Shown in pieces: positions 1 to 64,000 of a DNA stretch of 64,000 nt. The translations under genes and the position numbers were made by a program. How positions within the stretch are numbered: position 1 is the first letter of the stretch; each line of letters opens with the position of its first letter. Source of the stretch: Oxalobacteraceae bacterium AB_14 (GTDB lineage Bacteria > Pseudomonadota > Gammaproteobacteria > Burkholderiales > Burkholderiaceae_D); contig KB906724.1 in NCBI GenBank assembly GCA_000381565.1, positions 840,350-904,349 of the forward strand, given 5' to 3'. A model generated the notes under the pieces. It worked only from the letters and a program-made list of their open reading frames with translations, ran no database searches and had not been told where the DNA came from.

Positions 1-1152
1 CTGATAGCCGTTGAAATTCTGCTTGCCCTCCTGCCAGTGCGCGACCACCGGGATCAGCGGCGTCCATTCCTCGCCCACCAGGTTCAGCTTTGGATACTCG
101 GCCAGCATGCTGCCGGACCAGCGGCTGAGGAACTCGGTGTTGGAGTAGCCGTAGGTGTCGACCCGCAGGCCGGCCAGGCCGGCGTACTCGATCCACCAGA
201 TATCGTTCTGGATCAGGTAGGTCGCCACAAACGGGTTGGCCTGGTTCAGGTCCGGCATGCCTTCGACAAACCAGCCTTCGGTGAAGTTGCGCTTGTCCTC
301 GTTCGACGCGTAAGGATCTTGCAGCGCCACCCGGTGATGCTCGGTCGGCACGAACTTGCCCTGGTAGGTCAGCCAGTCCGGCGCCGGCATGTCCTGCATC
401 CACCAGTGCTTGTCGCCGATGTGGTTGAGCACCACGTCCTGGATCACGCCCAGCCCCCTGGCGCGCGCCTGCGCGACAAAGCTGCGGAAGTCCTCGTTGC
501 TGCCGTAGCGCGGGTCGATGCGGTAGTGGTCGGTCGTCGCGTAGCCGTGATAGGAATAGGCCGACGAGTTCGATTCCAGCAGCGGCGTCGGCCAGACCAT
601 GGTGAAGCCCATGCCGGCGATGTAGTCCAGGTGGTCGGCCATGCCGCGCAGGTCGCCGCCGTGGCGGCCGGAGGGCGCCGCGCGGTCGGCGCGTTCCCTC
701 ATGCCGGCCGCGTTGTCGTTGGACGGGTCGCCGTTGGCGAAGCGGTCCGGCATCACCTGGTAGATGGCGTCGCCGCTGTTGAAGCCGGCGCGCTGGGCCG
801 AGCCGGCGGCGCGCGCCAGCAATTGGTAGTTGTAGTGCACAGCCTGGCCGCCGCGCTTGAACACCAGGTCGATCGCCCCCGGCGCCGCGTCGGGCGCGAT
901 TTCCAGGTTGACGAACAGATAGTTGCGGTTGGCGACCCGCGCCACCGAGGTGATCCGCACGCCGGGGTAGGCCAGGGCAGGCTCCAGGTCGGCGATCTGC
1001 GGCCCGTGCACCATCAGTTGCAGCGAACTGTTGTGCATGCCGGCCCACCACAGCGGCGGGTCGACACGGTCGATGTGCGGGGGTGGCGTGGCGGCCAGCG
1101 CAGCGGCGGGCAACAAGCACGCCAGCAGTGCCCGGATGATGGTCTTGGTCAT
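1..1152 (-). CDS. SusA-like GH13 neopullulanase/cyclomaltodextrinase (3' end outside window)
   Basis: Hydrolyses alpha-1,4 (and probably some alpha-1,6) bonds in maltodextrins, cyclodextrins or pullulan fragments, probably in the periplasm. I translated it directly: 384 codons are visible and the frame stays open to the window edge. A signal peptide (MTKTIIRALLACLLPAAALA) is followed by the cyclomaltodextrinase N-terminal beta domain (residues ~25-115, with PPLWWAGM). The GH13 barrel then begins at IYQVMPDRFANGD. Region I is DVVLNH. Region II is GLRVDTYGYSN with the nucleophile Asp332. Region III is GEEW with the acid/base Glu at 361-362. The HD of region IV lies beyond the edge. It is divergent from the TonB receptor, with an AGTAGC-GAT-ACTACA site 26 bp upstream of the start. 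SusA-type assignment rests on the N-terminal domain plus context. Confidence 0.9.
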   Translation of the reverse strand, partial: MTKTIIRALLACLLPAAALAATPPPHIDRVDPPLWWAGMHNSSLQLMVHGPQIADLEPALAYPGVRITSVARVANRNYLFVNLEIAPDAAPGAIDLVFKRGGQAVHYNYQLLARAAGSAQRAGFNSGDAIYQVMPDRFANGDPSNDNAAGMRERADRAAPSGRHGGDLRGMADHLDYIAGMGFTMVWPTPLLESNSSAYSYHGYATTDHYRIDPRYGSNEDFRSFVAQARARGLGVIQDVVLNHIGDKHWWMQDMPAPDWLTYQGKFVPTEHHRVALQDPYASNEDKRNFTEGWFVEGMPDLNQANPFVATYLIQNDIWWIEYAGLAGLRVDTYGYSNTEFLSRWSGSMLAEYPKLNLVGEEWTPLIPVVAHWQEGKQNFNGYQ

Positions 1153-1177
1153 GCAGTCTCCCTGGTCAACGCCGGAA

Positions 1178-1192
1178 AGTAGCGATACTACA
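1178..1192. promoter_or_regulatory. HexR-like operator upstream of the SusA-like gene
   Basis: AGTAGCGATACTACA matches the recurring motif TGTAGT-N3-ACTACA at 10 of 12 arm positions. It lies 26 bp before the minus-strand start codon at 1152, where it would overlap the promoter of that gene. The regulator is inferred, not shown. Confidence 0.5.
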
Positions 1193-1413
1193 GGCGCTTG
1201 TTATCGTGGTATGCCGGGCTTGCTGCCCGGTTTTCATAGAGAATACTCTCAAAGTCCCTGCGTATCAAACCATGGAATTTAGTCAAAATACAGGATGTGC
1301 ATCGATTTTTTATTCATATTGTTTTTTCAGCCAGGAATTCACGGCGAAGGGACCGAAATCCCACCGCGGCATGCAGCTTTGGTTTCAAAAACAAGTGGTT
1401 CTATCGCTAAATA

Positions 1414-1461
1414 TGTAGTTCTACTACAATCCTCGTGCCGCACTTCTGTAGCCGAAATACA
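1414..1461. promoter_or_regulatory. Paired HexR-like operators upstream of the TonB receptor
   Basis: The 539-base gap between the divergent SusA-like and receptor genes holds a perfect site, TGTAGT-TCT-ACTACA, at 1414-1428. A weaker copy (TGTAGC-CGA-AATACA) is at 1447-1461. The two start 33 bp apart, about three helical turns, so dimers could sit on the same face of the DNA. A third degenerate copy (TCTAGTTTTAGTACA, 1545-1559) overlaps the likely promoter. The rest of this gap shows no further gene. Confidence 0.6.
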
Positions 1462-1533
1462 ACGACAAGCGCGTATCCGCAGGGGGAAGTAGGCGCGTAG
1501 CCAGTTGTAAAGCGTAGGCGCAAAGAAGTTTCA

Positions 1534-1561
1534 TTGACATGGAATCTAGTTTTAGTACAAA
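1534..1561 (+). promoter_or_regulatory. Sigma-70 promoter candidate for the TonB receptor gene
   Basis: A perfect TTGACA (1534-1539) is followed after 16 bases by TACAAA (1556-1561). A degenerate HexR-like motif at 1545-1559 overlaps the spacer and -10. The leader to the start at 1692 would be about 125 bases. Confidence 0.5.
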
Positions 1562-1691
1562 ATTCTTCATAGGACGTCTTTTAGAACGTTGAATTTCCTT
1601 GGATCCCGTGTAGTTTGAGGCGCCCCGACGAATGCGGAGCGACTGATGTTGGCGGGAATTATGTTTTGTGTCGTGAGTGAGGGGACATTGA

Positions 1692-4562
1692 ATGAAAATT
1701 TTCGCGAATAAGCGTAGTCATGGTGCTGCGTTCCAACTGAATCCAGTCGCAGCTGGCTGCGCCGTATTCCTGTCGATGATGGCAAGCTCGGCTGTATATG
1801 CGCAAGAAGCGTCGCAAGCGGCCCCGGCGCAAGCCTCCGACGTGACGGCCGCCAAGGCCGACCCCAACGCACCGGTGGTGCCATCGGTGGTCGTAGCCGG
1901 TATCCGTCGCGGTATCGAAGCGGCCATCTCGATCAAAAAGAATTCCACCTCCATCGTCGAAGCCATCTCGTCGGAAGACATCGGCAAACTGCCGGACTCC
2001 AGCGTGGCTGAATCAATCGCCCGCCTGCCAGGCGTGACCGCCCAGCGCAGCCGCGGTTCGGGCAAGGCCGCCGACATCAGCGTGCGCGGTCTGGCGCCCA
2101 GCTTCAATGGCACCCTGGTCAACGGTCGCGAACAGGCATCGACCGGCAATGCCCGCAGCCCGGAGTTCGACCTCTTCCCTGCCGAACTGATCGGCAGTGC
2201 CATGATCTACAAGACCCCCGACGCGACCGTGATCGGCCAAGGCCTGGCTGCGACCATCGACCTGCACACCGTGCAGCCGCTGGACTTCGGCAAGCGCGTG
2301 CTGGCGGCCGGTGCGCGCACCGAGCGCAGCGGCGTGCGTTCCGGCTCGCCCGAAGGCGACGGTAAGCGCTACACCTTCAGCTATGTCGACCAGTTCTTCA
2401 ACCGCACCATCGGCGTGGCGCTGGGCGTGACCAGCTACAAGGAAACCGGCGGCGGCCAGCAGAAGTTTGAAGGCGGCGGCACCGAGATCTACGACGCCAA
2501 GACCGCGACCAACCCGAACGGCCTGAACGTCGTCGTGCCAAGCGGCTTCAAAGCCGATACCGAAACCTCGACCTCCAAGCGTGACGGCGTCTCCGCCACC
2601 CTGCAATACCGTCCAAGCAAGGAATTCAAAACCTCGGTCGACCTGTTCTACTCGGCCGGCACCCAGACCCTGAAGAAGACCGGCCTGGAAGGTTCGATCG
2701 GCGGTTCGTGGGGCGGCTATGACCCGGTCGGCACGCTGAGCAACGCCACCATCGCCGGCGGCGTGGCCACCAGCGGCACCTTCAGCGGCTTCAAGGGCGA
2801 TGTGCGCAACCACAAGGAATCGGCGGACGACAAGCTGACCTCGATCGGCTGGAACGCGCAGTTCAAGCGTGACGACTGGACCCTGACCAGCGATCTGTCG
2901 CACTCCAAAGCGACCAAGAATGCGTCGCGCTACGAAACCACGGCCGGCGTGGCCGGCAACACGCCCGCCGGCCAGATCGGTTCGATTTCGTGGACCGGCT
3001 TCGACGGCAAGAACCTGGCCGCCATGCACCTGACGTCGAGCTTTGACTATTCGAACCGTTCGCAGACCTTCCTGACCGACACCGACGGCTGGGGTGGTGG
3101 CGTGAACTCGCCGCAGGCCGGCTATGTCGCGCTGCCCAACGTCGATGACAAGATCGACGCGATCCGCCTGAGCGCCCGCCGCGAAATGGAATGGGGTCCG
3201 GTTTCGGCCGTCCAGTTCGGCGTCAATTACACCAAGCGCGACAAGAAGCGCTACGGCGACGAAGGCCGCCTGGTGGTCAAGGGTGGCAACGGCTACGCCA
3301 CCGCTACGGTTCCAGGCGCGGCCACCGCCACCGCCGGCACCACCGGCATTCCCATCGTCTCGTTCGACCCGGTAGGTACCCTGGGCCCGATCTACGATAT
3401 GGTGCGGTGGGTCGACGCCAGCACGCTGGCCAAGGATTGGTCGGTGTCGGAAAAGGTCACCACCGCCTACGCCATGGGTGAACTGGACGGCAAGCTGGCC
3501 GGCTTCGACTACCGCGGCAACTTCGGCGCGCAGCTGGTGCACACCAATCAGTCGACCACCGGCAACAAGGTTGACCTGCTGACCTGCACCGGCATCACGG
3601 CCGCCACCTGCCCATCGGCCGCCATCGCCGACGGCACTTCGTATAATGACATCCTGCCGAGCGCCAACGTGTCGTTCGACCTGGGGCGCGAACAGCAGCT
3701 GCGCTTCGGCCTGGCCAAAGTGCTGGCGCGCGCCAACCTGGACGATATGCGCGCCAGCTCGGCATTCGGCGTCAGCAAGGACAATACCGTGCCTATCCTG
3801 GTCGGCAGCGGCGGCAACGCCAAGCTGGAACCGTTCCGCGCCAAGGCCCTGGACGTGTCGTACGAGAAGTACTTCGGCAACAAGGGCTACTTCAGCGCCG
3901 CCGCGTTCTACAAGAAGCTCGACACGTACATTCTGCGCGCGCCCCGTGCGTTCGACTTCAAGGACCAGGTTACCGCCAGCACGCAACTGCCGCTGACCGG
4001 CCCATACCAGGGCTCGACGGTCGGCCTGCTGACCACGCCGACCAACGGCGACGGCGGCAATATCCACGGCTATGAGCTGTCGGTGAACATTCCGTTCTCG
4101 CTGGTCACGCCCTACCTGGACGGCTTCGGCGCCTCGGCCAACTTCTCGAACACCTCGAGCGGCATCGAGTTGCCGGTCATCGGTTTCGCGACCCAGGGCG
4201 TGGCCGGGGTCAGCATCCCGCTGCCTGGTCTGTCCAAGCGCGTCACCAACTTGCGCATGTACTACGAGAAAAATGGCTTCCAGGTCGCCTGGGCTGCCCG
4301 TCGCCGCTCCGATTTCCTCGGCGAGATCAGCGACTTCCAGGACAATGCCCAGCTGACCTTTGTCAAGGGCGAGACCATCATCGACCTGCAAGCGTCGTAT
4401 GAATTCTCGCAGAAGTACCTGAAAGGCCTGTCGGTCTACGTCCAGGCCAACAACTGGAACAACACGCCTTACCAAGAGTACAATGGCACCGATTCGACCG
4501 CCATTTCGTACAAGACCGTGTTTGGCCGTACCTACCAGTTTGGTCTGAGCTACAAGTTCTGA
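1692..4562 (+). CDS. TonB-dependent outer-membrane receptor (maltodextrin uptake)
   Basis: A 956-residue TonB-dependent receptor of the Xanthomonas/Caulobacter carbohydrate type, taking oligosaccharides across the outer membrane with TonB/ExbBD energy. A signal peptide ends at AVYAQ (~residue 38). A plug domain follows, with IVEAISSEDIGKLPDSSVAE, LPGVTAQR and DISVRGL, then the beta-barrel with the terminal strand YQFGLSYKF (aromatic last residue, as needed for BAM insertion). A GAGG ribosome site precedes the ATG. The neighbours (SusA-like, GH31, pullulanase, MalY-like permease) point to maltodextrins, as for Caulobacter MalA. The substrate is inferred from context only. A 46-residue Ala/Asp-rich stretch separates the signal peptide from the plug and may hold a divergent TonB box. 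Confidence 0.92.
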   Translation: MKIFANKRSHGAAFQLNPVAAGCAVFLSMMASSAVYAQEASQAAPAQASDVTAAKADPNAPVVPSVVVAGIRRGIEAAISIKKNSTSIVEAISSEDIGKLPDSSVAESIARLPGVTAQRSRGSGKAADISVRGLAPSFNGTLVNGREQASTGNARSPEFDLFPAELIGSAMIYKTPDATVIGQGLAATIDLHTVQPLDFGKRVLAAGARTERSGVRSGSPEGDGKRYTFSYVDQFFNRTIGVALGVTSYKETGGGQQKFEGGGTEIYDAKTATNPNGLNVVVPSGFKADTETSTSKRDGVSATLQYRPSKEFKTSVDLFYSAGTQTLKKTGLEGSIGGSWGGYDPVGTLSNATIAGGVATSGTFSGFKGDVRNHKESADDKLTSIGWNAQFKRDDWTLTSDLSHSKATKNASRYETTAGVAGNTPAGQIGSISWTGFDGKNLAAMHLTSSFDYSNRSQTFLTDTDGWGGGVNSPQAGYVALPNVDDKIDAIRLSARREMEWGPVSAVQFGVNYTKRDKKRYGDEGRLVVKGGNGYATATVPGAATATAGTTGIPIVSFDPVGTLGPIYDMVRWVDASTLAKDWSVSEKVTTAYAMGELDGKLAGFDYRGNFGAQLVHTNQSTTGNKVDLLTCTGITAATCPSAAIADGTSYNDILPSANVSFDLGREQQLRFGLAKVLARANLDDMRASSAFGVSKDNTVPILVGSGGNAKLEPFRAKALDVSYEKYFGNKGYFSAAAFYKKLDTYILRAPRAFDFKDQVTASTQLPLTGPYQGSTVGLLTTPTNGDGGNIHGYELSVNIPFSLVTPYLDGFGASANFSNTSSGIELPVIGFATQGVAGVSIPLPGLSKRVTNLRMYYEKNGFQVAWAARRRSDFLGEISDFQDNAQLTFVKGETIIDLQASYEFSQKYLKGLSVYVQANNWNNTPYQEYNGTDSTAISYKTVFGRTYQFGLSYKF

Positions 4563-4583
4563 TCGTCCGTAGTATCAGCTGAT

Positions 4584-4609
4584 AACAACCCCGGTTCGCC
4601 GGGGTTGTT
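4584..4609 (+). terminator. Hairpin after the TonB receptor gene
   Basis: AACAACCCCGG-TTCG-CCGGGGTTGTT is a perfect 11-bp stem with a stable TTCG tetraloop, 21 bases after the receptor stop. The U-tract is poor (TGGTTTC), so it may attenuate rather than stop transcription. The halogenase ribosome site lies just past it. Confidence 0.65.
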
Positions 4610-4629
4610 TGGTTTCGGGAGTTCGATTT

Positions 4630-6141
4630 ATGCAGCAAGCAGCCATCAAGAACATCGTCATCGTCGGCGGCGGCACCGCCGGCTGGATGACCGCGGTGAC
4701 CCTGTCGACCGTCCTGCGCGGCCAGTACAACATCCGGCTGGTGGAGTCCGACGAGATCGGCATCGTCGGCGTCGGCGAGGCCACCATCCCGATGATCCAG
4801 CGCTTCAACCAGGTGGCCGGCATCGACGAAGCGGAATTCATGAAGGCCACCCAGGGCACCTACAAGCTGGGCATCGAATTCGTCAACTGGGGCAAGCTTG
4901 GCGAGCGCTACATCCACGGCTTCGGCATCCTCGGCCAGGACCTGTGGACCGCGCGCTTCGACCAGTACTGGCAGCGCCTGCGCGGCCTGGGCAAGGCGCG
5001 CGAGCTCGATGAATACTCGATCACGCGCATGGCCTGCCGCCACAACAAGTTCATGCCGCCGCGCCGCGACCTGACCAACTCGCCGCTGTCCGACATCGCC
5101 TACGCCTACCACTTCGACGCCAGCCTGTACGCGCGCTACCTGCGCACCGTCAGCGAGCAGCGCGGCGTGCGCCGCACCGAAGGCAAGGTCGCCCAGGTGT
5201 CGCAGCGCGCCGCCGACGGCCATGTCGACGCGGTGCTGATGGAGTCGGGCGAGCGCATCGAGGGCGATCTGTTCATCGACTGCTCCGGCTTCCGCGGCCT
5301 GTTGATCGAAGGCGCGCTGCAGACCGGTTACGAGGACTGGAACCACTGGCTGCCGTGCGACCGCGCGCTGGCCGTGCCGTGCGCATCGGCGCCGGTGCTC
5401 ACGCCCTACACCCGCTCCACCGCGCACAGCGCCGGCTGGCAGTGGCGCATTCCGCTGCAGCACCGCACCGGCAACGGCCATGTGTACAGCAGCGCCTTCA
5501 TGCAGGACGAAGAGGCGCAGCGCATCCTGCTGGCCAACCTCGATGGCAAGCCGCTGGCCGAGCCGCGCATGGTCAAGTTCCGCACCGGCATGCGCAAGCT
5601 GGGATGGAACAGGAACGTGGTGGCGATCGGCCTGTCGAGCGGCTTCCTGGAACCGCTGGAATCGACCAGCATCCACATGATCCAGTCGTCGATCGCGCGC
5701 CTGATCCAGTTTTTCCCGGACCGTGGCTTCAACCAGCTGCAGGTGGACGAGTACAACCGCCAGGCGCGCTTCGAATACGAGAGCATCCGCGACTTCGTGA
5801 TCCTGCACTACAAGCTTAATCAGCGCGACGATTCCGATTTCTGGCAGCAGTGCGCGGCGATGGCGGTGCCGGATTCGCTACAGCAGAAGATCGACATGTT
5901 CCGCGCGCGCGGCCGCGTGGTGCGCTTCAATAACGAGCTGTTCGCGGAAGCCGGCTGGGTGCAGGTGATGCATGGCCAGAACCTGAAGCCGGAAGGCTAC
6001 GATCCGTTGGTCGACCTGCTGCCGGTGGCGGACGCGGAAAAATTCCTGGAAAGCATACGCGACGTGATCGGACAGTGCGTGCAGCACATGCCCGGCCACG
6101 CCGAGTATATCGCGCAGCATTGCGCCGCGCCCGGGGGGTAG
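4630..6141 (+). CDS. Tryptophan-halogenase family flavoprotein 1
   Basis: FAD-dependent halogenase family (PF04820), 503 residues; members use reduced FAD, oxygen and halide to make HOCl/HOBr, passed to the substrate by an active-site Lys. Visible features: the FAD motif GGGTAGW near the N-terminus, GVGEATIP, the catalytic Lys at residue 79 in TQGTYKLGIEF (same number as PrnA Lys79), the hallmark WQWRIP, and LEPLESTSIH. The ATG at 4630 is chosen because GGGAG lies 9 bases upstream. Related halogenases of unknown natural substrate (BrvH of Brevundimonas, Xanthomonas enzymes) also sit beside TonB receptors; that context is recalled knowledge. The substrate here is unknown. The gene runs tail to tail with a homologue on the other strand, 3 bases between stops. 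Confidence 0.88.
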   Translation: MQQAAIKNIVIVGGGTAGWMTAVTLSTVLRGQYNIRLVESDEIGIVGVGEATIPMIQRFNQVAGIDEAEFMKATQGTYKLGIEFVNWGKLGERYIHGFGILGQDLWTARFDQYWQRLRGLGKARELDEYSITRMACRHNKFMPPRRDLTNSPLSDIAYAYHFDASLYARYLRTVSEQRGVRRTEGKVAQVSQRAADGHVDAVLMESGERIEGDLFIDCSGFRGLLIEGALQTGYEDWNHWLPCDRALAVPCASAPVLTPYTRSTAHSAGWQWRIPLQHRTGNGHVYSSAFMQDEEAQRILLANLDGKPLAEPRMVKFRTGMRKLGWNRNVVAIGLSSGFLEPLESTSIHMIQSSIARLIQFFPDRGFNQLQVDEYNRQARFEYESIRDFVILHYKLNQRDDSDFWQQCAAMAVPDSLQQKIDMFRARGRVVRFNNELFAEAGWVQVMHGQNLKPEGYDPLVDLLPVADAEKFLESIRDVIGQCVQHMPGHAEYIAQHCAAPGG

Positions 6142-6144
6142 GGT

Positions 6145-7656
6145 CTACATCTTCGGCGCCGCGCAGCACGAGGCGATGTATTCCTCGTGCGTCGGCATGT
6201 GCTCGGCGCAGCGCAGCACCACGTCCTTGACGTTGCCCAGGAAGGCGGCGATGTCCTCCGCCGAGCGCTGATCCACCAGCGGGTGATAACCCTTGGGGCG
6301 CAGGCCCTGGCCGTGCATCACCTGCAGCCAGCTGGTCTCGGTGAACAGTTCGTCGCTGGCGCGCACGATGCGGCCGTTGCTGCGGTAGAGGTCGATCCGG
6401 CGCTGCAGTGTGGCCGGTATCTCCATGTGGCGGCAGTAGTCCCAGAACGGCTTGCCTTCGCGCGCATTGAGCTTGTAGTGCAGGATCAGGAAGTCGCGGA
6501 TGGCCGCGTATTCGTTGTCGGTCGCTTCGTTGAAGGAATCGATGTCGGCCTGGTCGTAGCCCATGTGCGGGAACATCATCAGCAGCCGCGTGATACCGGT
6601 TTGCACCAGGTGGATGCTGGTCGACTCGAGCGGCTCCATGAAGCCGCCGGCCAGGCCGATGGCCACCACGTTCTTGTTCCAGGCGCGCTTGCGCTTGCCG
6701 GTGGTGAAGCGCAGGTGGCGCGGCTGCGCCAGCGGCTTGCCGTCCAGGTTATTCATCAGGATGGATTCGGCCTGCTCCGGCTCCATGAATTTGCTGCAGT
6801 AGACATGGCCGTTGCCGATGCGGTGCTGCAGCGGAATGCGCCACTGCCAGCCGGCGTCGTGCGCGGTGGAGCGGGTGTAGGGCAGCAGGGGGCTGACCGA
6901 TTCGCACGGCACCGCGATCGCGCGGTCGCACGGCAGCCAGTGCGACCAGTCTTCATAGCCGGTATTGAGCGCGCCTTCGATCAGCAGGCCGCGGAAGCCG
7001 GAGCAATCGACGAACAGGTCGGCTTCGATACGCTCGCCGTTCTCCATGACGATGGCCTGGACGAAGCCGTCGCCGGCACGCAGCACGGTTTCGACGATGC
7101 GGCCTTCGGTGCGCTGCACGCCGCGTCCTTCGCTCAGCCCGCGCAGGTACTTGGCGTAAAGCGCGGCATCGAAGTGAAAGGCGTGGGAGATGTCGGATAG
7201 CGGCGAGTCGCCGCTGTCGTTGGCGGCCCGCATGAATTTGTTCATGCGGGCGGCGACGGTGTTGATCGAGTAGTGCTCGACATCGGGCGCCTTGCCTTCC
7301 TGGTACAGCTTGAGCCAGTACTGGTAGAACTTGGCCAGCATCTGGTCGCGGCCGATCACGCCGAAGCCGTGGATGTACGACTCGCCCTGCCGGCTCCAAT
7401 CGACGAATTCGATACCGAGCTTGAAGGTGCCCTGGGTCTGGCGCAGGAACTCGTTTTCGTCCACGCCGATCAGCTGGTTGTAGCCGCGGATGACAGGAAT
7501 GGTCGCCTCGCCGACGCCGATGGTGGATATCTCGTCCGATTCCACCAGACGGATTTTGCAGCCGTTGGAAATCAGCGTCGACAGCGCGGCGGCTGTCATC
7601 CAACCCGCGGTGCCGCCGCCGACGATGACGACATTCTTGACCAGTCCCAGACTCAT
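6145..7656 (-). CDS. Tryptophan-halogenase family flavoprotein 2
   Basis: A second 503-residue member, clearly homologous along its whole length to the convergent gene. It has GGGTAGW, GVGEATIP, Lys79 in TQGTFKLGIEF, WQWRIPLQH, and MEPLESTSIH. All catalytic signatures are intact, so neither copy looks decayed. A GGAGAG ribosome site precedes the ATG at 7656. It follows the M2 peptidase gene on the same strand (107 bases) and could be the last gene of a GH31-peptidase-halogenase transcript. The inverted arrangement suggests duplication with inversion or recruitment of a paralogue; substrate unknown. Confidence 0.88.
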   Translation of the reverse strand: MSLGLVKNVVIVGGGTAGWMTAAALSTLISNGCKIRLVESDEISTIGVGEATIPVIRGYNQLIGVDENEFLRQTQGTFKLGIEFVDWSRQGESYIHGFGVIGRDQMLAKFYQYWLKLYQEGKAPDVEHYSINTVAARMNKFMRAANDSGDSPLSDISHAFHFDAALYAKYLRGLSEGRGVQRTEGRIVETVLRAGDGFVQAIVMENGERIEADLFVDCSGFRGLLIEGALNTGYEDWSHWLPCDRAIAVPCESVSPLLPYTRSTAHDAGWQWRIPLQHRIGNGHVYCSKFMEPEQAESILMNNLDGKPLAQPRHLRFTTGKRKRAWNKNVVAIGLAGGFMEPLESTSIHLVQTGITRLLMMFPHMGYDQADIDSFNEATDNEYAAIRDFLILHYKLNAREGKPFWDYCRHMEIPATLQRRIDLYRSNGRIVRASDELFTETSWLQVMHGQGLRPKGYHPLVDQRSAEDIAAFLGNVKDVVLRCAEHMPTHEEYIASCCAAPKM

Positions 7657-7763
7657 TTTCTCTCCATATCGTTATGATTTCGCACCCTCTGACGGGGTGC
7701 TTCATCATACACTTTGGAGCGTCTCTGAATCGTGGGACTGTGGCTTAAATGCAGCGCTTGCGC

Positions 7764-9599
7764 TTACTTTTTGTCGGCCGCGGCGAAGGCGGCGTTCTGC
7801 GTGTCGAGCCAGGTCTTGAGCGGCGCGAAGTAGTCGAGCAGCGCGCCGCCGTCGATCTTGTCCTCGCCCGAAATCGCCTTCAGCGCTTCCGGCCATGGCT
7901 TGCTCGCGCCCATCGCCAGCATCTGCTGCAGCTTGGCGCCGGCCTTGGCGTTGCCGTACACCGAGCAGCGGTGCAGCGGGCCGGTATAGCCGGCCTCGCG
8001 GCACAGCGCGCGGTGGAACTGGAACTGCAGCATATCGGCCAGGAAGTAGCGCGCATACGGCACGTCCGCCGCCACGTGGTACTTGGCGCCGGCGTCGAAG
8101 CCCGCGCCGCTGGCGTCGATGGCCGCCGGGCGCTTCATGCCCATGTACTGTTCGCGCAGCTGCCACCAGCTCTTGTCGTAGTCGGCCGGCTTGGTCTTGC
8201 CGGCGTAGACGTCCCAGCGCCACTTGTCCACCGAGTAGGCGAACGGCAGGATCGCGACCTTGCTCAGCGCGCGCTCCAGCAGCTGGCCGATGTCGGCGTC
8301 GGCGTCCGGCGCCTGGTCCATCAGGCCGACCTTCTGCAGATAGCTCGGCGTGATCGACAGCGCGACCGTGTCGCCGATGGCTTCATGGAAGCCGTCGTTG
8401 GCGCCATTGCGGAACAGGTAGGGCTGCTTGGTGTAGTTGAGGAAGTAGTAGACGTGACCCAGCTCGTGGTGGATCGTGGTGAAGTCCTCGGCCGTCGGCG
8501 TGATGCACATCTTGATGCGCACGTCGTCCTTCTCGTTCAGCGGCCAGGCCGAGGCGTGGCACACCACGTCGCGGTCGCGCGGCTTGGTCAGCAGCGAACG
8601 CTCCCAGAACGATTCCGGCAGCTTCTGCATGCCCAGCGAGGTGTAGAAACGCTCGGCGTATTGCGTCATCTGCCTGGCGTCGGTCTTGCGCTCTTCCAGC
8701 ACCTTGCCCAGGTCAAAGCTGCTGGCGCCGGTCGCCGGTTTCAGCAGCGGATACAGGTTGTTCCAGCTCTGGCTCCACATGTTGCCGAACAGGTGGGACG
8801 GGATAGGGCCGGTCAGCGGCACCACATCCGGGCCGTAGGTCTGGCGCAGCTTGTAGCGGGTGTAGGTGTGCAGCGCGTCATACAGCGGCTTGACCTGCTG
8901 CCACAGGCGCTCCATCTCGGCCGAGAAGGCTTCCGGCGGCATGTCGTACTGCGCGCGCCACATGGCGCCGGTATCGGCAAAGCCCATCTGCTTGGCGCCC
9001 TTGTTCGACAGCGCCACGTATTCGGTGTATTTCTGCTTGTAGGACGGCGATTGCGCGTGCCAGCCCAGCCACATTTCCTTCAGCTTGGCCTCGTCGCGGC
9101 TATTGGCCAGGACCTTTTCCATGTCGCCCAATGCCATGCAGGCGCCGGCCGTGCCGTCGGGCTTCTTCGGGCAGTACTTGGCTTTGCCATAGGCGCCGTT
9201 CATCGCCGCCTGCAATTGCGCGTATTGTTCGCGCTCCTTCGGATCGGCGAAGACCAGGGTCTGCTGCAGCAGCATCATCTTGCGGGCCGAATCGGCCGGC
9301 AGCTTCAAGCCGTTGAAACGGCGCGCCGCGATGGCCGCCTCGCCGGCCGCCGTCAGATAGCGTTCGGCGAAGAAGGAGGCGATGGCTTCCGTGTCGTCGG
9401 TGATGAAGTTGGAGCCGACCCAGGCGCCTCTGGCCTGTTCGTTGTTCAGCTTATTGAGGTGGGCTTCGGTGTCGGTCAGGAAGCGCTCGGCCTCTGCGAC
9501 GGTGGGTTTTTTTGCGGGGGCGGCCAGCACGGTAGTGCTGGCGGCTGTCATGGCGCTGAGCGCGAACAGCGTGCTGATGATTTTTTGTGACACTGGCAT
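7764..9599 (-). CDS. M2-family zinc peptidyl-dipeptidase (ACE-like), secreted
   Basis: A 611-residue metallopeptidase of the angiotensin-converting-enzyme family, expected to release dipeptides from peptide C-termini in the periplasm. The zinc motif HELGH is at residues 378-382 in [16 protein letters not shown], and the downstream zinc Glu lies in HEAIGD. The start is set at 9599 because it gives a signal peptide ([20 protein letters not shown], cut near VLAAPAKK). A longer frame begins 20 codons upstream but would bury the signal. The GGGAG next to this ATG is unusually close. It sits 70 bases after GH31, so it is probably co-transcribed. A peptidase in a glucan locus is odd; a POT transporter at 23.5-25.1 kb could be its partner. 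Confidence 0.9.
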
Positions 9600-9669
9600 C
9601 TCCCTATCTGCGTATATGGTCTTGTTGGCCGTCGAACCATGCGGTTCGATGGCCAGCAATGATACACGC

Positions 9670-12117
9670 TTACAGGGTGATGGCGACGCTCCGGCTGGCC
9701 TGGCTGCTGGCCGGCAGCGCGATGTTCAGCACTTTGGCCGCTTCGTCCCAGACGAAGATCACCGGCTTGCCGTCGACCCGCACCAGCGACGGGTGGGCCG
9801 TCACGTTGTGCACCTGCAGCGCGATGCTGCGCTCGGGACGCTGGTACTGCTTGCCCACTTCGGATGCGATGCGCAGCGACAGACTGCGGCCCTGCAGCTT
9901 GCTGGTGAAGTGCAGCAGTTCGTACTTGCCCTGTTCGTAGGCTTGCGCGGTGCTGCCGTCGTCGTCGTACAGCTTGCCTGCGCCGGCGCCGACCGAGGCG
10001 TCGTGGTAGTAGTGCAGGTCGATATGCTTGGTCGAATAGTCGCGCGTGGTCTGCACCACCTTGGCCATCGGGATGAAGGCGCCGGCGCGCACATAGACCG
10101 GCAGGTGGTCGGCGCTCAGCTTCACCGCTTCGGTGGCGCCGCCGGCGTGCTTTTCGCCGCTGTAGAAATCGAACCACGCGCTGCGGGCGGGGAAGTAGAC
10201 GTCGGCCGTGGTCGCGCCCTGCTTGAGCACCGGCGTGACCAGGAAGTCCTTGCCCCACAAATAGGTCGACGACATCGCGCGCACCTTGGCGTTGCCCGGC
10301 TCCTCGTACAGCATGGGGCGCATCAGCGGCAGGCCTTTCTGGTTGTTGTCGAAGCCCAGCGTGTAGTTGTAGGGCAGCAGGCGATAGCGCAGGCGGATCG
10401 CCTCGCGCGCCAGCGCCTTGGTGCGCTCTTCGCGGTAGACCGGCTCCGGCGCCACCTCGTCCTGCGCGTGCGGACGGAAGATCGGCTGGAACACGCCGTA
10501 CTGCAGCCAGCGCGTGTAGAGCTCATTGTCCAGCACCGGATTGGCGAAGCCGCCCAGGTCCGAGTGCATATAGCCCACGCCCTGCATCCCCATTTGCAGC
10601 GATATCTCGGGCTGCGCCTGCAAGCCGCCCCAGCCCCGGTTGACATCGCCGGACCAGGGAATGATGCCGTAGCGCTGCGTGCCCGAATAACCGGCGCGCA
10701 TCAGGATGAATGGACGCTCGGTCGGGAAGTCCTGCTGGTAGCCTTCCGCCACCAGCCGCGCCCATTGGTGGCCGTAGATGTTGTGCACCTGGTCGGCGCT
10801 GCCGGTGGCGTGGCGCATGGCGGCCGGATGCACTTCCGGTTCGCCCAGGTCGCCCCACACGCCGGTCACGCCCTGCTCGCGCAGGCCCTTGTAGATGTTC
10901 CAGAGCCAGTCCTTGCCCGGCTTGCCGAAGATGTCGATCAGCCCCGTGTGGCCGAAGTAGAAGTCGTAGGCCAGCGGCGCGCCGCTGGCGTCCGTGCCCA
11001 GCACCTTCTTGTCGACCGCCTCCTGCCACTTGCTCGATGTATCGAGAATAAACGGTTCGGTGATCACCACCGTCTGCACGCCTTTTTTCTGGAAGTCGGC
11101 GATCATGCCGGTGGCGTTGGGGAAGCTGTCCTTGTCCCAGGCCAGGTTGCCCATCGTGCCCTTGATCTCTTTGCCGAACCAGAACAGGTCGAACACGATG
11201 GCGTCGAGCGGGATGTCGTCGGCGATGAATTTGTTGACGGTGTCGCGCGCGATGGCTTCGTTGCGGTAGCCGAAGCGCATCGCGAAATTGCCGAAGGCCC
11301 AGCGCGGCGGCAGCGGTTGTTTGCCGGTCAGGCTGGTGTAGTTGCCCACCACGTCTTCCCAGCTGTCGCCGGCGATCACCTGGTAGGTCTTGCGGCCGCC
11401 GATGGTTTCGTAGGTCAGGCTGTCGTTGTTCTTGCTGTCGAAATCGAGATAGCCGGTTTGCGGATTGTCGAAGTGAAGCGCGTACATCTTCGACGACAGC
11501 GCGACCGGCATCGCATAGCCCATCTGTTCGGACTTGTCGTCGTAGCCGTAGTGCGCCTTGTTGTACAGCGTGAAGCGGTGGCCGCGGCGGTTCATGCCGA
11601 CCGCCCGTTCGCCTGCGCCGTACAGGGCTTCGTCCTTGTCGAGCGCGAACTCGATGCCTTCCAGCTGGCGCGCCTCGCCCTTGTTGATATCCTTGCTGCC
11701 GGTGGCCGGGTCGTCCTGGATCTTGACGTAGCCATGTTTTTCCGCGACCAGCCGCTTGCCCTTGTAGGCATACGAAATCTGGAACGGCGACTTGGTAATG
11801 GTGACGACGATGCCGGGTGTGGCATATTCGATGCTGTTGACCTTAGTGGTCAGCGTGGTGCGGACGGCGGCCGGCGCCAATACCACCGCGTGCGAGGCCG
11901 GGTCGATTTGCTCGCCGTTCGGCACGAAAGTGGTTTCAACGATGCCGGCGGAGTAGGGCTTGATGACATAGCGGCCGTCGCTGGTATGGACTTCCAGCTG
12001 GCCGCCGTTGCGGGTGGCGCTGTCGAATTTGCGGTCGGCGTTTTGCGCCTGGCCGGCCTGGCTGGCGACCAGCAGCGGCAATACGGCCGCAAGTTTGGCG
12101 ATGGAATTGCTTTTCAT
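9670..12117 (-). CDS. GH31 alpha-glucosidase or alpha-transglucosylase, secreted
   Basis: An 815-residue glycoside hydrolase family 31 enzyme acting on non-reducing ends of malto-oligosaccharides. The signal peptide ends at AGQAQNADRK. The N-terminal beta-sandwich is ~30-240 and the barrel ~245-600, followed by C-terminal beta domains. The nucleophile is Asp423 in GVWGDLGEPE and the acid/base Asp491 in WSGDVNRGW. The 68-residue spacing equals that of Cellvibrio CjAgd31B (Asp412/Asp480), an oligosaccharide 4-alpha-glucosyltransferase, and the GDLGEPE signature resembles that branch, so transglucosylation is possible. It is divergent from the MalY-like permease; a TGTAGTCAAA half-operator lies 42-56 bp upstream. 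First gene of a likely operon with the M2 peptidase. Confidence 0.9.
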   Translation of the reverse strand: MKSNSIAKLAAVLPLLVASQAGQAQNADRKFDSATRNGGQLEVHTSDGRYVIKPYSAGIVETTFVPNGEQIDPASHAVVLAPAAVRTTLTTKVNSIEYATPGIVVTITKSPFQISYAYKGKRLVAEKHGYVKIQDDPATGSKDINKGEARQLEGIEFALDKDEALYGAGERAVGMNRRGHRFTLYNKAHYGYDDKSEQMGYAMPVALSSKMYALHFDNPQTGYLDFDSKNNDSLTYETIGGRKTYQVIAGDSWEDVVGNYTSLTGKQPLPPRWAFGNFAMRFGYRNEAIARDTVNKFIADDIPLDAIVFDLFWFGKEIKGTMGNLAWDKDSFPNATGMIADFQKKGVQTVVITEPFILDTSSKWQEAVDKKVLGTDASGAPLAYDFYFGHTGLIDIFGKPGKDWLWNIYKGLREQGVTGVWGDLGEPEVHPAAMRHATGSADQVHNIYGHQWARLVAEGYQQDFPTERPFILMRAGYSGTQRYGIIPWSGDVNRGWGGLQAQPEISLQMGMQGVGYMHSDLGGFANPVLDNELYTRWLQYGVFQPIFRPHAQDEVAPEPVYREERTKALAREAIRLRYRLLPYNYTLGFDNNQKGLPLMRPMLYEEPGNAKVRAMSSTYLWGKDFLVTPVLKQGATTADVYFPARSAWFDFYSGEKHAGGATEAVKLSADHLPVYVRAGAFIPMAKVVQTTRDYSTKHIDLHYYHDASVGAGAGKLYDDDGSTAQAYEQGKYELLHFTSKLQGRSLSLRIASEVGKQYQRPERSIALQVHNVTAHPSLVRVDGKPVIFVWDEAAKVLNIALPASSQASRSVAITL

Positions 12118-12158
12118 GTACGTATGGTCTCAGAGGTTGTTATGATTTTGTTGTTTGG

Positions 12159-12173
12159 CTACATTTGACTACA
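12159..12173. promoter_or_regulatory. Half HexR-like site upstream of GH31
   Basis: On the minus strand this reads TGTAGT-CAA-ATGTAG: one intact arm and one poor arm. It shares TTTGACTAC with the stronger site before the POT transporter. Weak alone; listed because it sits at the expected distance from a gene of the same locus. Confidence 0.3.
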
Positions 12174-12228
12174 AAATACTGCCCTTGGGATGGCTTGTTT
12201 CCTTTATTTTACTGGGAAACTCTTTCAA

Positions 12229-12263
12229 TTGACACGTACCAGGCTGCGTGTTATTTTGCTACA
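12229..12263 (+). promoter_or_regulatory. Promoter plus overlapping HexR-like site for the sugar permease gene
   Basis: TTGACA (12229-12234), a 17-base spacer and TATTTT (12252-12257) form a strong sigma-70 promoter. A 15-bp HexR-like motif TGTTATTTTGCTACA (12249-12263; 9 of 12 arm positions) covers the -10, the place expected for a repressor. The permease start is 28 bp further on. Confidence 0.55.
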
Positions 12264-12290
12264 AATTCAAAATAGTCGGGGACCCGCAGC

Positions 12291-13619
12291 ATGCAATCTT
12301 CCAGCAGCAAGCCCATACTGTCGTTTTGGCAGTTGTGGAACATGAGCTTCGGCTTTTTCGGCATCCAGTTCGGCTTTGCGCTGCAAAATGCCAACACCAG
12401 CCGGATTTTCTCCACGCTGGGCGCCAATCCCGACGACCTGTCCCTGTTCTGGCTGGCGGCGCCGGTCACCGGCCTGCTGGTACAGCCGATTATCGGCTAC
12501 CTGAGCGACAACACCTGGCATCCGACCTGGGGTCGCCGCCGCCCGTTCTTCTTCGTCGGCGCCCTGCTGGCGTCGATCGCGCTGTTCCTGATGCCCAATT
12601 CCACCGCGCTGTGGATGGCCGTCGTCGTCCTGTGGCTGATGGATGGCGCCATCAACGTCTCGATGGAGCCGTTCCGCGCCTTCGTCGGCGACAAGCTGGG
12701 CTCCTCGCAGCAGACCGCCGGCTTCGCGATGCAGACCTTCTTCATCGGCTGGGGCGCGGTGATCGCCTCGCTGCTGCCGACCATCTTCGCCGACTTCATG
12801 GGCGTGAGCAACGTGCCGGTCAACGGCGCGATTCCCGACACGGTACGCTACTCGTTCTACGCCGGCGGCGCCATCTACTTCCTGGCCGTGTTGTGGACCG
12901 TCCTCACGGCCAGGGAAACGCCGCCCGAGGACATGGAAGCCTTCCGCGCCGAGCAGCGCCGCACCAAGGGCCTGGCTCACGCGCTCAAGGAGATCATGGG
13001 CGGCTTCACCAATATGCCGAAGACCATGGTGCAGCTGGCCGCCGTGCAGTTCTTTTCCTGGATCGCATTGTTCGCGATGTGGATCTACACCACCTCCGCC
13101 ATCGGCGAAAACGTGTTCGGCACCACCGACGCGCAATCGGTGGCGTTCCAGGAGGCGGGCAACCGGGTCGGCGTGATGTTCGCCGTCTACAGCGGCGTTT
13201 CCGCGCTGGCCGCCTTCATCCTGCCGATTTTCGCGCGCAAGACCAGCCGCAAGTTCGTGCACATGAGCTGCCTGCTGATCGGCGGCGCCAGCCTGTTCAG
13301 CATCTACGCCATCCATGACCTGAACCTGCTGTTCGTGCCGATGATCGGCGTCGGCATCGCCTGGGCCAGCATCCTGACCATGCCCTACGCGATCCTGGCC
13401 GGCGCGCTGCCCGCCAAGCGCATGGGCTACTACATGGGCGTGTTCAACTTCTTCATCACCATTCCGCAGATCGTCAGCGGCGTGCTGCTGGGCTTCGTCA
13501 CCAAGCACTGGTTCGCCGGCCACACCGTCAAGACCCTGATGCTGGGCGGCGTGTGCATGGCGGTGGCCGGCGTGCTGACCCTGGCCGTGCGCGACAACGC
13601 CGAACCGGCCGGACATTGA
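12291..13619 (+). CDS. MFS sugar permease, MalY/SuxC-like (maltose/sucrose type)
   Basis: A 442-residue inner-membrane sugar:proton symporter with twelve predicted hydrophobic segments. It starts with FWQLWNMSFGFFGIQFGFAL and carries the loop signature SDNTWHPTWGRRRPFF between segments 2 and 3, typical of the SuxC/MalY/SLC45-like group. It would bring maltose or short maltodextrins into the cytoplasm after periplasmic trimming. GGGGA lies 10 bases before the ATG. pgm follows 101 bases downstream and the secreted amylase after that, all on the plus strand, so a permease-pgm-amylase operon is likely. Substrate inferred from family and neighbours. Confidence 0.87.
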   Translation: MQSSSSKPILSFWQLWNMSFGFFGIQFGFALQNANTSRIFSTLGANPDDLSLFWLAAPVTGLLVQPIIGYLSDNTWHPTWGRRRPFFFVGALLASIALFLMPNSTALWMAVVVLWLMDGAINVSMEPFRAFVGDKLGSSQQTAGFAMQTFFIGWGAVIASLLPTIFADFMGVSNVPVNGAIPDTVRYSFYAGGAIYFLAVLWTVLTARETPPEDMEAFRAEQRRTKGLAHALKEIMGGFTNMPKTMVQLAAVQFFSWIALFAMWIYTTSAIGENVFGTTDAQSVAFQEAGNRVGVMFAVYSGVSALAAFILPIFARKTSRKFVHMSCLLIGGASLFSIYAIHDLNLLFVPMIGVGIAWASILTMPYAILAGALPAKRMGYYMGVFNFFITIPQIVSGVLLGFVTKHWFAGHTVKTLMLGGVCMAVAGVLTLAVRDNAEPAGH

Positions 13620-13624
13620 TGTAG

Positions 13625-15352
<1,728 letters not shown>

Positions 15353-15374
15353 AACCACGATAAAGGAAGACAGC

Positions 15375-17066
15375 ATGAAATTGACTCCCCTTGCAATGAC
15401 CCTGGCACTGGCGCTTGGAGCGGCTGCGGCCTGCTCCTCGGCCAGCGCCGCGCCGGCCGCCAAGCAGGCCGCCCGCAAGCCATTCCTGTGGGAAAACGCC
15501 ACGATCTATTTCATGCTGACCGACCGCTTCAACAACGCCTTCGTCGGCAACGACCTCGCCTACGGCCGCAAGGCGGACGCGGCACCGCTGCGCGGCTACA
15601 TGGGCGGCGACCTGGCCGGCATCACCAACAAGATCAACGAAGGCTATTTCGACAGCCTGGGCGTGAGCGCGATCTGGGTCTCGCCGCCGGTGGAGCAGAT
15701 CCACGAAGGCACCGATGAAGGCACCGGCAAGTCGTACGGCTTCCACGGCTACTGGGCCGCCGACTTCACCGCAGTCGACGCCAACCTGGGTACGGAAAAC
15801 GACTTCCGCAATATGGTCGACGCCGCGCACGCGCACGGCATCCGCGTGCTGCTGGACGTGGTGATGAACCAGACCGGCCCGGTGACGGCGACCGACTACG
15901 TATGGCCGGAAGACTGGGTGCGCACCGAGCCGCAGTGTACCTACAAGGACGCCAAGACCACCATCGAATGCACGCTGGTGAAGAACCTGCCGGACTTCCG
16001 CACCGACAGCGACACGCCGGTCGAGCTGCCGGAAAACCTGGCGGCGAAGTGGCAGCGCGAAGGCCGCTTCGAGCGCGAAGTGAAGGAGTTGAACGAGTTC
16101 TTCGCCCGCACCGGCTATCCGCGCGCGCCGCGCTACTACCTGATGAAGTGGCATTCAGACTGGGTGCGCAAGTATGGCGTCGACGGCTTCCGCGCCGACA
16201 CCGTCAAGCACGTCGAGGCCAAGGCCTGGAAGGAGCTGATCACCGTGGCCGCCGCCGCCTTCGAAGACTGGAAACGCGCCAACCCGGACAAGAAGCTCGG
16301 CGACGACAAGTTCTATTCGACGGCGGAAGTCTACAACTACAACATTGCGCAGGGCCAGGTGTTCGACCTGGGCGGCGGCCAGACCGCCAACTACTATCAG
16401 AGCGGCTTCAATAGCCTGATCAATTTCGGCCTGGTTTACGATGCGGAGAAGGATTACGAACAGCTGTTCAGCAGCTATTCGAATATGCTGCACGGCGGCG
16501 CGCTGGATGGCTACTCGGTGCTGAACTACCTGGACTCGCACGACTACGACAAGCCGTTCGACGCCTCGCGCAAGAAGCCGTTCGAAAGCGCGAACAAACT
16601 GCTGCTGGCGCCCGGCGCGGCGCAGATCTACTACGGCGACGAGACCGCGCGCAGGCTGGACGTGGCCGAAGCGGTGGGCGACGCCAAGCTGCGCTCCTTC
16701 ATGAACTGGGATGAGCTGGAGCGCAATGTGCAGCGCGACGGCTACAAGATCGCCGAGGTGCGCGCGCACTGGGCCAAGATCGGCCTGTTCCGCAAGGCCC
16801 ACGTGTCGGTGGGCGCGGGCGTGCACCAGCAACTGCAAGCCAGGCCTTACGTTTTCAAGCGGACCTACGACAAGGGCGCGCTGCACGACAAGGTGGTCGT
16901 CGCGCTGGACCTGCCGACCAACAAAGCCGCCACCATCAATCTGCACGGCGTGTTCGCCAACGGCCAGAAGGTGAAGGACTACTACTCCGGCAAGAGCGCC
17001 GTGGTGAAGGGCGGTAGAGTCAATTTTGGAACGCGCAATTCGCTGGTCCTGGTTGGTCAGGAGTAG
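15375..17066 (+). CDS. Secreted GH13 alpha-amylase
   Basis: A 563-residue exported alpha-amylase-family enzyme. The ATG at 15375 follows AAGGAAGA by a good distance and gives a signal peptide (MKLTPLAMTLALALGAAAAC). The Cys after AAA could be a weak lipobox; otherwise cleavage is at SASA-AP. GH13 regions seen: DVVMNQ (I), GFRADTVKH (II, nucleophile Asp), TAEVYNY (III, acid/base Glu) and NYLDSHDYD (IV). A C-terminal beta domain is ~470-563. It probably degrades starch or large dextrins in the periplasm or at the surface. Last gene of the permease-pgm-amylase set, followed by a strong bidirectional hairpin. Confidence 0.9.
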   Translation: MKLTPLAMTLALALGAAAACSSASAAPAAKQAARKPFLWENATIYFMLTDRFNNAFVGNDLAYGRKADAAPLRGYMGGDLAGITNKINEGYFDSLGVSAIWVSPPVEQIHEGTDEGTGKSYGFHGYWAADFTAVDANLGTENDFRNMVDAAHAHGIRVLLDVVMNQTGPVTATDYVWPEDWVRTEPQCTYKDAKTTIECTLVKNLPDFRTDSDTPVELPENLAAKWQREGRFEREVKELNEFFARTGYPRAPRYYLMKWHSDWVRKYGVDGFRADTVKHVEAKAWKELITVAAAAFEDWKRANPDKKLGDDKFYSTAEVYNYNIAQGQVFDLGGGQTANYYQSGFNSLINFGLVYDAEKDYEQLFSSYSNMLHGGALDGYSVLNYLDSHDYDKPFDASRKKPFESANKLLLAPGAAQIYYGDETARRLDVAEAVGDAKLRSFMNWDELERNVQRDGYKIAEVRAHWAKIGLFRKAHVSVGAGVHQQLQARPYVFKRTYDKGALHDKVVVALDLPTNKAATINLHGVFANGQKVKDYYSGKSAVVKGGRVNFGTRNSLVLVGQE

Positions 17067-17098
17067 ACGCCTCCTCCACCCTGCACTGCGAGATACAA

Positions 17099-17125
17099 GG
17101 GTCTGACCCCGTACGGGTCAGACCC
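17099..17125. terminator. Bidirectional hairpin between convergent genes (GGGTCTGACCC element)
   Basis: GGGTCTGACCC (17099-17109), a 5-base loop and GGGTCAGACCC (17115-17125) form a perfect 11-bp stem. It lies between the amylase stop (17066) and the convergent GH92 stop (17153). No U-tract. A related element sits at 47206-47230, also between convergent genes, so it is probably a dispersed intergenic repeat used at gene ends. Confidence 0.6.
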
Positions 17126-17152
17126 TCGGCTTTAGGGGGGCGTGCGGCTCAA

Positions 17153-19435
17153 TCAGCGGTCGGTCGAGAGCGAGTAGGGCGCGTCGGCCGGGGCGGTGGC
17201 GCGTTGCTTGTTCGGCTGATCGGACATGTCGAAGTCCAGCACCGCGCCCTGCATCAGGCCTGTGTGGCTCAACCAGTTCTTCGAATACGGCTTGCCGTTG
17301 ACCTTGAGGGCGTTCACATAACGCTTGCTGTCGCTGTTGGCGGGGGCGTTGATGACCACCGTCTTGCCGTTCTCCAGCCGCAGCGTGACCTTCTTGAACA
17401 GCGGCGCGCCGACCACGTACTGCGGCACCACCGGCGTGACAGGGTAGAACCCCAGCGCCGAGAACACATACCATGCCGAGGTCTGGCCGTTGTCCTCGTC
17501 GCCGCAGTAGCCGTCCGGCGTGGCCTTGTACAGGCGGTTCATGGTTTCGCGCGCCCAATACTGCGTCTTCCACGGCGCGCCGGCGTAGCCGTACAGGTAG
17601 ATCATGTGCTGGATCGGCTGGTTGCCGTGCGCGTACTGGCCCATGTTCGCGATCTGCATTTCGCGGATCTCGTGTATCACCTCGCCGTAGTAGCTTTCGT
17701 CGAAGGTCGGCGGCAGCGTGAACACCTGATCCAGCTTGGCGACGAACTTCTCACGGCCGCCCATCAGGTCCACCAGGCCGTTCACGTCCTGGAACACGGA
17801 CCAGGTGTAGTGCCAGCTATTGCCCTCGGTGAAGGCGTCGCCCCATTTGAACGGGTTGAAGGGCGACTGGAAGCTGCCGTCCTTGTTCCTGCCGCGCATC
17901 AGGCCCGTCTCCGGGTCGAACAGTTTTTTGTAGTTCATCGCCCGCTGCGCGTAGATGCCGATCTCCGACTGCGGCTTGCCGAGCGCCTTGCCCAGCTGGT
18001 AGATGGCGAAATCGTCGTAGGCATATTCCAGCGTGCGGGCGGCGTTCTCGTTGATCTTGACGTCGTAGGGCACGTAGCCAAGTTCGTTGTAGTACTTGAC
18101 GCCGGCGCGGCCGACGGCGCTCATCGGTCCTTCGTTGCCGGCGCCGTGCTTCAGCGCCTGCCACAGCGTGTCGATGTCGTAGCCGCGCAAGCCCTTGATG
18201 TAGGCTTCCGCCACCACCGACGCCGAGTTATTCCCGATCATGACGTCGGCCAGGCCGGGGCTGGACCATTCGGGCAGCCAGCCGCTTTCCTTGTAGTCGT
18301 TGGCCAGGCCGGCCTGCATCTCGCGGTTGATCGACGGGTACATCAGGTTCAGGAAGGGATACAGCGCACGGAAGGTGTCCCAGAAGCCGGTGCCGGCGTA
18401 CATATAGCCGGGCAGGATCTTGCCGTTGTGGGGACTCCAGTGGACGATCTGGTTGTTGGCGTCGATCTCATACAGTTTGTTCGGGAAGAACAGCATGCGA
18501 TACAGGCTGGAATAGAAGGTGCGCGTCTGCTCGTCGTTGCCGCCTTCCACGCTGATGCGGCCCAGCGTCTTGTTCCATACATCCTTGCCTTTTTTCGCGG
18601 TGGCGTCGAAGCTGTCGGAGCCCAGTTCGCGCTTCAGATTCAGTTCCGCCTGTTCCTCGCTGATGAAGGAGGAGGCCACGCGCATGCCGACCTTCTCGCC
18701 CTTGGCGGTCTTGAAGCCGACCACCGCGCCGCTATGGTCGCTCGCCAGTTCCATCACGTTGTTCACCAGTTTGTCGCCGCTCCAGATGCGGGTGGAGGTG
18801 AAGGGCTTGTCGAAGTAGATGACGAAGTAGTTCTTGAAGTTCTTCGGCAGCGGGCCGCGCGCGTAGCGGGTGCTGTAGCCGACGATCTTGCGCTCCGCCG
18901 GGATCACCTTCACGTACGAGCCTTTGTCGTAGGCGTCCACCACCACGTAGGCGTCGTCGGTTTTCGGGAAGGTGAAGCGGAACTGCGCGGCGCGTTCGGT
19001 CGGCGCGATCTCGGTGGTGACGTCGGCGTCTGCCAGGTAGACGCTGTAGTAGTAGGGCTTGGCCACTTCCGCCTTGTGCGAGAACCAGCTGGCGCGGTCG
19101 TCCTGCGTGAATTTTGGCTTGCCGGTGACCGGCATGATGGCGAACTGGCCGTAGTCGTTCATCCACGGCGACGGCTGGTGCGTTTGCTTGAAGCCGCGGA
19201 TCTTGTCGGCGTCGTAGGTGTAGGCCCAGCCGTTGCCCATCTTGCCGGTCTGCGGCGTCCAGAAATTCATCCCCCACGGCAGCGCGATGGTCGGATAGGT
19301 ATTGCCGTTCGAGAGTTCGGGCTTGCTGGCGGTGCCCATCAGGGGATTGATCCATTCGACGGGATCGGCGACGGGCGCGGCGGAAGCGGTCAGCGCGAAC
19401 AGGAACAGGGGCAGCGCAAGCGTATGCAGTTTCAT
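17153..19435 (-). CDS. GH92 exo-alpha-mannosidase, secreted
   Basis: A 760-residue glycoside hydrolase family 92 enzyme; the family consists of calcium-dependent exo-alpha-mannosidases, mostly alpha-1,2. The signal peptide is MKLHTLALPLFLFALTASA. The N-terminal beta-sandwich opens with VEWINPLMGT and PTIALPWGMNFWTPQTG. The (alpha/alpha)6 catalytic part contains GNEGPMSAVGRAGVKYYNEL and YCGDEDNGQTSAWYVFSALG, where GDEDNGQ is the conserved catalytic/calcium segment. The substrate (fungal mannan, N-glycans) differs from the alpha-glucan theme. It follows the pullulanase and PKD lipoprotein genes on the same strand, 115 bases behind, and may have its own weak promoter (TTTGCG and TACACT). Confidence 0.92.
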   Translation of the reverse strand: MKLHTLALPLFLFALTASAAPVADPVEWINPLMGTASKPELSNGNTYPTIALPWGMNFWTPQTGKMGNGWAYTYDADKIRGFKQTHQPSPWMNDYGQFAIMPVTGKPKFTQDDRASWFSHKAEVAKPYYYSVYLADADVTTEIAPTERAAQFRFTFPKTDDAYVVVDAYDKGSYVKVIPAERKIVGYSTRYARGPLPKNFKNYFVIYFDKPFTSTRIWSGDKLVNNVMELASDHSGAVVGFKTAKGEKVGMRVASSFISEEQAELNLKRELGSDSFDATAKKGKDVWNKTLGRISVEGGNDEQTRTFYSSLYRMLFFPNKLYEIDANNQIVHWSPHNGKILPGYMYAGTGFWDTFRALYPFLNLMYPSINREMQAGLANDYKESGWLPEWSSPGLADVMIGNNSASVVAEAYIKGLRGYDIDTLWQALKHGAGNEGPMSAVGRAGVKYYNELGYVPYDVKINENAARTLEYAYDDFAIYQLGKALGKPQSEIGIYAQRAMNYKKLFDPETGLMRGRNKDGSFQSPFNPFKWGDAFTEGNSWHYTWSVFQDVNGLVDLMGGREKFVAKLDQVFTLPPTFDESYYGEVIHEIREMQIANMGQYAHGNQPIQHMIYLYGYAGAPWKTQYWARETMNRLYKATPDGYCGDEDNGQTSAWYVFSALGFYPVTPVVPQYVVGAPLFKKVTLRLENGKTVVINAPANSDSKRYVNALKVNGKPYSKNWLSHTGLMQGAVLDFDMSDQPNKQRATAPADAPYSLSTDR

Positions 19436-19550
19436 AATTTTGGCGGTGGTGACTGGCGAAAACCAGTGTAGCAGCTATGCCATCGCCGCAAACCAACAGA
19501 CCCGGGCGGCCATCATGTTTATTGGCCGATTACTAAACAAGCTGCGCCAG

Positions 19551-19919
19551 CTACTGCGCGGTGATGACGACGGATGATGGCGCGCTGTCGATCTTGCCGT
19601 CGTTGACGATCAGCGTGGCGACATAGACGCCGGGCAGGTCGACAAAGAAGGTCGGCGTGGCGACGTGGAAGTTCAGCAGGGCGGCCGCGCTGCCAGCTGG
19701 CTTGGTCAGCGTCCACGCATAGCTCAGGATGTCCTGGTCCGCGTCGGTGCCGCTGCCGGACAGCTTGACCGAGCTGCCCGCCGTCACGCCTTGCGCCGGT
19801 CCGGCGACGGCGACCGGCACATGGTTTGCCGGCGCGCTGTAGTCGCCGCCGCCACCGCAGGCGCCCAGGGTTAGCGTAACGGCCAGCGCAAGTAGCGCTG
19901 CGATATGGTTGCATCTCAT
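19551..19919 (-). CDS. Small PKD/Ig-like domain lipoprotein
   Basis: A 122-residue protein with a lipoprotein signal ending in the lipobox LGAC, then a Gly-rich linker and one PKD-like beta-sandwich (~residues 35-120, with LSGSGTDADQDILSYAWTL). It has no catalytic motif. It lies 48 bases after the pullulanase gene and before GH92 on the same strand. By position it may be a surface or periplasmic glycan-binding accessory, or a spacer protein; that is inference. The ribosome site is AAAGAGA. Confidence 0.7.
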   Translation of the reverse strand: MRCNHIAALLALAVTLTLGACGGGGDYSAPANHVPVAVAGPAQGVTAGSSVKLSGSGTDADQDILSYAWTLTKPAGSAAALLNFHVATPTFFVDLPGVYVATLIVNDGKIDSAPSSVVITAQ

Positions 19920-19967
19920 GATGATCTCTTTCCGGCTCGACGGTGAGCCGAAAAGATATCACGGTGT

Positions 19968-22730
19968 TTACATCTTTTCTACGAATACCACGGCGCTGCG
20001 TGGTGGAATTGCAAACGTGCCGGAAGCGGCGTCGTACTTGGCTTCCAGGGCCACGCGTTTGTCCGCTGCGGCCATGTTGGTGTGGACCGGATGCAGCTGG
20101 TAGCGGCGGTTCTTTTCTGCGTCGACCGTCACGCGCTGCGCCACCTTGTCGACGTTGATCAGGTAGGTGATGGACTTGAAGTTGGCGCCCGCGTAGCCGG
20201 CGCCGTCCAGGTGGGCGACGATCACGGTCGGCACCTGGCCGCTGCCGGTGTTGTGGAAGCGCAGGCGCTGCTTGATGTCGGCGGCGGTGCGCAGGCGGAA
20301 CAGCGTGCTGCTGGAGCGGATCGCCAGCAGGTCGCGGAAGGCGTCGCGCGCGTAGGCGATGTCTTTCGGCGACGGCTTGATGGCGGCATCGCGCAGCAGC
20401 GGCTTGATCAAGTCGTAGTCCTTGCCGTTGTCTTCCGCGCGCGGGACGCCGGTGCCGTAGTAGTTGTCCTGGTAGCTCCAGTCGATGCGGTTGAACCAGT
20501 CGCCCGATTCGAAGCTGTTGCGGTCCAGCGATTTGGAACGCAGGATATCGAAGCCCGCATGGAAGTAGGCCACGCCCTGGCTGAAGGCGTTGATGGCGGC
20601 GCCCAGCATCTGCACCTGCGCGCGTTCGGCGCTGGTGGTGGCGCGCGGCAGCTTGAAGGCGTTGATGTCGTACAGCGTCTGGTTGTCGTGGTTCTCGACG
20701 TAGTTGACCACTTCGCCCGGCTCGCTGGCGTAGCCGGCCGGCTGGTTGCCACCGTAGACGAGGTCCTGCAGCTGCTGCGTCTTGCCGTCCGAGGTTTGCA
20801 GCGGGTAGCTGCGGATCGAACCGGCCAGGCCGACCTTGACCAGGTCCGACGCTTGCAGCAGGTCGCTGACGGGACGTGCGCCCGCCTGCGCGTTGGCGTC
20901 GTACACCAGGCCGTTGATGTAGCCTTGTTGCGTGATCATCTGCACGCCGCTGTCGCCGGCGCCGCCGCCGCGTACCGCGTCGCGCGCGCGGTCGCTGAAG
21001 GTGCCGATGCCGCTGCCGTTCAGCGACAGCTGCGAGGCCTGCACGAAGCGCGCGCCGTCGGCCACTTCGCCGAAGTTCCAGCCTTCGCCGATCAGGTTAA
21101 TGTGGCGGCCGGTGGCACGGTCGGCTCGGGCTTGCAGCTGCTCCATCGCGGCGCGCGGCTGGTGGCCCATCAGGTCGAAGCGGAACGAGTCGATCTTGTA
21201 CTGCACTGCCCATTGTTCGACCGAGTCGATCATCAGTTTGGCCATCATTAGGTTTTCGGTGGCGGTGTTGTCGCAGCAGGTGGAGCGTTCGATCGCGCCC
21301 TTGGCGTTCAGGCGGTGGTAGTAGCCGGGCACCACGCGGTCCAGCACGGACTTCTCGTTCTGGCCGGCGATGAAGGTGTGGTTGTACACCACGTCCATGC
21401 CGACGCGCAGGCCGGTCTTGTGCAGCGCCTGCACCATCTGGCGGAATTCGACGATGCGCTTGGCGCCGTCGGCCGGATCGGTGGCGTAGCTGCCTTCGGG
21501 CGCGTTGTAGTGGTAGGGGTCGTAGCCCCAGTTGTAGCAGTCGGTGGCCTGGGTCCTGGCGACCAGCGCTTGCTGTTCTTCGCTGTCCGGCGCCAGGCCG
21601 GCCGGGATGGCCGGCGTGACGCAGCCCTTTTCCGGCACGCTGCCGATGTCGTACACGGGCAGCAGGTGGATGTCGGTCATGCCCGCCTTGCTCAGCGCCG
21701 CCAGATGCTTCATGCCGTTGGAGCTGGCTTCGGTGAAGGCGGTGTACTTGCCGCGGTTGGCTGCGCTGACGGTGCTGTCGTTGATCGAGAAGTCGCGCAC
21801 ATGCAGCTCGTAGACCGTCATGTCGGATTGGGCGGCCACTTTTTTCGGAGCGGAGGTTTTGTCCCAGCCGGCGGGCTTCAGGTTGGCCGCGTTCAGGTCG
21901 GCAATGTAGCTGCGCTTGGAGTTGGTGGTCAGGCTGATCGAATAGGGATCGGTGACGAGGTTGCGCACCAGGCCCGCCGATGGCGCCACCACGTCCACCA
22001 GGTATTGGTAGTACTGGCCGGAGCGTTTGCCGTCAAGCTGCGCGGACCAGATGCCGGTGGCGTCGTCGCGCTGCATGGCGGTGATGGCGGAGGCTTTGCC
22101 GGAACCGCTGGCGTAGGTGCACAGCGCCACGCGCTGCGCGGTCGGCGCCCAAAGCTTGAAGCCGGTTTGTTTGCCGACACTGACGCCCAGGTCGCGCGCG
22201 TTGGCGGCGCTGGCATACAGGTCATCGAGCGCGCCGGCGATTTGCAGCGTGGTGGCGTCGCGCACGGTGCCGTCATCGGCCTCCTGCACCAGCATGACCT
22301 GCTGGGTCAGCACGCCGCCGAGGCGCGCGGCGTCCGCTGCTGCCAGCGTCAGCACCGCGCCGTTGCCGACGAATTTGAAACGCCGTGCGACTTCGGACCG
22401 CAAGCCGCCAGCAAGGCGCGTCAAAGCCAGCGAGCCATCCGCGCCGGACACGCGCGCGCCAGGCGTCGCATGCAGCGAGGCGGAAGCGGAGTAATACAGT
22501 TTGAAAGCGCCGGCGGAAGCGTCGGCGCCCGGCCACTTGACCAGTTGGCGATTGAGCCAGTAAGCCCGCGCATCGACAGCGACGGCGGGCTGCAGGACGG
22601 TGGCGAACGGCCCATCGCAAGCGGCCAGCGTCGCATCGGCGGCCGCAGCCGCCACACAGCTCAACGCCAGCGCGCCGCCCATAAAAACCCGGGTGACTCG
22701 TCGCCACGTCCCAAAATGCATACTGCCCAT
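19968..22730 (-). CDS. pulA: Pullulanase-type alpha-1,6-glucosidase, exported
   Basis: A 920-residue debranching enzyme that cleaves alpha-1,6 bonds in pullulan and branched dextrins. The signal peptide (~residues 1-32, ending AAAADAT) precedes an N-terminal pullulanase beta domain. A CBM48-like domain follows (~195-290, with GKQTGFKLWAPTAQRVALC), then the GH13 barrel: GMDVVYNHT (I), SFRFDLMGHQP (II, nucleophile Asp), IGEGWNFGEV (III, acid/base Glu), NYVENHDNQTLYD (IV). The C-terminus matches the DUF3372-type pullulanase tail. GGAGG lies 8 bases before the ATG at 22730; a second in-frame ATG three codons on is possible. Its promoter has a HexR-like site. Likely first gene of a pullulanase-lipoprotein-GH92 transcript. 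Confidence 0.93.
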   Translation of the reverse strand: MGSMHFGTWRRVTRVFMGGALALSCVAAAAADATLAACDGPFATVLQPAVAVDARAYWLNRQLVKWPGADASAGAFKLYYSASASLHATPGARVSGADGSLALTRLAGGLRSEVARRFKFVGNGAVLTLAAADAARLGGVLTQQVMLVQEADDGTVRDATTLQIAGALDDLYASAANARDLGVSVGKQTGFKLWAPTAQRVALCTYASGSGKASAITAMQRDDATGIWSAQLDGKRSGQYYQYLVDVVAPSAGLVRNLVTDPYSISLTTNSKRSYIADLNAANLKPAGWDKTSAPKKVAAQSDMTVYELHVRDFSINDSTVSAANRGKYTAFTEASSNGMKHLAALSKAGMTDIHLLPVYDIGSVPEKGCVTPAIPAGLAPDSEEQQALVARTQATDCYNWGYDPYHYNAPEGSYATDPADGAKRIVEFRQMVQALHKTGLRVGMDVVYNHTFIAGQNEKSVLDRVVPGYYHRLNAKGAIERSTCCDNTATENLMMAKLMIDSVEQWAVQYKIDSFRFDLMGHQPRAAMEQLQARADRATGRHINLIGEGWNFGEVADGARFVQASQLSLNGSGIGTFSDRARDAVRGGGAGDSGVQMITQQGYINGLVYDANAQAGARPVSDLLQASDLVKVGLAGSIRSYPLQTSDGKTQQLQDLVYGGNQPAGYASEPGEVVNYVENHDNQTLYDINAFKLPRATTSAERAQVQMLGAAINAFSQGVAYFHAGFDILRSKSLDRNSFESGDWFNRIDWSYQDNYYGTGVPRAEDNGKDYDLIKPLLRDAAIKPSPKDIAYARDAFRDLLAIRSSSTLFRLRTAADIKQRLRFHNTGSGQVPTVIVAHLDGAGYAGANFKSITYLINVDKVAQRVTVDAEKNRRYQLHPVHTNMAAADKRVALEAKYDAASGTFAIPPRSAVVFVEKM

Positions 22731-22744
22731 ATCGCCGCCTCCAA

Positions 22745-22772
22745 AACTATAGATTTAGGTAGTGCGGCTACA
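22745..22772 (-). promoter_or_regulatory. Promoter with overlapping HexR-like site for pullulanase
   Basis: On the minus strand TTGTAG, 16 bases and TATAGT form a likely -35/-10 pair. The -35 lies within the 15-bp motif GGTAGTGCGGCTACA (plus strand 22758-22772; 10 of 12 arm positions). The motif ends where the terminator of the upstream gene leaves its U-tract, so transcription and regulation are tightly packed. Confidence 0.55.
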
Positions 22773-22804
22773 AAAAACCGGCAAATACCCCTGTATTTGC
22801 CGGT
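22771..22804 (-). terminator. Rho-independent terminator of the ORF6N gene
   Basis: ACCGGCAAATAC and GTATTTGCCGGT (22777-22788 / 22793-22804) form a perfect 12-bp stem with a 4-base loop, followed on the minus strand by TTTTTT. It ends the upstream ORF6N transcript and isolates it from pullulanase. Confidence 0.85.
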
Positions 22805-22821
22805 TATGGTAATCCAAAATC

Positions 22822-22836
22822 TGTAGTTTTGGTACT
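22822..22836. promoter_or_regulatory. Second HexR-like site upstream of pullulanase
   Basis: TGTAGTTTTGGTACT keeps one perfect arm and matches 9 of 12 arm positions. It lies 64 bp from the better copy, between the ORF6N stop and its terminator, so it may be an auxiliary site or chance. Confidence 0.35.
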
Positions 22837-22851
22837 TTATGTGTTGGGGCG

Positions 22852-23421
22852 TTATTTTTCTTCCGGAACAATAAACCCTATCGGCCGTTTAGGCGCGGGC
22901 TCAGGTTTGATTGTCAGTTGGCGTAGGATTTCAAATATCTGTTTGATATGGGCGTGCGTGTATTGCCCAAGGTCGTCATTTTGAATAGAAAGCAAAGAGG
23001 TTCTGCTTTCTAGTTGGTCTAGTCGCAATGCGAGTTCTTTGCTCGATATAGAGGCCTCACGCATGCGAACGAACGTTCTCATGATTTCGATATTTACCGC
23101 AATTGCTGTGGCGCTGCCAAGTACTGATGAGAGCATGGCTACGCCTTGTTCGGTAAATGCATAGGGGGCGTAGCGTCGCCCTCCGCGACCGGTCTTTGAG
23201 GTCACAAATTGTGACCTCAAAGAGGTCCACTCAGAATCATCCAGCTGAAACATAAAATCTGATGGGAAGCGTTCCCTATTTCGTTTGATGGCTTGCATCA
23301 GAACTTTTGTGGGAACGTTATACAAGTGCGCCAAGTCGCTATCGAGCAATATTTTTTGCTCCCTCACGACTTGGATCTTCCCGGCAATTCCGGGCGTGTA
23401 TGTAGTTGGTTGGACGGTCAT
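22852..23421 (-). CDS. ORF6N-domain DNA-binding protein (phage antirepressor-like)
   Basis: A 189-residue protein with an N-terminal ORF6N/KilA-type domain (~residues 12-100). The domain contains QKILLDSDLAHLYNV, TKVLMQAIKRNRERFPSDF and YAFTEQGVAMLSSVL. A helical, probably coiled-coil C-terminal half follows. Such proteins are common in prophages and accessory islands, where they bind DNA. It is visibly richer in A/T than its neighbours and has its own terminator, so it looks like an insertion into the glucan locus between the pullulanase and the POT transporter. Function here unknown. Confidence 0.85.
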   Translation of the reverse strand: MTVQPTTYTPGIAGKIQVVREQKILLDSDLAHLYNVPTKVLMQAIKRNRERFPSDFMFQLDDSEWTSLRSQFVTSKTGRGGRRYAPYAFTEQGVAMLSSVLGSATAIAVNIEIMRTFVRMREASISSKELALRLDQLESRTSLLSIQNDDLGQYTHAHIKQIFEILRQLTIKPEPAPKRPIGFIVPEEK

Positions 23422-23457
23422 CCCTGTCGATCATTCTTTTTGAGATGACTGCCAAGC

Positions 23458-25056
23458 TTACGCGACCTTTGGAGCATCCATTCGATAATTGTCCACCATT
23501 TTGTAGCGTATCGCGTACAGCGCGAAGATCGCCGCGACCAGCAGCGCGAAGGCGGCGAAGAAGAACATCTGGAACGCGATCAGGCTGATCCCGCTGGTGG
23601 CGATGTGTGCGCTGACGGCGTCATTCTTCACGCCCGAATTGACGATCAGCACCCACAGGTTGCCGATGGTGACGGCCAGGTACCAGAAACTCAGGATGAT
23701 GCCTTTCATCGGCGCCGGCGCCTGGCTGTACGCGAATTCCAGCCCCGTCGCCGACACCAGTACCTCGCCCAAGGTCAGCAGCGCGTACGGCAGCAATTGC
23801 CACAGGATGGACACCTTGTCGCCGCCGTCCATGCGCAACTGGATCATGCCGATCACCACCCACGCGGCGGCCGACAGCGCGATGCCCATGCCCATGCGGC
23901 GCAGCGGTGTCGGCGTGACGCCGATGGCGCGCATGATAGGGAACAGCGCCAGGTTGTTGAACGGGATCAGCAGCATCACCAGGATAGGATTGACCGCCTG
24001 CATCTGCGCCGGCAGCAGCGTGAATTCCCAGCCGAAGATGTTCAGCAGCGGGCTATCCATCGAGTTGGCCTGCACGATCCAGGTCGACGCCTTCTGGTCG
24101 AACAGCGACCAGAACGGCGTCACCATCGCGAACACGATCAGGATGCGCAGCACCGAGCGCACGCCTTCCACCGCCTCGTCGCTATGCAGGCCGCGCGCGC
24201 GGTCCAGCTGCATCGACACGCCGATGCCGCCGAAGGCCAGCAGCAGCACCAGCGCCAGGCAGGCGGCGATGACGAAGCCCCATTGCGGCGCCATGCACAG
24301 CGACGCCACCGCGCCCAGCGCGCCGACGCCGGCCATCATCAGGCCGGGACGGCCCAGGAGATCTCCTGGGCGGCCGGGCTGCTTGCTCATCAGCGCGGTG
24401 CGGGCCACGCTGCTGAAGGAGTTCGGATTCGGCGCGGCCGGCGGCACGTGGATGTACTTGCGCTTGCCGAGCCAGAACACCAGCGTGGCGACCGCCATCA
24501 GGATGCCGGGTATGCCGAAGGCGACGGCCGGGCCGTAGTCGCGCAGGAACACCGGCATCAGCAGCGAGGCGAAGAAGGAGCCGAAGTTGATGATCCAGTA
24601 GAAGGCGTCGTACACCAGCTTGGCGCGGTTCTTGTTGGTCTGGTCGAACTGGTCGCCGACGAAGGCCGCCACCAGCGGCTTGATGCCGCCCGAGCCGAAG
24701 GCGATCAGGAACAGGCCGAAGTAGAAGCCCTTGAGGTTGTCCTCGAAGATCGCCAGGCAGGCATGGCCTGCCACGTAGATCAGGCTGAACCAGAACACCG
24801 TGTTGTATTTGCCGAACCAGCGGTCGGCCAGCCAGCCGCCCAGCAGCGGGAAGAAGTACACGCCGATGACGAAGGTGTGGAATACATGCTTGGCTTCGCT
24901 GGCGCGGTCGGCCAGCGGCACGAACAGCAGCAGCGTGCTGAGCAGGAACGGCGTGAGGATGTTGCGCATGCCGTAGAAGCTGAAGCGTTCGCAGCCTTCG
25001 TTGGCGATGATGTAAGGAATTTGCCGGGGCATCGGCCCGTTGCCGGTGTTGCTCAC
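23458..25056 (-). CDS. POT/PTR2-family proton:oligopeptide transporter
   Basis: A 532-residue inner-membrane transporter with about 14 hydrophobic segments. The N-terminal signature NEGCERFSFYGMR is the ExxERFxYYG proton-coupling motif of peptide POT carriers, followed by GGWLADRWFGKYNT and FGSGGIKPLVAAFVGDQF. The start is GTG at 25056 with AGGAGA 8 bases upstream. Family members import di- and tripeptides with protons. A near-perfect HexR-like site, 21-35 bp upstream, places it with the glucan genes, and the M2 dipeptidyl peptidase at 7.8-9.6 kb would supply its substrate. An unusual sugar substrate cannot be excluded from sequence alone. Confidence 0.88.
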   Translation of the reverse strand: MSNTGNGPMPRQIPYIIANEGCERFSFYGMRNILTPFLLSTLLLFVPLADRASEAKHVFHTFVIGVYFFPLLGGWLADRWFGKYNTVFWFSLIYVAGHACLAIFEDNLKGFYFGLFLIAFGSGGIKPLVAAFVGDQFDQTNKNRAKLVYDAFYWIINFGSFFASLLMPVFLRDYGPAVAFGIPGILMAVATLVFWLGKRKYIHVPPAAPNPNSFSSVARTALMSKQPGRPGDLLGRPGLMMAGVGALGAVASLCMAPQWGFVIAACLALVLLLAFGGIGVSMQLDRARGLHSDEAVEGVRSVLRILIVFAMVTPFWSLFDQKASTWIVQANSMDSPLLNIFGWEFTLLPAQMQAVNPILVMLLIPFNNLALFPIMRAIGVTPTPLRRMGMGIALSAAAWVVIGMIQLRMDGGDKVSILWQLLPYALLTLGEVLVSATGLEFAYSQAPAPMKGIILSFWYLAVTIGNLWVLIVNSGVKNDAVSAHIATSGISLIAFQMFFFAAFALLVAAIFALYAIRYKMVDNYRMDAPKVA

Positions 25057-25076
25057 TATTTTCTCTCCTGATTTTG

Positions 25077-25091
25077 TGTAGTTTGACTACT
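25077..25091. promoter_or_regulatory. HexR-like operator upstream of the POT transporter
   Basis: TGTAGT-TTG-ACTACT matches 11 of 12 arm positions of the shared motif. It lies 21-35 bp upstream of the minus-strand GTG, just downstream of an A/T-rich promoter-like stretch (minus-strand TTTACA then AAAATA-type -10). Confidence 0.6.
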
Positions 25092-25141
25092 ATTTTTATC
25101 CGACGATTTTTTGTAAATATTCGTAAGATATTGATTTTTAT

Positions 25142-25160
25142 GGATTAATTGTATTAATCC
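25142..25160. promoter_or_regulatory. Perfect 19-bp palindrome between POT transporter and GH13 genes
   Basis: GGATTAAT-TGT-ATTAATCC is a perfect 8-bp inverted repeat in the divergent intergenic region. It differs from the HexR-like motif and may bind a second regulator. No matching regulator gene is in view. Confidence 0.4.
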
Positions 25161-25197
25161 GCAAGTGCCTCATGGATTGAAAAAACCATATTCGTGA

Positions 25198-25212
25198 TGT
25201 ATATTGTCTACA
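25198..25212. promoter_or_regulatory. Degenerate HexR-like site before the cytoplasmic GH13 gene
   Basis: TGTATATTGTCTACA matches 9 of 12 arm positions and ends 36 bp before the chosen ATG. Weak, but in the expected position. Confidence 0.35.
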
Positions 25213-25248
25213 AACTTATATCCAGCTTTGCCAACCCCGGATTTTCTT

Positions 25249-26886
25249 ATGACTAAGCAACTTACACAAGTTTCCCCGCACTCCCAGGACTGGTACCGCG
25301 AGGCCATCATCTACCAGGTCTACCCGCGCAGCTTCAACGACACCAACGGTGACGGCATCGGCGATTTACCCGGGATTACGGCAAAGCTGGACTATATCGC
25401 ATCGCTGGGCGTGGACATCGTCTGGATTTCGCCTTATTTCAAGTCGCCGATGAAGGATTTCGGCTACGACATCTCCGATTACTGCGACGTCGATCCGATG
25501 TTCGGCACCTTGGCCGACTTCGACGTGATGATCGCCAAGGCGCACAGCCTGGGCCTGAAGATCATGATCGACCAGGTGATGGCCCACACGGCCGAGGAGC
25601 ATGCATGGTTCAAGGAGAGCCGCTCCAGCCGCGACAATCCCAAGGCCGACTGGTACGTCTGGTCCGATCCGGCGCCGGACGGCAATCCGCCGAACAACTG
25701 GATGTCGGTGTTCGGCGGTTCGTCGTGGCAGTGGGACACGCGCCGCCGTCAATACTATTTACACAATTTCCTGGTCAGCCAGCCGCAGGTCAATTTCCAC
25801 AACCCGCAAGTGCAGCAGGCGCACCTGGACGCGCTGCGTTTCTGGCTGGAGCGCGGCGTCGACGGCATCCGCCTGGACGCCTGCAACTTCCACTTCCACG
25901 ACCAGCAGCTGCGCAGCAATCCGCCGGCCGTCAACCGCGACACCGCCACCGTCTCGGACGTCAACCCCTACGGCATGCAGGCGCACATCTACGACAAGAG
26001 CCGCCCGGAGAACCTGGCTTTCCTGCAGAAGCTGCGCTCGCTGTTGAATGAATACCAGGCGGTCGCCATCGGCGAGGTGGGCGCCGACGATTCGCTGGCC
26101 GTGATGGCCGAGTACACTGCCGACGGCGACAAGCTGCAGATGGCCTACAGCTTCAACCTGCTGGTGCCGACCTGCTCGTCGCACTACATCCGCCAGCAGG
26201 TGGAGAATTTTGAAGCGCGCGTCAAGGGCGGCTGGGCCTCCTGGTCGGTCGGCAACCACGACGTGCAGCGCGTGGCGACCCGCTGGGGCGGCCCGGACGC
26301 GCCGGCGGCGTTCGCCAAGATGATCCTGGCGATGCAGCTGTCGCTGAAGGGCACGCCGTGCCTGTACCAGGGCGACGAACTGGCCTTCGCCGAGGCGGAC
26401 GTGCCGTTCGAGCTGCTGCAAGACCCGTACGGCATCACCTTCTGGCCGGAGTTCAAGGGCCGCGACGGCTGCCGCACGCCGATGGCCTGGACCGGCGCTG
26501 CCAACGGCGGCTTCACCGCAGGCAAGCCGTGGCTGCCGGTATCGCCGGACCACCTGGCCAAGGCGGCCTCGGTGCAGGAGGGCGACGCCGCGTCGTCGCT
26601 GGAATTCACCCGCAAGTTCATCGCCTGGCGCCGCAAGCTGCCGCAGCTGACGCGCGGCGCGATCCAGTTCTTCGACACGCCGGAACCGGTGCTGGCGCTG
26701 CGCCGCGACGCCGGCGGCGAGCGCGGCATCATCGCCGTGTTCAACCTGGGAGCGGAGCCGGTCAGCTGCGCGTTGCCGCAGGCGGTGGGCGCCGAGCAGA
26801 TGGACGGCTACGGCCTGCCGGGCACGGTGGTGGACGGCCAGGTGCAACTGCCGGCCTTCGGCGCCTGGTTCGGCTACGCGGCATAA
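25249..26886 (+). CDS. Cytoplasmic GH13 alpha-glucosidase (oligo-1,6/alpha-1,4 type)
   Basis: A 545-residue GH13 subfamily 23-like exo-glucosidase that would hydrolyse imported maltose, isomaltose or short dextrins. No signal peptide. Motifs: WYREAIIYQVYPRSFND near the N-terminus, a calcium-like loop NTNGDGIGDLPG, MIDQVMAHT (I), GIRLDACNFHF (II, nucleophile Asp), IGEVGAD (III, Glu), VGNHDVQR (IV). The ATG at 25249 is chosen; an in-frame TTG at 25204 would add 15 residues that overlap the putative operator. The ribosome site is weak. It is immediately upstream of the glucokinase fusion (82 bases), which fits its glucose product. Confidence 0.92.
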   Translation: MTKQLTQVSPHSQDWYREAIIYQVYPRSFNDTNGDGIGDLPGITAKLDYIASLGVDIVWISPYFKSPMKDFGYDISDYCDVDPMFGTLADFDVMIAKAHSLGLKIMIDQVMAHTAEEHAWFKESRSSRDNPKADWYVWSDPAPDGNPPNNWMSVFGGSSWQWDTRRRQYYLHNFLVSQPQVNFHNPQVQQAHLDALRFWLERGVDGIRLDACNFHFHDQQLRSNPPAVNRDTATVSDVNPYGMQAHIYDKSRPENLAFLQKLRSLLNEYQAVAIGEVGADDSLAVMAEYTADGDKLQMAYSFNLLVPTCSSHYIRQQVENFEARVKGGWASWSVGNHDVQRVATRWGGPDAPAAFAKMILAMQLSLKGTPCLYQGDELAFAEADVPFELLQDPYGITFWPEFKGRDGCRTPMAWTGAANGGFTAGKPWLPVSPDHLAKAASVQEGDAASSLEFTRKFIAWRRKLPQLTRGAIQFFDTPEPVLALRRDAGGERGIIAVFNLGAEPVSCALPQAVGAEQMDGYGLPGTVVDGQVQLPAFGAWFGYAA

Positions 26887-26968
26887 GACGGCGGTATTTG
26901 CACCGGTTTCCTTCTTAACATCACGTATTTCGGGTATGCTTCCGCCAACTGTTTTGACTGAATTGACG

Positions 26969-28843
26969 ATGAAACAAGCTGAAGTAGATCAAAAACTGAA
27001 CCGCACCGCCTTCGCCGACGGCCCGCGCCTGCTGGCCGACATCGGCGCGACCCACGCCCGCTTCGCCTTGCAGACCGCGCCCGGCGAGTTCCGCGCGGTG
27101 CGCGTGCTCAAGTGCGACGACTACACCGACATCGTGGCGATGCTGCGCTCCTACCTGTCGGACCATGCCGATATCACGCTGAACCACGCGGCGCTGGCGG
27201 TGGCCAATCCGGTCAGCGGCGACCATGTGCGCATGACCAACCGCGACTGGGAATTCTCCACCGACGCAGTGCGCCGCGCGCTGGGCCTGCACACGCTGCT
27301 GGTGGTGAACGACTTCACCGCGCTGGCGATGTCGCTGCCGGGTTTGAAGCCGGCCGACCTGATGCAGGTGGGCGGCGGCAAGCCGGCCTCCAATTCCGTC
27401 ATCGGCGTGCTGGGGCCGGGCACCGGCCTGGGCGTGTCGGGCGTGATACCGACCGTCGACGGCTTCGTCACGCTGGGATCGGAAGGCGGCCACACCAACT
27501 TCGCGCCGGCCGACGAGCGCGAATATTCGATTTTGCAGTACGCCTGGCAGACCTGGTCGCACGTCTCGACCGAGCGCCTGATCTCCGGCCCCGGCATGGA
27601 GATCATCTACCGCGCCATCGCCAAGCGCAACGGCCGCCAGGTGCGCGACCTGAGCTCGCAGGAGATCATGGCCGGCGCGCTGACCGACAAGGACCCGTTG
27701 TGCCTGGAGGTGCTGGAATGCTTCTGCGCCATGCTGGGCGGCGCCACCGCCAACCTGGCCGTGACCCTGGGCGCGTTCGGCGGCATGTTCATCGGCGGCG
27801 GCATCGTGCCGCGCATGGGCGAGTGGTTCGCCTCGTCGCCGTTCCGCACGCGCTTCGAGGCCAAGGGCCGTTTCACCAGCTACCTGTCGGAGATTCCGAC
27901 CTATGTGATCACCACGCCGAATCCGGCCTTCTATGGCGTGGCGACGATCTTGTCCGAGCACCTGCGCGGACGCAGCGGCGCCAACACGCTGATGGAGCGC
28001 GTGCAGCACCTGCAGCACGAGTTGACGCCGGCCGAACAGCGCGTGGCGCAGCTGGTGCTGGAGCAGCCGCGCCTGGTGCTCAACGAGCCGATCGCCGACA
28101 TCGCGCGCCTGGCCGAAGTGAGCCAGCCGACCGTGATCCGTTTCTGCCGTTCGCTGGGTTTCCTCGGCCTGGCCGATTTCAAGTTGAAGTTCGCCAGCAG
28201 CCTGACCGGCGCGATTCCGGTGCGCCACAGCCAGGTGCGCGTCAGCGACAGCACGCACGACCTGAGCGCCAAGGTTATCGATAATACCGTTTCCGCGATC
28301 CTGAAATTCCGCGACCAGCTCGACGTGCGTTCGCTGGACAAGGCGATCGCGCTGGTGGCCAAGGCCAAGCGGGTCGAGTTCTACGCGATGGGCAATTCGC
28401 GCGTGGTGGCGCTGGACGGCCAGCACAAGTTCTTCCGCTTCCGCATTCCGACCTCGGCGTATGGCGACTCGCACCTGCTGACCCTGGCGGCCGAACTGTT
28501 GAATCCGGGCGACGTGGTGATTGCCATCTCCAATTCCGGCAAGTTGCCGGATCTGCTGGCGGCGGTTGATGCGGCGCGGGCGGCGGGGGCGGACGTCATC
28601 GCCATCACGTCGAGCAACTCGCCGCTGGCCAAGAAAGCCAGCGTCTGCCTGGCGGTCGACCACAGCGAGGACAGCACGACCTTCCTGTCGATGATCTCGC
28701 GCATCCTGCAACTGCTGCTGATCGACATCCTGTCGGTGGGCATCTCGCTGGACACGCAGAACTCGCGCCTGGTGGTCGAGCACAAGACCGCCGGCGGCGG
28801 CGACGACAACCGCCGCCTGCTGATTTCCCACCTCGACAGTTAA
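26969..28843 (+). CDS. glk: Bifunctional glucokinase / RpiR-HexR family regulator fusion
   Basis: A 624-residue fusion. Residues ~15-330 are a proteobacterial Glk-type glucokinase: DIGATHARFAL (phosphate loop), LGPGTGLGVSGV, and GGMFIGGGIVPRMGEWF. Residues ~340-420 are an RpiR helix-turn-helix (LTPAEQRVAQLVLEQP, IADIARLAEVSQPTVIRFCRSLGFLG). Residues ~460-600 are a SIS sugar-phosphate domain (VEFYAMGNSRVVALDGQHKF, VIAISNSGKLPDLL). HexR proteins sense KDPG or glucose 6-phosphate; here sensor and glucose-phosphorylating enzyme are one chain, an arrangement known in Burkholderiales. The ATG at 26969 is preferred over 26936, because the latter overlaps a -10-like TATGCT with TTCTTA 17 bases upstream. 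Prime candidate to bind the TGTAGT-N3-ACTACA sites. Confidence 0.93.
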   Translation: MKQAEVDQKLNRTAFADGPRLLADIGATHARFALQTAPGEFRAVRVLKCDDYTDIVAMLRSYLSDHADITLNHAALAVANPVSGDHVRMTNRDWEFSTDAVRRALGLHTLLVVNDFTALAMSLPGLKPADLMQVGGGKPASNSVIGVLGPGTGLGVSGVIPTVDGFVTLGSEGGHTNFAPADEREYSILQYAWQTWSHVSTERLISGPGMEIIYRAIAKRNGRQVRDLSSQEIMAGALTDKDPLCLEVLECFCAMLGGATANLAVTLGAFGGMFIGGGIVPRMGEWFASSPFRTRFEAKGRFTSYLSEIPTYVITTPNPAFYGVATILSEHLRGRSGANTLMERVQHLQHELTPAEQRVAQLVLEQPRLVLNEPIADIARLAEVSQPTVIRFCRSLGFLGLADFKLKFASSLTGAIPVRHSQVRVSDSTHDLSAKVIDNTVSAILKFRDQLDVRSLDKAIALVAKAKRVEFYAMGNSRVVALDGQHKFFRFRIPTSAYGDSHLLTLAAELLNPGDVVIAISNSGKLPDLLAAVDAARAAGADVIAITSSNSPLAKKASVCLAVDHSEDSTTFLSMISRILQLLLIDILSVGISLDTQNSRLVVEHKTAGGGDDNRRLLISHLDS

Positions 28844-28851
28844 CCCAACCC

Positions 28852-28932
28852 CGTCGTTCCCGCGCAGGCGGGAACCCATGGAACGTTGGCTCAGTTAGCT
28901 CAGCATGGATTCCCGCCTGCGCGGGAATGACG
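28852..28932. repeat. REP-like inverted pair between convergent genes
   Basis: Two copies of TTCCCGC-CTGCGCGGGAA in opposite orientation (from CGTCGTTCCC at 28852 to GGGAATGACG at 28932) flank a short centre. Each is itself a GC-rich hairpin, and the pair forms a longer one. This is the usual make-up of a REP/BIME-type extragenic element. It lies between the glucokinase fusion stop and the convergent merR stop, and could stop transcription from both sides. Confidence 0.7.
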
Positions 28933-28935
28933 ATT

Positions 28936-29682
28936 TTAAGTCCGCAGCTGCGCGACGTAGTGCCGCACCGCGTGCAGCATGAACGTCGCCAGCCCGGGGT
29001 GGAGCTTGTCGAAGTTGGCTTTGAAGCGCGGGTCTTCAGAATAGGTGGCGGCCAGGCTGGTCAACTGTTCCACCTGCGGCACCCAGAAATACTCCAGGTG
29101 ATCGCGCCAGCGCTGCACGATCGCCTGCGCCGCCGCGCTGTCCGCTCCCTGCGGCATGGCCGCGACCAAATCGGTATAAACCGTATTCCCTTCGGCCATG
29201 ATGGCGTCCTGCTTGGCCTTGCTGTAGGCGCTCCATTGTTTGGTGGACGCCCTTACCGTTGCGGCGTCGTAGCGCTGTTCCGCTTCCTTGGCGTACGCCT
29301 GTTGCTGCGGCTGGTTCAAGCCGGAAAATAAACCTTCGCTGTTCATGATCTGCTTCCCTTGTAGGTGGAGGATGGTGTTGTCCACGGTCGCGATCAGGCC
29401 TTGCAGCCTTTCGGCCTGCTTGCGCAACGCTTCCTTGTGACTGAGCAGGGCGGCCATGACGTCGAAATCGTCGCGCTCCATCAGCTTGCGGATCTCCGCC
29501 AGCGGCACGTCCAGCTCCCGGTAGAACAGGATCTGCTGCAAGCGCAACTGCGCCGCCTCGCCGTAATAGCGATAACCGTTGGCGCCGACGCGCGATGGCT
29601 TCAACAAGCCGATCTCGTCGTAGTAGTGCAGGGTCCGGGTGGTGACGCCGGTCAGCTTGGAAAGTTGTTTTACTGTGAGCAT
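28936..29682 (-). CDS. MerR-family regulator with TipAS-type drug-binding domain
   Basis: A 248-residue TipAL-like activator. The N-terminal winged HTH (LTVKQLSKLTGVTTRTLHYYDEIGLL, split here as LTVKQLSKLTGV and TRTLHYYDEIGLL) is followed by a coiled-coil dimerisation helix (~75-110). The TipAS/antibiotic-recognition domain (~120-245) contains AEQRYDAATVRAS. TipA relatives bind antibiotics or peptides and activate efflux or stress genes. It is divergent from the padR-MFS pair; a TATAAT lies at 29726-29731 on its strand. Target genes are not evident. Confidence 0.9.
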   Translation of the reverse strand: MLTVKQLSKLTGVTTRTLHYYDEIGLLKPSRVGANGYRYYGEAAQLRLQQILFYRELDVPLAEIRKLMERDDFDVMAALLSHKEALRKQAERLQGLIATVDNTILHLQGKQIMNSEGLFSGLNQPQQQAYAKEAEQRYDAATVRASTKQWSAYSKAKQDAIMAEGNTVYTDLVAAMPQGADSAAAQAIVQRWRDHLEYFWVPQVEQLTSLAATYSEDPRFKANFDKLHPGLATFMLHAVRHYVAQLRT

Positions 29683-29743
29683 GGCAGCATCGTGAACTCT
29701 GACGTGGCGTGTAGGTCAAGCGTAAATTATATAAAAAAAGTCC

Positions 29744-29799
29744 TTGAACTCTTCCGTAAACAAGTTAAGATATATCTCAATAAGTTATATCTTAACTTG
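29744..29799 (+). promoter_or_regulatory. padR promoter with a perfect 14-bp-arm palindromic operator
   Basis: TTGAAC (29744-29749), 16 bases and TAAGAT (29766-29771) are the likely promoter. The palindrome CAAGTTAAGATATA / TATATCTTAACTTG (29761-29774 and 29786-29799, 11-base spacer) covers the -10 and transcription start. This fits autorepression by the PadR protein encoded just downstream; AAGGAG follows at 29809. Confidence 0.7.
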
Positions 29800-29821
29800 T
29801 TATATCGTAAGGAGTCCCAAA

Positions 29822-30361
29822 ATGTTTAGATTTTTACATCACCAACACCGCCATCACGCCATGCACGGCGACCATCACCACCATCGCGGCGGCGGCGGCG
29901 GCGGCCGCGGCCGTGGTCCGAAAATGTTCGACGCCGGCGCCATGCGCTATGTCGTGCTGCACCTGATCGCTGAAAAGCCGCGCCACGGCTACGAGATCAT
30001 CAAGGAGCTCGAACAGCTGTCCGGCGGCGGCTACACGCCCAGCCCCGGCGCCATCTACCCGCTGCTGTCGCTGCTGCTCGACATGGGGCATGTCTCGGCC
30101 ATGGCCGACGGCAACAAGAAGCTGCACACCATCACGCCCGAAGGCGAGGCTTTCCTGGCCGAGAACCGCCAGTTCGTCGACGTCATCCTGGCGCGCCTGG
30201 GCGAGCCGTCCGAGGGACGCGTCGATCTGCGCATGATGATGCACGAGCTGAAGGCCGCCGTGATCGACAAAGCCCACGGCCCCGGCGCCAGCGACCAGCG
30301 CGCCGCCCAGATCCGCGCCATCCTGCAGCGCGCCGTCAGCGAAGTGAAGCAACTGGACTAA
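29822..30361 (+). CDS. PadR-family regulator, YqjI-like with His-rich N-terminus
   Basis: A 179-residue winged-helix repressor. Residues 1-~35 are His- and Gly-rich (FLHHQHRHH, DHHHHRGGGG), then the PadR domain with HGYEIIKELEQLSGGGYTP and SPGAIYPLLSLL. It ends in a helical dimerisation region whose last residues (VSEVKQLD) resemble those of E. coli YqjI. YqjI is a nickel-responsive repressor with a His-rich N-terminus, so metal sensing is a reasonable inference. The start codon has AAGGAG 7 bases upstream. The operator overlaps its promoter, and the MFS gene follows 16 bases downstream in the same operon. Confidence 0.9.
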   Translation: MFRFLHHQHRHHAMHGDHHHHRGGGGGGRGRGPKMFDAGAMRYVVLHLIAEKPRHGYEIIKELEQLSGGGYTPSPGAIYPLLSLLLDMGHVSAMADGNKKLHTITPEGEAFLAENRQFVDVILARLGEPSEGRVDLRMMMHELKAAVIDKAHGPGASDQRAAQIRAILQRAVSEVKQLD

Positions 30362-30377
30362 TTTAACCGGACCAAAC

Positions 30378-31619
30378 ATGACAACAATAACCATCCCGCT
30401 GCCGCCGGCGCGCGAGCGTATCGTGCTCTGGCTGTTGGCGCTGACCCAGTTCACCGTCATCATGGACTTCATGGTGATGATGCCGCTGGCGCCGCAACTG
30501 ATGCGCGCCTTTTCCATCGGGCCGGCCGCCGTGTCGGGCGCGGTGTCGGCCTACGCCTGGTGCGCCGGCCTGTCCGGCCTGCTGGCCTCCATGTATATCG
30601 ACCGCTTCGACCGCAAGCGTCTGCTGCTGGCGATGTTCGCGCTGTTCACCCTGTCGAACCTGGCCTGCGCGCTGGCGCCCAACTTCCACCTGCTGGTGCT
30701 GTCGCGCGCCTTTGCCGGCGTGACCGGCGGCGTGCTGGCCTCCATCATCATGGCCATCATCGGCGACCTGATCCCGCCCGACCGCCGCGGCGCGGCCACC
30801 GGCATCGTGATGACTTCGTTCAGCCTGGCCGCCGTGGCCGGCGTGCCGACCGGCGTGATGCTGGCCGCGCACTTCGGCTGGGCCTCGCCGTTCTATCTGC
30901 TGGTGGTGTTTTCGCTGCTGATCTGGTTCGCCGCCTGGCGCGTGCTGCCGGCGCTGGACGGCCATTTGACGCGCCGCGTGCCGCTGTCCGAGGTGCTGCC
31001 CAATCTGATCGGCCTGTACCGCGTGCGCGGCCATCTGAAAGCCTTCCTGCTGTCGGGCGTGAACATGCTGACGGGCATGCTGGTGATCCCCTTCATTTCG
31101 CCGGTGCTGGTGGAGAACATCGGCGTGCAGCCGGCGGAGATCACCTTTGTCTACCTGGCAGGCGGCGTGGCCACGCTGTTCAGCGCGCGCAGGATAGGCA
31201 AATGGTCGGACCGGGTCGGCGCCCAGCAGGTGTACCGCTATATCGCGCTGTTCTCCATCCTGCCCATCATGTTCATGACCCACATGCCGGCGATCCCGCT
31301 GGCGGCGGTGATCCTGTTCTTCCCGTTCTTCATGATGGCTCTGTCGGGCCGCAATATTCCGATGCAGGCCTTGATGACGACGGTGCCGGAGCCTGCCAAG
31401 CGCGGCGCCTTTCTCAGCTCCAACTCGGCGATCCAGCAGGTGGGCAGCGGCGTCGGCGCGCTGCTGGGGGGATTGATGCTGCACACCGATGCGGCCGGCC
31501 ATATCGTCGGCTACGGCCTGAACGGCTGGATCGCAGCCGGCCTGACCCTGTTCTCGGTCTGGTGGATAGGGCAGGTGGGCGCAGCCGCCAAGGCCGCGCC
31601 GGTGCGGGCGGCGGCTTAG
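30378..31619 (+). CDS. MFS transporter of the drug:H+ antiporter (DHA1/AraJ-like) type
   Basis: A 413-residue inner-membrane protein with 12 hydrophobic segments. The opening segment FTVIMDFMVMMPLAPQLMRAF and loop SMYIDRFDRKRLLLAMF match DHA1-type exporters. It is 16 bases after padR, so it is presumably the main target of that repressor. If PadR senses a metal as YqjI does, the MFS could export a metal chelate or a toxic compound; substrate unknown. Confidence 0.85.
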   Translation: MTTITIPLPPARERIVLWLLALTQFTVIMDFMVMMPLAPQLMRAFSIGPAAVSGAVSAYAWCAGLSGLLASMYIDRFDRKRLLLAMFALFTLSNLACALAPNFHLLVLSRAFAGVTGGVLASIIMAIIGDLIPPDRRGAATGIVMTSFSLAAVAGVPTGVMLAAHFGWASPFYLLVVFSLLIWFAAWRVLPALDGHLTRRVPLSEVLPNLIGLYRVRGHLKAFLLSGVNMLTGMLVIPFISPVLVENIGVQPAEITFVYLAGGVATLFSARRIGKWSDRVGAQQVYRYIALFSILPIMFMTHMPAIPLAAVILFFPFFMMALSGRNIPMQALMTTVPEPAKRGAFLSSNSAIQQVGSGVGALLGGLMLHTDAAGHIVGYGLNGWIAAGLTLFSVWWIGQVGAAAKAAPVRAAA

Positions 31620-31719
31620 AAGTTGTTTCCAAAAGACCGCAGCGTCGTTGCAGTCCCTCGCCGTGCATTCGCATTGTCTTCGGGGCCGCGCCTAGCTGCG
31701 CTCATCTTGAAACAACTTC

Positions 31720-31720
<1 letters not shown>
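31618..31720. repeat. Long inverted repeat closing two convergent genes
   Basis: AGAAGTTGTTTC (31618-31629) and GAAACAACTTCT (31709-31720) are perfect 12-bp arms about 80 bases apart. The left arm starts in the MFS stop region and the right arm touches the stop of the convergent gene. The GC-rich interior has further short complementarities. It may be a dispersed intergenic element or a bidirectional terminator; no T-tract. Confidence 0.55.
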
Positions 31721-32319
<599 letters not shown>

Positions 32320-32501
32320 ATGCGTGCATGCCTGGATTGTTGGTTGCGGTCATACTAAACCAAAGGCATCCAAGGGGCAACTTTTACTGCCCTGAACAGG
32401 CCTTGGCTATACTATTTTGATATTACTCCCGCGAGATATTTCATTGGAGGCGGGGCGGTCTTTTTCGTACCATGGCGGCAGCGTCGTAAAAGGGATCGCA
32501 T

Positions 32502-33413
32502 ATGGTGGACAAAAATATACTGGGCATAGACTGGGGCACGAGCAACCGTCGCGCCTATCTGATCGATCAACACGGCGCCTGCCTGGCCGAGCACGAGGAT
32601 GGCCAGGGCATGCTGGCGGTCGGCGGCCGCGAGCGTTTCGGCGACTCGCTGGCCGGCCTGCTCGACGCCATGGGCATAGCCGCCGACGTGCCGGTGATCA
32701 TGTCCGGCATGGTCGGCAGCGCCTCCGGCTGGCAGGAAGTCGATTACCTCGACAGCGCGGTGCCGTTGCTGCGCCTGCCGCGGCAGCTGGCGCCGGTGAG
32801 CGACCCCGACTGGACCGGCCGCTGCCGCATCGTGCCCGGCTATTGCTACCGCGCCGGCGCCGCCGTCGACGTCATGCGCGGCGAGGAGACCCAGCTGCTG
32901 GGCGCGGTGGCGCTCGGCCATCGCGACGGCTGGCTGGTGCTGCCGGGCACCCACAGCAAATGGGTGCTGCTGCGCGACGGCGTGATCCAGTCGCTGTCGA
33001 CCTACATGACCGGCGAGCTGTTCGCCATGCTGTCGGCGCGCGGCACCCTGTCGTCCATGATGGGCGGCGACGCCTCGGATGCCGAGGGCTACGCCATCGG
33101 CCTGCGGCAGGCCGTCCTCAACGAGCCGCTATCGAATACCCTGTTCCGCGTGCGGGCCGGCGTGGTCTCGCGCAGCGCGCCGCAGGCGCAGGCGCCGGCC
33201 GTGGTGAGCGGCTTGCTGATCGGCGCCGAATTCGCCGCCACCACCCGCGCGCTGGCCGAGGGCGGTGGCGCGACCGGCATCACCGTCATCGGCTCGACGG
33301 CGCTGGCCGCCCGCTACGCCGTGGCCGCCGGCCACTTCGGCTTGCAGTGCGACCTGCTCGATCCCCATCGCGTGTATTGCGCCGCGATTTCCCAATTCCA
33401 TCACCAGGCTTGA
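32502..33413 (+). CDS. dgoK: 2-dehydro-3-deoxygalactonokinase
   Basis: A 303-residue kinase phosphorylating 2-keto-3-deoxygalactonate at C6, third step of the De Ley-Doudoroff galactose route. The N-terminal phosphate motif is ILGIDWGTSNRRAYL, followed by MSGMVGSASGW and LVLPGTHSKWV, with a C-terminal VIGSTALAARYAVAAGHFG. Full length. AAGGGA precedes the ATG. dgoA begins 2 bases after its stop, and lactonase and galactanase genes follow, so this starts galactan block A. A TATACT (32406-32411) may be its -10. Confidence 0.93.
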   Translation: MVDKNILGIDWGTSNRRAYLIDQHGACLAEHEDGQGMLAVGGRERFGDSLAGLLDAMGIAADVPVIMSGMVGSASGWQEVDYLDSAVPLLRLPRQLAPVSDPDWTGRCRIVPGYCYRAGAAVDVMRGEETQLLGAVALGHRDGWLVLPGTHSKWVLLRDGVIQSLSTYMTGELFAMLSARGTLSSMMGGDASDAEGYAIGLRQAVLNEPLSNTLFRVRAGVVSRSAPQAQAPAVVSGLLIGAEFAATTRALAEGGGATGITVIGSTALAARYAVAAGHFGLQCDLLDPHRVYCAAISQFHHQA

Positions 33414-33415
33414 AC

Positions 33416-34036
33416 ATGACTCCATCCCACCCCGCCGTACCGCTGGTCGCCATCCTGCGCGGCCTGAATCCCGCGGAGGCGGTCGCGGTCGGCAAGGTGC
33501 TGCACCAGGCCGGCTTCCGCGCGCTGGAAGTGCCGCTCAACCGTCCCGGCGCCCTCGACTGCATCGCCGCGCTGGTCAAGGAACGGCTGCCCGATACGCT
33601 GGTCGGCGGCGGCACCATGCTCAACGTCGGCCACGTCGAGGCCGTGTATGAGGCGGGCGGACGCCTGCTGGTTTCGCCAAACTGCAATCCGGCCGTGATC
33701 AGCCGCGCCGCCGAACTGGGCATGTACTGCGCCCCCGGCGTCGCCACGCCGACCGAGGCGTTCGCCGCGCTCGACGCCGGCGCCCATGCGCTCAAACTGT
33801 TCCCGGCCGATATGGTCGGCCACAACGGCCTGAAGGCGTTCAACAGCGTGGTGCCGGCCGGCACGCCGATGTGGCCGGTCGGCGGCATCACGCCCGACAA
33901 TATGGAGGGCTGGGTGCGCGCCGGCGCCACCGGCTTCGGCATCGGCGGCCAGTTGTACACGCCGGGCGTCGGCCTGGATGAGCTGGGGCAGCGGGCAGCG
34001 GCCTACGTGAGCAAATGGCGCGCTTTGACCGTATGA
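33416..34036 (+). CDS. dgoA: 2-dehydro-3-deoxy-6-phosphogalactonate aldolase
   Basis: A 206-residue class I aldolase of the KDPG/KDPGal family, splitting the dgoK product into pyruvate and glyceraldehyde 3-phosphate. Motifs: VAILRGLNPAEAVAVGKVL, the LEVPLNRPGA substrate loop (LNRP, rather than the TLRT of KDPG aldolases, points to the galactose form), GGGTMLN, the Schiff-base Lys in ALKLFPAD, and VGGITPDNM. The ATG lies 2 bases after the dgoK stop, so translation is probably coupled. Confidence 0.93.
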   Translation: MTPSHPAVPLVAILRGLNPAEAVAVGKVLHQAGFRALEVPLNRPGALDCIAALVKERLPDTLVGGGTMLNVGHVEAVYEAGGRLLVSPNCNPAVISRAAELGMYCAPGVATPTEAFAALDAGAHALKLFPADMVGHNGLKAFNSVVPAGTPMWPVGGITPDNMEGWVRAGATGFGIGGQLYTPGVGLDELGQRAAAYVSKWRALTV

Positions 34037-34065
34037 TGGCGGATTCGACACTCGGAGTGAAACTG

Positions 34066-34947
34066 ATGAGCAAGCATGACGTGCAATGTATCTGGGAAGC
34101 CGGCGCGCAGCTGGGCGAAGGCCCGCTGTGGGTGGCGGAGCAAAACCGCCTGTATTTCGTCGACCTGAAAAACCAGATCCTGCACGCGCTGGATGTGGAC
34201 GGCGGCCAGCGCCACAGCTGGGCCATGCCCGACTACATCTGCTGGCTGGTCGCGCGCCGCGACGGCGACGGCTTCATGGCCGGCCTGCGCGACGGCATCG
34301 CCCGCGTGTGGCTGGAGCCGGAGTTGCGCATCGAATACCTGGCGCGTCCGTTCCCGGCCGGCAGCGGCCTGCGCATGAACGACGCCAAGGCCGACCGCGC
34401 CGGCCGCATCTGGGCCGGCTCCATGCACAACACCGATTACGCGCAGGCCATCGGCCTGCTGTTCCGCCTGGATGCCGACCTGTCGCTGACGGTGGCCGAC
34501 CAGGGCTACCACATCTGCAACGGCCCGGCCTTCAGCCTGGACGGCGCCACCCTGTACCACACCGACAGCTTTGAAGGCCGCACCTATGCCTATCCGCTGG
34601 CGGCCGACGGCACGCTGGGCGCGCCACGCCTGTGGCGCCAGTTCGGCGACGGCGAAGGTTCGCCGGACGGCATGACGGTCGACAGCGAAGGCTGCGTCTG
34701 GATCGCGCAGTGGGGCGGCGGCCGCGTCTGCCGCTACTCGGCCGGCGGCGAACTGCTCGACACCATTCCAGTGCCGGTGCGCAATCCGGCCTCGTGCACC
34801 TTCGGCGGCGCCGACCTGAAGACACTGTTCATCACCACCGCGCGCGAGGACAACACGCCCGAGCAGTTGCAGCAGTTCCCGCTGACCGGCGCCTTGTTCG
34901 CCGTGCGGCTGGACGTGGCCGGCCTGCCGGCCGCGCGCTTCGGCTAG
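34066..34947 (+). CDS. SMP-30/gluconolactonase family lactonase (probable galactonolactonase)
   Basis: A 293-residue six-bladed beta-propeller expected to open galactono-lactone to galactonate. Metal-ligand segments: LGEGPLWV (N-terminal Glu), GLRMNDAKADRAGRIWAGSM (Asn-Asp region) and GSPDGMTVDSEGCVW (Asp). The ATG at 34066 with GGAGTG upstream is preferred to earlier ones that would overlap dgoA. Substrate assignment rests on the flanking dgoK-dgoA and GH53 genes. Confidence 0.87.
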   Translation: MSKHDVQCIWEAGAQLGEGPLWVAEQNRLYFVDLKNQILHALDVDGGQRHSWAMPDYICWLVARRDGDGFMAGLRDGIARVWLEPELRIEYLARPFPAGSGLRMNDAKADRAGRIWAGSMHNTDYAQAIGLLFRLDADLSLTVADQGYHICNGPAFSLDGATLYHTDSFEGRTYAYPLAADGTLGAPRLWRQFGDGEGSPDGMTVDSEGCVWIAQWGGGRVCRYSAGGELLDTIPVPVRNPASCTFGGADLKTLFITTAREDNTPEQLQQFPLTGALFAVRLDVAGLPAARFG

Positions 34948-35065
34948 CGGCCACACTCATCGTCATTGGTTTTTTTTCAGATGCCGCGCGACGCGGCAGG
35001 GGGAGGTGCGCACACGTGGTCGGCAGTGGGTGTCATTCAAACTATAAAAAACTGGAGACAAGATC

Positions 35066-36046
35066 ATGAAGCTCAAGCATTTGCTGTTCGCGTTCTGCGG
35101 CCTGGCGTTCAGCCTGGGCGCGCAGTGCGCGACCTTCGCCAACGGCGCCGATGTCGGCTGGGTCAGCCAGCAGGAGTCCAGCGGCTATTCGTTCTACAAC
35201 AGCAGCGGCGTCAAGACCGATCCGTTTGTGTTGTTGAAGAACTTGCAGGTGAACTCGATCCGGCTGCGCGTGTGGGTCAACCCCAGCGGCGGCTGGAACA
35301 ACGGCGCCGACGTGCTGTACAAGGCCAAGCGCGCCGCCGCGCAAGGCCAGCGCATCCTGATCGACTTCCACTACAGCGACGGCTGGGCCGATCCCGGCCA
35401 GCAGACCAAGCCCGCCGCCTGGGCCAGCCACACGCTGGCGCAGCTCAACAATGACGTCTACAGCCACACGCAGGGCATCCTCAGTTACCTGAAGACCAAT
35501 GGCGTCACGGTCGAGTGGGTACAGGTCGGCAACGAGATCAACAGCGGCATGCTGTGGCCGGAAGGGAAGACCACCAGCTTCGCCAACCTGGCCGGGCTGA
35601 TCAACAGCGGCTACAACGCCACCAAGGCCGTCTATCCCGACGCCAAGGTGATCCTGCACCTGGCCAACGGCTACGACAACGCCGTGTTCCGCTGGTTCTT
35701 CGACGGCGTCAAGGGCGCTGGCGCCAAGTGGGACGTGATCGGCATGTCGCACTATCCGCCGGCGTCGGACTGGGCCAACTACAACAACAAGATCTCGACC
35801 AATATGTGGGACATGGTGTCGCGCTACGCCAAGCCGGTGATGGTGACGGAAGTGGGCCTGGACTGGACCCAGGCTGCCACCAGCAAAGCCATGCTGGCCG
35901 ATCTGCTGACCAAGACCAAGGCGCTGGGCTCGAATGGGCTGGGCGTGTTCTACTGGGAGCCGCAGGCCTATCCCGGCTGGCAGGGTTATACGATGGGCGC
36001 GCTCGATGCGAGCGGCAAGTTCACCATCGCGCTGGATCCGTTTTAA
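35066..36046 (+). CDS. GH53 endo-beta-1,4-galactanase, secreted
   Basis: A 326-residue arabinogalactan endo-beta-1,4-galactosidase. The signal peptide (MKLKHLLFAFCGLAFSLGAQ) is followed by the TIM barrel: FANGADVGWVSQQE, SIRLRVWVNP, ILIDFHYSDGWADPGQQ, acid/base Glu157 in VGNEINSGMLWP, and nucleophile Glu262 in VMVTEVGLDW, ending FYWEPQAYPGW. It cuts type I galactan side chains of pectin into oligosaccharides for the second TonB receptor and the GH2/GH35 enzymes in block B. GGAGA precedes the ATG. A GGGGAGG/CCTCCC hairpin follows its stop. Confidence 0.94.
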   Translation: MKLKHLLFAFCGLAFSLGAQCATFANGADVGWVSQQESSGYSFYNSSGVKTDPFVLLKNLQVNSIRLRVWVNPSGGWNNGADVLYKAKRAAAQGQRILIDFHYSDGWADPGQQTKPAAWASHTLAQLNNDVYSHTQGILSYLKTNGVTVEWVQVGNEINSGMLWPEGKTTSFANLAGLINSGYNATKAVYPDAKVILHLANGYDNAVFRWFFDGVKGAGAKWDVIGMSHYPPASDWANYNNKISTNMWDMVSRYAKPVMVTEVGLDWTQAATSKAMLADLLTKTKALGSNGLGVFYWEPQAYPGWQGYTMGALDASGKFTIALDPF

Positions 36047-36113
36047 GCAATGAGGCGGGGAGGGGCCGGCTCCTCCCTGTTAAAATCCGGGATTCGTTTT
36101 TTATGGTCCCATC

Positions 36114-36539
36114 ATGCAGAAGCCAGCCATTCGTTATTTACACCTCACTCCAGACAGCGATCTTCCCGCGCTGGAGGGCCTGTCGCACTTCAAAGCCGTG
36201 GTGGTCGTCGAGGCCGACGTGGCGGAGATGACGATGTGGGAAGCCAGCCGCTGGCTGGTGGAGTCCGGCTGCGCGCTGGCGCTGGTGTGGGGCAAGGAGT
36301 GCGAGGCCTGGCGTGAAGCGATCGAAGACGCCAGCCTGGAAGCGGTCAACTACGAAGATGTGCCGGACGAACAGTTGCTGATCACCACAGCGCACGAGGA
36401 CGAAGAGTTGAGCGAGGCGTTCTGGTACGCCAGGCACCGCGCCGCGCACCCCGCGCACGAGCTGCGCGAAACGCTGATCCTGCACATCGCCGACACCCCG
36501 CGCCGCGAGGAACTGGAAGCGGAGTATCGCGACGCGTAG
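36114..36539 (+). CDS. Hypothetical small acidic protein
   Basis: Not recognised. A 141-residue soluble, acidic protein. The N-terminal half has a beta-strand/helix pattern (FKAVVVVEADVAE, MWEASRWLVESGCALALVWG). It ends in a charged helical tail (LRETLILHI, RREELEAEYRDA). No signal peptide or metal motif. A TTAAAAT promoter-like element lies ~25 bases upstream. It is convergent with the OmpA-like gene, stops 5 bases apart, and unlinked in theme to the galactan genes. Confidence 0.7.
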   Translation: MQKPAIRYLHLTPDSDLPALEGLSHFKAVVVVEADVAEMTMWEASRWLVESGCALALVWGKECEAWREAIEDASLEAVNYEDVPDEQLLITTAHEDEELSEAFWYARHRAAHPAHELRETLILHIADTPRREELEAEYRDA

Positions 36540-36544
36540 ACGGC

Positions 36545-37543
36545 TTATTGCTTGACCAGCTCGACCCGGCGATTCTTTTCGCGTCCGGCTTCCGCATCGT
36601 TCGAGGCCGCCGGCGCGTACGAGGCCACGCCCTTGGCGCTCAGCCGCTTGGCATCGACCTTGTAATCCGTCGCCAGCACCTTGACCACCGACTCCGCCCG
36701 CTTCTGCGACAGCTCCAGGTTGTGCGCCAGCGCGCCCTGGTTGTCGGTGTGGCCGACCACGTACAGCTTCAGCTTGCCATCCTGTTGCAGCAGCTTGGCC
36801 ATCTCGGCCAGCGCGGCCTTGGATTCCGGCTTGACATCGGTCTTGTCGGTGTCGAAGAAGACGCCGTACACGGCCACCTTGCCATCGGCCGCGATGCCCT
36901 TGGCCATGTCGGCCGCGTTCAGGTTGACCGACACCTTGCCGCCCTCCATCGCCTTGGCTTCGACGATCTCGACGTAGACGCCGCCCAGCTTGTCCTGCAC
37001 CGGCGCCACCGAATACACGCCCACGTGGACCAGCGAGCCGTCCGGGCGCGTGCCTTTGGCCAGCAGGTAGCGCTCGTCGTTGCGGCCGTAGTTGAATGGC
37101 TCCCAGCTGGCTTCGCCGCCCTGGATGAAATGATCGCCGACGCGTTTGTCGAGGAAGAATTCGCCGAAGCCCTTGCCGCAGGTTTCCTTGGCGCAGGCGA
37201 ACACGGTTTTCAGGCCGGCTTTTTCCAGCGCCGCCTGGTAGTTGCGCATCACCTCCAGCGCCGAGCGTTCGGGCGGAAAGTTGTAGGCCATGCGGGTGTA
37301 TTTTCCTTCCAACAGCAGCGTGCTGTCGAACGCCATCTGGCCGCCCTTGTTCTCGCCACGCTTACCGGCTGGCAGCATCACCTCGTCGAATTCCTTGAGC
37401 CCGTAGCCGACCATCTTCGACCCTTCAAAGCGCGACAGCAGCGGATGATCCTTGCCGTTCTTGACGGTGTCCTGCGCCGGCATCTTCTGGGCCTGGGCGA
37501 GGCCGGCACACAGCAGCAATGGAAGAAGGCGATAAGCACGCAT
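36545..37543 (-). CDS. OmpA-family peptidoglycan-binding protein with DUF4892-like N-terminus
   Basis: A 332-residue exported protein (signal MRAYRLLPLLLCAGLAQA). The N-terminal ~200 residues resemble DUF4892 proteins (HPLLSRFEGSKMVGYG, FPPERSALEVMRNYQAALEKAG). The C-terminal OmpA/MotB domain (~215-332) has GVFFDTDKTDVKPES, LKLYVVGHTDNQG and the hallmark NRRVEL at the end. It probably anchors an envelope component to peptidoglycan. Single gene between convergent neighbours; no sign of degeneration. Confidence 0.88.
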   Translation of the reverse strand: MRAYRLLPLLLCAGLAQAQKMPAQDTVKNGKDHPLLSRFEGSKMVGYGLKEFDEVMLPAGKRGENKGGQMAFDSTLLLEGKYTRMAYNFPPERSALEVMRNYQAALEKAGLKTVFACAKETCGKGFGEFFLDKRVGDHFIQGGEASWEPFNYGRNDERYLLAKGTRPDGSLVHVGVYSVAPVQDKLGGVYVEIVEAKAMEGGKVSVNLNAADMAKGIAADGKVAVYGVFFDTDKTDVKPESKAALAEMAKLLQQDGKLKLYVVGHTDNQGALAHNLELSQKRAESVVKVLATDYKVDAKRLSAKGVASYAPAASNDAEAGREKNRRVELVKQ

Positions 37544-37650
37544 GGCGGTCCCGTCTGAGGAAAGTTGAGGAACGTCGATTGTAGGCAGGGATTGCCTTTA
37601 GATCAATCTTAACTTTTCAATCGTGCAGCCGCAACGGCAACGATGGACGA

Positions 37651-37682
37651 AAAAAAGCCAGCTTCCGAAGAAGCTGGCTTTT
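37651..37682. terminator. Rho-independent terminator after groL
   Basis: AAAAGCCAGCTTC-CGAA-GAAGCTGGCTTTT, a 13-bp stem followed on the minus strand by a run of seven T, 27 bases past the groL stop. The T-tract on the plus side also lets it work in the other direction. Confidence 0.9.
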
Positions 37683-37708
37683 CTGTACAGCGAGGCTTAT
37701 GCCGGCAA

Positions 37709-39370
<1,662 letters not shown>

Positions 39371-39403
39371 TTAGGTGAGTACGATTGCGAACGTGCGTGT
39401 CAA

Positions 39404-39694
39404 TTACTTGACGACGATCGCCATGATGTCTTCTTCGCGCATGACCATCAGTTCCTGTCCGTCGACTTTGACGGTTTGGCCGGCGTATTTGCCGAACAGG
39501 ACGCGGTCGCCTACCTTGACATCCAGCGGACGGACTTTGCCATCTTCCAGAATCTTGCCATTGCCGACGGCGAGTACTTCGCCTTGATCCGGTTTTTCAG
39601 CGGCCGCATCAGGGATGATCAGGCCGGACGCAGTTTTGGTTTCCTGGTCGAGGCGTTTGACGATTACGCGATCGTTCAAAGGGCGAAGGTTCAT
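39404..39694 (-). CDS. groS: Co-chaperonin GroES (10 kDa)
   Basis: A 96-residue lid protein for GroEL. It starts [18 protein letters not shown], has the mobile loop [19 protein letters not shown] and [18 protein letters not shown], and ends IMAIVVK. AAGGAG lies just upstream of its ATG. First gene of the groSL operon, preceded by CIRCE. Confidence 0.98.
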
Positions 39695-39778
39695 ACAAAA
39701 CTCCTTAAATTAACAATGGAACAGTTTGTTGCCACACCAACAAGGTTGCTGAGGCGGAAAGTTTGGCCGAGAGCGCTG

Positions 39779-39834
39779 TTAGCACTCCCTTGGAACGAGT
39801 GCCAATTATAGGGACGACCCTGCCGTATTTCAAG
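39779..39834 (-). promoter_or_regulatory. CIRCE operator and dual-type heat-shock promoter of groSL
   Basis: TTAGCACTC-N9-GAGTGCCAA (39779-39805) is the HrcA-bound CIRCE element with one mismatch. On the minus strand TTGAAA (39828-39833), 17 bases and TATAAT (39805-39810) make a near-consensus sigma-70 promoter. The same stretch reads CTTGAAA and CCCTATAAT, which also suits sigma-32. CIRCE overlaps the start region, as in HrcA-repressed operons. Confidence 0.93.
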
Positions 39835-39880
39835 GCGCAAGGCTTCCGTGTGCATAAATAAAGAGAAAAATGACGCAGAT

Positions 39881-40015
39881 GTGTGCCTTAAATCAAATGT
39901 TTTTTTATTTGATATTGAAGTTGGCAACGTTTCTGCGGGCTCCTACCATGGCTACGCTGGAAACAGCCGGCCGATCTCCAGCTATCACTCGTATAACTGG
40001 ACTGTGGAGCGCTAG
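39881..40015 (+). CDS. Possible short peptide gene upstream of the MauE-like remnant
   Basis: A GTG-started frame of 44 residues whose stop lies 5 bases before the next ATG, suggesting translational coupling. The C-terminal part is rich in Gly, Ser, Tyr and His (SAGSYHGYAGN, SSYHSYNW) and ends TVER. Not recognised. It could be a small peptide associated with the neighbouring redox-type gene, or the 3' end of a lost gene. The start lies near the groSL promoter, so the 5' end is uncertain. The rest of the 39695-40020 gap is CIRCE and promoter. Confidence 0.3.
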   Translation: MCLKSNVFLFDIEVGNVSAGSYHGYAGNSRPISSYHSYNWTVER

Positions 40016-40020
40016 CCGCG

Positions 40021-40449
40021 ATGAACGTCGACCAATTCCTGGGCGAGATCCTGCGCTACTTCGTCACGCTCCTGATGCTGGTCGCCGCCAGCGCCAGGCT
40101 GCGCGACACGGCCGGCGTCGGCGCCAGTTTGGCCAGCCTGTTCGGCCTGGCACCGGCATTGCGCGCGCTGCTGGCGCCGGTGGTTGCGCCGGCCGAGCAG
40201 GCAGGGTTGGCGATCTGGATCGTCAGCCCTGAGCCGGCCTGGCGCTTGCGCCAGTTCCTCGGCGGCGCCTTGCCGCTGTCGCGGGTGCTGCGGGTGACGC
40301 GGCGCGACTATCGGCTGCTGAACGCCATGCTGGCCTCGCCGGCCTACCTGATGGTCGGCCATGACGGCGTGCTGGAAGCGTCCGGCATGATCGGCGATGG
40401 CCGGGACTTGCGTGCCCAGCTGGCCGACAGCGCGCCGGCGCCGGCGTGA
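40021..40449 (+). pseudogene. MauE/thioredoxin-like chimera, probable deletion remnant
   Basis: A 142-residue frame. Residues 1-~60 look like the start of a MauE/DoxX-family redox membrane protein (one clear hydrophobic segment, ILRYFVTLLMLVAASARLRD). Residues ~65-135 look like the C-terminal half of a thioredoxin-like protein (WIVSPEPAWRLRQF, LMVGHDGVLEASGMIGD) with no CXXC. The expected remaining MauE transmembrane segments and the thioredoxin active site are missing. An in-frame deletion fusing two adjacent genes explains this best; a genuine short protein remains possible. Convergent with the histidine kinase, 10 bases apart. Confidence 0.45.
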
Positions 40450-40459
40450 CGGCGGCGGC

Positions 40460-41854
40460 TCAGGCGGCGGGCAAGCTCAGGCGGAAACGCACCTGGCCCG
40501 GCTCGGCCTCGGCCAGCGCCAGGCTGCCGCCGTGGGCCATGGCGATGTCGCGCGCCAGCGACAGGCCCAGCCCGACGCCCGGCACCCGGCGCTGGTGGGC
40601 CTGGTCGGCGCGGTAGAAGCGGTCGAACAGCCGGTGCCGGTGTTCGGGCGCGATGCCGTGCGATGCGTTGCCGACGTCGATGCGCCACTGCTCGCCCTTG
40701 CGCCGGGCCGACAGCGCGATCCAGCCGCCCGGCAAGCCGTATTTGATGGCGTTGCTGACCAGGTTTTGCAACACCTGGCACAGCAGCTCGGCGTCGCCGC
40801 GCACGGCGATGTGTTCGGGCAGGGTCAGGCGCACCTGGCGCCCGTCGTCGAGCAGGCCGATGTCCTCGGCCAGTTCCTCCAGCGTCGGCCGCAGGTCGAC
40901 CGGACACAGGGGTATGGCCAGCTGGCCGGCGTCGGCCCGCGCCAGCAGCAGCTTGCGCACGATGCTGTCGAGCCGCCGCACTTCGTCAAGCATATTGGCC
41001 AGGCCCTGTTCCAGCACCGGATCGGCTGCGGCTGCGGTCCCGGCCTGGGCGAAGCTGCGCTCCAGCTCGCCCTGCAGGATGGTCAGCGGCGTCCTCAGTT
41101 CATGGGCGGCGTCGCCGGAAAAGCGCGCCGCCTGCAGGAAGCTGCGCTGCAGGCGGTCCAGCATGGCGTTGAACACGCTGACCATCTGGGCGAATTCCAG
41201 GTCTTCCTCGGCGGCCGAGACCCGCTGGTCCAGCTCGCTCGCGGTGAGCCGCACCATGACGCCGGTCAGGTGCTCCACCGGCCGCATCGCGCGCCCGGCC
41301 AGATACCAGGCCAGCGCGCCCATGGCCATGGCCAGCACGCCGATGGCGACCGCGAAACGCAGCAGGCTGGCGCGCACCTGGGCGTCCGACAGGCTGCGGT
41401 TGACCGCCACCCAGATCGTGACCGAGCCGTGCACGGCGCTGCCGATGCGCCAGCTCTGGCCGCCGCCTTCGACGGTGTGCAGGCCGGGGCCGCGCGGCAG
41501 GCTGGCGTCGCCGAACACGCGCTGCCAGGCCGGGCTGCGGTACTGCGGGCCGTGGCCGGCGTCTTCCACCAGCAACAGGGCGTGCGCCAGCGGCGCGCTG
41601 TCGGGCGGCGCGAAGCCGCCGAAGCTGGCGTTGAGCTGGGCGTCCGTGGCCGGCCACAGCGCCTGCGGCGTGGCCTGGAAGCCGGGCCCGGCCAGGTGGG
41701 CCGACAACATGTGGTCGATGATGGCGGCGCGCCGGTGGATGATGGTGTAGCTGGCCATCGCATACAGCAGCAGGATGGCGGCCAGCGCGGTGAGGGTGGA
41801 GCCGAGGGCGATGCGCAGCCGGAACGAGCGCAGCCGCGGCCAGCGCGCCCTCAC
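40460..41854 (-). CDS. Sensor histidine kinase, OmpR-pair type
   Basis: A 464-residue membrane kinase. The GTG start at 41854 overlaps the response-regulator stop by 4 bases (GTGA). TM1 is ~12-32 (LGSTLTALAAILLLYAMAS), a ~140-residue periplasmic sensor follows, and TM2 is ~163-183. HAMP follows TM2. The H-box is FSGDAAHELRTPLTIL with the phospho-accepting His, then the N-box NLVSNAIKYG and G-box GVGLGLSLARDIA. The ATP-binding D-box reads VGNASHGI where DNG-type residues are usual; a departure worth noting. It pairs with the upstream OmpR-type regulator; ligand unknown. Confidence 0.9.
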   Translation of the reverse strand: MRARWPRLRSFRLRIALGSTLTALAAILLLYAMASYTIIHRRAAIIDHMLSAHLAGPGFQATPQALWPATDAQLNASFGGFAPPDSAPLAHALLLVEDAGHGPQYRSPAWQRVFGDASLPRGPGLHTVEGGGQSWRIGSAVHGSVTIWVAVNRSLSDAQVRASLLRFAVAIGVLAMAMGALAWYLAGRAMRPVEHLTGVMVRLTASELDQRVSAAEEDLEFAQMVSVFNAMLDRLQRSFLQAARFSGDAAHELRTPLTILQGELERSFAQAGTAAAADPVLEQGLANMLDEVRRLDSIVRKLLLARADAGQLAIPLCPVDLRPTLEELAEDIGLLDDGRQVRLTLPEHIAVRGDAELLCQVLQNLVSNAIKYGLPGGWIALSARRKGEQWRIDVGNASHGIAPEHRHRLFDRFYRADQAHQRRVPGVGLGLSLARDIAMAHGGSLALAEAEPGQVRFRLSLPAA

Positions 41855-42531
41855 GCCGGGCCGTCCGGCTTGCGCAGCCGGTAGCCGACGCCGCGCACGG
41901 CCTCGATCGCCACGCTGTCGGGCAGCTCCAGCTTCTTGCGCAGGCGCTGGATGCAAACGTCCACCATATTGGTCTGCGGCTCGAAGTCGTAGCCCCACAC
42001 ATGCTCCAGGATCTGGGTGCGGGTGCTGACCCGTCCCGGCGAGCGCATCAGGTATTCCAGCAGGTTGATTTCGCGCGCGGTCAGCTCGGCGGCGCGGCCG
42101 TCCACCTCGGCCACCCGGCTCAGACGGTCCAGCCGCAGCGCTCCCAGGGTCAGCACGTTCTGCCGTTCGCCGCTGACCCGCCGCAGCAGGGCGTGGATGC
42201 GCGCCACCAGCTCCTCCACATAGAAGGGCTTGGCCAGGTAATCGTCGGCGCCCAGGTTGAGGCCGGTCAGTCGGTCGTCCAGTTCGTTGCGGGCGGTCAG
42301 CAGGATGACGGGCACGTTGCGCCCCTCGCGCCGCATGGCCTTGAGGATGGACAGGCCGTCGCGGCCCGGCACCATCACGTCCAGCAACACTACGTCGTAG
42401 TCGCGGGCCAGCGCGTAGTCATAGCCGAGGTTGCCATCTTCGCAATGGTCGACCAGGAAGCCGTGTTCCCGCAGGCCGCTGCACACAAAACTGGCAATTC
42501 GTTGTTCATCTTCTACTAAAAGCGCTTTCAT
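41851..42531 (-). CDS. OmpR/PhoB-family response regulator
   Basis: A 226-residue regulator. The receiver domain has phospho-acceptor Asp in VVLLDVMVPG, acidic pocket VEDE, Thr in LLTARNE and Lys in LAKPF. The C-terminal winged helix has LTAREINLLEYLMRSPGRV and VCIQRLRKKLE. The heavy-metal-sensing branch (CusR/CopR/IrlR) looks closest. It overlaps the kinase gene by 4 bases. It is divergent from the large repeat protein; a TTACA-N4-TGTAA palindrome in between is a likely operator for both sides. Confidence 0.93.
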   Translation of the reverse strand: MKALLVEDEQRIASFVCSGLREHGFLVDHCEDGNLGYDYALARDYDVVLLDVMVPGRDGLSILKAMRREGRNVPVILLTARNELDDRLTGLNLGADDYLAKPFYVEELVARIHALLRRVSGERQNVLTLGALRLDRLSRVAEVDGRAAELTAREINLLEYLMRSPGRVSTRTQILEHVWGYDFEPQTNMVDVCIQRLRKKLELPDSVAIEAVRGVGYRLRKPDGPA

Positions 42532-42577
42532 GGCGGCATTGTCGGGGCTGGCCCGGCAGCCGTCAATCCCGGCCCTT

Positions 42578-42595
42578 GATTACAGCTTTGTAATC
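42578..42595. promoter_or_regulatory. Palindrome between the two-component system and the repeat protein gene
   Basis: GATTACA-GCTT-TGTAATC, perfect 7-bp arms, 47 bp from the response-regulator start and 71 bp from the repeat-protein start. Its core TTACA-N4-TGTAA is of the type bound by CopR/CusR-like regulators. It suggests that the two-component system controls itself and the neighbouring large gene. Confidence 0.5.
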
Positions 42596-42665
42596 GTTCT
42601 GTTTGCCAAGCTGTCATTTTCCCTTGATTTAATGCAAGTGTACCAATCCATAACAAGGGGTAAAG

Positions 42666-45600
42666 ATGAGTATCGGCAAGTGGTTAAAGAAAAATGTGGT
42701 GAAACCGATCACCAAAGCGGTCGACAAGGTCGGCGACACCGTCAAGGACATCGGCGGCGACCTGAACGGCATCGGCGACGCCTTCGATGCGGTCGGCAAC
42801 GACATCGCCGCGGCGGCCAGGAAGATCAGCGAGCTGGGCTACACCAAGAAAAGCCTGGGCAACGGCGACAACAACTACACGGCCAACTCGCTGGGCGCCA
42901 ACATCATCCACGGCGACGGCGGCAACGACACCATCACCGTCACGGCCGGCGCCTACAACAACCTGTACGGCGACGACGGCAACGACACCATCGTGGTGCG
43001 GGTGGGCGGCTACAACCGCATCGACGGCGGCAACGGCGACGACACCATCCGCGTCGAAGTCGGCGTCTACAACAAGATCACCGGCGGCGCCGGCAACGAC
43101 ACGGTGACCGTGTCGGCCGGCGCGGCGGCCGACGTCGACCTCGGCGACGGCAACAATTCGCTGTCGATCAACAGCGCCTACAACGAGATCACCGCCGGCA
43201 ACGGCAGCGACCGCGTGACGGCCAACGGCGGCTGGAACAGCATCGACCTCGACGGCGGCGACAACACCGTCAGCGCCAACGGCGGCGCCAACACCGTCAG
43301 CACCGACGGCGGCAACGACAACATCACCGTCAACGGCGGCGCCAACAAGGTCAACGCGGGCGACGGCCGGAACGTCATCAACGCCGGCGGCGCCTCCAAC
43401 GTCATCAACACCGGCAAGGACGCCGACTCCGTCACGGCCGACGGCGCCAGCAACGTCATCAACACCGGCGGCGGCGACGACCGCATCACCGTCAAGGCGG
43501 CCAGCAATGTGATCGACGCCGGCGAGGGCAGCAACACGGTGACGGCCGACGGCGGCAACAACCACCTCACCGCCGGCGGCGGCGACGACACCATCAAGGC
43601 CAACGGCGGCGCCAACGAGGTCAAGGCCGGCAACGGCAACAACAACATCACCTTGAACGGCGCGGCCAACGTGCTGACCTCGGGCTCGGGGGCGGACACG
43701 GTCGCGGCCGCCGGCGGCGCCAACCTCATCGGCACCGGCGCCGGCAACGACAAGATCCAGGCCGTGGGCGGCGCCAACGTCATCAACGCCGGCAGCGGCA
43801 ACGACGCGGTGCTCGCGCTGGGCGGCGCCAACGGCGTCACCGCCGGCGACGGCAAGGACAACATCGTCGCCGGCGGCGGCGCCAACGTGGTGATCGACGA
43901 CGGCGGCGGCAGCAACATCGTGCTGGGCGGCCTGCTCAACATCGCCTACACCGGCGGCGCCGGCAACAAGGTGGCCGCGCTGGGCGACAGCAACGCGCTG
44001 GTCAGCAACCAGGGCGGCAACACCGAAGTGGCGGTGGGCGTCAACAACGTGCTGCTGGCCAACGGCAGCGGCAACACGCTGGTCGGCGTGGGCGGCGCCA
44101 ACCTGGTCGCCAGCACCGTCGGCGGCGGCACCGTGGTCGCGCTGGGCGGCGCCAACGTCGTGCTGACCGAACTGGGCGGCATGGTCAAGGCCGCCACCGG
44201 CGGGCTGGGGAAGGTGCTGGCCGACGCCATGCCGAACAAGGCGGCCGCCACCGCCATCAACAACGCCAGCGCCAAGCTGGCCTCCGCCCTCAACAGCGGC
44301 GCCGGCAACGACGTCGTGGTGGCCGTGGGCGGCAACAACGTCATCTACACCGGCGCCGGCAAGGACGTGGTCACGGCGGCCGGCGGCAACAACATCGTGC
44401 TGGCCAACGGCGGCGACAACGTCACCACCGCGCTGGGCGGCAACAACATCGTCGTCAACACGGCCGGCAACAACGTGGTGACGGCGGCCGGCTCGGTCAA
44501 CGTCATCGTGACCGGCCTGGGCGGCGGCCTGGCCGACGTCACCGCCAAGCTGGGCAGCGCGGCCGGCGGCGCCACCAAGGCCGTGGCCTCCTTTATCGGC
44601 AGCAACGTCGCTCACGGCGACGGCAACGACGTGGTCAGCGCCATCGGTTCCACCAACGTGGTCTACACCGGCGGCGGCAACGATGTCGTCACCGGCATCG
44701 GCGCCAACAACGTGGTGTGGAGTGGCAGCGGCAACGACACGGTCACCGTGTTCGGCGCGCGCAACGTGGTGTGGGGCGACGCCGGCGCCGACACCATCAC
44801 CGCCGTGGGCGCCAACAACCTGCTGGCCAGCGGCAACTACGCGGAAATCGGCGCGACCGCCGTCGGCCTGGTCGATTCGCTGGCCTCCGGCGTGGCCGCC
44901 ACCGACCTGGTGGCCAAGGCCGGCCTGTCGGGCCTGGCGTCCAGCCAGAGCGGCCACGACGTGATGACGGCCTTCGGCAAGAACAACGTGCTGGTCGGGG
45001 GCAGCGCCGACACCGTCGCCACCGCGCTGGGCGTGAACAACCTGGTGGCCACCGGCGCCGGCAACGACGTGGTCAGCGCCATCGGCAGCAAGTCCGGCAT
45101 CGTCACCGGCGCCGGCAACGACGTCGTCACCGTGGTCGGCACCTACAACGTGGTGTCGGCCGGCGGCGGCAACAACGTCGTGACCGCGCTGGGCAAGGGC
45201 AACCTGATCGAAGGCGGCAGCGGCGACGACGTGCTCACCGCGCTGGCCTTCGGCACGGTGTCCAAGTCGTTCAACGTCAACGGCAACCTGATCGTGGCCG
45301 GCGACGGCAACAACGTCGAAACCGTGCTCGGCAAGGACAACGGCGTCATCGGCGGCAGCGGCAAGGACGTGCTGGTGATGGTCAGCTACGGCGGCGGCAA
45401 CACCAGCACCACCACCAACGAAGCCGAAGGCACGAACCAGACCACCAGCAGCACCACCACCGGCAGCACCCAGCTCAACGTCGGCTGGACCGGCGCCGGC
45501 AACGACACGGCCGTGGTCTACGGCGACCACAACGTGGTGCTGGCCGACGCGGGCGACGACTTCCTGGTCGTGCTCAACAGCGGCAGCAAGCTCAGCTACG

Positions 45601-47183
45601 CCAGCACGACCACCGAGGCGGTGGAGGGATCGGACTCGGCGCAGACCACCAGCTCGACCAAGGTCAGCATCGACACCGGCATGAACTTCGTGCACGCCGG
45701 CGACGGCAACGACACCATGATCCTGGCCGGCACCACCACCATCGGCATGGGCGGCAACGGCAACGACCTGATCGTCTCGTCCGGCCAGAACAACGTCGCC
45801 ATCGGCGGCGCCGGCAACGACACCATCATCGGCCTGGCCGAGATCACCGTGTTCAACGCGGCCGAAGCCATCGTCGAAAACGACTACGAGTCGGCCGGCG
45901 ACTGGGTGGGCGCGGCGATGAACGCCAACTTCATCCGCTCGCAGTACGGCGCACTGGCCAAGGGCGACCTGGGCAAGCTCAACCTGGTGGGCAATGTGAT
46001 CGTCGGCGGCGCCGGCGACGACACCATCTTCGCCACCAATGCCGGCAGCTATGTCGGCGGCGGCAACGGCAACGACACCATGATGGGCCTGGGCTGGGGC
46101 GTGATCGACCACCTGCTGGTGGGCAAGGCCAACGCCCTGAACGCGGCCTGGACCGACGCCGGCAAGGGCTTCGACGCCATCACCAAGTACCTGAACACCA
46201 GCTTCACCGACGAGATCAGCAAGGGTTGGAGCGGCGTGGCCGACAGCATCAAGGCCGAGCTGGCCAAGGCGACCGCCAGCGGCGGCAAGCTGGCCGACGG
46301 CCTCAACACGGTCGGCAAGGACGCGCTGGCCGGCATCGCCGGCACCACCGGCCTGTCCACCTCCGGCATCGACGTCGCCACGCCGCTCAAGGCCGCGCTC
46401 GATACCGGCAAGAGCGGCCTGGCCACGGCGGTGAACGCCATCAACAGCGGCGTCAACTACGTGGCCGACGCCGACATCGGCACGGCCCTGGCCGATGCCA
46501 AGGACTGGACGGCAAGCGCCTTGAAGACAGCCTCCAACGCCAGCGGCGACGGCGTGAACTGGCTGGGCAAATACCTGGGCATCAACCTGCACCTGAGCGA
46601 CTTCCAGGGCGCCGACTTCTTCATCGCCAGCATGTTGGCCTACACCTTGGGCTACAAGTACGCCGGCAACAACCGCCTGTTCGGCGGCGCCGGCGACGAC
46701 ACCCTGTACAGCGGCATGGGCAACGACGCGCTGTACGGCGGCGCGGGCAAGGACACCTATGTGATGTCGATGGGCGACGGCAAGGATACGGTGCATGAAG
46801 TGGCTGGCGGCAACGACATCCTCAAGTTCACCGGCAACAAGCTGTTCAGCAGCGTCGCCATCGCCGCCGATCACGTCAAGGCCAACATCGACGGCTCCGA
46901 CCTGGTCGTCAACTATGTCGACGGCGGCAAGTCCTACGCGCAGTTCACGGTGTCCGACTATGCCAAGGTCAACATCAGCGAGCTGGACCTGGTCGACGCC
47001 GGCGGCAAGCAGGTGGCCGCGATCAGCTTCGCCGATCTGGTGGCCCACGCCGACCACGGCAGCAGCCCGTACGACATGGCTGCCACGTGGACGGTGGACC
47101 GCATGCACACCTTTGCCGATCTGCTGGCCGCGTCCATCGCGGGCGGCAGCACCGGCGTGCAGTTGGTGGGCGTGGCCTCCTAA
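42666..47183 (+). CDS. Giant repeat protein with alternating GGAN / GxGND beta-roll repeats
   Basis: A 1505-residue protein, probably secreted or surface-bound. Residues 1-~60 form an amphipathic helical head without a Sec signal. From ~75 to ~1150 runs an 18-residue repeat of two nonapeptides: one like GGANVINAG, the other like SGNDAVLAL. This resembles RTX beta-rolls (GGxGxDxLx), but only every second turn carries the acidic calcium-type sequence. A Thr/Ser-rich insert (~920-990) and a helical insert (~1160-1320) interrupt it. Three canonical RTX turns follow near 1337-1370 (FGGAGDDTLYSG, LYGGAGKDTYV), then a ~135-residue C-terminal domain that may carry a type I secretion signal. AAGGGG precedes the ATG. 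No type I secretion genes are in the window. Function not recognised; adhesin, matrix or surface-layer roles are guesses. Confidence 0.85.
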   Translation: MSIGKWLKKNVVKPITKAVDKVGDTVKDIGGDLNGIGDAFDAVGNDIAAAARKISELGYTKKSLGNGDNNYTANSLGANIIHGDGGNDTITVTAGAYNNLYGDDGNDTIVVRVGGYNRIDGGNGDDTIRVEVGVYNKITGGAGNDTVTVSAGAAADVDLGDGNNSLSINSAYNEITAGNGSDRVTANGGWNSIDLDGGDNTVSANGGANTVSTDGGNDNITVNGGANKVNAGDGRNVINAGGASNVINTGKDADSVTADGASNVINTGGGDDRITVKAASNVIDAGEGSNTVTADGGNNHLTAGGGDDTIKANGGANEVKAGNGNNNITLNGAANVLTSGSGADTVAAAGGANLIGTGAGNDKIQAVGGANVINAGSGNDAVLALGGANGVTAGDGKDNIVAGGGANVVIDDGGGSNIVLGGLLNIAYTGGAGNKVAALGDSNALVSNQGGNTEVAVGVNNVLLANGSGNTLVGVGGANLVASTVGGGTVVALGGANVVLTELGGMVKAATGGLGKVLADAMPNKAAATAINNASAKLASALNSGAGNDVVVAVGGNNVIYTGAGKDVVTAAGGNNIVLANGGDNVTTALGGNNIVVNTAGNNVVTAAGSVNVIVTGLGGGLADVTAKLGSAAGGATKAVASFIGSNVAHGDGNDVVSAIGSTNVVYTGGGNDVVTGIGANNVVWSGSGNDTVTVFGARNVVWGDAGADTITAVGANNLLASGNYAEIGATAVGLVDSLASGVAATDLVAKAGLSGLASSQSGHDVMTAFGKNNVLVGGSADTVATALGVNNLVATGAGNDVVSAIGSKSGIVTGAGNDVVTVVGTYNVVSAGGGNNVVTALGKGNLIEGGSGDDVLTALAFGTVSKSFNVNGNLIVAGDGNNVETVLGKDNGVIGGSGKDVLVMVSYGGGNTSTTTNEAEGTNQTTSSTTTGSTQLNVGWTGAGNDTAVVYGDHNVVLADAGDDFLVVLNSGSKLSYASTTTEAVEGSDSAQTTSSTKVSIDTGMNFVHAGDGNDTMILAGTTTIGMGGNGNDLIVSSGQNNVAIGGAGNDTIIGLAEITVFNAAEAIVENDYESAGDWVGAAMNANFIRSQYGALAKGDLGKLNLVGNVIVGGAGDDTIFATNAGSYVGGGNGNDTMMGLGWGVIDHLLVGKANALNAAWTDAGKGFDAITKYLNTSFTDEISKGWSGVADSIKAELAKATASGGKLADGLNTVGKDALAGIAGTTGLSTSGIDVATPLKAALDTGKSGLATAVNAINSGVNYVADADIGTALADAKDWTASALKTASNASGDGVNWLGKYLGINLHLSDFQGADFFIASMLAYTLGYKYAGNNRLFGGAGDDTLYSGMGNDALYGGAGKDTYVMSMGDGKDTVHEVAGGNDILKFTGNKLFSSVAIAADHVKANIDGSDLVVNYVDGGKSYAQFTVSDYAKVNISELDLVDAGGKQVAAISFADLVAHADHGSSPYDMAATWTVDRMHTFADLLAASIAGGSTGVQLVGVAS

Positions 47184-47205
47184 CCCCGCAGCTGGCGATA
47201 GGGGG

Positions 47206-47230
47206 CGGACCCCATCCGGGGTCCGACCCC
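47206..47230. terminator. Bidirectional GGACCCC hairpin between convergent genes
   Basis: GGACCCC-ATCC-GGGGTCC plus flanking GGC/GACCCC forms a strong hairpin between the repeat-protein stop (47183) and the araH stop (47243). Related in sequence and setting to the GGGTCTGACCC element at 17099-17125. Confidence 0.55.
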
Positions 47231-47242
47231 AGGGGGGCGGGG

Positions 47243-48226
47243 TTAGCGGCGCTCGCCGCGGGTCTTCAGCTGGTCCAGCAGCACCGCGGCGAGCAGGATC
47301 ACGCCGCGCATCAGATACTGGTAGAAGGCGTCGACGTCGAGCAGGTTCATGACGTTTTCTACCGTCCCCATGATCAGCACCCCGATCAACACGCCGAACA
47401 TGCGCGCCTTGCCGCCCTGGAGCGACACGCCGCCCAGCACGCAGGCCGAAATCACATCCAGTTCAAACCCCTGCGCCGCATTCGGCTGGCCGCTGGTGAT
47501 GCGCGAGGCCAGGATCAGGCCCGCCATCGCGGTGACCAGGCCTTGCAGCAGGAAGATCCACACCCGCAGCCGCTCGACGCGCACGCCGGCCAGGCGCGCC
47601 GCTTCCGGATTGCCGCCGATGGCCAAGGTGTTGCGGCCGAACACGGTCTGGTTCAGCAGCACCCCGAACACCAGGAAGCAGCAGGCGCACACCAGCACCG
47701 GCAACGGCAGGCCGAAGATGCGGCTGTCGCCGAAGTTGATGAAGGCGTCGTTGCTGATGCCGACCGCCTGGCCCTTGGAGACGATGAAGGCCAGGCCGCG
47801 CACCATCAGCATGGTCGCCAGCGTGGCGATCAGCGCGTTCACGCGCAGGTAGGCGATCAGTACGCCGTTCAGGGCGCCGATCAGCGCGCCGGCAACCAGG
47901 CCCGCGCCCACCGCCAGCAGCACGCTGCCGCTTTGTTCCAGCACGATCGCGCCCAGCACGCCGGCGAAGGCGATGGTGGAGCCGACCGACAGGTCGAAAT
48001 CGCGCGAGGCGAGGCACAGCATCATGGTGCAGGCGACCATGCCGATCTGCGCCACTGACAGCATCAGGCCGACCACATTGGTCAGCGAGAAAAAGTTCTC
48101 GACGGTGACGGCCAGCACCGCGAACAGCACCACGTAAGCCAGCGGCATGCTGTACTCAACCAGCCATTGGCGCTGGGCCTGGGACACCGCGGGCTTGGCG
48201 GCGGGATTCAATTGCGAGACGTTCAT
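47243..48226 (-). CDS. araH: AraH-like sugar ABC transporter permease
   Basis: A 327-residue inner-membrane permease of the ribose/arabinose/galactose class. It closely follows E. coli AraH as recalled: [79 protein letters not shown] and [10 protein letters not shown]. About ten hydrophobic segments. The start overlaps the araG stop by 4 bases (ATGA). Last gene of the dgoD-GH35-araFGH operon. It imports L-arabinose and/or D-galactose released from (arabino)galactan. Confidence 0.9.
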
Positions 48227-49770
48227 GCGATGCTCCGGGTGGGAAGTGCGGGCGTTTCAATGTGGGGGACGGGCGCGATCGAATCGGGCAGCGCCAGGCG
48301 CAGCACCTCGGTCTCGCTGGCGTCGGCGCGCGACAGTTCGCCGCAGATTAGGCCTTCGCGCATGACGATCACGCGGTCCGAGATGCCCAGCACTTCCGGC
48401 AGCTCGCTCGACACCACGATCACGCAGCAGCCGCGCTGCGCGACTTCGTGGATGATGCGGTAGATATCGTTCTTGGCGCCGACGTCGATGCCGCGCGTGG
48501 GCTCGTCGAGGATCAGCACCTTGAGGCCGGGTTCGGCCAGCCAGCGCGCCAGGATCACTTTCTGCTGGTTGCCGCCGGAGAGCAGGCGGATTTCCTGCTG
48601 GCGGTTGGGGGTCTTGATGCGCAGGCGGGCGATGAACTCCTCGGCCAGCGCCGCTTCGCGCTTGTGGCGCAGGAACAGGCCGCCCAGCAGGTCGTGGCGG
48701 CGCACACTGATGTTGATGTTCTCCGCCACCGAGGCGGTGGCCAGGATGCCTTGTTCCTTGCGGTCCTCCGGGCACAGCACGATGCCGGCCGCGATGGCGG
48801 CGGACGGGCCGGAGGTCGGCACGGTCGCGCCGTCGAGCACCACGCTGCCGGCGCTGCGCGGGTCGGCGTTGTACAGGAGGCGCATCAATTCGCTGCGGCC
48901 GGCGCCGACCAGGCCGAAGAAGCCGAGCACCTCGCCGCCGCGCATGGAAAAGCTCTGCGGGCCTTTCACGTGTTTTCCGTCCAGGCCCTGTATCTTCAGG
49001 CGTTCTTCGCCGAGGGGGCGGGTGCGGTAGTCGTAGATGTCGCTCAGTTCACGGCCCACCATGTCGCTGATCAGGCGCTCGCGCGGCACGTCGGCCATCA
49101 CGTCGTGGGTGACGATCTTGCGGCCGTCGCGGAAGATGGTGCAGGCGTCGCACAGCGCGTACAGCTCTTCCAGGCGGTGCGAGATGTAGATCAGCGTGCG
49201 GCCGTCGGCGCGCAATTCCTTCACGAGGCGGAACAGGATCTCGGTTTCGCGGTGCGACAGGCTGGAGGTCGGCTCGTCGAAGGCGATGACCCGGGCGTCC
49301 TGCATGATGGCCTTGCAGATCTCGACCATCTGGCGCTGCGCGATCGACAGGTCGGCCAGCCTGGCGTCCGGCGCCAGGTCGACGCCGATGGCGGCCAGCT
49401 TCTCGGCCACCATCTTGTGGGCTTTGGGCTTGTCCAGCAGGCCGAAGCGGGCGGGCATGCGGCCCAACAGAATATTCTCCGCCACGGTCAGTTCTGGAAC
49501 GTATTGCAGCTCCTGGTGGATCACGGCGATGCCGGCGCCAATCGCGTCCTTGGCGCTGGTGAAGCGGCACTCCTTGCCGTCGACCAGCAGGCGGCCGCCA
49601 TCCGGTTTGTATTGGCCGCCGAGGATCTTCAACAGCGTGGACTTGCCGGCGCCGTTCTCGCCCAGCAGGCCGTGGACCTGGCCGGCGTGCGCGGCGAAGC
49701 TGACGCCGTTGAGCGCCTTCACGCCGGGGAAGACCTTGCTGACCTGGTCAAACTGCAGGTACGCGGTCAT
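48223..49770 (-). CDS. araG: AraG-like sugar ABC transporter ATPase (two ABC domains)
   Basis: A 515-residue ATPase with two ABC modules. The first has Walker [10 protein letters not shown], signature LSIAQRQ and Walker B VIAFDEP. The second has a degenerate Walker A (GLVGAGRSE), signature LSGGNQQK and Walker [13 protein letters not shown], as usual in this class. [12 protein letters not shown] and [14 protein letters not shown] resemble AraG. It starts 1 base after the araF stop and overlaps araH, so all three are coupled. Confidence 0.92.
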
Positions 49771-49771
49771 G

Positions 49772-50743
49772 TCACTGACCCATTTGCTTGCGCACGTCGG
49801 CCTGGTTGGCGCGGGTCATCAGCATGCCCTTGGTCAGCACTTCCGCCGGCGGCACGCCTTTGCCGGTGATCCAGTTGTACATATTGACCGAGGTCTGGTA
49901 GCCGTGCTCCCTGGCGCTGATCATCACCGAGCCGTAGAAGCCGGTTGGCGCCGGCTTGTTCAATTCATTTTCAGCCGCCCTGGCGCCGCCGATGCCGACG
50001 CCGACCATGTTGTCGGCCTTGAAGCCGCGGCCTTCGGCGGCGCGCACCGCGCCCAGCACCGCCTCGTCATTCAGGCCGACCGCCACCCAGTGCTTGAAGC
50101 GGGCGTTCTTGGTCAGCGCGATGTTGGCGGCGTTGAAGGCGCTTTCGGTATCGGTCTTGGATTGCGGCGCGTCGACGATGTTCGCCACCGGGAAGCCGGC
50201 GGCCTTCAGCGCGTCGACCGCGCCCATGGTGCGTTCCTTGGCGGTCGGCAGCTGGTCGTAGGCGACGCGGATCGCGCCCACCTCGGCCATGTTCCATTTG
50301 CGCGCCTTGATCTCGGCGGCGATGCCTTCGCCCACCTGCTTGCCGATGGCGTAGCCGGAGATGCCCATGTGCGGGATCGAGGCGATCGGCTTGCCGCTGC
50401 CGTCGACCAGGCGGTCATCGACCGAGATCACCTTCATGTTATTGCGCCTGGCGGCGCGTTCGACGGCGGTGCCCAGCTTGACGTCCGGCGCGCAGATGAC
50501 GAAGCCCTGCGCCTTTTGCGCGGCCAGGTTGTCGATCGCGGCGATCATCTTCTCGCCGTTAGGCACGCCGATTTTCACCAAGGCGAAGCCCTTCTCTTTT
50601 GCCGCCTGTTCGGCGTAGCGCCATTCGTCCTGGAACCAGGGCTCCTCGGCCTGTTTGACCAGGAAGCCGATCTTGACCGGTTCAGCCGCGTGGGCTGCGG
50701 CCATCAGGCACAAGGTTGCTGCGGCGAGTAAGGTACGTTTCAT
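49772..50743 (-). CDS. araF: AraF-like periplasmic sugar-binding protein
   Basis: A 323-residue binding protein. The signal peptide is [20 protein letters not shown]. The mature part begins [20 protein letters not shown], almost as in E. coli AraF (GFLVKQPEEPWFQTE), and continues [27 protein letters not shown] and LKAAGFP. The E. coli protein binds L-arabinose and also D-galactose, so either sugar suits this locus. It lies 29 bases after the GH35 gene. The start is set by the signal peptide; the frame extends further upstream without a plausible start. Confidence 0.92.
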
Positions 50744-50772
50744 GGTGGGTCTCCAGTGTTTATATTTTTTGT

Positions 50773-53286
50773 TTATGGCGTAACGCGCAGCTGGTACACG
50801 GGTATCACGCTGACGCTGCGGACGGCGGCTATCTGGCTCTTGCCGGCGAAGTCGGGCCTTGCCTCTTTGGGCAAGTAGATCGGGGCGTCGGCGCGCAGCG
50901 GCAGCACGGAGACGGTCAGCGGCTGGTCGAGCAGGGCGCTGGCCTGGCGCAGGCCGAACTGCCATTGGTAGCCGCTGTAGTACCAGTCGTCCAGCATGCG
51001 GGTGCCGGAGTACAGGCGGCCGATGTCGCCGACGAAGTCGATCTGCAGCAGGGCGTCGTCCAGCCCGCGCAGCTGTTCGCGCGGGACGTTGATCTGCCAC
51101 GCGCCGGCGGCCTTGAAGTTTTCCGGCAGCGGCTGCACGGCGGCTTTCGCGCCGCCGCCGATGACAATGGGCGCCGCTTCCTGCGCCGCGCGCGTCGGCG
51201 TGACCGTTGCCTTCAGATCGCGCGCTGGCAGTTCGGCTTCGAAGGTCTGGAAGATGCCGTCGTTGGCGGCGGCGCGCAGTACGACATTCGCGCTGGCCGT
51301 GGCTCCGGCGCCGGTCCAGGCCTGGGCCGCGGTGCTTGCTGTCGGCTTGCCGCTCAACGCAGGGTAGACGGCGAAGCGGAACTTGTTGCTGCCTGCCGAG
51401 CGCATGTGCAGCGCGCCGTCGGCAACGTAGGCTTGCTGGCCGCTCAGGAACAGGCGGCGCTGGCCGCCCAGTTCCGCGATGCTCAGTTGCTGCGATTGTT
51501 CGGCCGTCAGTACGACGATGGTCAACGGCCGCTTGCCGGCGCGCTGCACGGTTAGCGCTGCGCCGGCGCCTGGCTGCACGCCGCTGAGCAGCGCGCGTCC
51601 GCCAGTGACGGCAAGCTGCCCGCTGCCGGCTTGGATCTGCGGGGCGAGCGCGGCGTCGAACGCCAGCTCCACCGGCAAGCCTGCGCTGGCGCCGAACACC
51701 GCCACCACGCCGGCCTTGCCCTGGTCGAGCAAGGCCAATGGCTGCGCCGTGGCGTAGGCGAGGTTGACGCCGTCCAGGTCAAGGTTCAGCGGCCAGATGA
51801 AGTAGGCGCCGTCGGCGATATCGACCGGCGTGGCTGGCAATGTGATCGTCTGGCCCGGCAACTTGACCGAGAACTGCGTGGCCTGTTGCGCCGCCATCGG
51901 ATACTGGCGCACATGGTTGTTCACGAACAGGAAGCCGCGGTCGCCCTCGCTGCGCACGGCGAAGCGCGCTGTCTTCAAATCGTCCGGCGTGGCGGGCGAT
52001 GTATCCGGCTTACGCACCGTCATCGGCGCCAGGCGCGAGCCGAAATCGTGCAGGAACAGATGGAAGGGACGCAGCTTCTCCAGCACCTTGCGCTGCTGGC
52101 CGTCCGGCCCAAGCGGGGCCTGGAAGTCATAGCTGATCATGGTGGTGTCGTTGTAGCCGCCGCTGAGGGTACTCTCCTCCATCGAGGTGCCGCCCAGGCC
52201 AGTCGGATTGCGGCCGCCGTGGAACATGTAGTAGCCCATCAGGTTCACGCCGGAACCCAGCTGCACCGGCAGCATCGAGGCGATATCGTCCGCCGACACC
52301 ACTGTGCGGCGGCGGTACATGAATGGCAAACCGGCGCCATATTCGGCGCCGAGGAAAGGCGTTACGTCCTTGTCCGTCTCCGCCGTGCCGGGTGCATGGG
52401 CGGCGGTCTGCGCACCCAGGTCGCCGCTGACGCGCGTGTCGAAGCGGAACGCGTAGGTCTCTTTCGGCGGCAGCTCCCTGGTGCTGGTGCCCCAGGGCTC
52501 GTCGGGATAGCCGCCGAACACCGGCGTCACTTCGCCCGTTGGATAGATGGTGCCGTCCCAGCCGGTGACGGTGTAGTAGGGCACATCCATGCCCGCCTTC
52601 AGCGCCAGCTTTTTCAGCGCGGCGATGTGCGCGGCGCCCTGGCCGGGGCCATCGATGTTGTATTCGTTTTCCAGCTGGATGCCGATCACGCGGCCGCCAT
52701 CCTTCCACAACTGGCCCTTGAGTTGCGCGCCGATCTGCGCGTACAGCTTCTCCACCAGCGCCATGTACTGCGGATCGTTGGAGCGGGTCGGCATGGCGTT
52801 GACCACCCAATCCGGCACGCCGCCGTAGCGCACTTCCGCATGCGCCCACGGGCCCACGCGCACCACCACATCCAATCCGGCCTTGGCGGCCAGCTGCACG
52901 TAGCGGCGCAGGTCGCGGTTGCCCCGCCAGTCGAATTTTCCGGCCACTTCTTCGTGGTGGTTCCACATCACGTAACTGGCGACGATGTCGATGCCGGCGG
53001 CCTTCATCTTGCGCAGCTCCGCTTCCCATTGCGAGGCGGGCGTGCGGCTGTAGTGGAACTCGCCCATCACCGGCAGCCACGGCGCGCCGTTGCGGGTCAG
53101 GTAGCGCGCATTGGCGCCCAGCTTGTCGCCGTTGGGCGCGACGGAACTGCCCATGCGCAGGGCCGCCGCTTTGGGCGCAGGCGTGGCCGTGCTGGCGTCG
53201 ATGGACAACGTATCGGCGCTGGCGGCGCCCGCCAGGACGCCGGCGATCAGCGCGGCGCCTGAATGGCGGCGTAACAAAAATGGCAT
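50773..53286 (-). CDS. GH35 beta-galactosidase, exported
   Basis: An 837-residue GH35 exo-beta-galactosidase. The signal peptide is MPFLLRRHSGAALIAGVLAG. The TIM barrel starts at PVMGEFHYSR and includes MWNHHEE and VRVGPWAHAEV. The acid/base is Glu208 in QLENEYN and the nucleophile Glu315 in FLGAEYGAGL. C-terminal beta domains run to residue 837. It releases galactose from galacto-oligosaccharides in the periplasm. Second gene of the operon, 24 bases after dgoD and 29 before araF, so hydrolysis and import of the sugar are coupled. Confidence 0.93.
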   Translation of the reverse strand: MPFLLRRHSGAALIAGVLAGAASADTLSIDASTATPAPKAAALRMGSSVAPNGDKLGANARYLTRNGAPWLPVMGEFHYSRTPASQWEAELRKMKAAGIDIVASYVMWNHHEEVAGKFDWRGNRDLRRYVQLAAKAGLDVVVRVGPWAHAEVRYGGVPDWVVNAMPTRSNDPQYMALVEKLYAQIGAQLKGQLWKDGGRVIGIQLENEYNIDGPGQGAAHIAALKKLALKAGMDVPYYTVTGWDGTIYPTGEVTPVFGGYPDEPWGTSTRELPPKETYAFRFDTRVSGDLGAQTAAHAPGTAETDKDVTPFLGAEYGAGLPFMYRRRTVVSADDIASMLPVQLGSGVNLMGYYMFHGGRNPTGLGGTSMEESTLSGGYNDTTMISYDFQAPLGPDGQQRKVLEKLRPFHLFLHDFGSRLAPMTVRKPDTSPATPDDLKTARFAVRSEGDRGFLFVNNHVRQYPMAAQQATQFSVKLPGQTITLPATPVDIADGAYFIWPLNLDLDGVNLAYATAQPLALLDQGKAGVVAVFGASAGLPVELAFDAALAPQIQAGSGQLAVTGGRALLSGVQPGAGAALTVQRAGKRPLTIVVLTAEQSQQLSIAELGGQRRLFLSGQQAYVADGALHMRSAGSNKFRFAVYPALSGKPTASTAAQAWTGAGATASANVVLRAAANDGIFQTFEAELPARDLKATVTPTRAAQEAAPIVIGGGAKAAVQPLPENFKAAGAWQINVPREQLRGLDDALLQIDFVGDIGRLYSGTRMLDDWYYSGYQWQFGLRQASALLDQPLTVSVLPLRADAPIYLPKEARPDFAGKSQIAAVRSVSVIPVYQLRVTP

Positions 53287-53310
53287 GTGATCTCTCGTTT
53301 CTCTATTCGC

Positions 53311-54459
53311 TTACCACTCGGCGACGCTGCCGTCGGCGTGGCGCCATACCGGGTTGCGCCAGTCCGGCGCATTCTTGCTGGCGGCGATCACGCGTTCTTC
53401 ATCGACCTCCACGCCCAGGCCAGGCTTGGTCAGCGGTTTCATGTAGCCGTCGGTGATGCGGAAGTCTTCCTTGTTGAGGACATAGTCGAGCAACTCGCCG
53501 CCCTTGTTGTAGTGGATGCCCATGCTCTGCTCCTGCAGCACCGCGTTGTAGGACACGAAGTCCACGCTCAGGCAGGCCGCCAGCGCGACAGGGCCGAGCG
53601 GGCAGTGCGGCGCCAGCGCGATGTCGTAGGCTTCCGCCATCGAGGCGATCTTCAGGCACTCGGTGATGCCGCCCGCATGCGACAGGTCCGGCTGCACGAT
53701 CGACAGGCCGCCGGCGTGGAACACGTTCTTGAATTCGAAGCGCGAATACATGCGCTCACCGGCCGCCAGTGGAATCGAGGTGTTTGCGGCCAGGCGCGGA
53801 TAATACTCGGCCTGTTCGGCCAGCACCGGCTCTTCGACGAACAGCGGGCGATACGGCTCGAGCTCGCGCAGCAGCACCTTGGCCATCGGCGCGGCCACGC
53901 GGCCGTGGAAGTCCAGGCCGAATTCGATGCTGTTGCCGAAGGCGGCGCGGATCTCGGCCACGCGCTCGACCGCCTTGTCGACGGCGGCGGCGGTGTCCAG
54001 CATGCCCAGTTCCTCGGTGGCGTTCATCTTGAAGGTGTCGAAGCCGCCTTCGCGCAGCTTGTTGATGTGCTCAATGATGTCGGAGGGACGGTCGCCGCCC
54101 ACCCAGCTGTACATCTTCATGCGGTCGCGTGCCAGGCCGCCCAGCAGCTCGTAGACCGCCTTGCCCATGACCTTGCCCTTGATGTCCCACAGCGCCTGGT
54201 CGATGCCGGCGATGGCGCTCATCGTGATGGCGCCGCCGCGATAGAAGCCGGCGCGGTACATGGTTTGCCACAGGTCGTTGATGCGGGCAGGGTCCTGGCC
54301 GATCAGATAGGATTCCATTTCCTGCACCGCCGTCTCCACTGTGCGCGCGCGGCCTTCGATGACCGGTTCGCCCCAGCCGACGACCCCTTCATCGGTTTCG
54401 ATCTTGAGCAGCATCCAGCGCGGTGGTACACGGTAGGTCGTCAGTTTGATGATTTTCAT
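53311..54459 (-). CDS. dgoD: D-galactonate dehydratase
   Basis: A 382-residue enolase-superfamily enzyme converting galactonate to 2-keto-3-deoxygalactonate. It starts [20 protein letters not shown]. Metal and acid/base signatures in order: GLDFHGRV (Asp and His), FVEEPV (Glu), LAAGERMYS (Glu) and LAPHCPLGP (His). These match the DgoD pattern D-x-H, E, E, H. Cytoplasmic. First gene of the minus operon and divergent from the lactonase-LysR side. A 9-bp-arm palindrome 30-58 bp upstream is its likely operator. Confidence 0.95.
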
Positions 54460-54488
54460 AGGTGTGGAGAGTGAGTTCAGGAACAGCG

Positions 54489-54517
54489 TCCAGTCTAAGC
54501 CTGCCCGCTAGACTGGA
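54489..54517. promoter_or_regulatory. Palindromic operator in the divergent galactan promoter region
   Basis: TCCAGTCTA-N11-TAGACTGGA, perfect 9-bp arms (54489-54497 / 54509-54517). A third half-site TAGACTGG is at 54639-54646, closer to the plus-strand gene. Spacing and layout suit a LysR-type regulator, and a LysR gene lies 1.2 kb away. No other clear structure in this 221-base gap. Confidence 0.6.
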
Positions 54518-54680
54518 AATATGATTAATTCGTAAGTAGGCATATCAATATCGCATAGCTGGGGCAGGGCCTCGCAGGTATGCGAAATCGGCATGGCAGC
54601 GGGCGATTTATTCATGTCTGCGAGGAGGAGGGTCCGCTTAGACTGGTGCGGTCAAGTCATCTATCCGGAGCCCCCGCAGT

Positions 54681-55628
54681 ATGAGCCAATTCAGTACGCC
54701 ACCCGCCACTACGACCGCTCTCAGCTTCGGAGTCGTGCTGGTGCGCGTCGGCCAGGCCGGATGCGCGCTGCGCTGGGACGCCCAGGCGGCCTGCTGGCGC
54801 TGGCCGGACCCGCAGGGCGGCCAGCTGTATGCCTGGCCCGCGCAGGACAGCATGCCGAGCGGCGTGCGCCTGCTGGAAAGCGCGGGGCTGATCGCCTGCT
54901 GCCGTTCCGGGCGCGTGCTGCTTGGCCTGGGCAAGCGCCTCGGCCTGGTGGAGCTGCCGGCCGCCGGCCAGTCCGGCCGCCCGCTCCAGGCGCAGGTGCT
55001 GGCGACCATCGACGCCGCCGAAGCGCGCACCGTCATCAGCGACGGCCGCACCGACCGGCAGGGGAATTTCGTCTTTGGTACCGCCAACACCGGCGCCGAC
55101 CAGCGGCCTATCGGCAGCTTCTACCAGTACTCGACGCGCCACGGGCTGCGCCGCCTGGCCTTGCCGGTGGTGGTCGCGGCGCGCGGCATCGCCTTCAGCG
55201 TGGATGGCGCGCGCATGTACTTCGCCGACGCCGCCAGGGGCGACATCATGCAATGCGCCTACGACGCGGAGCGCGCCAAGGTCAGCGATGTGCGCGCGTT
55301 TGCTTCGATGGCGGCGCCGGCGCCGGAGCGCGGCGCCGCCATCGTCGACAGCGCCGGCATGCTGTGGAGCGTGCAGGGCGGGGCGCTGGCGCAGTACGAC
55401 GCCGACGGCCATCCGCGCCAGCGCATCGAACTGGCGCGCGAACCGGTGGCCGGCATGGCCTTCGGCGGCCCTGACTTGAGGCAGTTGCTGTTGCTGGGCG
55501 CTCACGGCGGCCTGTATGGACTGCCGTCCGGCGTGGCGGAAGAACTGGCGCCCGGCGTGGCCGATACCCTGTTCGACGACGGCCCGCCGGCCGTCGTCGA
55601 TTCCCAACGTCCACGCCACGGTGATTGA
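54681..55628 (+). CDS. SMP-30/gluconolactonase family protein 2
   Basis: A 315-residue beta-propeller related to SMP-30 lactonases. Conserved stretches: ISDGRTDRQGNFVFGTAN (metal region), ARGIAFSVDGARMYFADA, and AIVDSAGMLWSVQGG. Some metal-ligand segments are less clear than in the lactonase at 34066-34947 (the N-terminal Glu motif reads QAGCALRWDA), so activity is less certain. It may be a second galactonolactonase or arabinonolactonase. It precedes the LysR gene by 48 bases and is divergent from dgoD. Confidence 0.8.
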   Translation: MSQFSTPPATTTALSFGVVLVRVGQAGCALRWDAQAACWRWPDPQGGQLYAWPAQDSMPSGVRLLESAGLIACCRSGRVLLGLGKRLGLVELPAAGQSGRPLQAQVLATIDAAEARTVISDGRTDRQGNFVFGTANTGADQRPIGSFYQYSTRHGLRRLALPVVVAARGIAFSVDGARMYFADAARGDIMQCAYDAERAKVSDVRAFASMAAPAPERGAAIVDSAGMLWSVQGGALAQYDADGHPRQRIELAREPVAGMAFGGPDLRQLLLLGAHGGLYGLPSGVAEELAPGVADTLFDDGPPAVVDSQRPRHGD

Positions 55629-55676
55629 CGCTGCACCGGCGCGCCCTTATGATGGGCGATCCAGAAAATCACCCCT

Positions 55677-56639
55677 ATGACCGATTCAAGCTCCGACCGC
55701 TTCGTCCGCTCCCACCTGAAAACCCGCCATTTGGTGTTGTTGGTCGAATTGGGCCGGCACGGATCGATTGCGCACGCTGCGCAAGCGGCCAACCTGACCC
55801 AACCCGGCGCGTCCAAGTTATTGGGCGAGCTTGAACATGCGCTCGGCGTTCAGCTGTTCGAGCGCCTGTCGCGCGGCGTCGCCCCGACCTGGTACGGGAA
55901 AGTACTGATACGGCGCGCCGGCGCGGCGCTGGCGGAGATGGACGCGGCGCACCAGGAAGTGATGGAGCTGTTGTCCGGCTTGCGCGGGCGCGTGGGCATA
56001 GGCACCGTGCTGGCGCCGGCCACCGGCCTGGTGCCGAAGGCGATCAACCTGCTGAAGTCGCGCCACTCGCGGGTGCATGTCTCGGTCAGCATGTCGACCA
56101 GCAAAGCGCTGGTCGAACGCCTGCGCGGCGGCGAGCTCGATCTGGTGGTGGGCCGCATCCTCGACACGGAGGCCGCCGATGAACTCAATTTCGAACCGCT
56201 GACCGACGAGCCGCACCTGCTGATCGCGGGCGCCGGCCACCCGCTGGCCGGACGCACCGATTTGAAACTGGAAGACCTGATGGCGCAGTGCTGGATACTG
56301 CCGCCGGCCGGCAGCATCCTGCGCGACCGCCTGACGGCGCTGTTCCTTTCGCATGGCCTGGAGCAGCCGGCGGAAACCGTCGAGACCCTCGACTTGCCCG
56401 TCGTCGCCAGTCTCCTCATGAGCAACCACATGATCGTCGCGCTGCCGGCGGACGCGGTGCAGCCGTACCTGGAAGCGGGCTTGATGACGGTGCTGCCGTT
56501 CGACCTGGGCGTCAGCATGGATTCGTTCGGCATTGTGACGCGCAAACGACACCAGCTCTCGCCTGGCGCCGATGCGATGCTGCGCGCGCTGCGCGATGCC
56601 GCAGCCGCCATCTACCCTCACTATCGCCGGCCCGTTTAA
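55677..56639 (+). CDS. LysR-family regulator (GbpR-like), probable galactan-locus regulator
   Basis: A 320-residue LysR-type regulator. The N-terminal HTH reads HGSIAHAAQAANLTQPGASK, after a ~15-residue leader, and the substrate-binding domain is ~100-310. GbpR-type LysR regulators control sugar-binding protein and galactose genes in other proteobacteria; the match here is by general feel and context. It lies between the second SMP-30 gene and the second TonB receptor and probably acts at the palindrome at 54489. Confidence 0.87.
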   Translation: MTDSSSDRFVRSHLKTRHLVLLVELGRHGSIAHAAQAANLTQPGASKLLGELEHALGVQLFERLSRGVAPTWYGKVLIRRAGAALAEMDAAHQEVMELLSGLRGRVGIGTVLAPATGLVPKAINLLKSRHSRVHVSVSMSTSKALVERLRGGELDLVVGRILDTEAADELNFEPLTDEPHLLIAGAGHPLAGRTDLKLEDLMAQCWILPPAGSILRDRLTALFLSHGLEQPAETVETLDLPVVASLLMSNHMIVALPADAVQPYLEAGLMTVLPFDLGVSMDSFGIVTRKRHQLSPGADAMLRALRDAAAAIYPHYRRPV

Positions 56640-56779
56640 GCGTACTCAAGCGTGATATACGAACTTGGTATGGCGCGCACTCAATAAGCTATTGGAAGTG
56701 CTTCTTTCGTTTCGCTAGCATCCAGTTATTCGTCCTAGTCCTCAATCAGAGACGGAACTACACAACACTGGAGATGCAC

Positions 56780-59371
56780 ATGAAGCACAAAAAAATGAGC
56801 TGGCTCATCGCCACGCTCTTCACCTCCCCTCTGCTGGTCCAACAAGCGTTTGCCCAGGAAGCCGCGGCCGACATCCAACAAGTGAACGTCACCGGCATCC
56901 GTGCCTCGGTGCGCAACGCCTTGGCCGCGAAGGAAGCTTCGAACAGCATCGTGGAGGTGATCTCGTCGGAAGACATCGGCAAGCTGCCCGACACCACCAT
57001 CGCCGAGTCGCTGGCGCGCCTGCCGGGCATGTCGTCCGGCCTGGATCGCGGCAACGCCAGCCAGATCGTCGCGCGCGGCATGGGCCCGCGCTTCATCGGC
57101 GCCACGCTGAACGGCCGCGAACTGGCCTCGTCGGAGCCTAACCGCGCCGTGCGTTTCGAGCAGTTTCCATCGGAGTCGCTGAGCGGCGCCACCATCTACA
57201 AGACGCAGAACGCCGAGCTGGCCGAAGGCGGCATCGCCACCAGCATCGACCTGCAAACCGTCTCGCCGCTGAAGTATTCGGGCCGCCAGGTTTCGCTGAA
57301 GGCGGACGCGCTGTACTACGCGCTGGCCAAGGACATCGGCGGCGCCGACAAGACCGCGCCCCGCCTCGGTGGCGTCTACATCGACCAGTTCAACAACAAG
57401 ACGCTGGGTGTGGCGCTGGCCGCCAGCTACCAGGACCAGCCGTCGATGCAGAAGAACATCCGCCACTGGGGCTTCAACCAGGACCACTCGGCCGACCTGA
57501 ACGGCGACGGCAAGGTGGACAAGACTCCGTGGGGCTTCCAGGACGACGTCCGTCACGGCAAGGACAAGCGCACCAGTGTGCTGGCCAAGGCCGAGTGGAA
57601 GCCGAACCAGGACGTGCTGATCACCGCCGACAGCTACTACGCCAAGACCGCGATCGACGAGTCGCAACTGCAGCACTGGACCGGGGACATGGGCAACTGG
57701 GACGGCGGTCATTCCGGCAACTTCACTAACCTCGATATCCGTAACGGCTATGTGGCCGGCGGCACCGTCAACTGGGTCGACGTCATCAACAACGACGCTC
57801 GTTGGATCCAGGACAACAGCGTCGCCGCCAGCGGCTTGAACGCCAAGTTCAACGTCGGTGACTGGAAGGTAGAGTCGGACCTGTCGACCTCGCACGCGAT
57901 GCGCGCCAGCCAGTGGCGCGACCTGCGCCAGACGTCAAAAAACAGCACCACCATCAACTGGTCCTTCACTGGCGACGAGCGCCAGAGCTACGACTTCGGC
58001 GGCCTGGACACCGGCAATCCGGCCAACTTCGGCGCACCCACGTTGTATGTCGACACCGATGGCCACATCAAGGATCTGCTGAACGCGGTGGGCCTGAGCG
58101 CCGCGCGTCCGATCGAGAACGGCATCGTCAGCCGCCTGAAGGTCGGCGTGCGCGCCACCGACCGCGAGAAGAGCTATCGCCAGACCACCTGGCAGCTCGA
58201 TGCAAAGACGATTCCCGCCTCGGCCTACGAGACCGTCAGTGTCAGCGGCTTCCCCTCGTACATCGCGCTGAAGGACTTCGACGCATCGACCTCCGCGGCC
58301 TTCGGCCCGGACGCCTTTAACCCGAACGGCCGCCCGCAGACGCAGAACGACCTGCTGTCCGGCTGGAAGGTCAAGGAGCGCAGCACGTCGGCCTTCGTGC
58401 AGGGGGACCTGGACGGCGAAGCCTTCGGCAAGAGCTATCGCGGCAACGTCGGCGTGCGCCTGGTGCACACCACGCAGACCGGCTATGGCATGCAGTCGCT
58501 CAACGGCGCCGCGCCGACGGCGGTGGAAGGCGGCACTTCCTACAACGAGATCCTGCCTAGCCTGAACCTGATCTTCAACATGGACGAAGCGCAGGAACGC
58601 CAGGTGCGCTTCAGCGTGGCGCGCGCCATGTCGCGGGCGCCGCTGGACGAGATGCGCTCTTCGCGTAACCTGAACGTGGTGTCGGATAGCACCCAGCCGA
58701 TTACCGGCAGCGCCGGCAATCCGGAACTGAAGCCGATGATGGCCAACCAGGTCGACCTGGCCTACCAGTGGTACTTCGGCAAAGGCTCGCTGCTGTCGGC
58801 CGGCGCGTTCTACAAGAAGGTATCGCGCTACGTCGCCATCACCAGCGACACCACCACCGTCAACGGCCGTCCTGCTACGATTACCCGTTCGGTCAACGGC
58901 GACGGCGGCGACATCCGCGGCGTGGAACTGGTGTACCAGCAGGCCTTTACTTCGCTGCCTGCGCCGTTCGACGGACTGGGCATCGCCAGCAACTACGCCT
59001 ACACCACCAGCAACATCCGCGAGAAAACGCCGAGCGTGAATCCTTATCCGATCGAAGGTCTGATGAAGAGCAACGGCGGCGTGACGCTGTGGTACGAGAA
59101 GGCCGGCTACGAGGCGCGCATCGCCGCCAACTACCACAGTGCTTTCGTGCGCAATCCAACCTGGGGCGCCGGCCAGCTGATCGAGAACGAAGCCGAAACC
59201 TATGTGACGCTGAACCTGGCCAAGCAACTGACGCCGAACGTCCAGCTGCGCTTCGGTATCGACAACCTGACCAACCAGAAGGCCGTCTATACCAGCTCGA
59301 ACATCCCTGTGCAGCAGGAAGTGACCGAGTTTGGCCGCCGCTTCAACCTGGGTCTGTCGTTCAAGCTGTAA
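56780..59371 (+). CDS. TonB-dependent outer-membrane receptor 2 (galacto-oligosaccharide uptake)
   Basis: An 863-residue receptor. The ATG at 56780 is chosen because GGAG lies 6 bases upstream and a signal peptide follows (MKHKKMSWLIATLFTSPLLV, ending QQAFAQ). The plug has VNVTGIRASVRNALAAKE, VEVISSEDIGKLPDTTIAE, LPGMSSGLDRG and IVARGMGP. The barrel ends RFNLGLSFKL. It shares the SEDIGKLPD plug signature with the receptor at 1692 but is ~90 residues shorter. Flanked by LysR and GH2, it probably takes up galactan fragments made by GH53. Upstream 140 bases hold only a weak promoter-like TTGGAA/TAGCAT pair. Confidence 0.92.
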   Translation: MKHKKMSWLIATLFTSPLLVQQAFAQEAAADIQQVNVTGIRASVRNALAAKEASNSIVEVISSEDIGKLPDTTIAESLARLPGMSSGLDRGNASQIVARGMGPRFIGATLNGRELASSEPNRAVRFEQFPSESLSGATIYKTQNAELAEGGIATSIDLQTVSPLKYSGRQVSLKADALYYALAKDIGGADKTAPRLGGVYIDQFNNKTLGVALAASYQDQPSMQKNIRHWGFNQDHSADLNGDGKVDKTPWGFQDDVRHGKDKRTSVLAKAEWKPNQDVLITADSYYAKTAIDESQLQHWTGDMGNWDGGHSGNFTNLDIRNGYVAGGTVNWVDVINNDARWIQDNSVAASGLNAKFNVGDWKVESDLSTSHAMRASQWRDLRQTSKNSTTINWSFTGDERQSYDFGGLDTGNPANFGAPTLYVDTDGHIKDLLNAVGLSAARPIENGIVSRLKVGVRATDREKSYRQTTWQLDAKTIPASAYETVSVSGFPSYIALKDFDASTSAAFGPDAFNPNGRPQTQNDLLSGWKVKERSTSAFVQGDLDGEAFGKSYRGNVGVRLVHTTQTGYGMQSLNGAAPTAVEGGTSYNEILPSLNLIFNMDEAQERQVRFSVARAMSRAPLDEMRSSRNLNVVSDSTQPITGSAGNPELKPMMANQVDLAYQWYFGKGSLLSAGAFYKKVSRYVAITSDTTTVNGRPATITRSVNGDGGDIRGVELVYQQAFTSLPAPFDGLGIASNYAYTTSNIREKTPSVNPYPIEGLMKSNGGVTLWYEKAGYEARIAANYHSAFVRNPTWGAGQLIENEAETYVTLNLAKQLTPNVQLRFGIDNLTNQKAVYTSSNIPVQQEVTEFGRRFNLGLSFKL

Positions 59372-59393
59372 TCTGTATTTATCGTGGTTTTAG

Positions 59394-59428
59394 CGGAGCG
59401 GTGCGTGATGGTGCTGCTCCGTTTTTTT
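59394..59428 (+). terminator. Rho-independent terminator between TonB receptor 2 and GH2
   Basis: CGGAGC (59394-59399) and GCTCCG (59416-59421) with further pairing inside, followed by seven T. It lies 23 bases past the receptor stop. The GH2 ribosome site begins 5 bases later, so GH2 expression depends on read-through or on a promoter hidden here. Confidence 0.8.
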
Positions 59429-59443
59429 ATTCGGAGGCGCGGA

Positions 59444-62293
59444 TTGAAATCGTACACATTCAACTGGCGGCGGCTGTGGTCCGCCATCCTTCTGCTGTCG
59501 GCCTGCGTGGCCGCGCAGGCTGCAGCGCCGGGCCGTGAGCGCTTGTCGCTCGACCGCGGCTGGCTGTTCCATCTGGGCGACATCGTCCAGCCGCCGATCA
59601 AGGGACACGGCGAATCCTATGGCAACGCCAAGGCCGGTAATGCCGCCGGTGCGGCCGGTACTGAATATGACGATTCCGATTGGCGCCACCTGGACCTGCC
59701 GCACGACTGGGCGGTTGAAGGCCCGTTCGATCCCAACGCCAACGTCTCGCAGGGCTATCGGCCGCGCGGCATCGGCTGGTACCGGCGCTATCTGCGTGTG
59801 GACGCGGCCGACCGCGGCCGCCACTTCGAGTTGCAGTTCGACGCCATCGCCACCCACGCCACCGTTTGGGTGAACGGCAATGTGGTTAACCGCAACTGGT
59901 CCGGCTACAACTCCAGCTATATCGACATTACACCCTACCTGCGCTACGGCGACGCGATGAACACCATCGCCATCCGCGCCGATGCCGAGGCCATGGAGGG
60001 CTGGTGGTACGAGGGTGCGGGCATGTATCGCCATGCGTGGCTGGTCAAGCGCGATCCCGTGCATATCGTGACCGACGGCGTGCATGCGACGCCCCGGCCG
60101 CCGTCGGGCAAGGGCAGTCGGTGGACCATTCCAGTGGAGGTCACGCTGAACAATAGCGGCAAGCTGGCCAGCGGCGTGACGGTGGAGGTGTCGGTGTTCG
60201 ACCCTGCCGGCAAGCAGGTGGCCCGCCAGAGCGCAACCGCGCGCGTGACGGCGCTGGGCACAAATACCGTGCAGGTGCCGCTGGCCATCGCCAATCCGGC
60301 ATTGTGGTCGCTGGAGAAGACCAATCTGTATCGCGTGACGACGCGCGTTCTTCAGGATGGCAAGGCGCTCGATGAGGCGTCGCTCAATACCGGCTTCCGC
60401 ACCATCCGCTTCGATGCGGCGCAGGGCTTCTTCCTCAACGGCGTGCACGTGAAATTGCAGGGCGTGTGCATCCACCAGGACCATGCGGGCGTCGGCGTGG
60501 CGGTGCCGGATTCGGTGTGGGAATATCGCCTGCGCCGGCTGAAGGAGCTGGGCGTGAACGCGATCCGCTTCTCGCACAACGCGCCGGCGGCCGAGGTGCT
60601 GGACCTGGTGGACCGCATGGGCTTCGTCGTCATGGACGAGAACCGCAACTTCAATCCATCGCCGGACTATATGCAGCAGCTGGAGTGGATGGTCAGGCGC
60701 GACCGCCATCATCCGGGCGTGATCCTGTGGTCGGTGTTTAACGAGGAGCCGGAGCAGGCCACCGAAGTTGGCTACGAAATGGTGCGCCGCATGTCGGCCA
60801 CCGTGAAAGCGCTGGACGATACCCGTCCCGTCACGGCGGCGATGAACGGCGGCTTCCTGACGGCGTTGAATGTCTCGCATGCGGTCGACGTGGTGGGCTC
60901 CAATTACCAGGTGCCCGATTATGACCGCTATCACAAGGCTAATCCCAACAAGCCATTCACCAGCTCCGAAGACACGTCTGCCTACATGACGCGCGGCGAG
61001 TTCAAGACCGTTCGCGAAAAGAACCTGATCGCCAGCTATGACGACGATGCGGCGGAGTGGGGCAACACCCATCGCGACGCCTGGCAGGCGATCGCCACGC
61101 GGCCATATGTGGCGGGCGGCTTCGTCTGGACCGGTTTCGATTATCGCGGCGAGCCGACGCCGAACGAATGGCCGTCGGTCAGCTCGGTGTTCGGCATCAT
61201 GGACCTGAACGGCTTCCCGAAGAACGCCTATTACATCCACCAGGTACAGTGGATCAAGGACCGTCCGCTGATCCACATCGCGCCGCACTGGAACTGGAGC
61301 GGCAGCGAGGGCAAGGACATCCGGGTGATGGTAATGGCCAACGTCGAGCGCGTGCAGCTGCTGCTGAACGGCCGCCTGCTGGGCGAACAGAAAGCGGACC
61401 CGTACCGCATGAACAGCTTCAACGTCGCCTACGCGCCCGGCAAGCTGGAGGCGATCGGCTACAACGGCGGCAAGGAAGTCGCGCGCACTGCGGTCGAGAC
61501 CACCGGCGCCGCCGTCGCGCTGGAGCTGGTGCCGGACCGCGCGCAGCTGGCCGGCGACGGCCGCGATGCGATGCCGATCACCGTGCGCGCGCTTGATGCG
61601 CAAGGCCGCGCGGTGCCGCTGGCCGATGCGCAGGTGACGTTCGGAGTGACGGGCGGCGGCCGTTCCATCGGCCACGGCAACGGCGATCCGAACTCGCACG
61701 AGGACGAGAAGGGCGCGACGCGCCGCCTGTTCAACGGCCTGGCGCAGCTGATCGTGCAGACCAACTACGACGGCACCGAGGCGATCAGCGTGACCGCCAC
61801 CGCGCCCGGCCTGGCGCCGGCGCACATCAGCATTCCGGTCAAGACGGTTCCGGCCCAGCCCTACGTGGCGGCGGCCGAAGCGCCGCTGACCTTGGTGCGC
61901 AACTGGCGCATCGCGCCCGACAGCGCCGGGCGTCCCGACCCGAACCAGCAGCTGGCCAGCTTCGACATGAACACCTGGGGCTGGGGCTCGCCGCCGATGC
62001 TCGCGCCGGCGGCAGCGAAGTACCACCTGTACCGCGCCAGCTTCACGCCGCGCAAGAACCTGGCCGACGGTAGCGGCATGATCCGCTTCGCCGGCGTGCG
62101 CGGCAAGGCGGAGGTCTGGCTGGACGGCCAGTCGATCGGCAATAAGGACAGCTACGCGCTGGCGGCGTTCGAGCTGCCGCTGCCGGCCGGCGTGGGCAAG
62201 CGCGAGATCAATGTGATCGTCGAGGCGGAGCCGGGCCAGGCCAGCGGCATCGAGGGCTATGTGAGTATTACGCCACGCCTGCTGGCAAAGTAG
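59444..62293 (+). CDS. GH2 beta-galactosidase, exported, TTG start
   Basis: A 949-residue multi-domain GH2 enzyme. TTG at 59444 is the likely start: GGAGG lies 6 bases upstream and a signal peptide follows directly (KSYTFNWRRLWSAILLLSAC, with LSAC a possible lipobox). Earlier ATGs at 59384 and 59408 precede or lie inside the terminator hairpin. Domains: sugar-binding sandwich (~30-200), Ig-like (~210-320), TIM barrel (~325-600) with acid/base Glu in WSVFNEEPE and probable nucleophile Glu in FTSSEDTSAY. A DUF4982-like domain (~620-690), an Ig-like invasin-type domain and a C-terminal jelly-roll follow. It acts on galacto-oligosaccharides entering by the adjacent receptor. Confidence 0.88.
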   Translation: MKSYTFNWRRLWSAILLLSACVAAQAAAPGRERLSLDRGWLFHLGDIVQPPIKGHGESYGNAKAGNAAGAAGTEYDDSDWRHLDLPHDWAVEGPFDPNANVSQGYRPRGIGWYRRYLRVDAADRGRHFELQFDAIATHATVWVNGNVVNRNWSGYNSSYIDITPYLRYGDAMNTIAIRADAEAMEGWWYEGAGMYRHAWLVKRDPVHIVTDGVHATPRPPSGKGSRWTIPVEVTLNNSGKLASGVTVEVSVFDPAGKQVARQSATARVTALGTNTVQVPLAIANPALWSLEKTNLYRVTTRVLQDGKALDEASLNTGFRTIRFDAAQGFFLNGVHVKLQGVCIHQDHAGVGVAVPDSVWEYRLRRLKELGVNAIRFSHNAPAAEVLDLVDRMGFVVMDENRNFNPSPDYMQQLEWMVRRDRHHPGVILWSVFNEEPEQATEVGYEMVRRMSATVKALDDTRPVTAAMNGGFLTALNVSHAVDVVGSNYQVPDYDRYHKANPNKPFTSSEDTSAYMTRGEFKTVREKNLIASYDDDAAEWGNTHRDAWQAIATRPYVAGGFVWTGFDYRGEPTPNEWPSVSSVFGIMDLNGFPKNAYYIHQVQWIKDRPLIHIAPHWNWSGSEGKDIRVMVMANVERVQLLLNGRLLGEQKADPYRMNSFNVAYAPGKLEAIGYNGGKEVARTAVETTGAAVALELVPDRAQLAGDGRDAMPITVRALDAQGRAVPLADAQVTFGVTGGGRSIGHGNGDPNSHEDEKGATRRLFNGLAQLIVQTNYDGTEAISVTATAPGLAPAHISIPVKTVPAQPYVAAAEAPLTLVRNWRIAPDSAGRPDPNQQLASFDMNTWGWGSPPMLAPAAAKYHLYRASFTPRKNLADGSGMIRFAGVRGKAEVWLDGQSIGNKDSYALAAFELPLPAGVGKREINVIVEAEPGQASGIEGYVSITPRLLAK

Positions 62294-62374
62294 CAATTTT
62301 TGGCGGGACGTTGACAGCGAAGAAATAAATCGCGCGCTTGCCCTTCAAATATGCGGGCCGGGGGCGCGATTCGG

Positions 62375-62403
62375 TTGACGGCGTTCCGCGCGCTGCCTAT
62401 AGT
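62375..62403 (+). promoter_or_regulatory. Sigma-70 promoter of the zapB-like/zapA operon
   Basis: TTGACG (62375-62380), 17 bases, TATAGT (62398-62403). Transcription would start about 62410, at the ATG of the first gene, so that mRNA may be leaderless or nearly so. Nothing else stands out between 62294 and 62409. Confidence 0.75.
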
Positions 62404-62409
62404 GGCGGG

Positions 62410-62652
62410 ATGATTCCAGATTTCCAAGAACTATCCGACAAAATCGACCAGCTGGCCGAGATGACCCAGGCGTTGCGCCGGGAAAATGCGCAATTGCGTC
62501 AGGCTAATGCCGCCCTGGTGGTGGAGAACATGGGCTATCAGCGCAAGTTGAGCGAGGCGACCGGCCGCGTCGAGGCCTTGCTGGAAAAAATCCCCGCGCT
62601 CGACGGCGACGCCGAAGAGGAACAACAGCCTGAAAACGAGGACGCACGATGA
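62410..62652 (+). CDS. Short coiled-coil protein, ZapB-like
   Basis: An 80-residue coiled coil (~residues 8-55; ELSDKIDQLAEMTQALRREN then QLRQANAALVVEN) with an acidic tail. Small coiled-coil genes of this type commonly precede zapA in beta- and gammaproteobacteria and are thought to assist Z-ring assembly. The ATG at 62410 is chosen over an upstream one because the promoter -10 lies just before it. It overlaps zapA by 4 bases (ATGA). Confidence 0.8.
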   Translation: MIPDFQELSDKIDQLAEMTQALRRENAQLRQANAALVVENMGYQRKLSEATGRVEALLEKIPALDGDAEEEQQPENEDAR

Positions 62653-62960
62653 TACAGCTCGATGTCACCATCATGGGTTCGCCGTATCGGCTGGTCGTCA
62701 AGGAGGGCGAGGAGCGCGCGCTGCGCGAGGCCGCATCCTTCCTGGACAAGAAGATGACGGCGATCCGCGACGGCGGTAAGGTCAAGGGCAACGATCGCAT
62801 CGCCGTGATGGCGGCGCTGGGCATGGCGGCGGAATTCCTGTCGGTGAAATCGCCGGTGGGGCCGCTGTCGGAGATGTCTATACTGGATGTGCAGACGAAG
62901 ATCAGCGCCATGCACAAAGTGCTCGACAGCGCGCTGACGCCGCAAGAAACCCTGTTTTAA
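62649..62960 (+). CDS. zapA: Cell division protein ZapA
   Basis: A 103-residue FtsZ-associated protein that bundles FtsZ protofilaments. The N-terminal globular part (LDVTIMGSPYRLVVKEGEE) contains the conserved I-x-G-x-x-Y pattern, followed by ALREAASFLDKKM and a C-terminal helix for tetramerisation. It is translationally coupled to the coiled-coil gene and followed by 6S RNA, the standard proteobacterial order. Confidence 0.93.
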   Translation: MIQLDVTIMGSPYRLVVKEGEERALREAASFLDKKMTAIRDGGKVKGNDRIAVMAALGMAAEFLSVKSPVGPLSEMSILDVQTKISAMHKVLDSALTPQETLF

Positions 62961-63007
62961 TTCGCTAAACTCCTTCCTTTGCGGCGGACAAGAGAGTAAA
63001 CTTCGTT

Positions 63008-63189
63008 TCACCCTGCGGTGTTCGCGATTGCCATATATTCCTTGAACCATTTATGTGCACCGGTTGCGGAATTTTGTTCGATGGGCGTGAGCGTCGCTAG
63101 TCCGATGAACCCGAAATTGAACTAACTGTGACCACCTTGAACCGTTTGGTTCGGGATGCCGGCAAAGACGGCACAGGCGGGGCCTCATT
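63008..63189 (+). ncRNA. ssrS: 6S RNA
   Basis: Position right after zapA is the classic location. The 5' part CCCTGCGGTGTTCGC and the 3' part CACCTTGAACCGTTTGGTTC then GGCACAGGCGGGG match conserved 6S blocks (E. coli has CACCTTGAACCAAGGGTTC). The ends can pair to form the closing stem around the central bubble that mimics an open promoter and sequesters sigma-70 RNA polymerase. A TAAACT -10 lies at 62997-63002. Ends are estimates. Confidence 0.88.
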
Positions 63190-63195
63190 ACTAAG

Positions 63196-63234
63196 AAGCG
63201 GTTGCAAGCATGTGAGTGCGCAGCCGCTTTTTTT
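63196..63234 (+). terminator. Rho-independent terminator after 6S RNA
   Basis: AAGCGGTTGC, a loop, GCGCAGCCGCTT then a run of T to 63234. It ends the 6S transcript 18 bases before the EVE-domain start. Confidence 0.85.
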
Positions 63235-63251
63235 CGTCTGGAGAAAAATCC

Positions 63252-63719
63252 ATGCAATACTGGTTGATGAAATCCGAGCCTGATGAAGTCAGCATCGACG
63301 ACGTGATGGCGTCGCCCGCGCAGACCACGCCGTGGTTCGGCGTGCGCAACTATCAGGCGCGCAACTTCATGCGCGATCGCATGCAGGACGGCGACGGTGT
63401 GCTGTTCTACCATTCCAGTTGTCCGGAGCCCGGCATCGCCGGCCTGGCGAAAGTGGTGGGCGGCGCCTATCCCGACGCCACGCAGTTCGACAAGGACAGC
63501 AAGTACTTCGATCCCAAGGCCACGCCGGAGCAGCCGCGCTGGGTCTCGGTCGACGTGCAGGGCACGCAGAAAACCCGGCTGCTGTCGCTGGCCGAGATGC
63601 GCACCATACCGGCGCTGGAGGATATGGTGGTGCTGCAAAAAGGCAGCCGCCTGTCGATCACGCCGGTGACGGCGGCGCAGTGGAACACCGTCGTCAAGCT
63701 GTTGAAGAAAGGCGCCTGA
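63252..63719 (+). CDS. EVE-domain protein (Thy28/PUA-like)
   Basis: A 155-residue single-domain EVE protein, PUA-like fold. It starts MQYWLMKSEPDEVSIDD and has WFGVRNYQARNFMR, GDGVLFYHSS and GIAGLAKVVGGAYPD. The family is thought to bind modified bases in nucleic acids; its role in this setting is unknown. GGAG precedes the ATG at 63252. The zapA-6S-EVE order is familiar from betaproteobacteria. It shares one base with the downstream permease gene. Confidence 0.93.
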   Translation: MQYWLMKSEPDEVSIDDVMASPAQTTPWFGVRNYQARNFMRDRMQDGDGVLFYHSSCPEPGIAGLAKVVGGAYPDATQFDKDSKYFDPKATPEQPRWVSVDVQGTQKTRLLSLAEMRTIPALEDMVVLQKGSRLSITPVTAAQWNTVVKLLKKGA

Positions 63720-64000
63720 TGGATATCGGCCTGGTGCTGGTCCTGCTGCTGATGGGCGCCGTGGGCGGCTTCCTGGCGGGGCTGCTGGGCATAGGCGGCG
63801 GCATGATACTGGTGCCGTTCATCACGATGATCTTCAGCGCCAAGGGTTTTTCCGAGAGCGTGAACATCCATATGGCGGTGGCGACATCGCTGGGCGTGAT
63901 CCTGTTCACGTCGATGTCGTCGATGCGCGCGCATCACCTGCATGGCGCGGTGCTGTGGCGGGTGGCGCTGCTGCTGTCGCCCGGCATACTGCTCGGGGCC
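63719..64000 (+). CDS. TauE/SafE-family permease (3' end outside window)
   Basis: The first 94 codons are visible and the frame is open to the edge. Two or three hydrophobic segments, with the family signature GFLAGLLGIGGGMILVPF and VATSLGVILFTSMSSMRAHH. The family exports sulfite, sulfoacetate or other anions, or is of unknown substrate. The ATG overlaps the EVE stop by one base (TGATG). Confidence 0.88.
   Translation, partial: MDIGLVLVLLLMGAVGGFLAGLLGIGGGMILVPFITMIFSAKGFSESVNIHMAVATSLGVILFTSMSSMRAHHLHGAVLWRVALLLSPGILLGA

Follow-up and report, generated by a model that had tools for sequence, protein, structure and literature searches.

Conserved TGTAGT-N3-ACTACA operators in an alpha-glucan locus of Oxalobacteraceae bacterium AB_14 and a glucokinase-RpiR fusion as their likely regulator

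Introduction

Polysaccharide loci are usually controlled by regulators that sense the oligosaccharide. In the alpha-glucan locus of Oxalobacteraceae bacterium AB_14 (Duganella-type), a palindrome of the form TGTAGT-N3-ACTACA recurs ahead of the starch genes, which raises the question of which protein reads it and to what signal that protein responds. An initial annotation had suggested that HexR, a regulator of central carbon metabolism, had been extended to polysaccharide genes. Here, we analyzed a 64,000-nt stretch of contig KB906724.1 (GCA_000381565.1), referred to below as the window, together with the remainder of the genome and related loci. Our results favor control by flux through central metabolism, via a protein joined to the enzyme that begins glucose use.

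Results

The window contains eight matches to the palindrome with at most two mismatches, at 1178, 1278, 1414, 1447, 1545, 12149, 22758 and 25077, all of which are intergenic; in 100 dinucleotide shuffles of the window, the mean number of matches was 0.34 and the maximum was 2. Weaker sites at 12249, 22822 and 25198 have three mismatches each. The list of sites in the initial annotation was borne out, except that it omitted 1278, 1545 and 12149, and that its copy at 12159 before the GH31 gene is only a half-site (five mismatches by eye) overlapping 12149.

The first group of sites lies between the SusA-like periplasmic GH13 gene (1..1152, minus strand; Pfam Alpha-amylase and Cyc-maltodext_N), which extends past the window edge, and the gene for the TonB-dependent receptor (1692..4562, plus strand; Pfam Plug, NCBIfam TIGR01782). 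The intergenic operator AGTAGCGATACTACA (1178..1192; two mismatches) is 26 bp ahead of the start of the SusA-like gene, and comparable sites occur at the same place in many relatives. The weaker operator TTTAGTCAAAATACA (1278..1292; two mismatches), between the two genes, was found again in some relatives. Upstream of the receptor, the perfect operator TGTAGTTCTACTACA (1414..1428; no mismatches) is followed 33 bp further on by TGTAGCCGAAATACA (1447..1461; at most two mismatches), while TCTAGTTTTAGTACA (1545..1559; at most two mismatches) lies within the predicted receptor promoter, which has a −35 box, TTGACA, at 1534 and a −10 box ending at 1563. The strongest receptor site, at 1414, is ≈105 bp upstream of this −35 box.

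Between the GH31 alpha-glucosidase-type gene (9670..12117, minus strand; Pfam) and an MFS sugar permease, called MalY-like in the initial annotation (12291..13619, plus strand; Pfam MFS_1, with a weak NCBIfam GPH_sucrose match below cut-off), are the operators TGTTGTTTGGCTACA (12149..12163; two mismatches) and TGTTATTTTGCTACA (12249..12263; three mismatches). A site similar to the former is found ahead of malY in the related loci L191, L200 and L201, and the 15 bases of the latter occur identically ahead of malY in L200. The 12249 site covers the predicted −10 box of the permease (12252–12257), in agreement with its original placement. Before the pullulanase gene (19968..22730, minus strand; Pfam) are GGTAGTGCGGCTACA (22758..22772; two mismatches) and the weaker TGTAGTTTTGGTACT (22822..22836; three mismatches). 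The former had been described as lying on a −35 box, but no promoter-like match was found there. One label alone accounts for 18 loci with pullulanase-side sites and other labels for further loci, and in some relatives (e.g., L059, L067 and L075) they form pairs 63–66 bp apart.

The last two sites are TGTAGTTTGACTACT (25077..25091; one mismatch), at the start of the POT-family transporter gene (23458..25056, minus strand; Pfam PTR2), and TGTATATTGTCTACA (25198..25212; three mismatches), which lies over the predicted −10 box (25200–25205) of a called GH13 gene (25249..26886, plus strand; Pfam Alpha-amylase) and of the glucokinase-RpiR fusion gene that comes after it (26969..28843, plus strand; Pfam Glucokinase, HTH_6 and SIS; open frame from 26936). 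No signal was predicted in the called frame of this GH13 gene. Altogether, three operators (1545, 12249 and 25198) overlap or touch predicted −10 boxes. Helical phasing was considered for the paired sites and dropped, as their spacings (33, 52, 62–64, 98, 100 and 121 bp) fit no common rule.

Comparison with control DNA confirmed the clustering of the sites in the locus. Intergenic DNA of the locus contained eight matches (at most two mismatches) in 2,662 bp, versus one in 81,989 bp of intergenic control DNA from 20 stretches of 20 kb in the same genome (Fisher P = 8.5e-12). The rest of the window had none in 3,191 intergenic bp. Genome-wide, however, the reversed pattern was commoner than the motif (466 versus 111 places); the excess is thus a local one, in intergenic DNA, and not genome-wide. 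Since the reversed pattern differs in composition, permuted palindromes were used as controls in addition to the same-genome stretches. In the intergenic DNA of 76 related loci, TGTAGT ranked first among 60 permuted palindromes, with 115 matches at two or fewer mismatches (permuted median 5, next best 18) and 76 at one or fewer (next best 3). Elsewhere in the genome, intergenic sites precede pyk (pyruvate kinase), glk2 (a second glucokinase), malY2 (a second MalY-type permease) and amyCBM20 (a secreted CBM20 amylase), as well as zwf and edd/pgi. Thus, the original statement that other promoters lack sites holds for the rest of the window, but not for the genome. The 28-bp, N16-spaced type of RccR operator showed no excess (36 places with at most two mismatches, versus 137 for the reversed control).

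When promoters were compared among relatives, the sites proved to be conserved; neither the lack of conservation nor the equal motif density that the initial annotation had named as grounds against its proposal was observed. The POT/GH13 pair adjoins the fusion gene in 63 of 76 fetched loci. Six of 64 POT/GH13 intergenic regions (≥450 bases) were excluded from alignment, and in the 58 that were kept, the two best-kept non-overlapping 15-mers start exactly at 25077 and 25198. The 25077 operator was found in 59 of the 63 loci with the pair, at a mean identity of 94%, versus 50% elsewhere in the region. A site matching that at 25198 was present in 58 of the 63 (mean identity 91%); this weaker copy, already noted before the GH13 gene, is therefore strongly conserved. 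Among 35 receptor promoters examined, 25 have a perfect site, 26 a pair of sites 31–33 bp apart and 30 sites 127–135 bp apart. These arrays are kept even though the receptor proteins are only 40–45% identical.

The fusion protein scored above cut-off for both Pfam HTH_6 and SIS, as expected of an RpiR/MurR protein. It matched NCBIfam PRK14101 (bifunctional transcriptional regulator/glucokinase) over its full length and with the same domain order, at 837.9 bits, which falls short of the curated cut-off (920); against the curated HexR model NF008451 it scored 219.8 bits (cut-off 296). The RpiR half shares 39.9% identity with RccR, 38.6% with the HexR of the same organism and 35.0% with E. coli HexR, and by these identities is better called a third branch, beside RccR and HexR. 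The glucokinase motifs NDFTA and EGGH are present in 84 of 84 fusions. For the KDPG pocket, eight of the RccR contacts were examined: H148, R152, H164 and S183 are invariant in all 84 fusions, S185 is kept in 80 and S139 in 78, whereas S188 is replaced by L in 82; K270 faces R in 80, within a tail that aligns poorly. Our literature search found no paper on the regulon of a PRK14101-type regulator/glucokinase.

A separate HexR-type (RpiR) gene adjoins zwf, near pgi and edd-eda; the fusion gene is not linked to zwf or edd, and lies in the alpha-glucan locus. The zwf-linked protein scored 265.6 bits against NF008451, also below the cut-off of 296. The edd and pgi sites have the TGTAGT half-site in common with the glucan sites, but constitute a distinguishable asymmetric subtype, in all 25 genomes examined for each of the two. 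The recognition helix is nearly the same in HexR and the fusion, so some cross-binding is expected, while the KDPG-pocket residues differ.

The full fusion was present in 24 of 24 genomes with the receptor, a co-occurrence that involves linked genes, in a comparison where some genomes were picked by receptor or HexR content. Three genomes (G172, G067 and G052) have HexR but neither fusion nor receptor, and contain 3, 1 and 4 near-perfect sites, respectively. At glk2, G172 nevertheless keeps two sites with two mismatches each, so sites of this kind may be bound by HexR. Genomes with at least two HexR-like proteins had more sites per Mb (101 of 145 genomes used; 31 lacked any HexR-like match, and 13 with a best match of ≈42% identity or weaker were dropped). 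Here, two or more hits serve as a proxy for the fusion: among the matches listed, nearly all second hits were in open frames of >600 aa. Within mixed genera, the trend held in g1, g29 and g44, but not in g43, g45 and g54.

Two other regulator-type genes follow the fusion. The MerR/TipAS gene (28936–29682) was rejected as the regulator, being labelled in only one of ten loci with gene lists inspected (L036), and no connection to the operator sites was seen for the PadR gene (29861–30361), which is ahead of an MFS gene.

Discussion

The palindromes are conserved, promoter-located sites of the starch genes, and they are probably bound by the fusion encoded in the same locus, which would act as a repressor with KDPG or a related sugar phosphate as the releasing signal. 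RccR, whose affinity is lowered by KDPG, has a published 15-bp consensus identical to the motif (PMC5489143), which makes an RpiR-type regulator by far the best candidate. To this extent the initial annotation was right: the palindromes are of the HexR/RccR-like RpiR type, and the locus encodes a glucokinase-RpiR fusion that co-occurs with the receptor and the sites in the genomes compared. Maltose systems are often controlled by LacI proteins, and one encoded elsewhere might bind the sites; we consider this highly improbable, given the fit to a published RpiR consensus (PMC5489143) and the lack of a LacI helix-turn-helix (Pfam) in the 36 window frames scanned, some of them antisense.

Among RpiR proteins, the fusion is the most likely one to act at the glucan operators. 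A plain extension of HexR, in which the zwf-side protein binds both glucan and core sites and the fusion serves chiefly as an enzyme or plays a minor co-regulatory part, would explain the common half-site, the similar helix, the central-carbon targets pyk and glk2, and the glk2 sites of G172. It is nonetheless quite unlikely: the genomes with HexR alone have few near-perfect sites, and the subtype at the core genes is distinct throughout. HexR extension as originally worded is not supported, with a separate HexR beside zwf, an asymmetric subtype at edd/pgi and a fusion that appears to represent a third branch. The two RpiR proteins might also have their operators in common, the fusion providing local and HexR global input. 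The half-site, the helix and the mixture of targets suit this arrangement, which we regard as possible though on the unlikely side, as the operator subtypes and KDPG pockets point to divided roles. That the fusion binds the sites but activates is unlikely as well. The perfect site at the receptor gene is a considerable distance upstream of the predicted promoter, and its position alone does not suggest repression; the three sites on or touching −10 boxes argue the other way.

With the fusion as a repressor, starch breakdown would yield glucose, which the fused glucokinase would convert to glucose 6-phosphate and the Entner-Doudoroff pathway to KDPG, which in turn would release the operators and close the loop. 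Standalone HexR would likely retain the asymmetric edd/pgi/zwf sites, and the two proteins may overlap at pyk and glk2. More tentatively, a single polypeptide may combine the glucose-committing enzyme with the KDPG-sensing switch of a TonB-dependent starch regulon, with its own operator class split from that of HexR by paralogue divergence. If the fusion docks at the palindrome, sugar breakdown would directly control polysaccharide import. This would provide a function for a fusion that is named by annotation pipelines, but whose regulon we did not find in print, define its operators as different from those at HexR core genes, and offer a testable case of how targets are divided between RpiR paralogues whose recognition helices are nearly alike.

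RccR of Pseudomonas, as described in the available text, resembles this system in its TGTAGT/ACTACA half-sites, N3 spacing, paired sites and, in part, KDPG contacts, but it carries no fused enzyme, and its targets are genes of pyruvate metabolism, the glyoxylate shunt and gluconeogenesis (PMC5489143, PMC10810197). It also has a second, N16-spaced type of site, of which AB_14 has no excess. Proteobacterial HexR is likewise an RpiR protein with a sugar-phosphate signal and a pseudo-palindromic 15-bp site, TGTAATTAAATTACA in Vibrio; besides its core targets zwf, edd and pgi, expanded regulons have been described, and in Vibrio it affects growth on chitin and glgX, while a TonB-dependent starch locus is not named as a target in the available text of these reports (PMC5343134, PMC11906056). 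In AB_14, by contrast, HexR has a gene of its own and an asymmetric subtype of site. The text accessible to our literature search yielded no published betaproteobacterial HexR motif. PRK14101 proteins match the fusion in domain order and length, although the fusion falls below their score cut-off. Like other starch polysaccharide-utilization loci, that of AB_14 groups TonB receptor, GH13, GH31, pullulanase and permease genes, but its proposed regulator is an enzyme-repressor fusion that would read central metabolism. One Opacimonas alpha-1,4-glucan locus, for which the available text gives no operators, also has hexR, glk, edd and zwf (PMC12844025).

Operator Sites

The initial annotation had described a 15-bp near-palindrome, TGTAGT-N3-ACTACA, common to the promoters of the alpha-glucan locus (1178–25212), and it was right about the sites, which are a genuine, conserved operator set of a starch regulon. 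Eight copies with ≤2 mismatches were found in the 64-kb window, all of them intergenic and within 1178–25091, compared to a mean of 0.34 in shuffled sequences. The excess is local, with none genome-wide: the 7.03 Mb genome contains 111 such places, about one per 64 kb, while a reversed-pattern control was commoner, with 466. In 20 stretches of 20 kb at set places in the same genome, there was one intergenic match in 81,989 bp, versus eight in the 2662 intergenic bp of the locus. A relaxed pattern (TGTAGC halves and one mismatch allowed) occurred at 35 places, 34 of which were placed by gene calls: 17 inside called genes and 17 intergenic. Six of the latter lie in the window locus and two at malY2 (a gene outside the window), with one each at a CBM20 amylase gene, pyk and glk2. 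The remaining six are putative, and include single copies 23 bp upstream of glmS (C2:286301, locus L280) and 106 bp upstream of a PfkB-type kinase gene (C1:2755242, L276), which may be further targets or chance.

Conservation was examined in 76 loci that contain the glucokinase–RpiR fusion gene (26969–28843, plus strand), fetched from 80 of 196 relatives, mostly Duganella, Rugamonas, Pseudoduganella and Massilia. In palindrome counts that are not independent because the loci are related, TGTAGT ranked first among 60 permuted palindromes in intergenic DNA, with 115 matches at ≤2 mismatches (against a median of 5, and 18 for the runner-up) and 76 at ≤1 (runner-up 3), and only tenth in called genes (23 matches, median 4). 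The footprint is a better test of conservation. The divergent pair of POT (23458–25056, minus strand) and GH13 (25249–26886, plus strand) genes was present in 63 of the 76 loci, with a site at ≤2 mismatches in 59, a site at ≤1 in 57 and the weak GH13 site (25198) in 58. Across 58 aligned regions, mean identity was 94% for the site at 25077, 91% for that at 25198 and 50% for the remaining intergenic DNA; the two best-conserved non-overlapping 15-base stretches start exactly at 25077 and 25198.

Among 35 TonB receptor promoters from relatives and paralogues, including that of the window, 25 had a perfect site and 30 a site with ≤1 mismatch, with site pairs spaced 31–33 bp apart in 26 and 127–135 bp apart in 30. 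Two receptors 58–59% identical to that of the window had one 2-mismatch site upstream (L118) or none (L119), while others only 40–45% identical had full arrays. Thus, similarity between the receptor proteins does not by itself account for the array. In the two genomes examined for the outlying sites, the pyk and amylase sites recurred in one (G080) and the amylase site in the other (G150).

Promoters matching the consensus were predicted for the TonB receptor (TTGACA at 1534, −10 ending at 1563), the MFS permease malY (12291–13619, plus strand; TTGACA at 12229, TATTTT at 12252–12257) and GH13 (TTGAAA at 25177, TATATT at 25200–25205); a promoter-like match sought upstream of pullulanase was not found. 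Since the operators at 12249–12263 and 25198–25212 cover the predicted −10 and that at 1545–1559 extends into the first bases of the receptor −10, these consensus matches suggest repression.

Candidate Regulators

Three RpiR-type HTH_6 proteins were found in the genome: the fusion encoded in the window; a protein of 284 aa that adjoins zwf, near pgi and edd–eda; and a distant protein with 23–25% identity to the other two. The proposed binder, a HexR-type regulator fused to glucokinase, was close to the mark, except that the natural HexR is the 284-aa protein (265.6 bits on the NCBIfam HexR model, below the cut-off of 296), and its core genes have another site subtype. In the edd/pgi intergenic region, an edd-side site, TGTAGTAAAATTTC, and a pgi-side site, GGTAAMTTCACTAC, were each present in 25 of 25 genomes; the zwf site in the window's genome is TGTAAATTTACTACA. 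In these sites, one half is TGTAGT and the other is A/T-rich; the better glucan sites, by contrast, carry a TGTAGY-like sequence in both halves. The 15-bp RccR sites are given in PMC5489143 as TGTAGTTTTACTACT and TGTAGTAAAACTACA, a site form for which KDPG lowers the affinity of RccR. The RpiR half of the fusion shares 39.9% identity with RccR, 38.6% with its own genome's HexR and 35.0% with E. coli HexR, which places it in the HexR/RccR group as a third branch.

The KDPG-binding residues of RccR include S139, H148, R152, H164, S183, S185, S188 and K270 (PMC10810197). When 84 fusions were compared (that of the window and 83 from the fetched loci), H148, R152, H164 and S183 were retained in all, S185 in 80 and S139 in 78; position 188 was L in 82, and alignment was poor in the tail around K270. 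In 30 zwf-linked HexR proteins, position 185 was always R, and position 164 was H in only four; the fusion pocket is therefore closer to that of RccR at these two positions. KDPG is the predicted inducer of the fusion. The glucokinase half has NDFTA and EGGH, which we take to be its catalytic motifs, in all 84 fusions.

Co-occurrence of Fusion and Sites

We searched 27 genomes with the fusion, 24 chosen for a TonB receptor hit and three with HexR only. The full fusion (84–100% identity) was present in all 24 and absent from the three (G172, G067 and G052), which have HexR and no receptor hit. In 101 of 145 family genomes, with two or more HexR-like hits taken to stand for fusion presence, the median number of sites per Mb was 0.43 with one hit (n = 43), 1.12 with two (n = 44) and 1.39 with three (n = 14) (one versus more, Mann–Whitney P = 1.4e-11; 6e-4 over 24 uniform genera). 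Among mixed genera, the trend was present in g1, g29 and g44 and absent in g43, g45 and g54. In one g44 genome (G100), all three near-perfect sites are on the contig bearing the fusion: between two permease genes, before sugar-ABC-transporter-like genes (named by eye) and before a TonB receptor. One observation speaks against the fusion as sole regulator: in G172, which lacks it, two 2-mismatch sites are retained in the glk2 promoter. The regulator of the sites is almost surely an RpiR protein and likely the fusion; it is possible that some targets are shared with HexR.

In another genus (L196, genome G169), HexR, zwf, pgi and edd have a relative of the fusion (54%) in their neighbourhood, and near-perfect sites at 11778, 11926 and 17803 precede a porin-like gene and a sugar-transporter-like gene (named by eye). 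This arrangement perhaps reflects an older role in glucose uptake. In the Massilia loci L086/L100, L104, L108 and L322, both GH13b and the cytoplasmic GH13 are followed by a fusion gene; these two copies suggest that the regulator was duplicated locally.

Other Genes in the Locus

The starch locus also includes two convergent genes for tryptophan-halogenase-type flavoproteins (4630–6141 and 6145–7656), a relative (63%) of which is found in another genus next to a TonB receptor (L192), as well as a peptidase M2 (ACE-like) gene (7764–9659) and an ORF6N-domain gene (22852–23421) between POT and pullulanase. POT-family transporters are usually peptide symporters. The one encoded here, under a starch operator and divergent from GH13, may be a maltooligosaccharide carrier.
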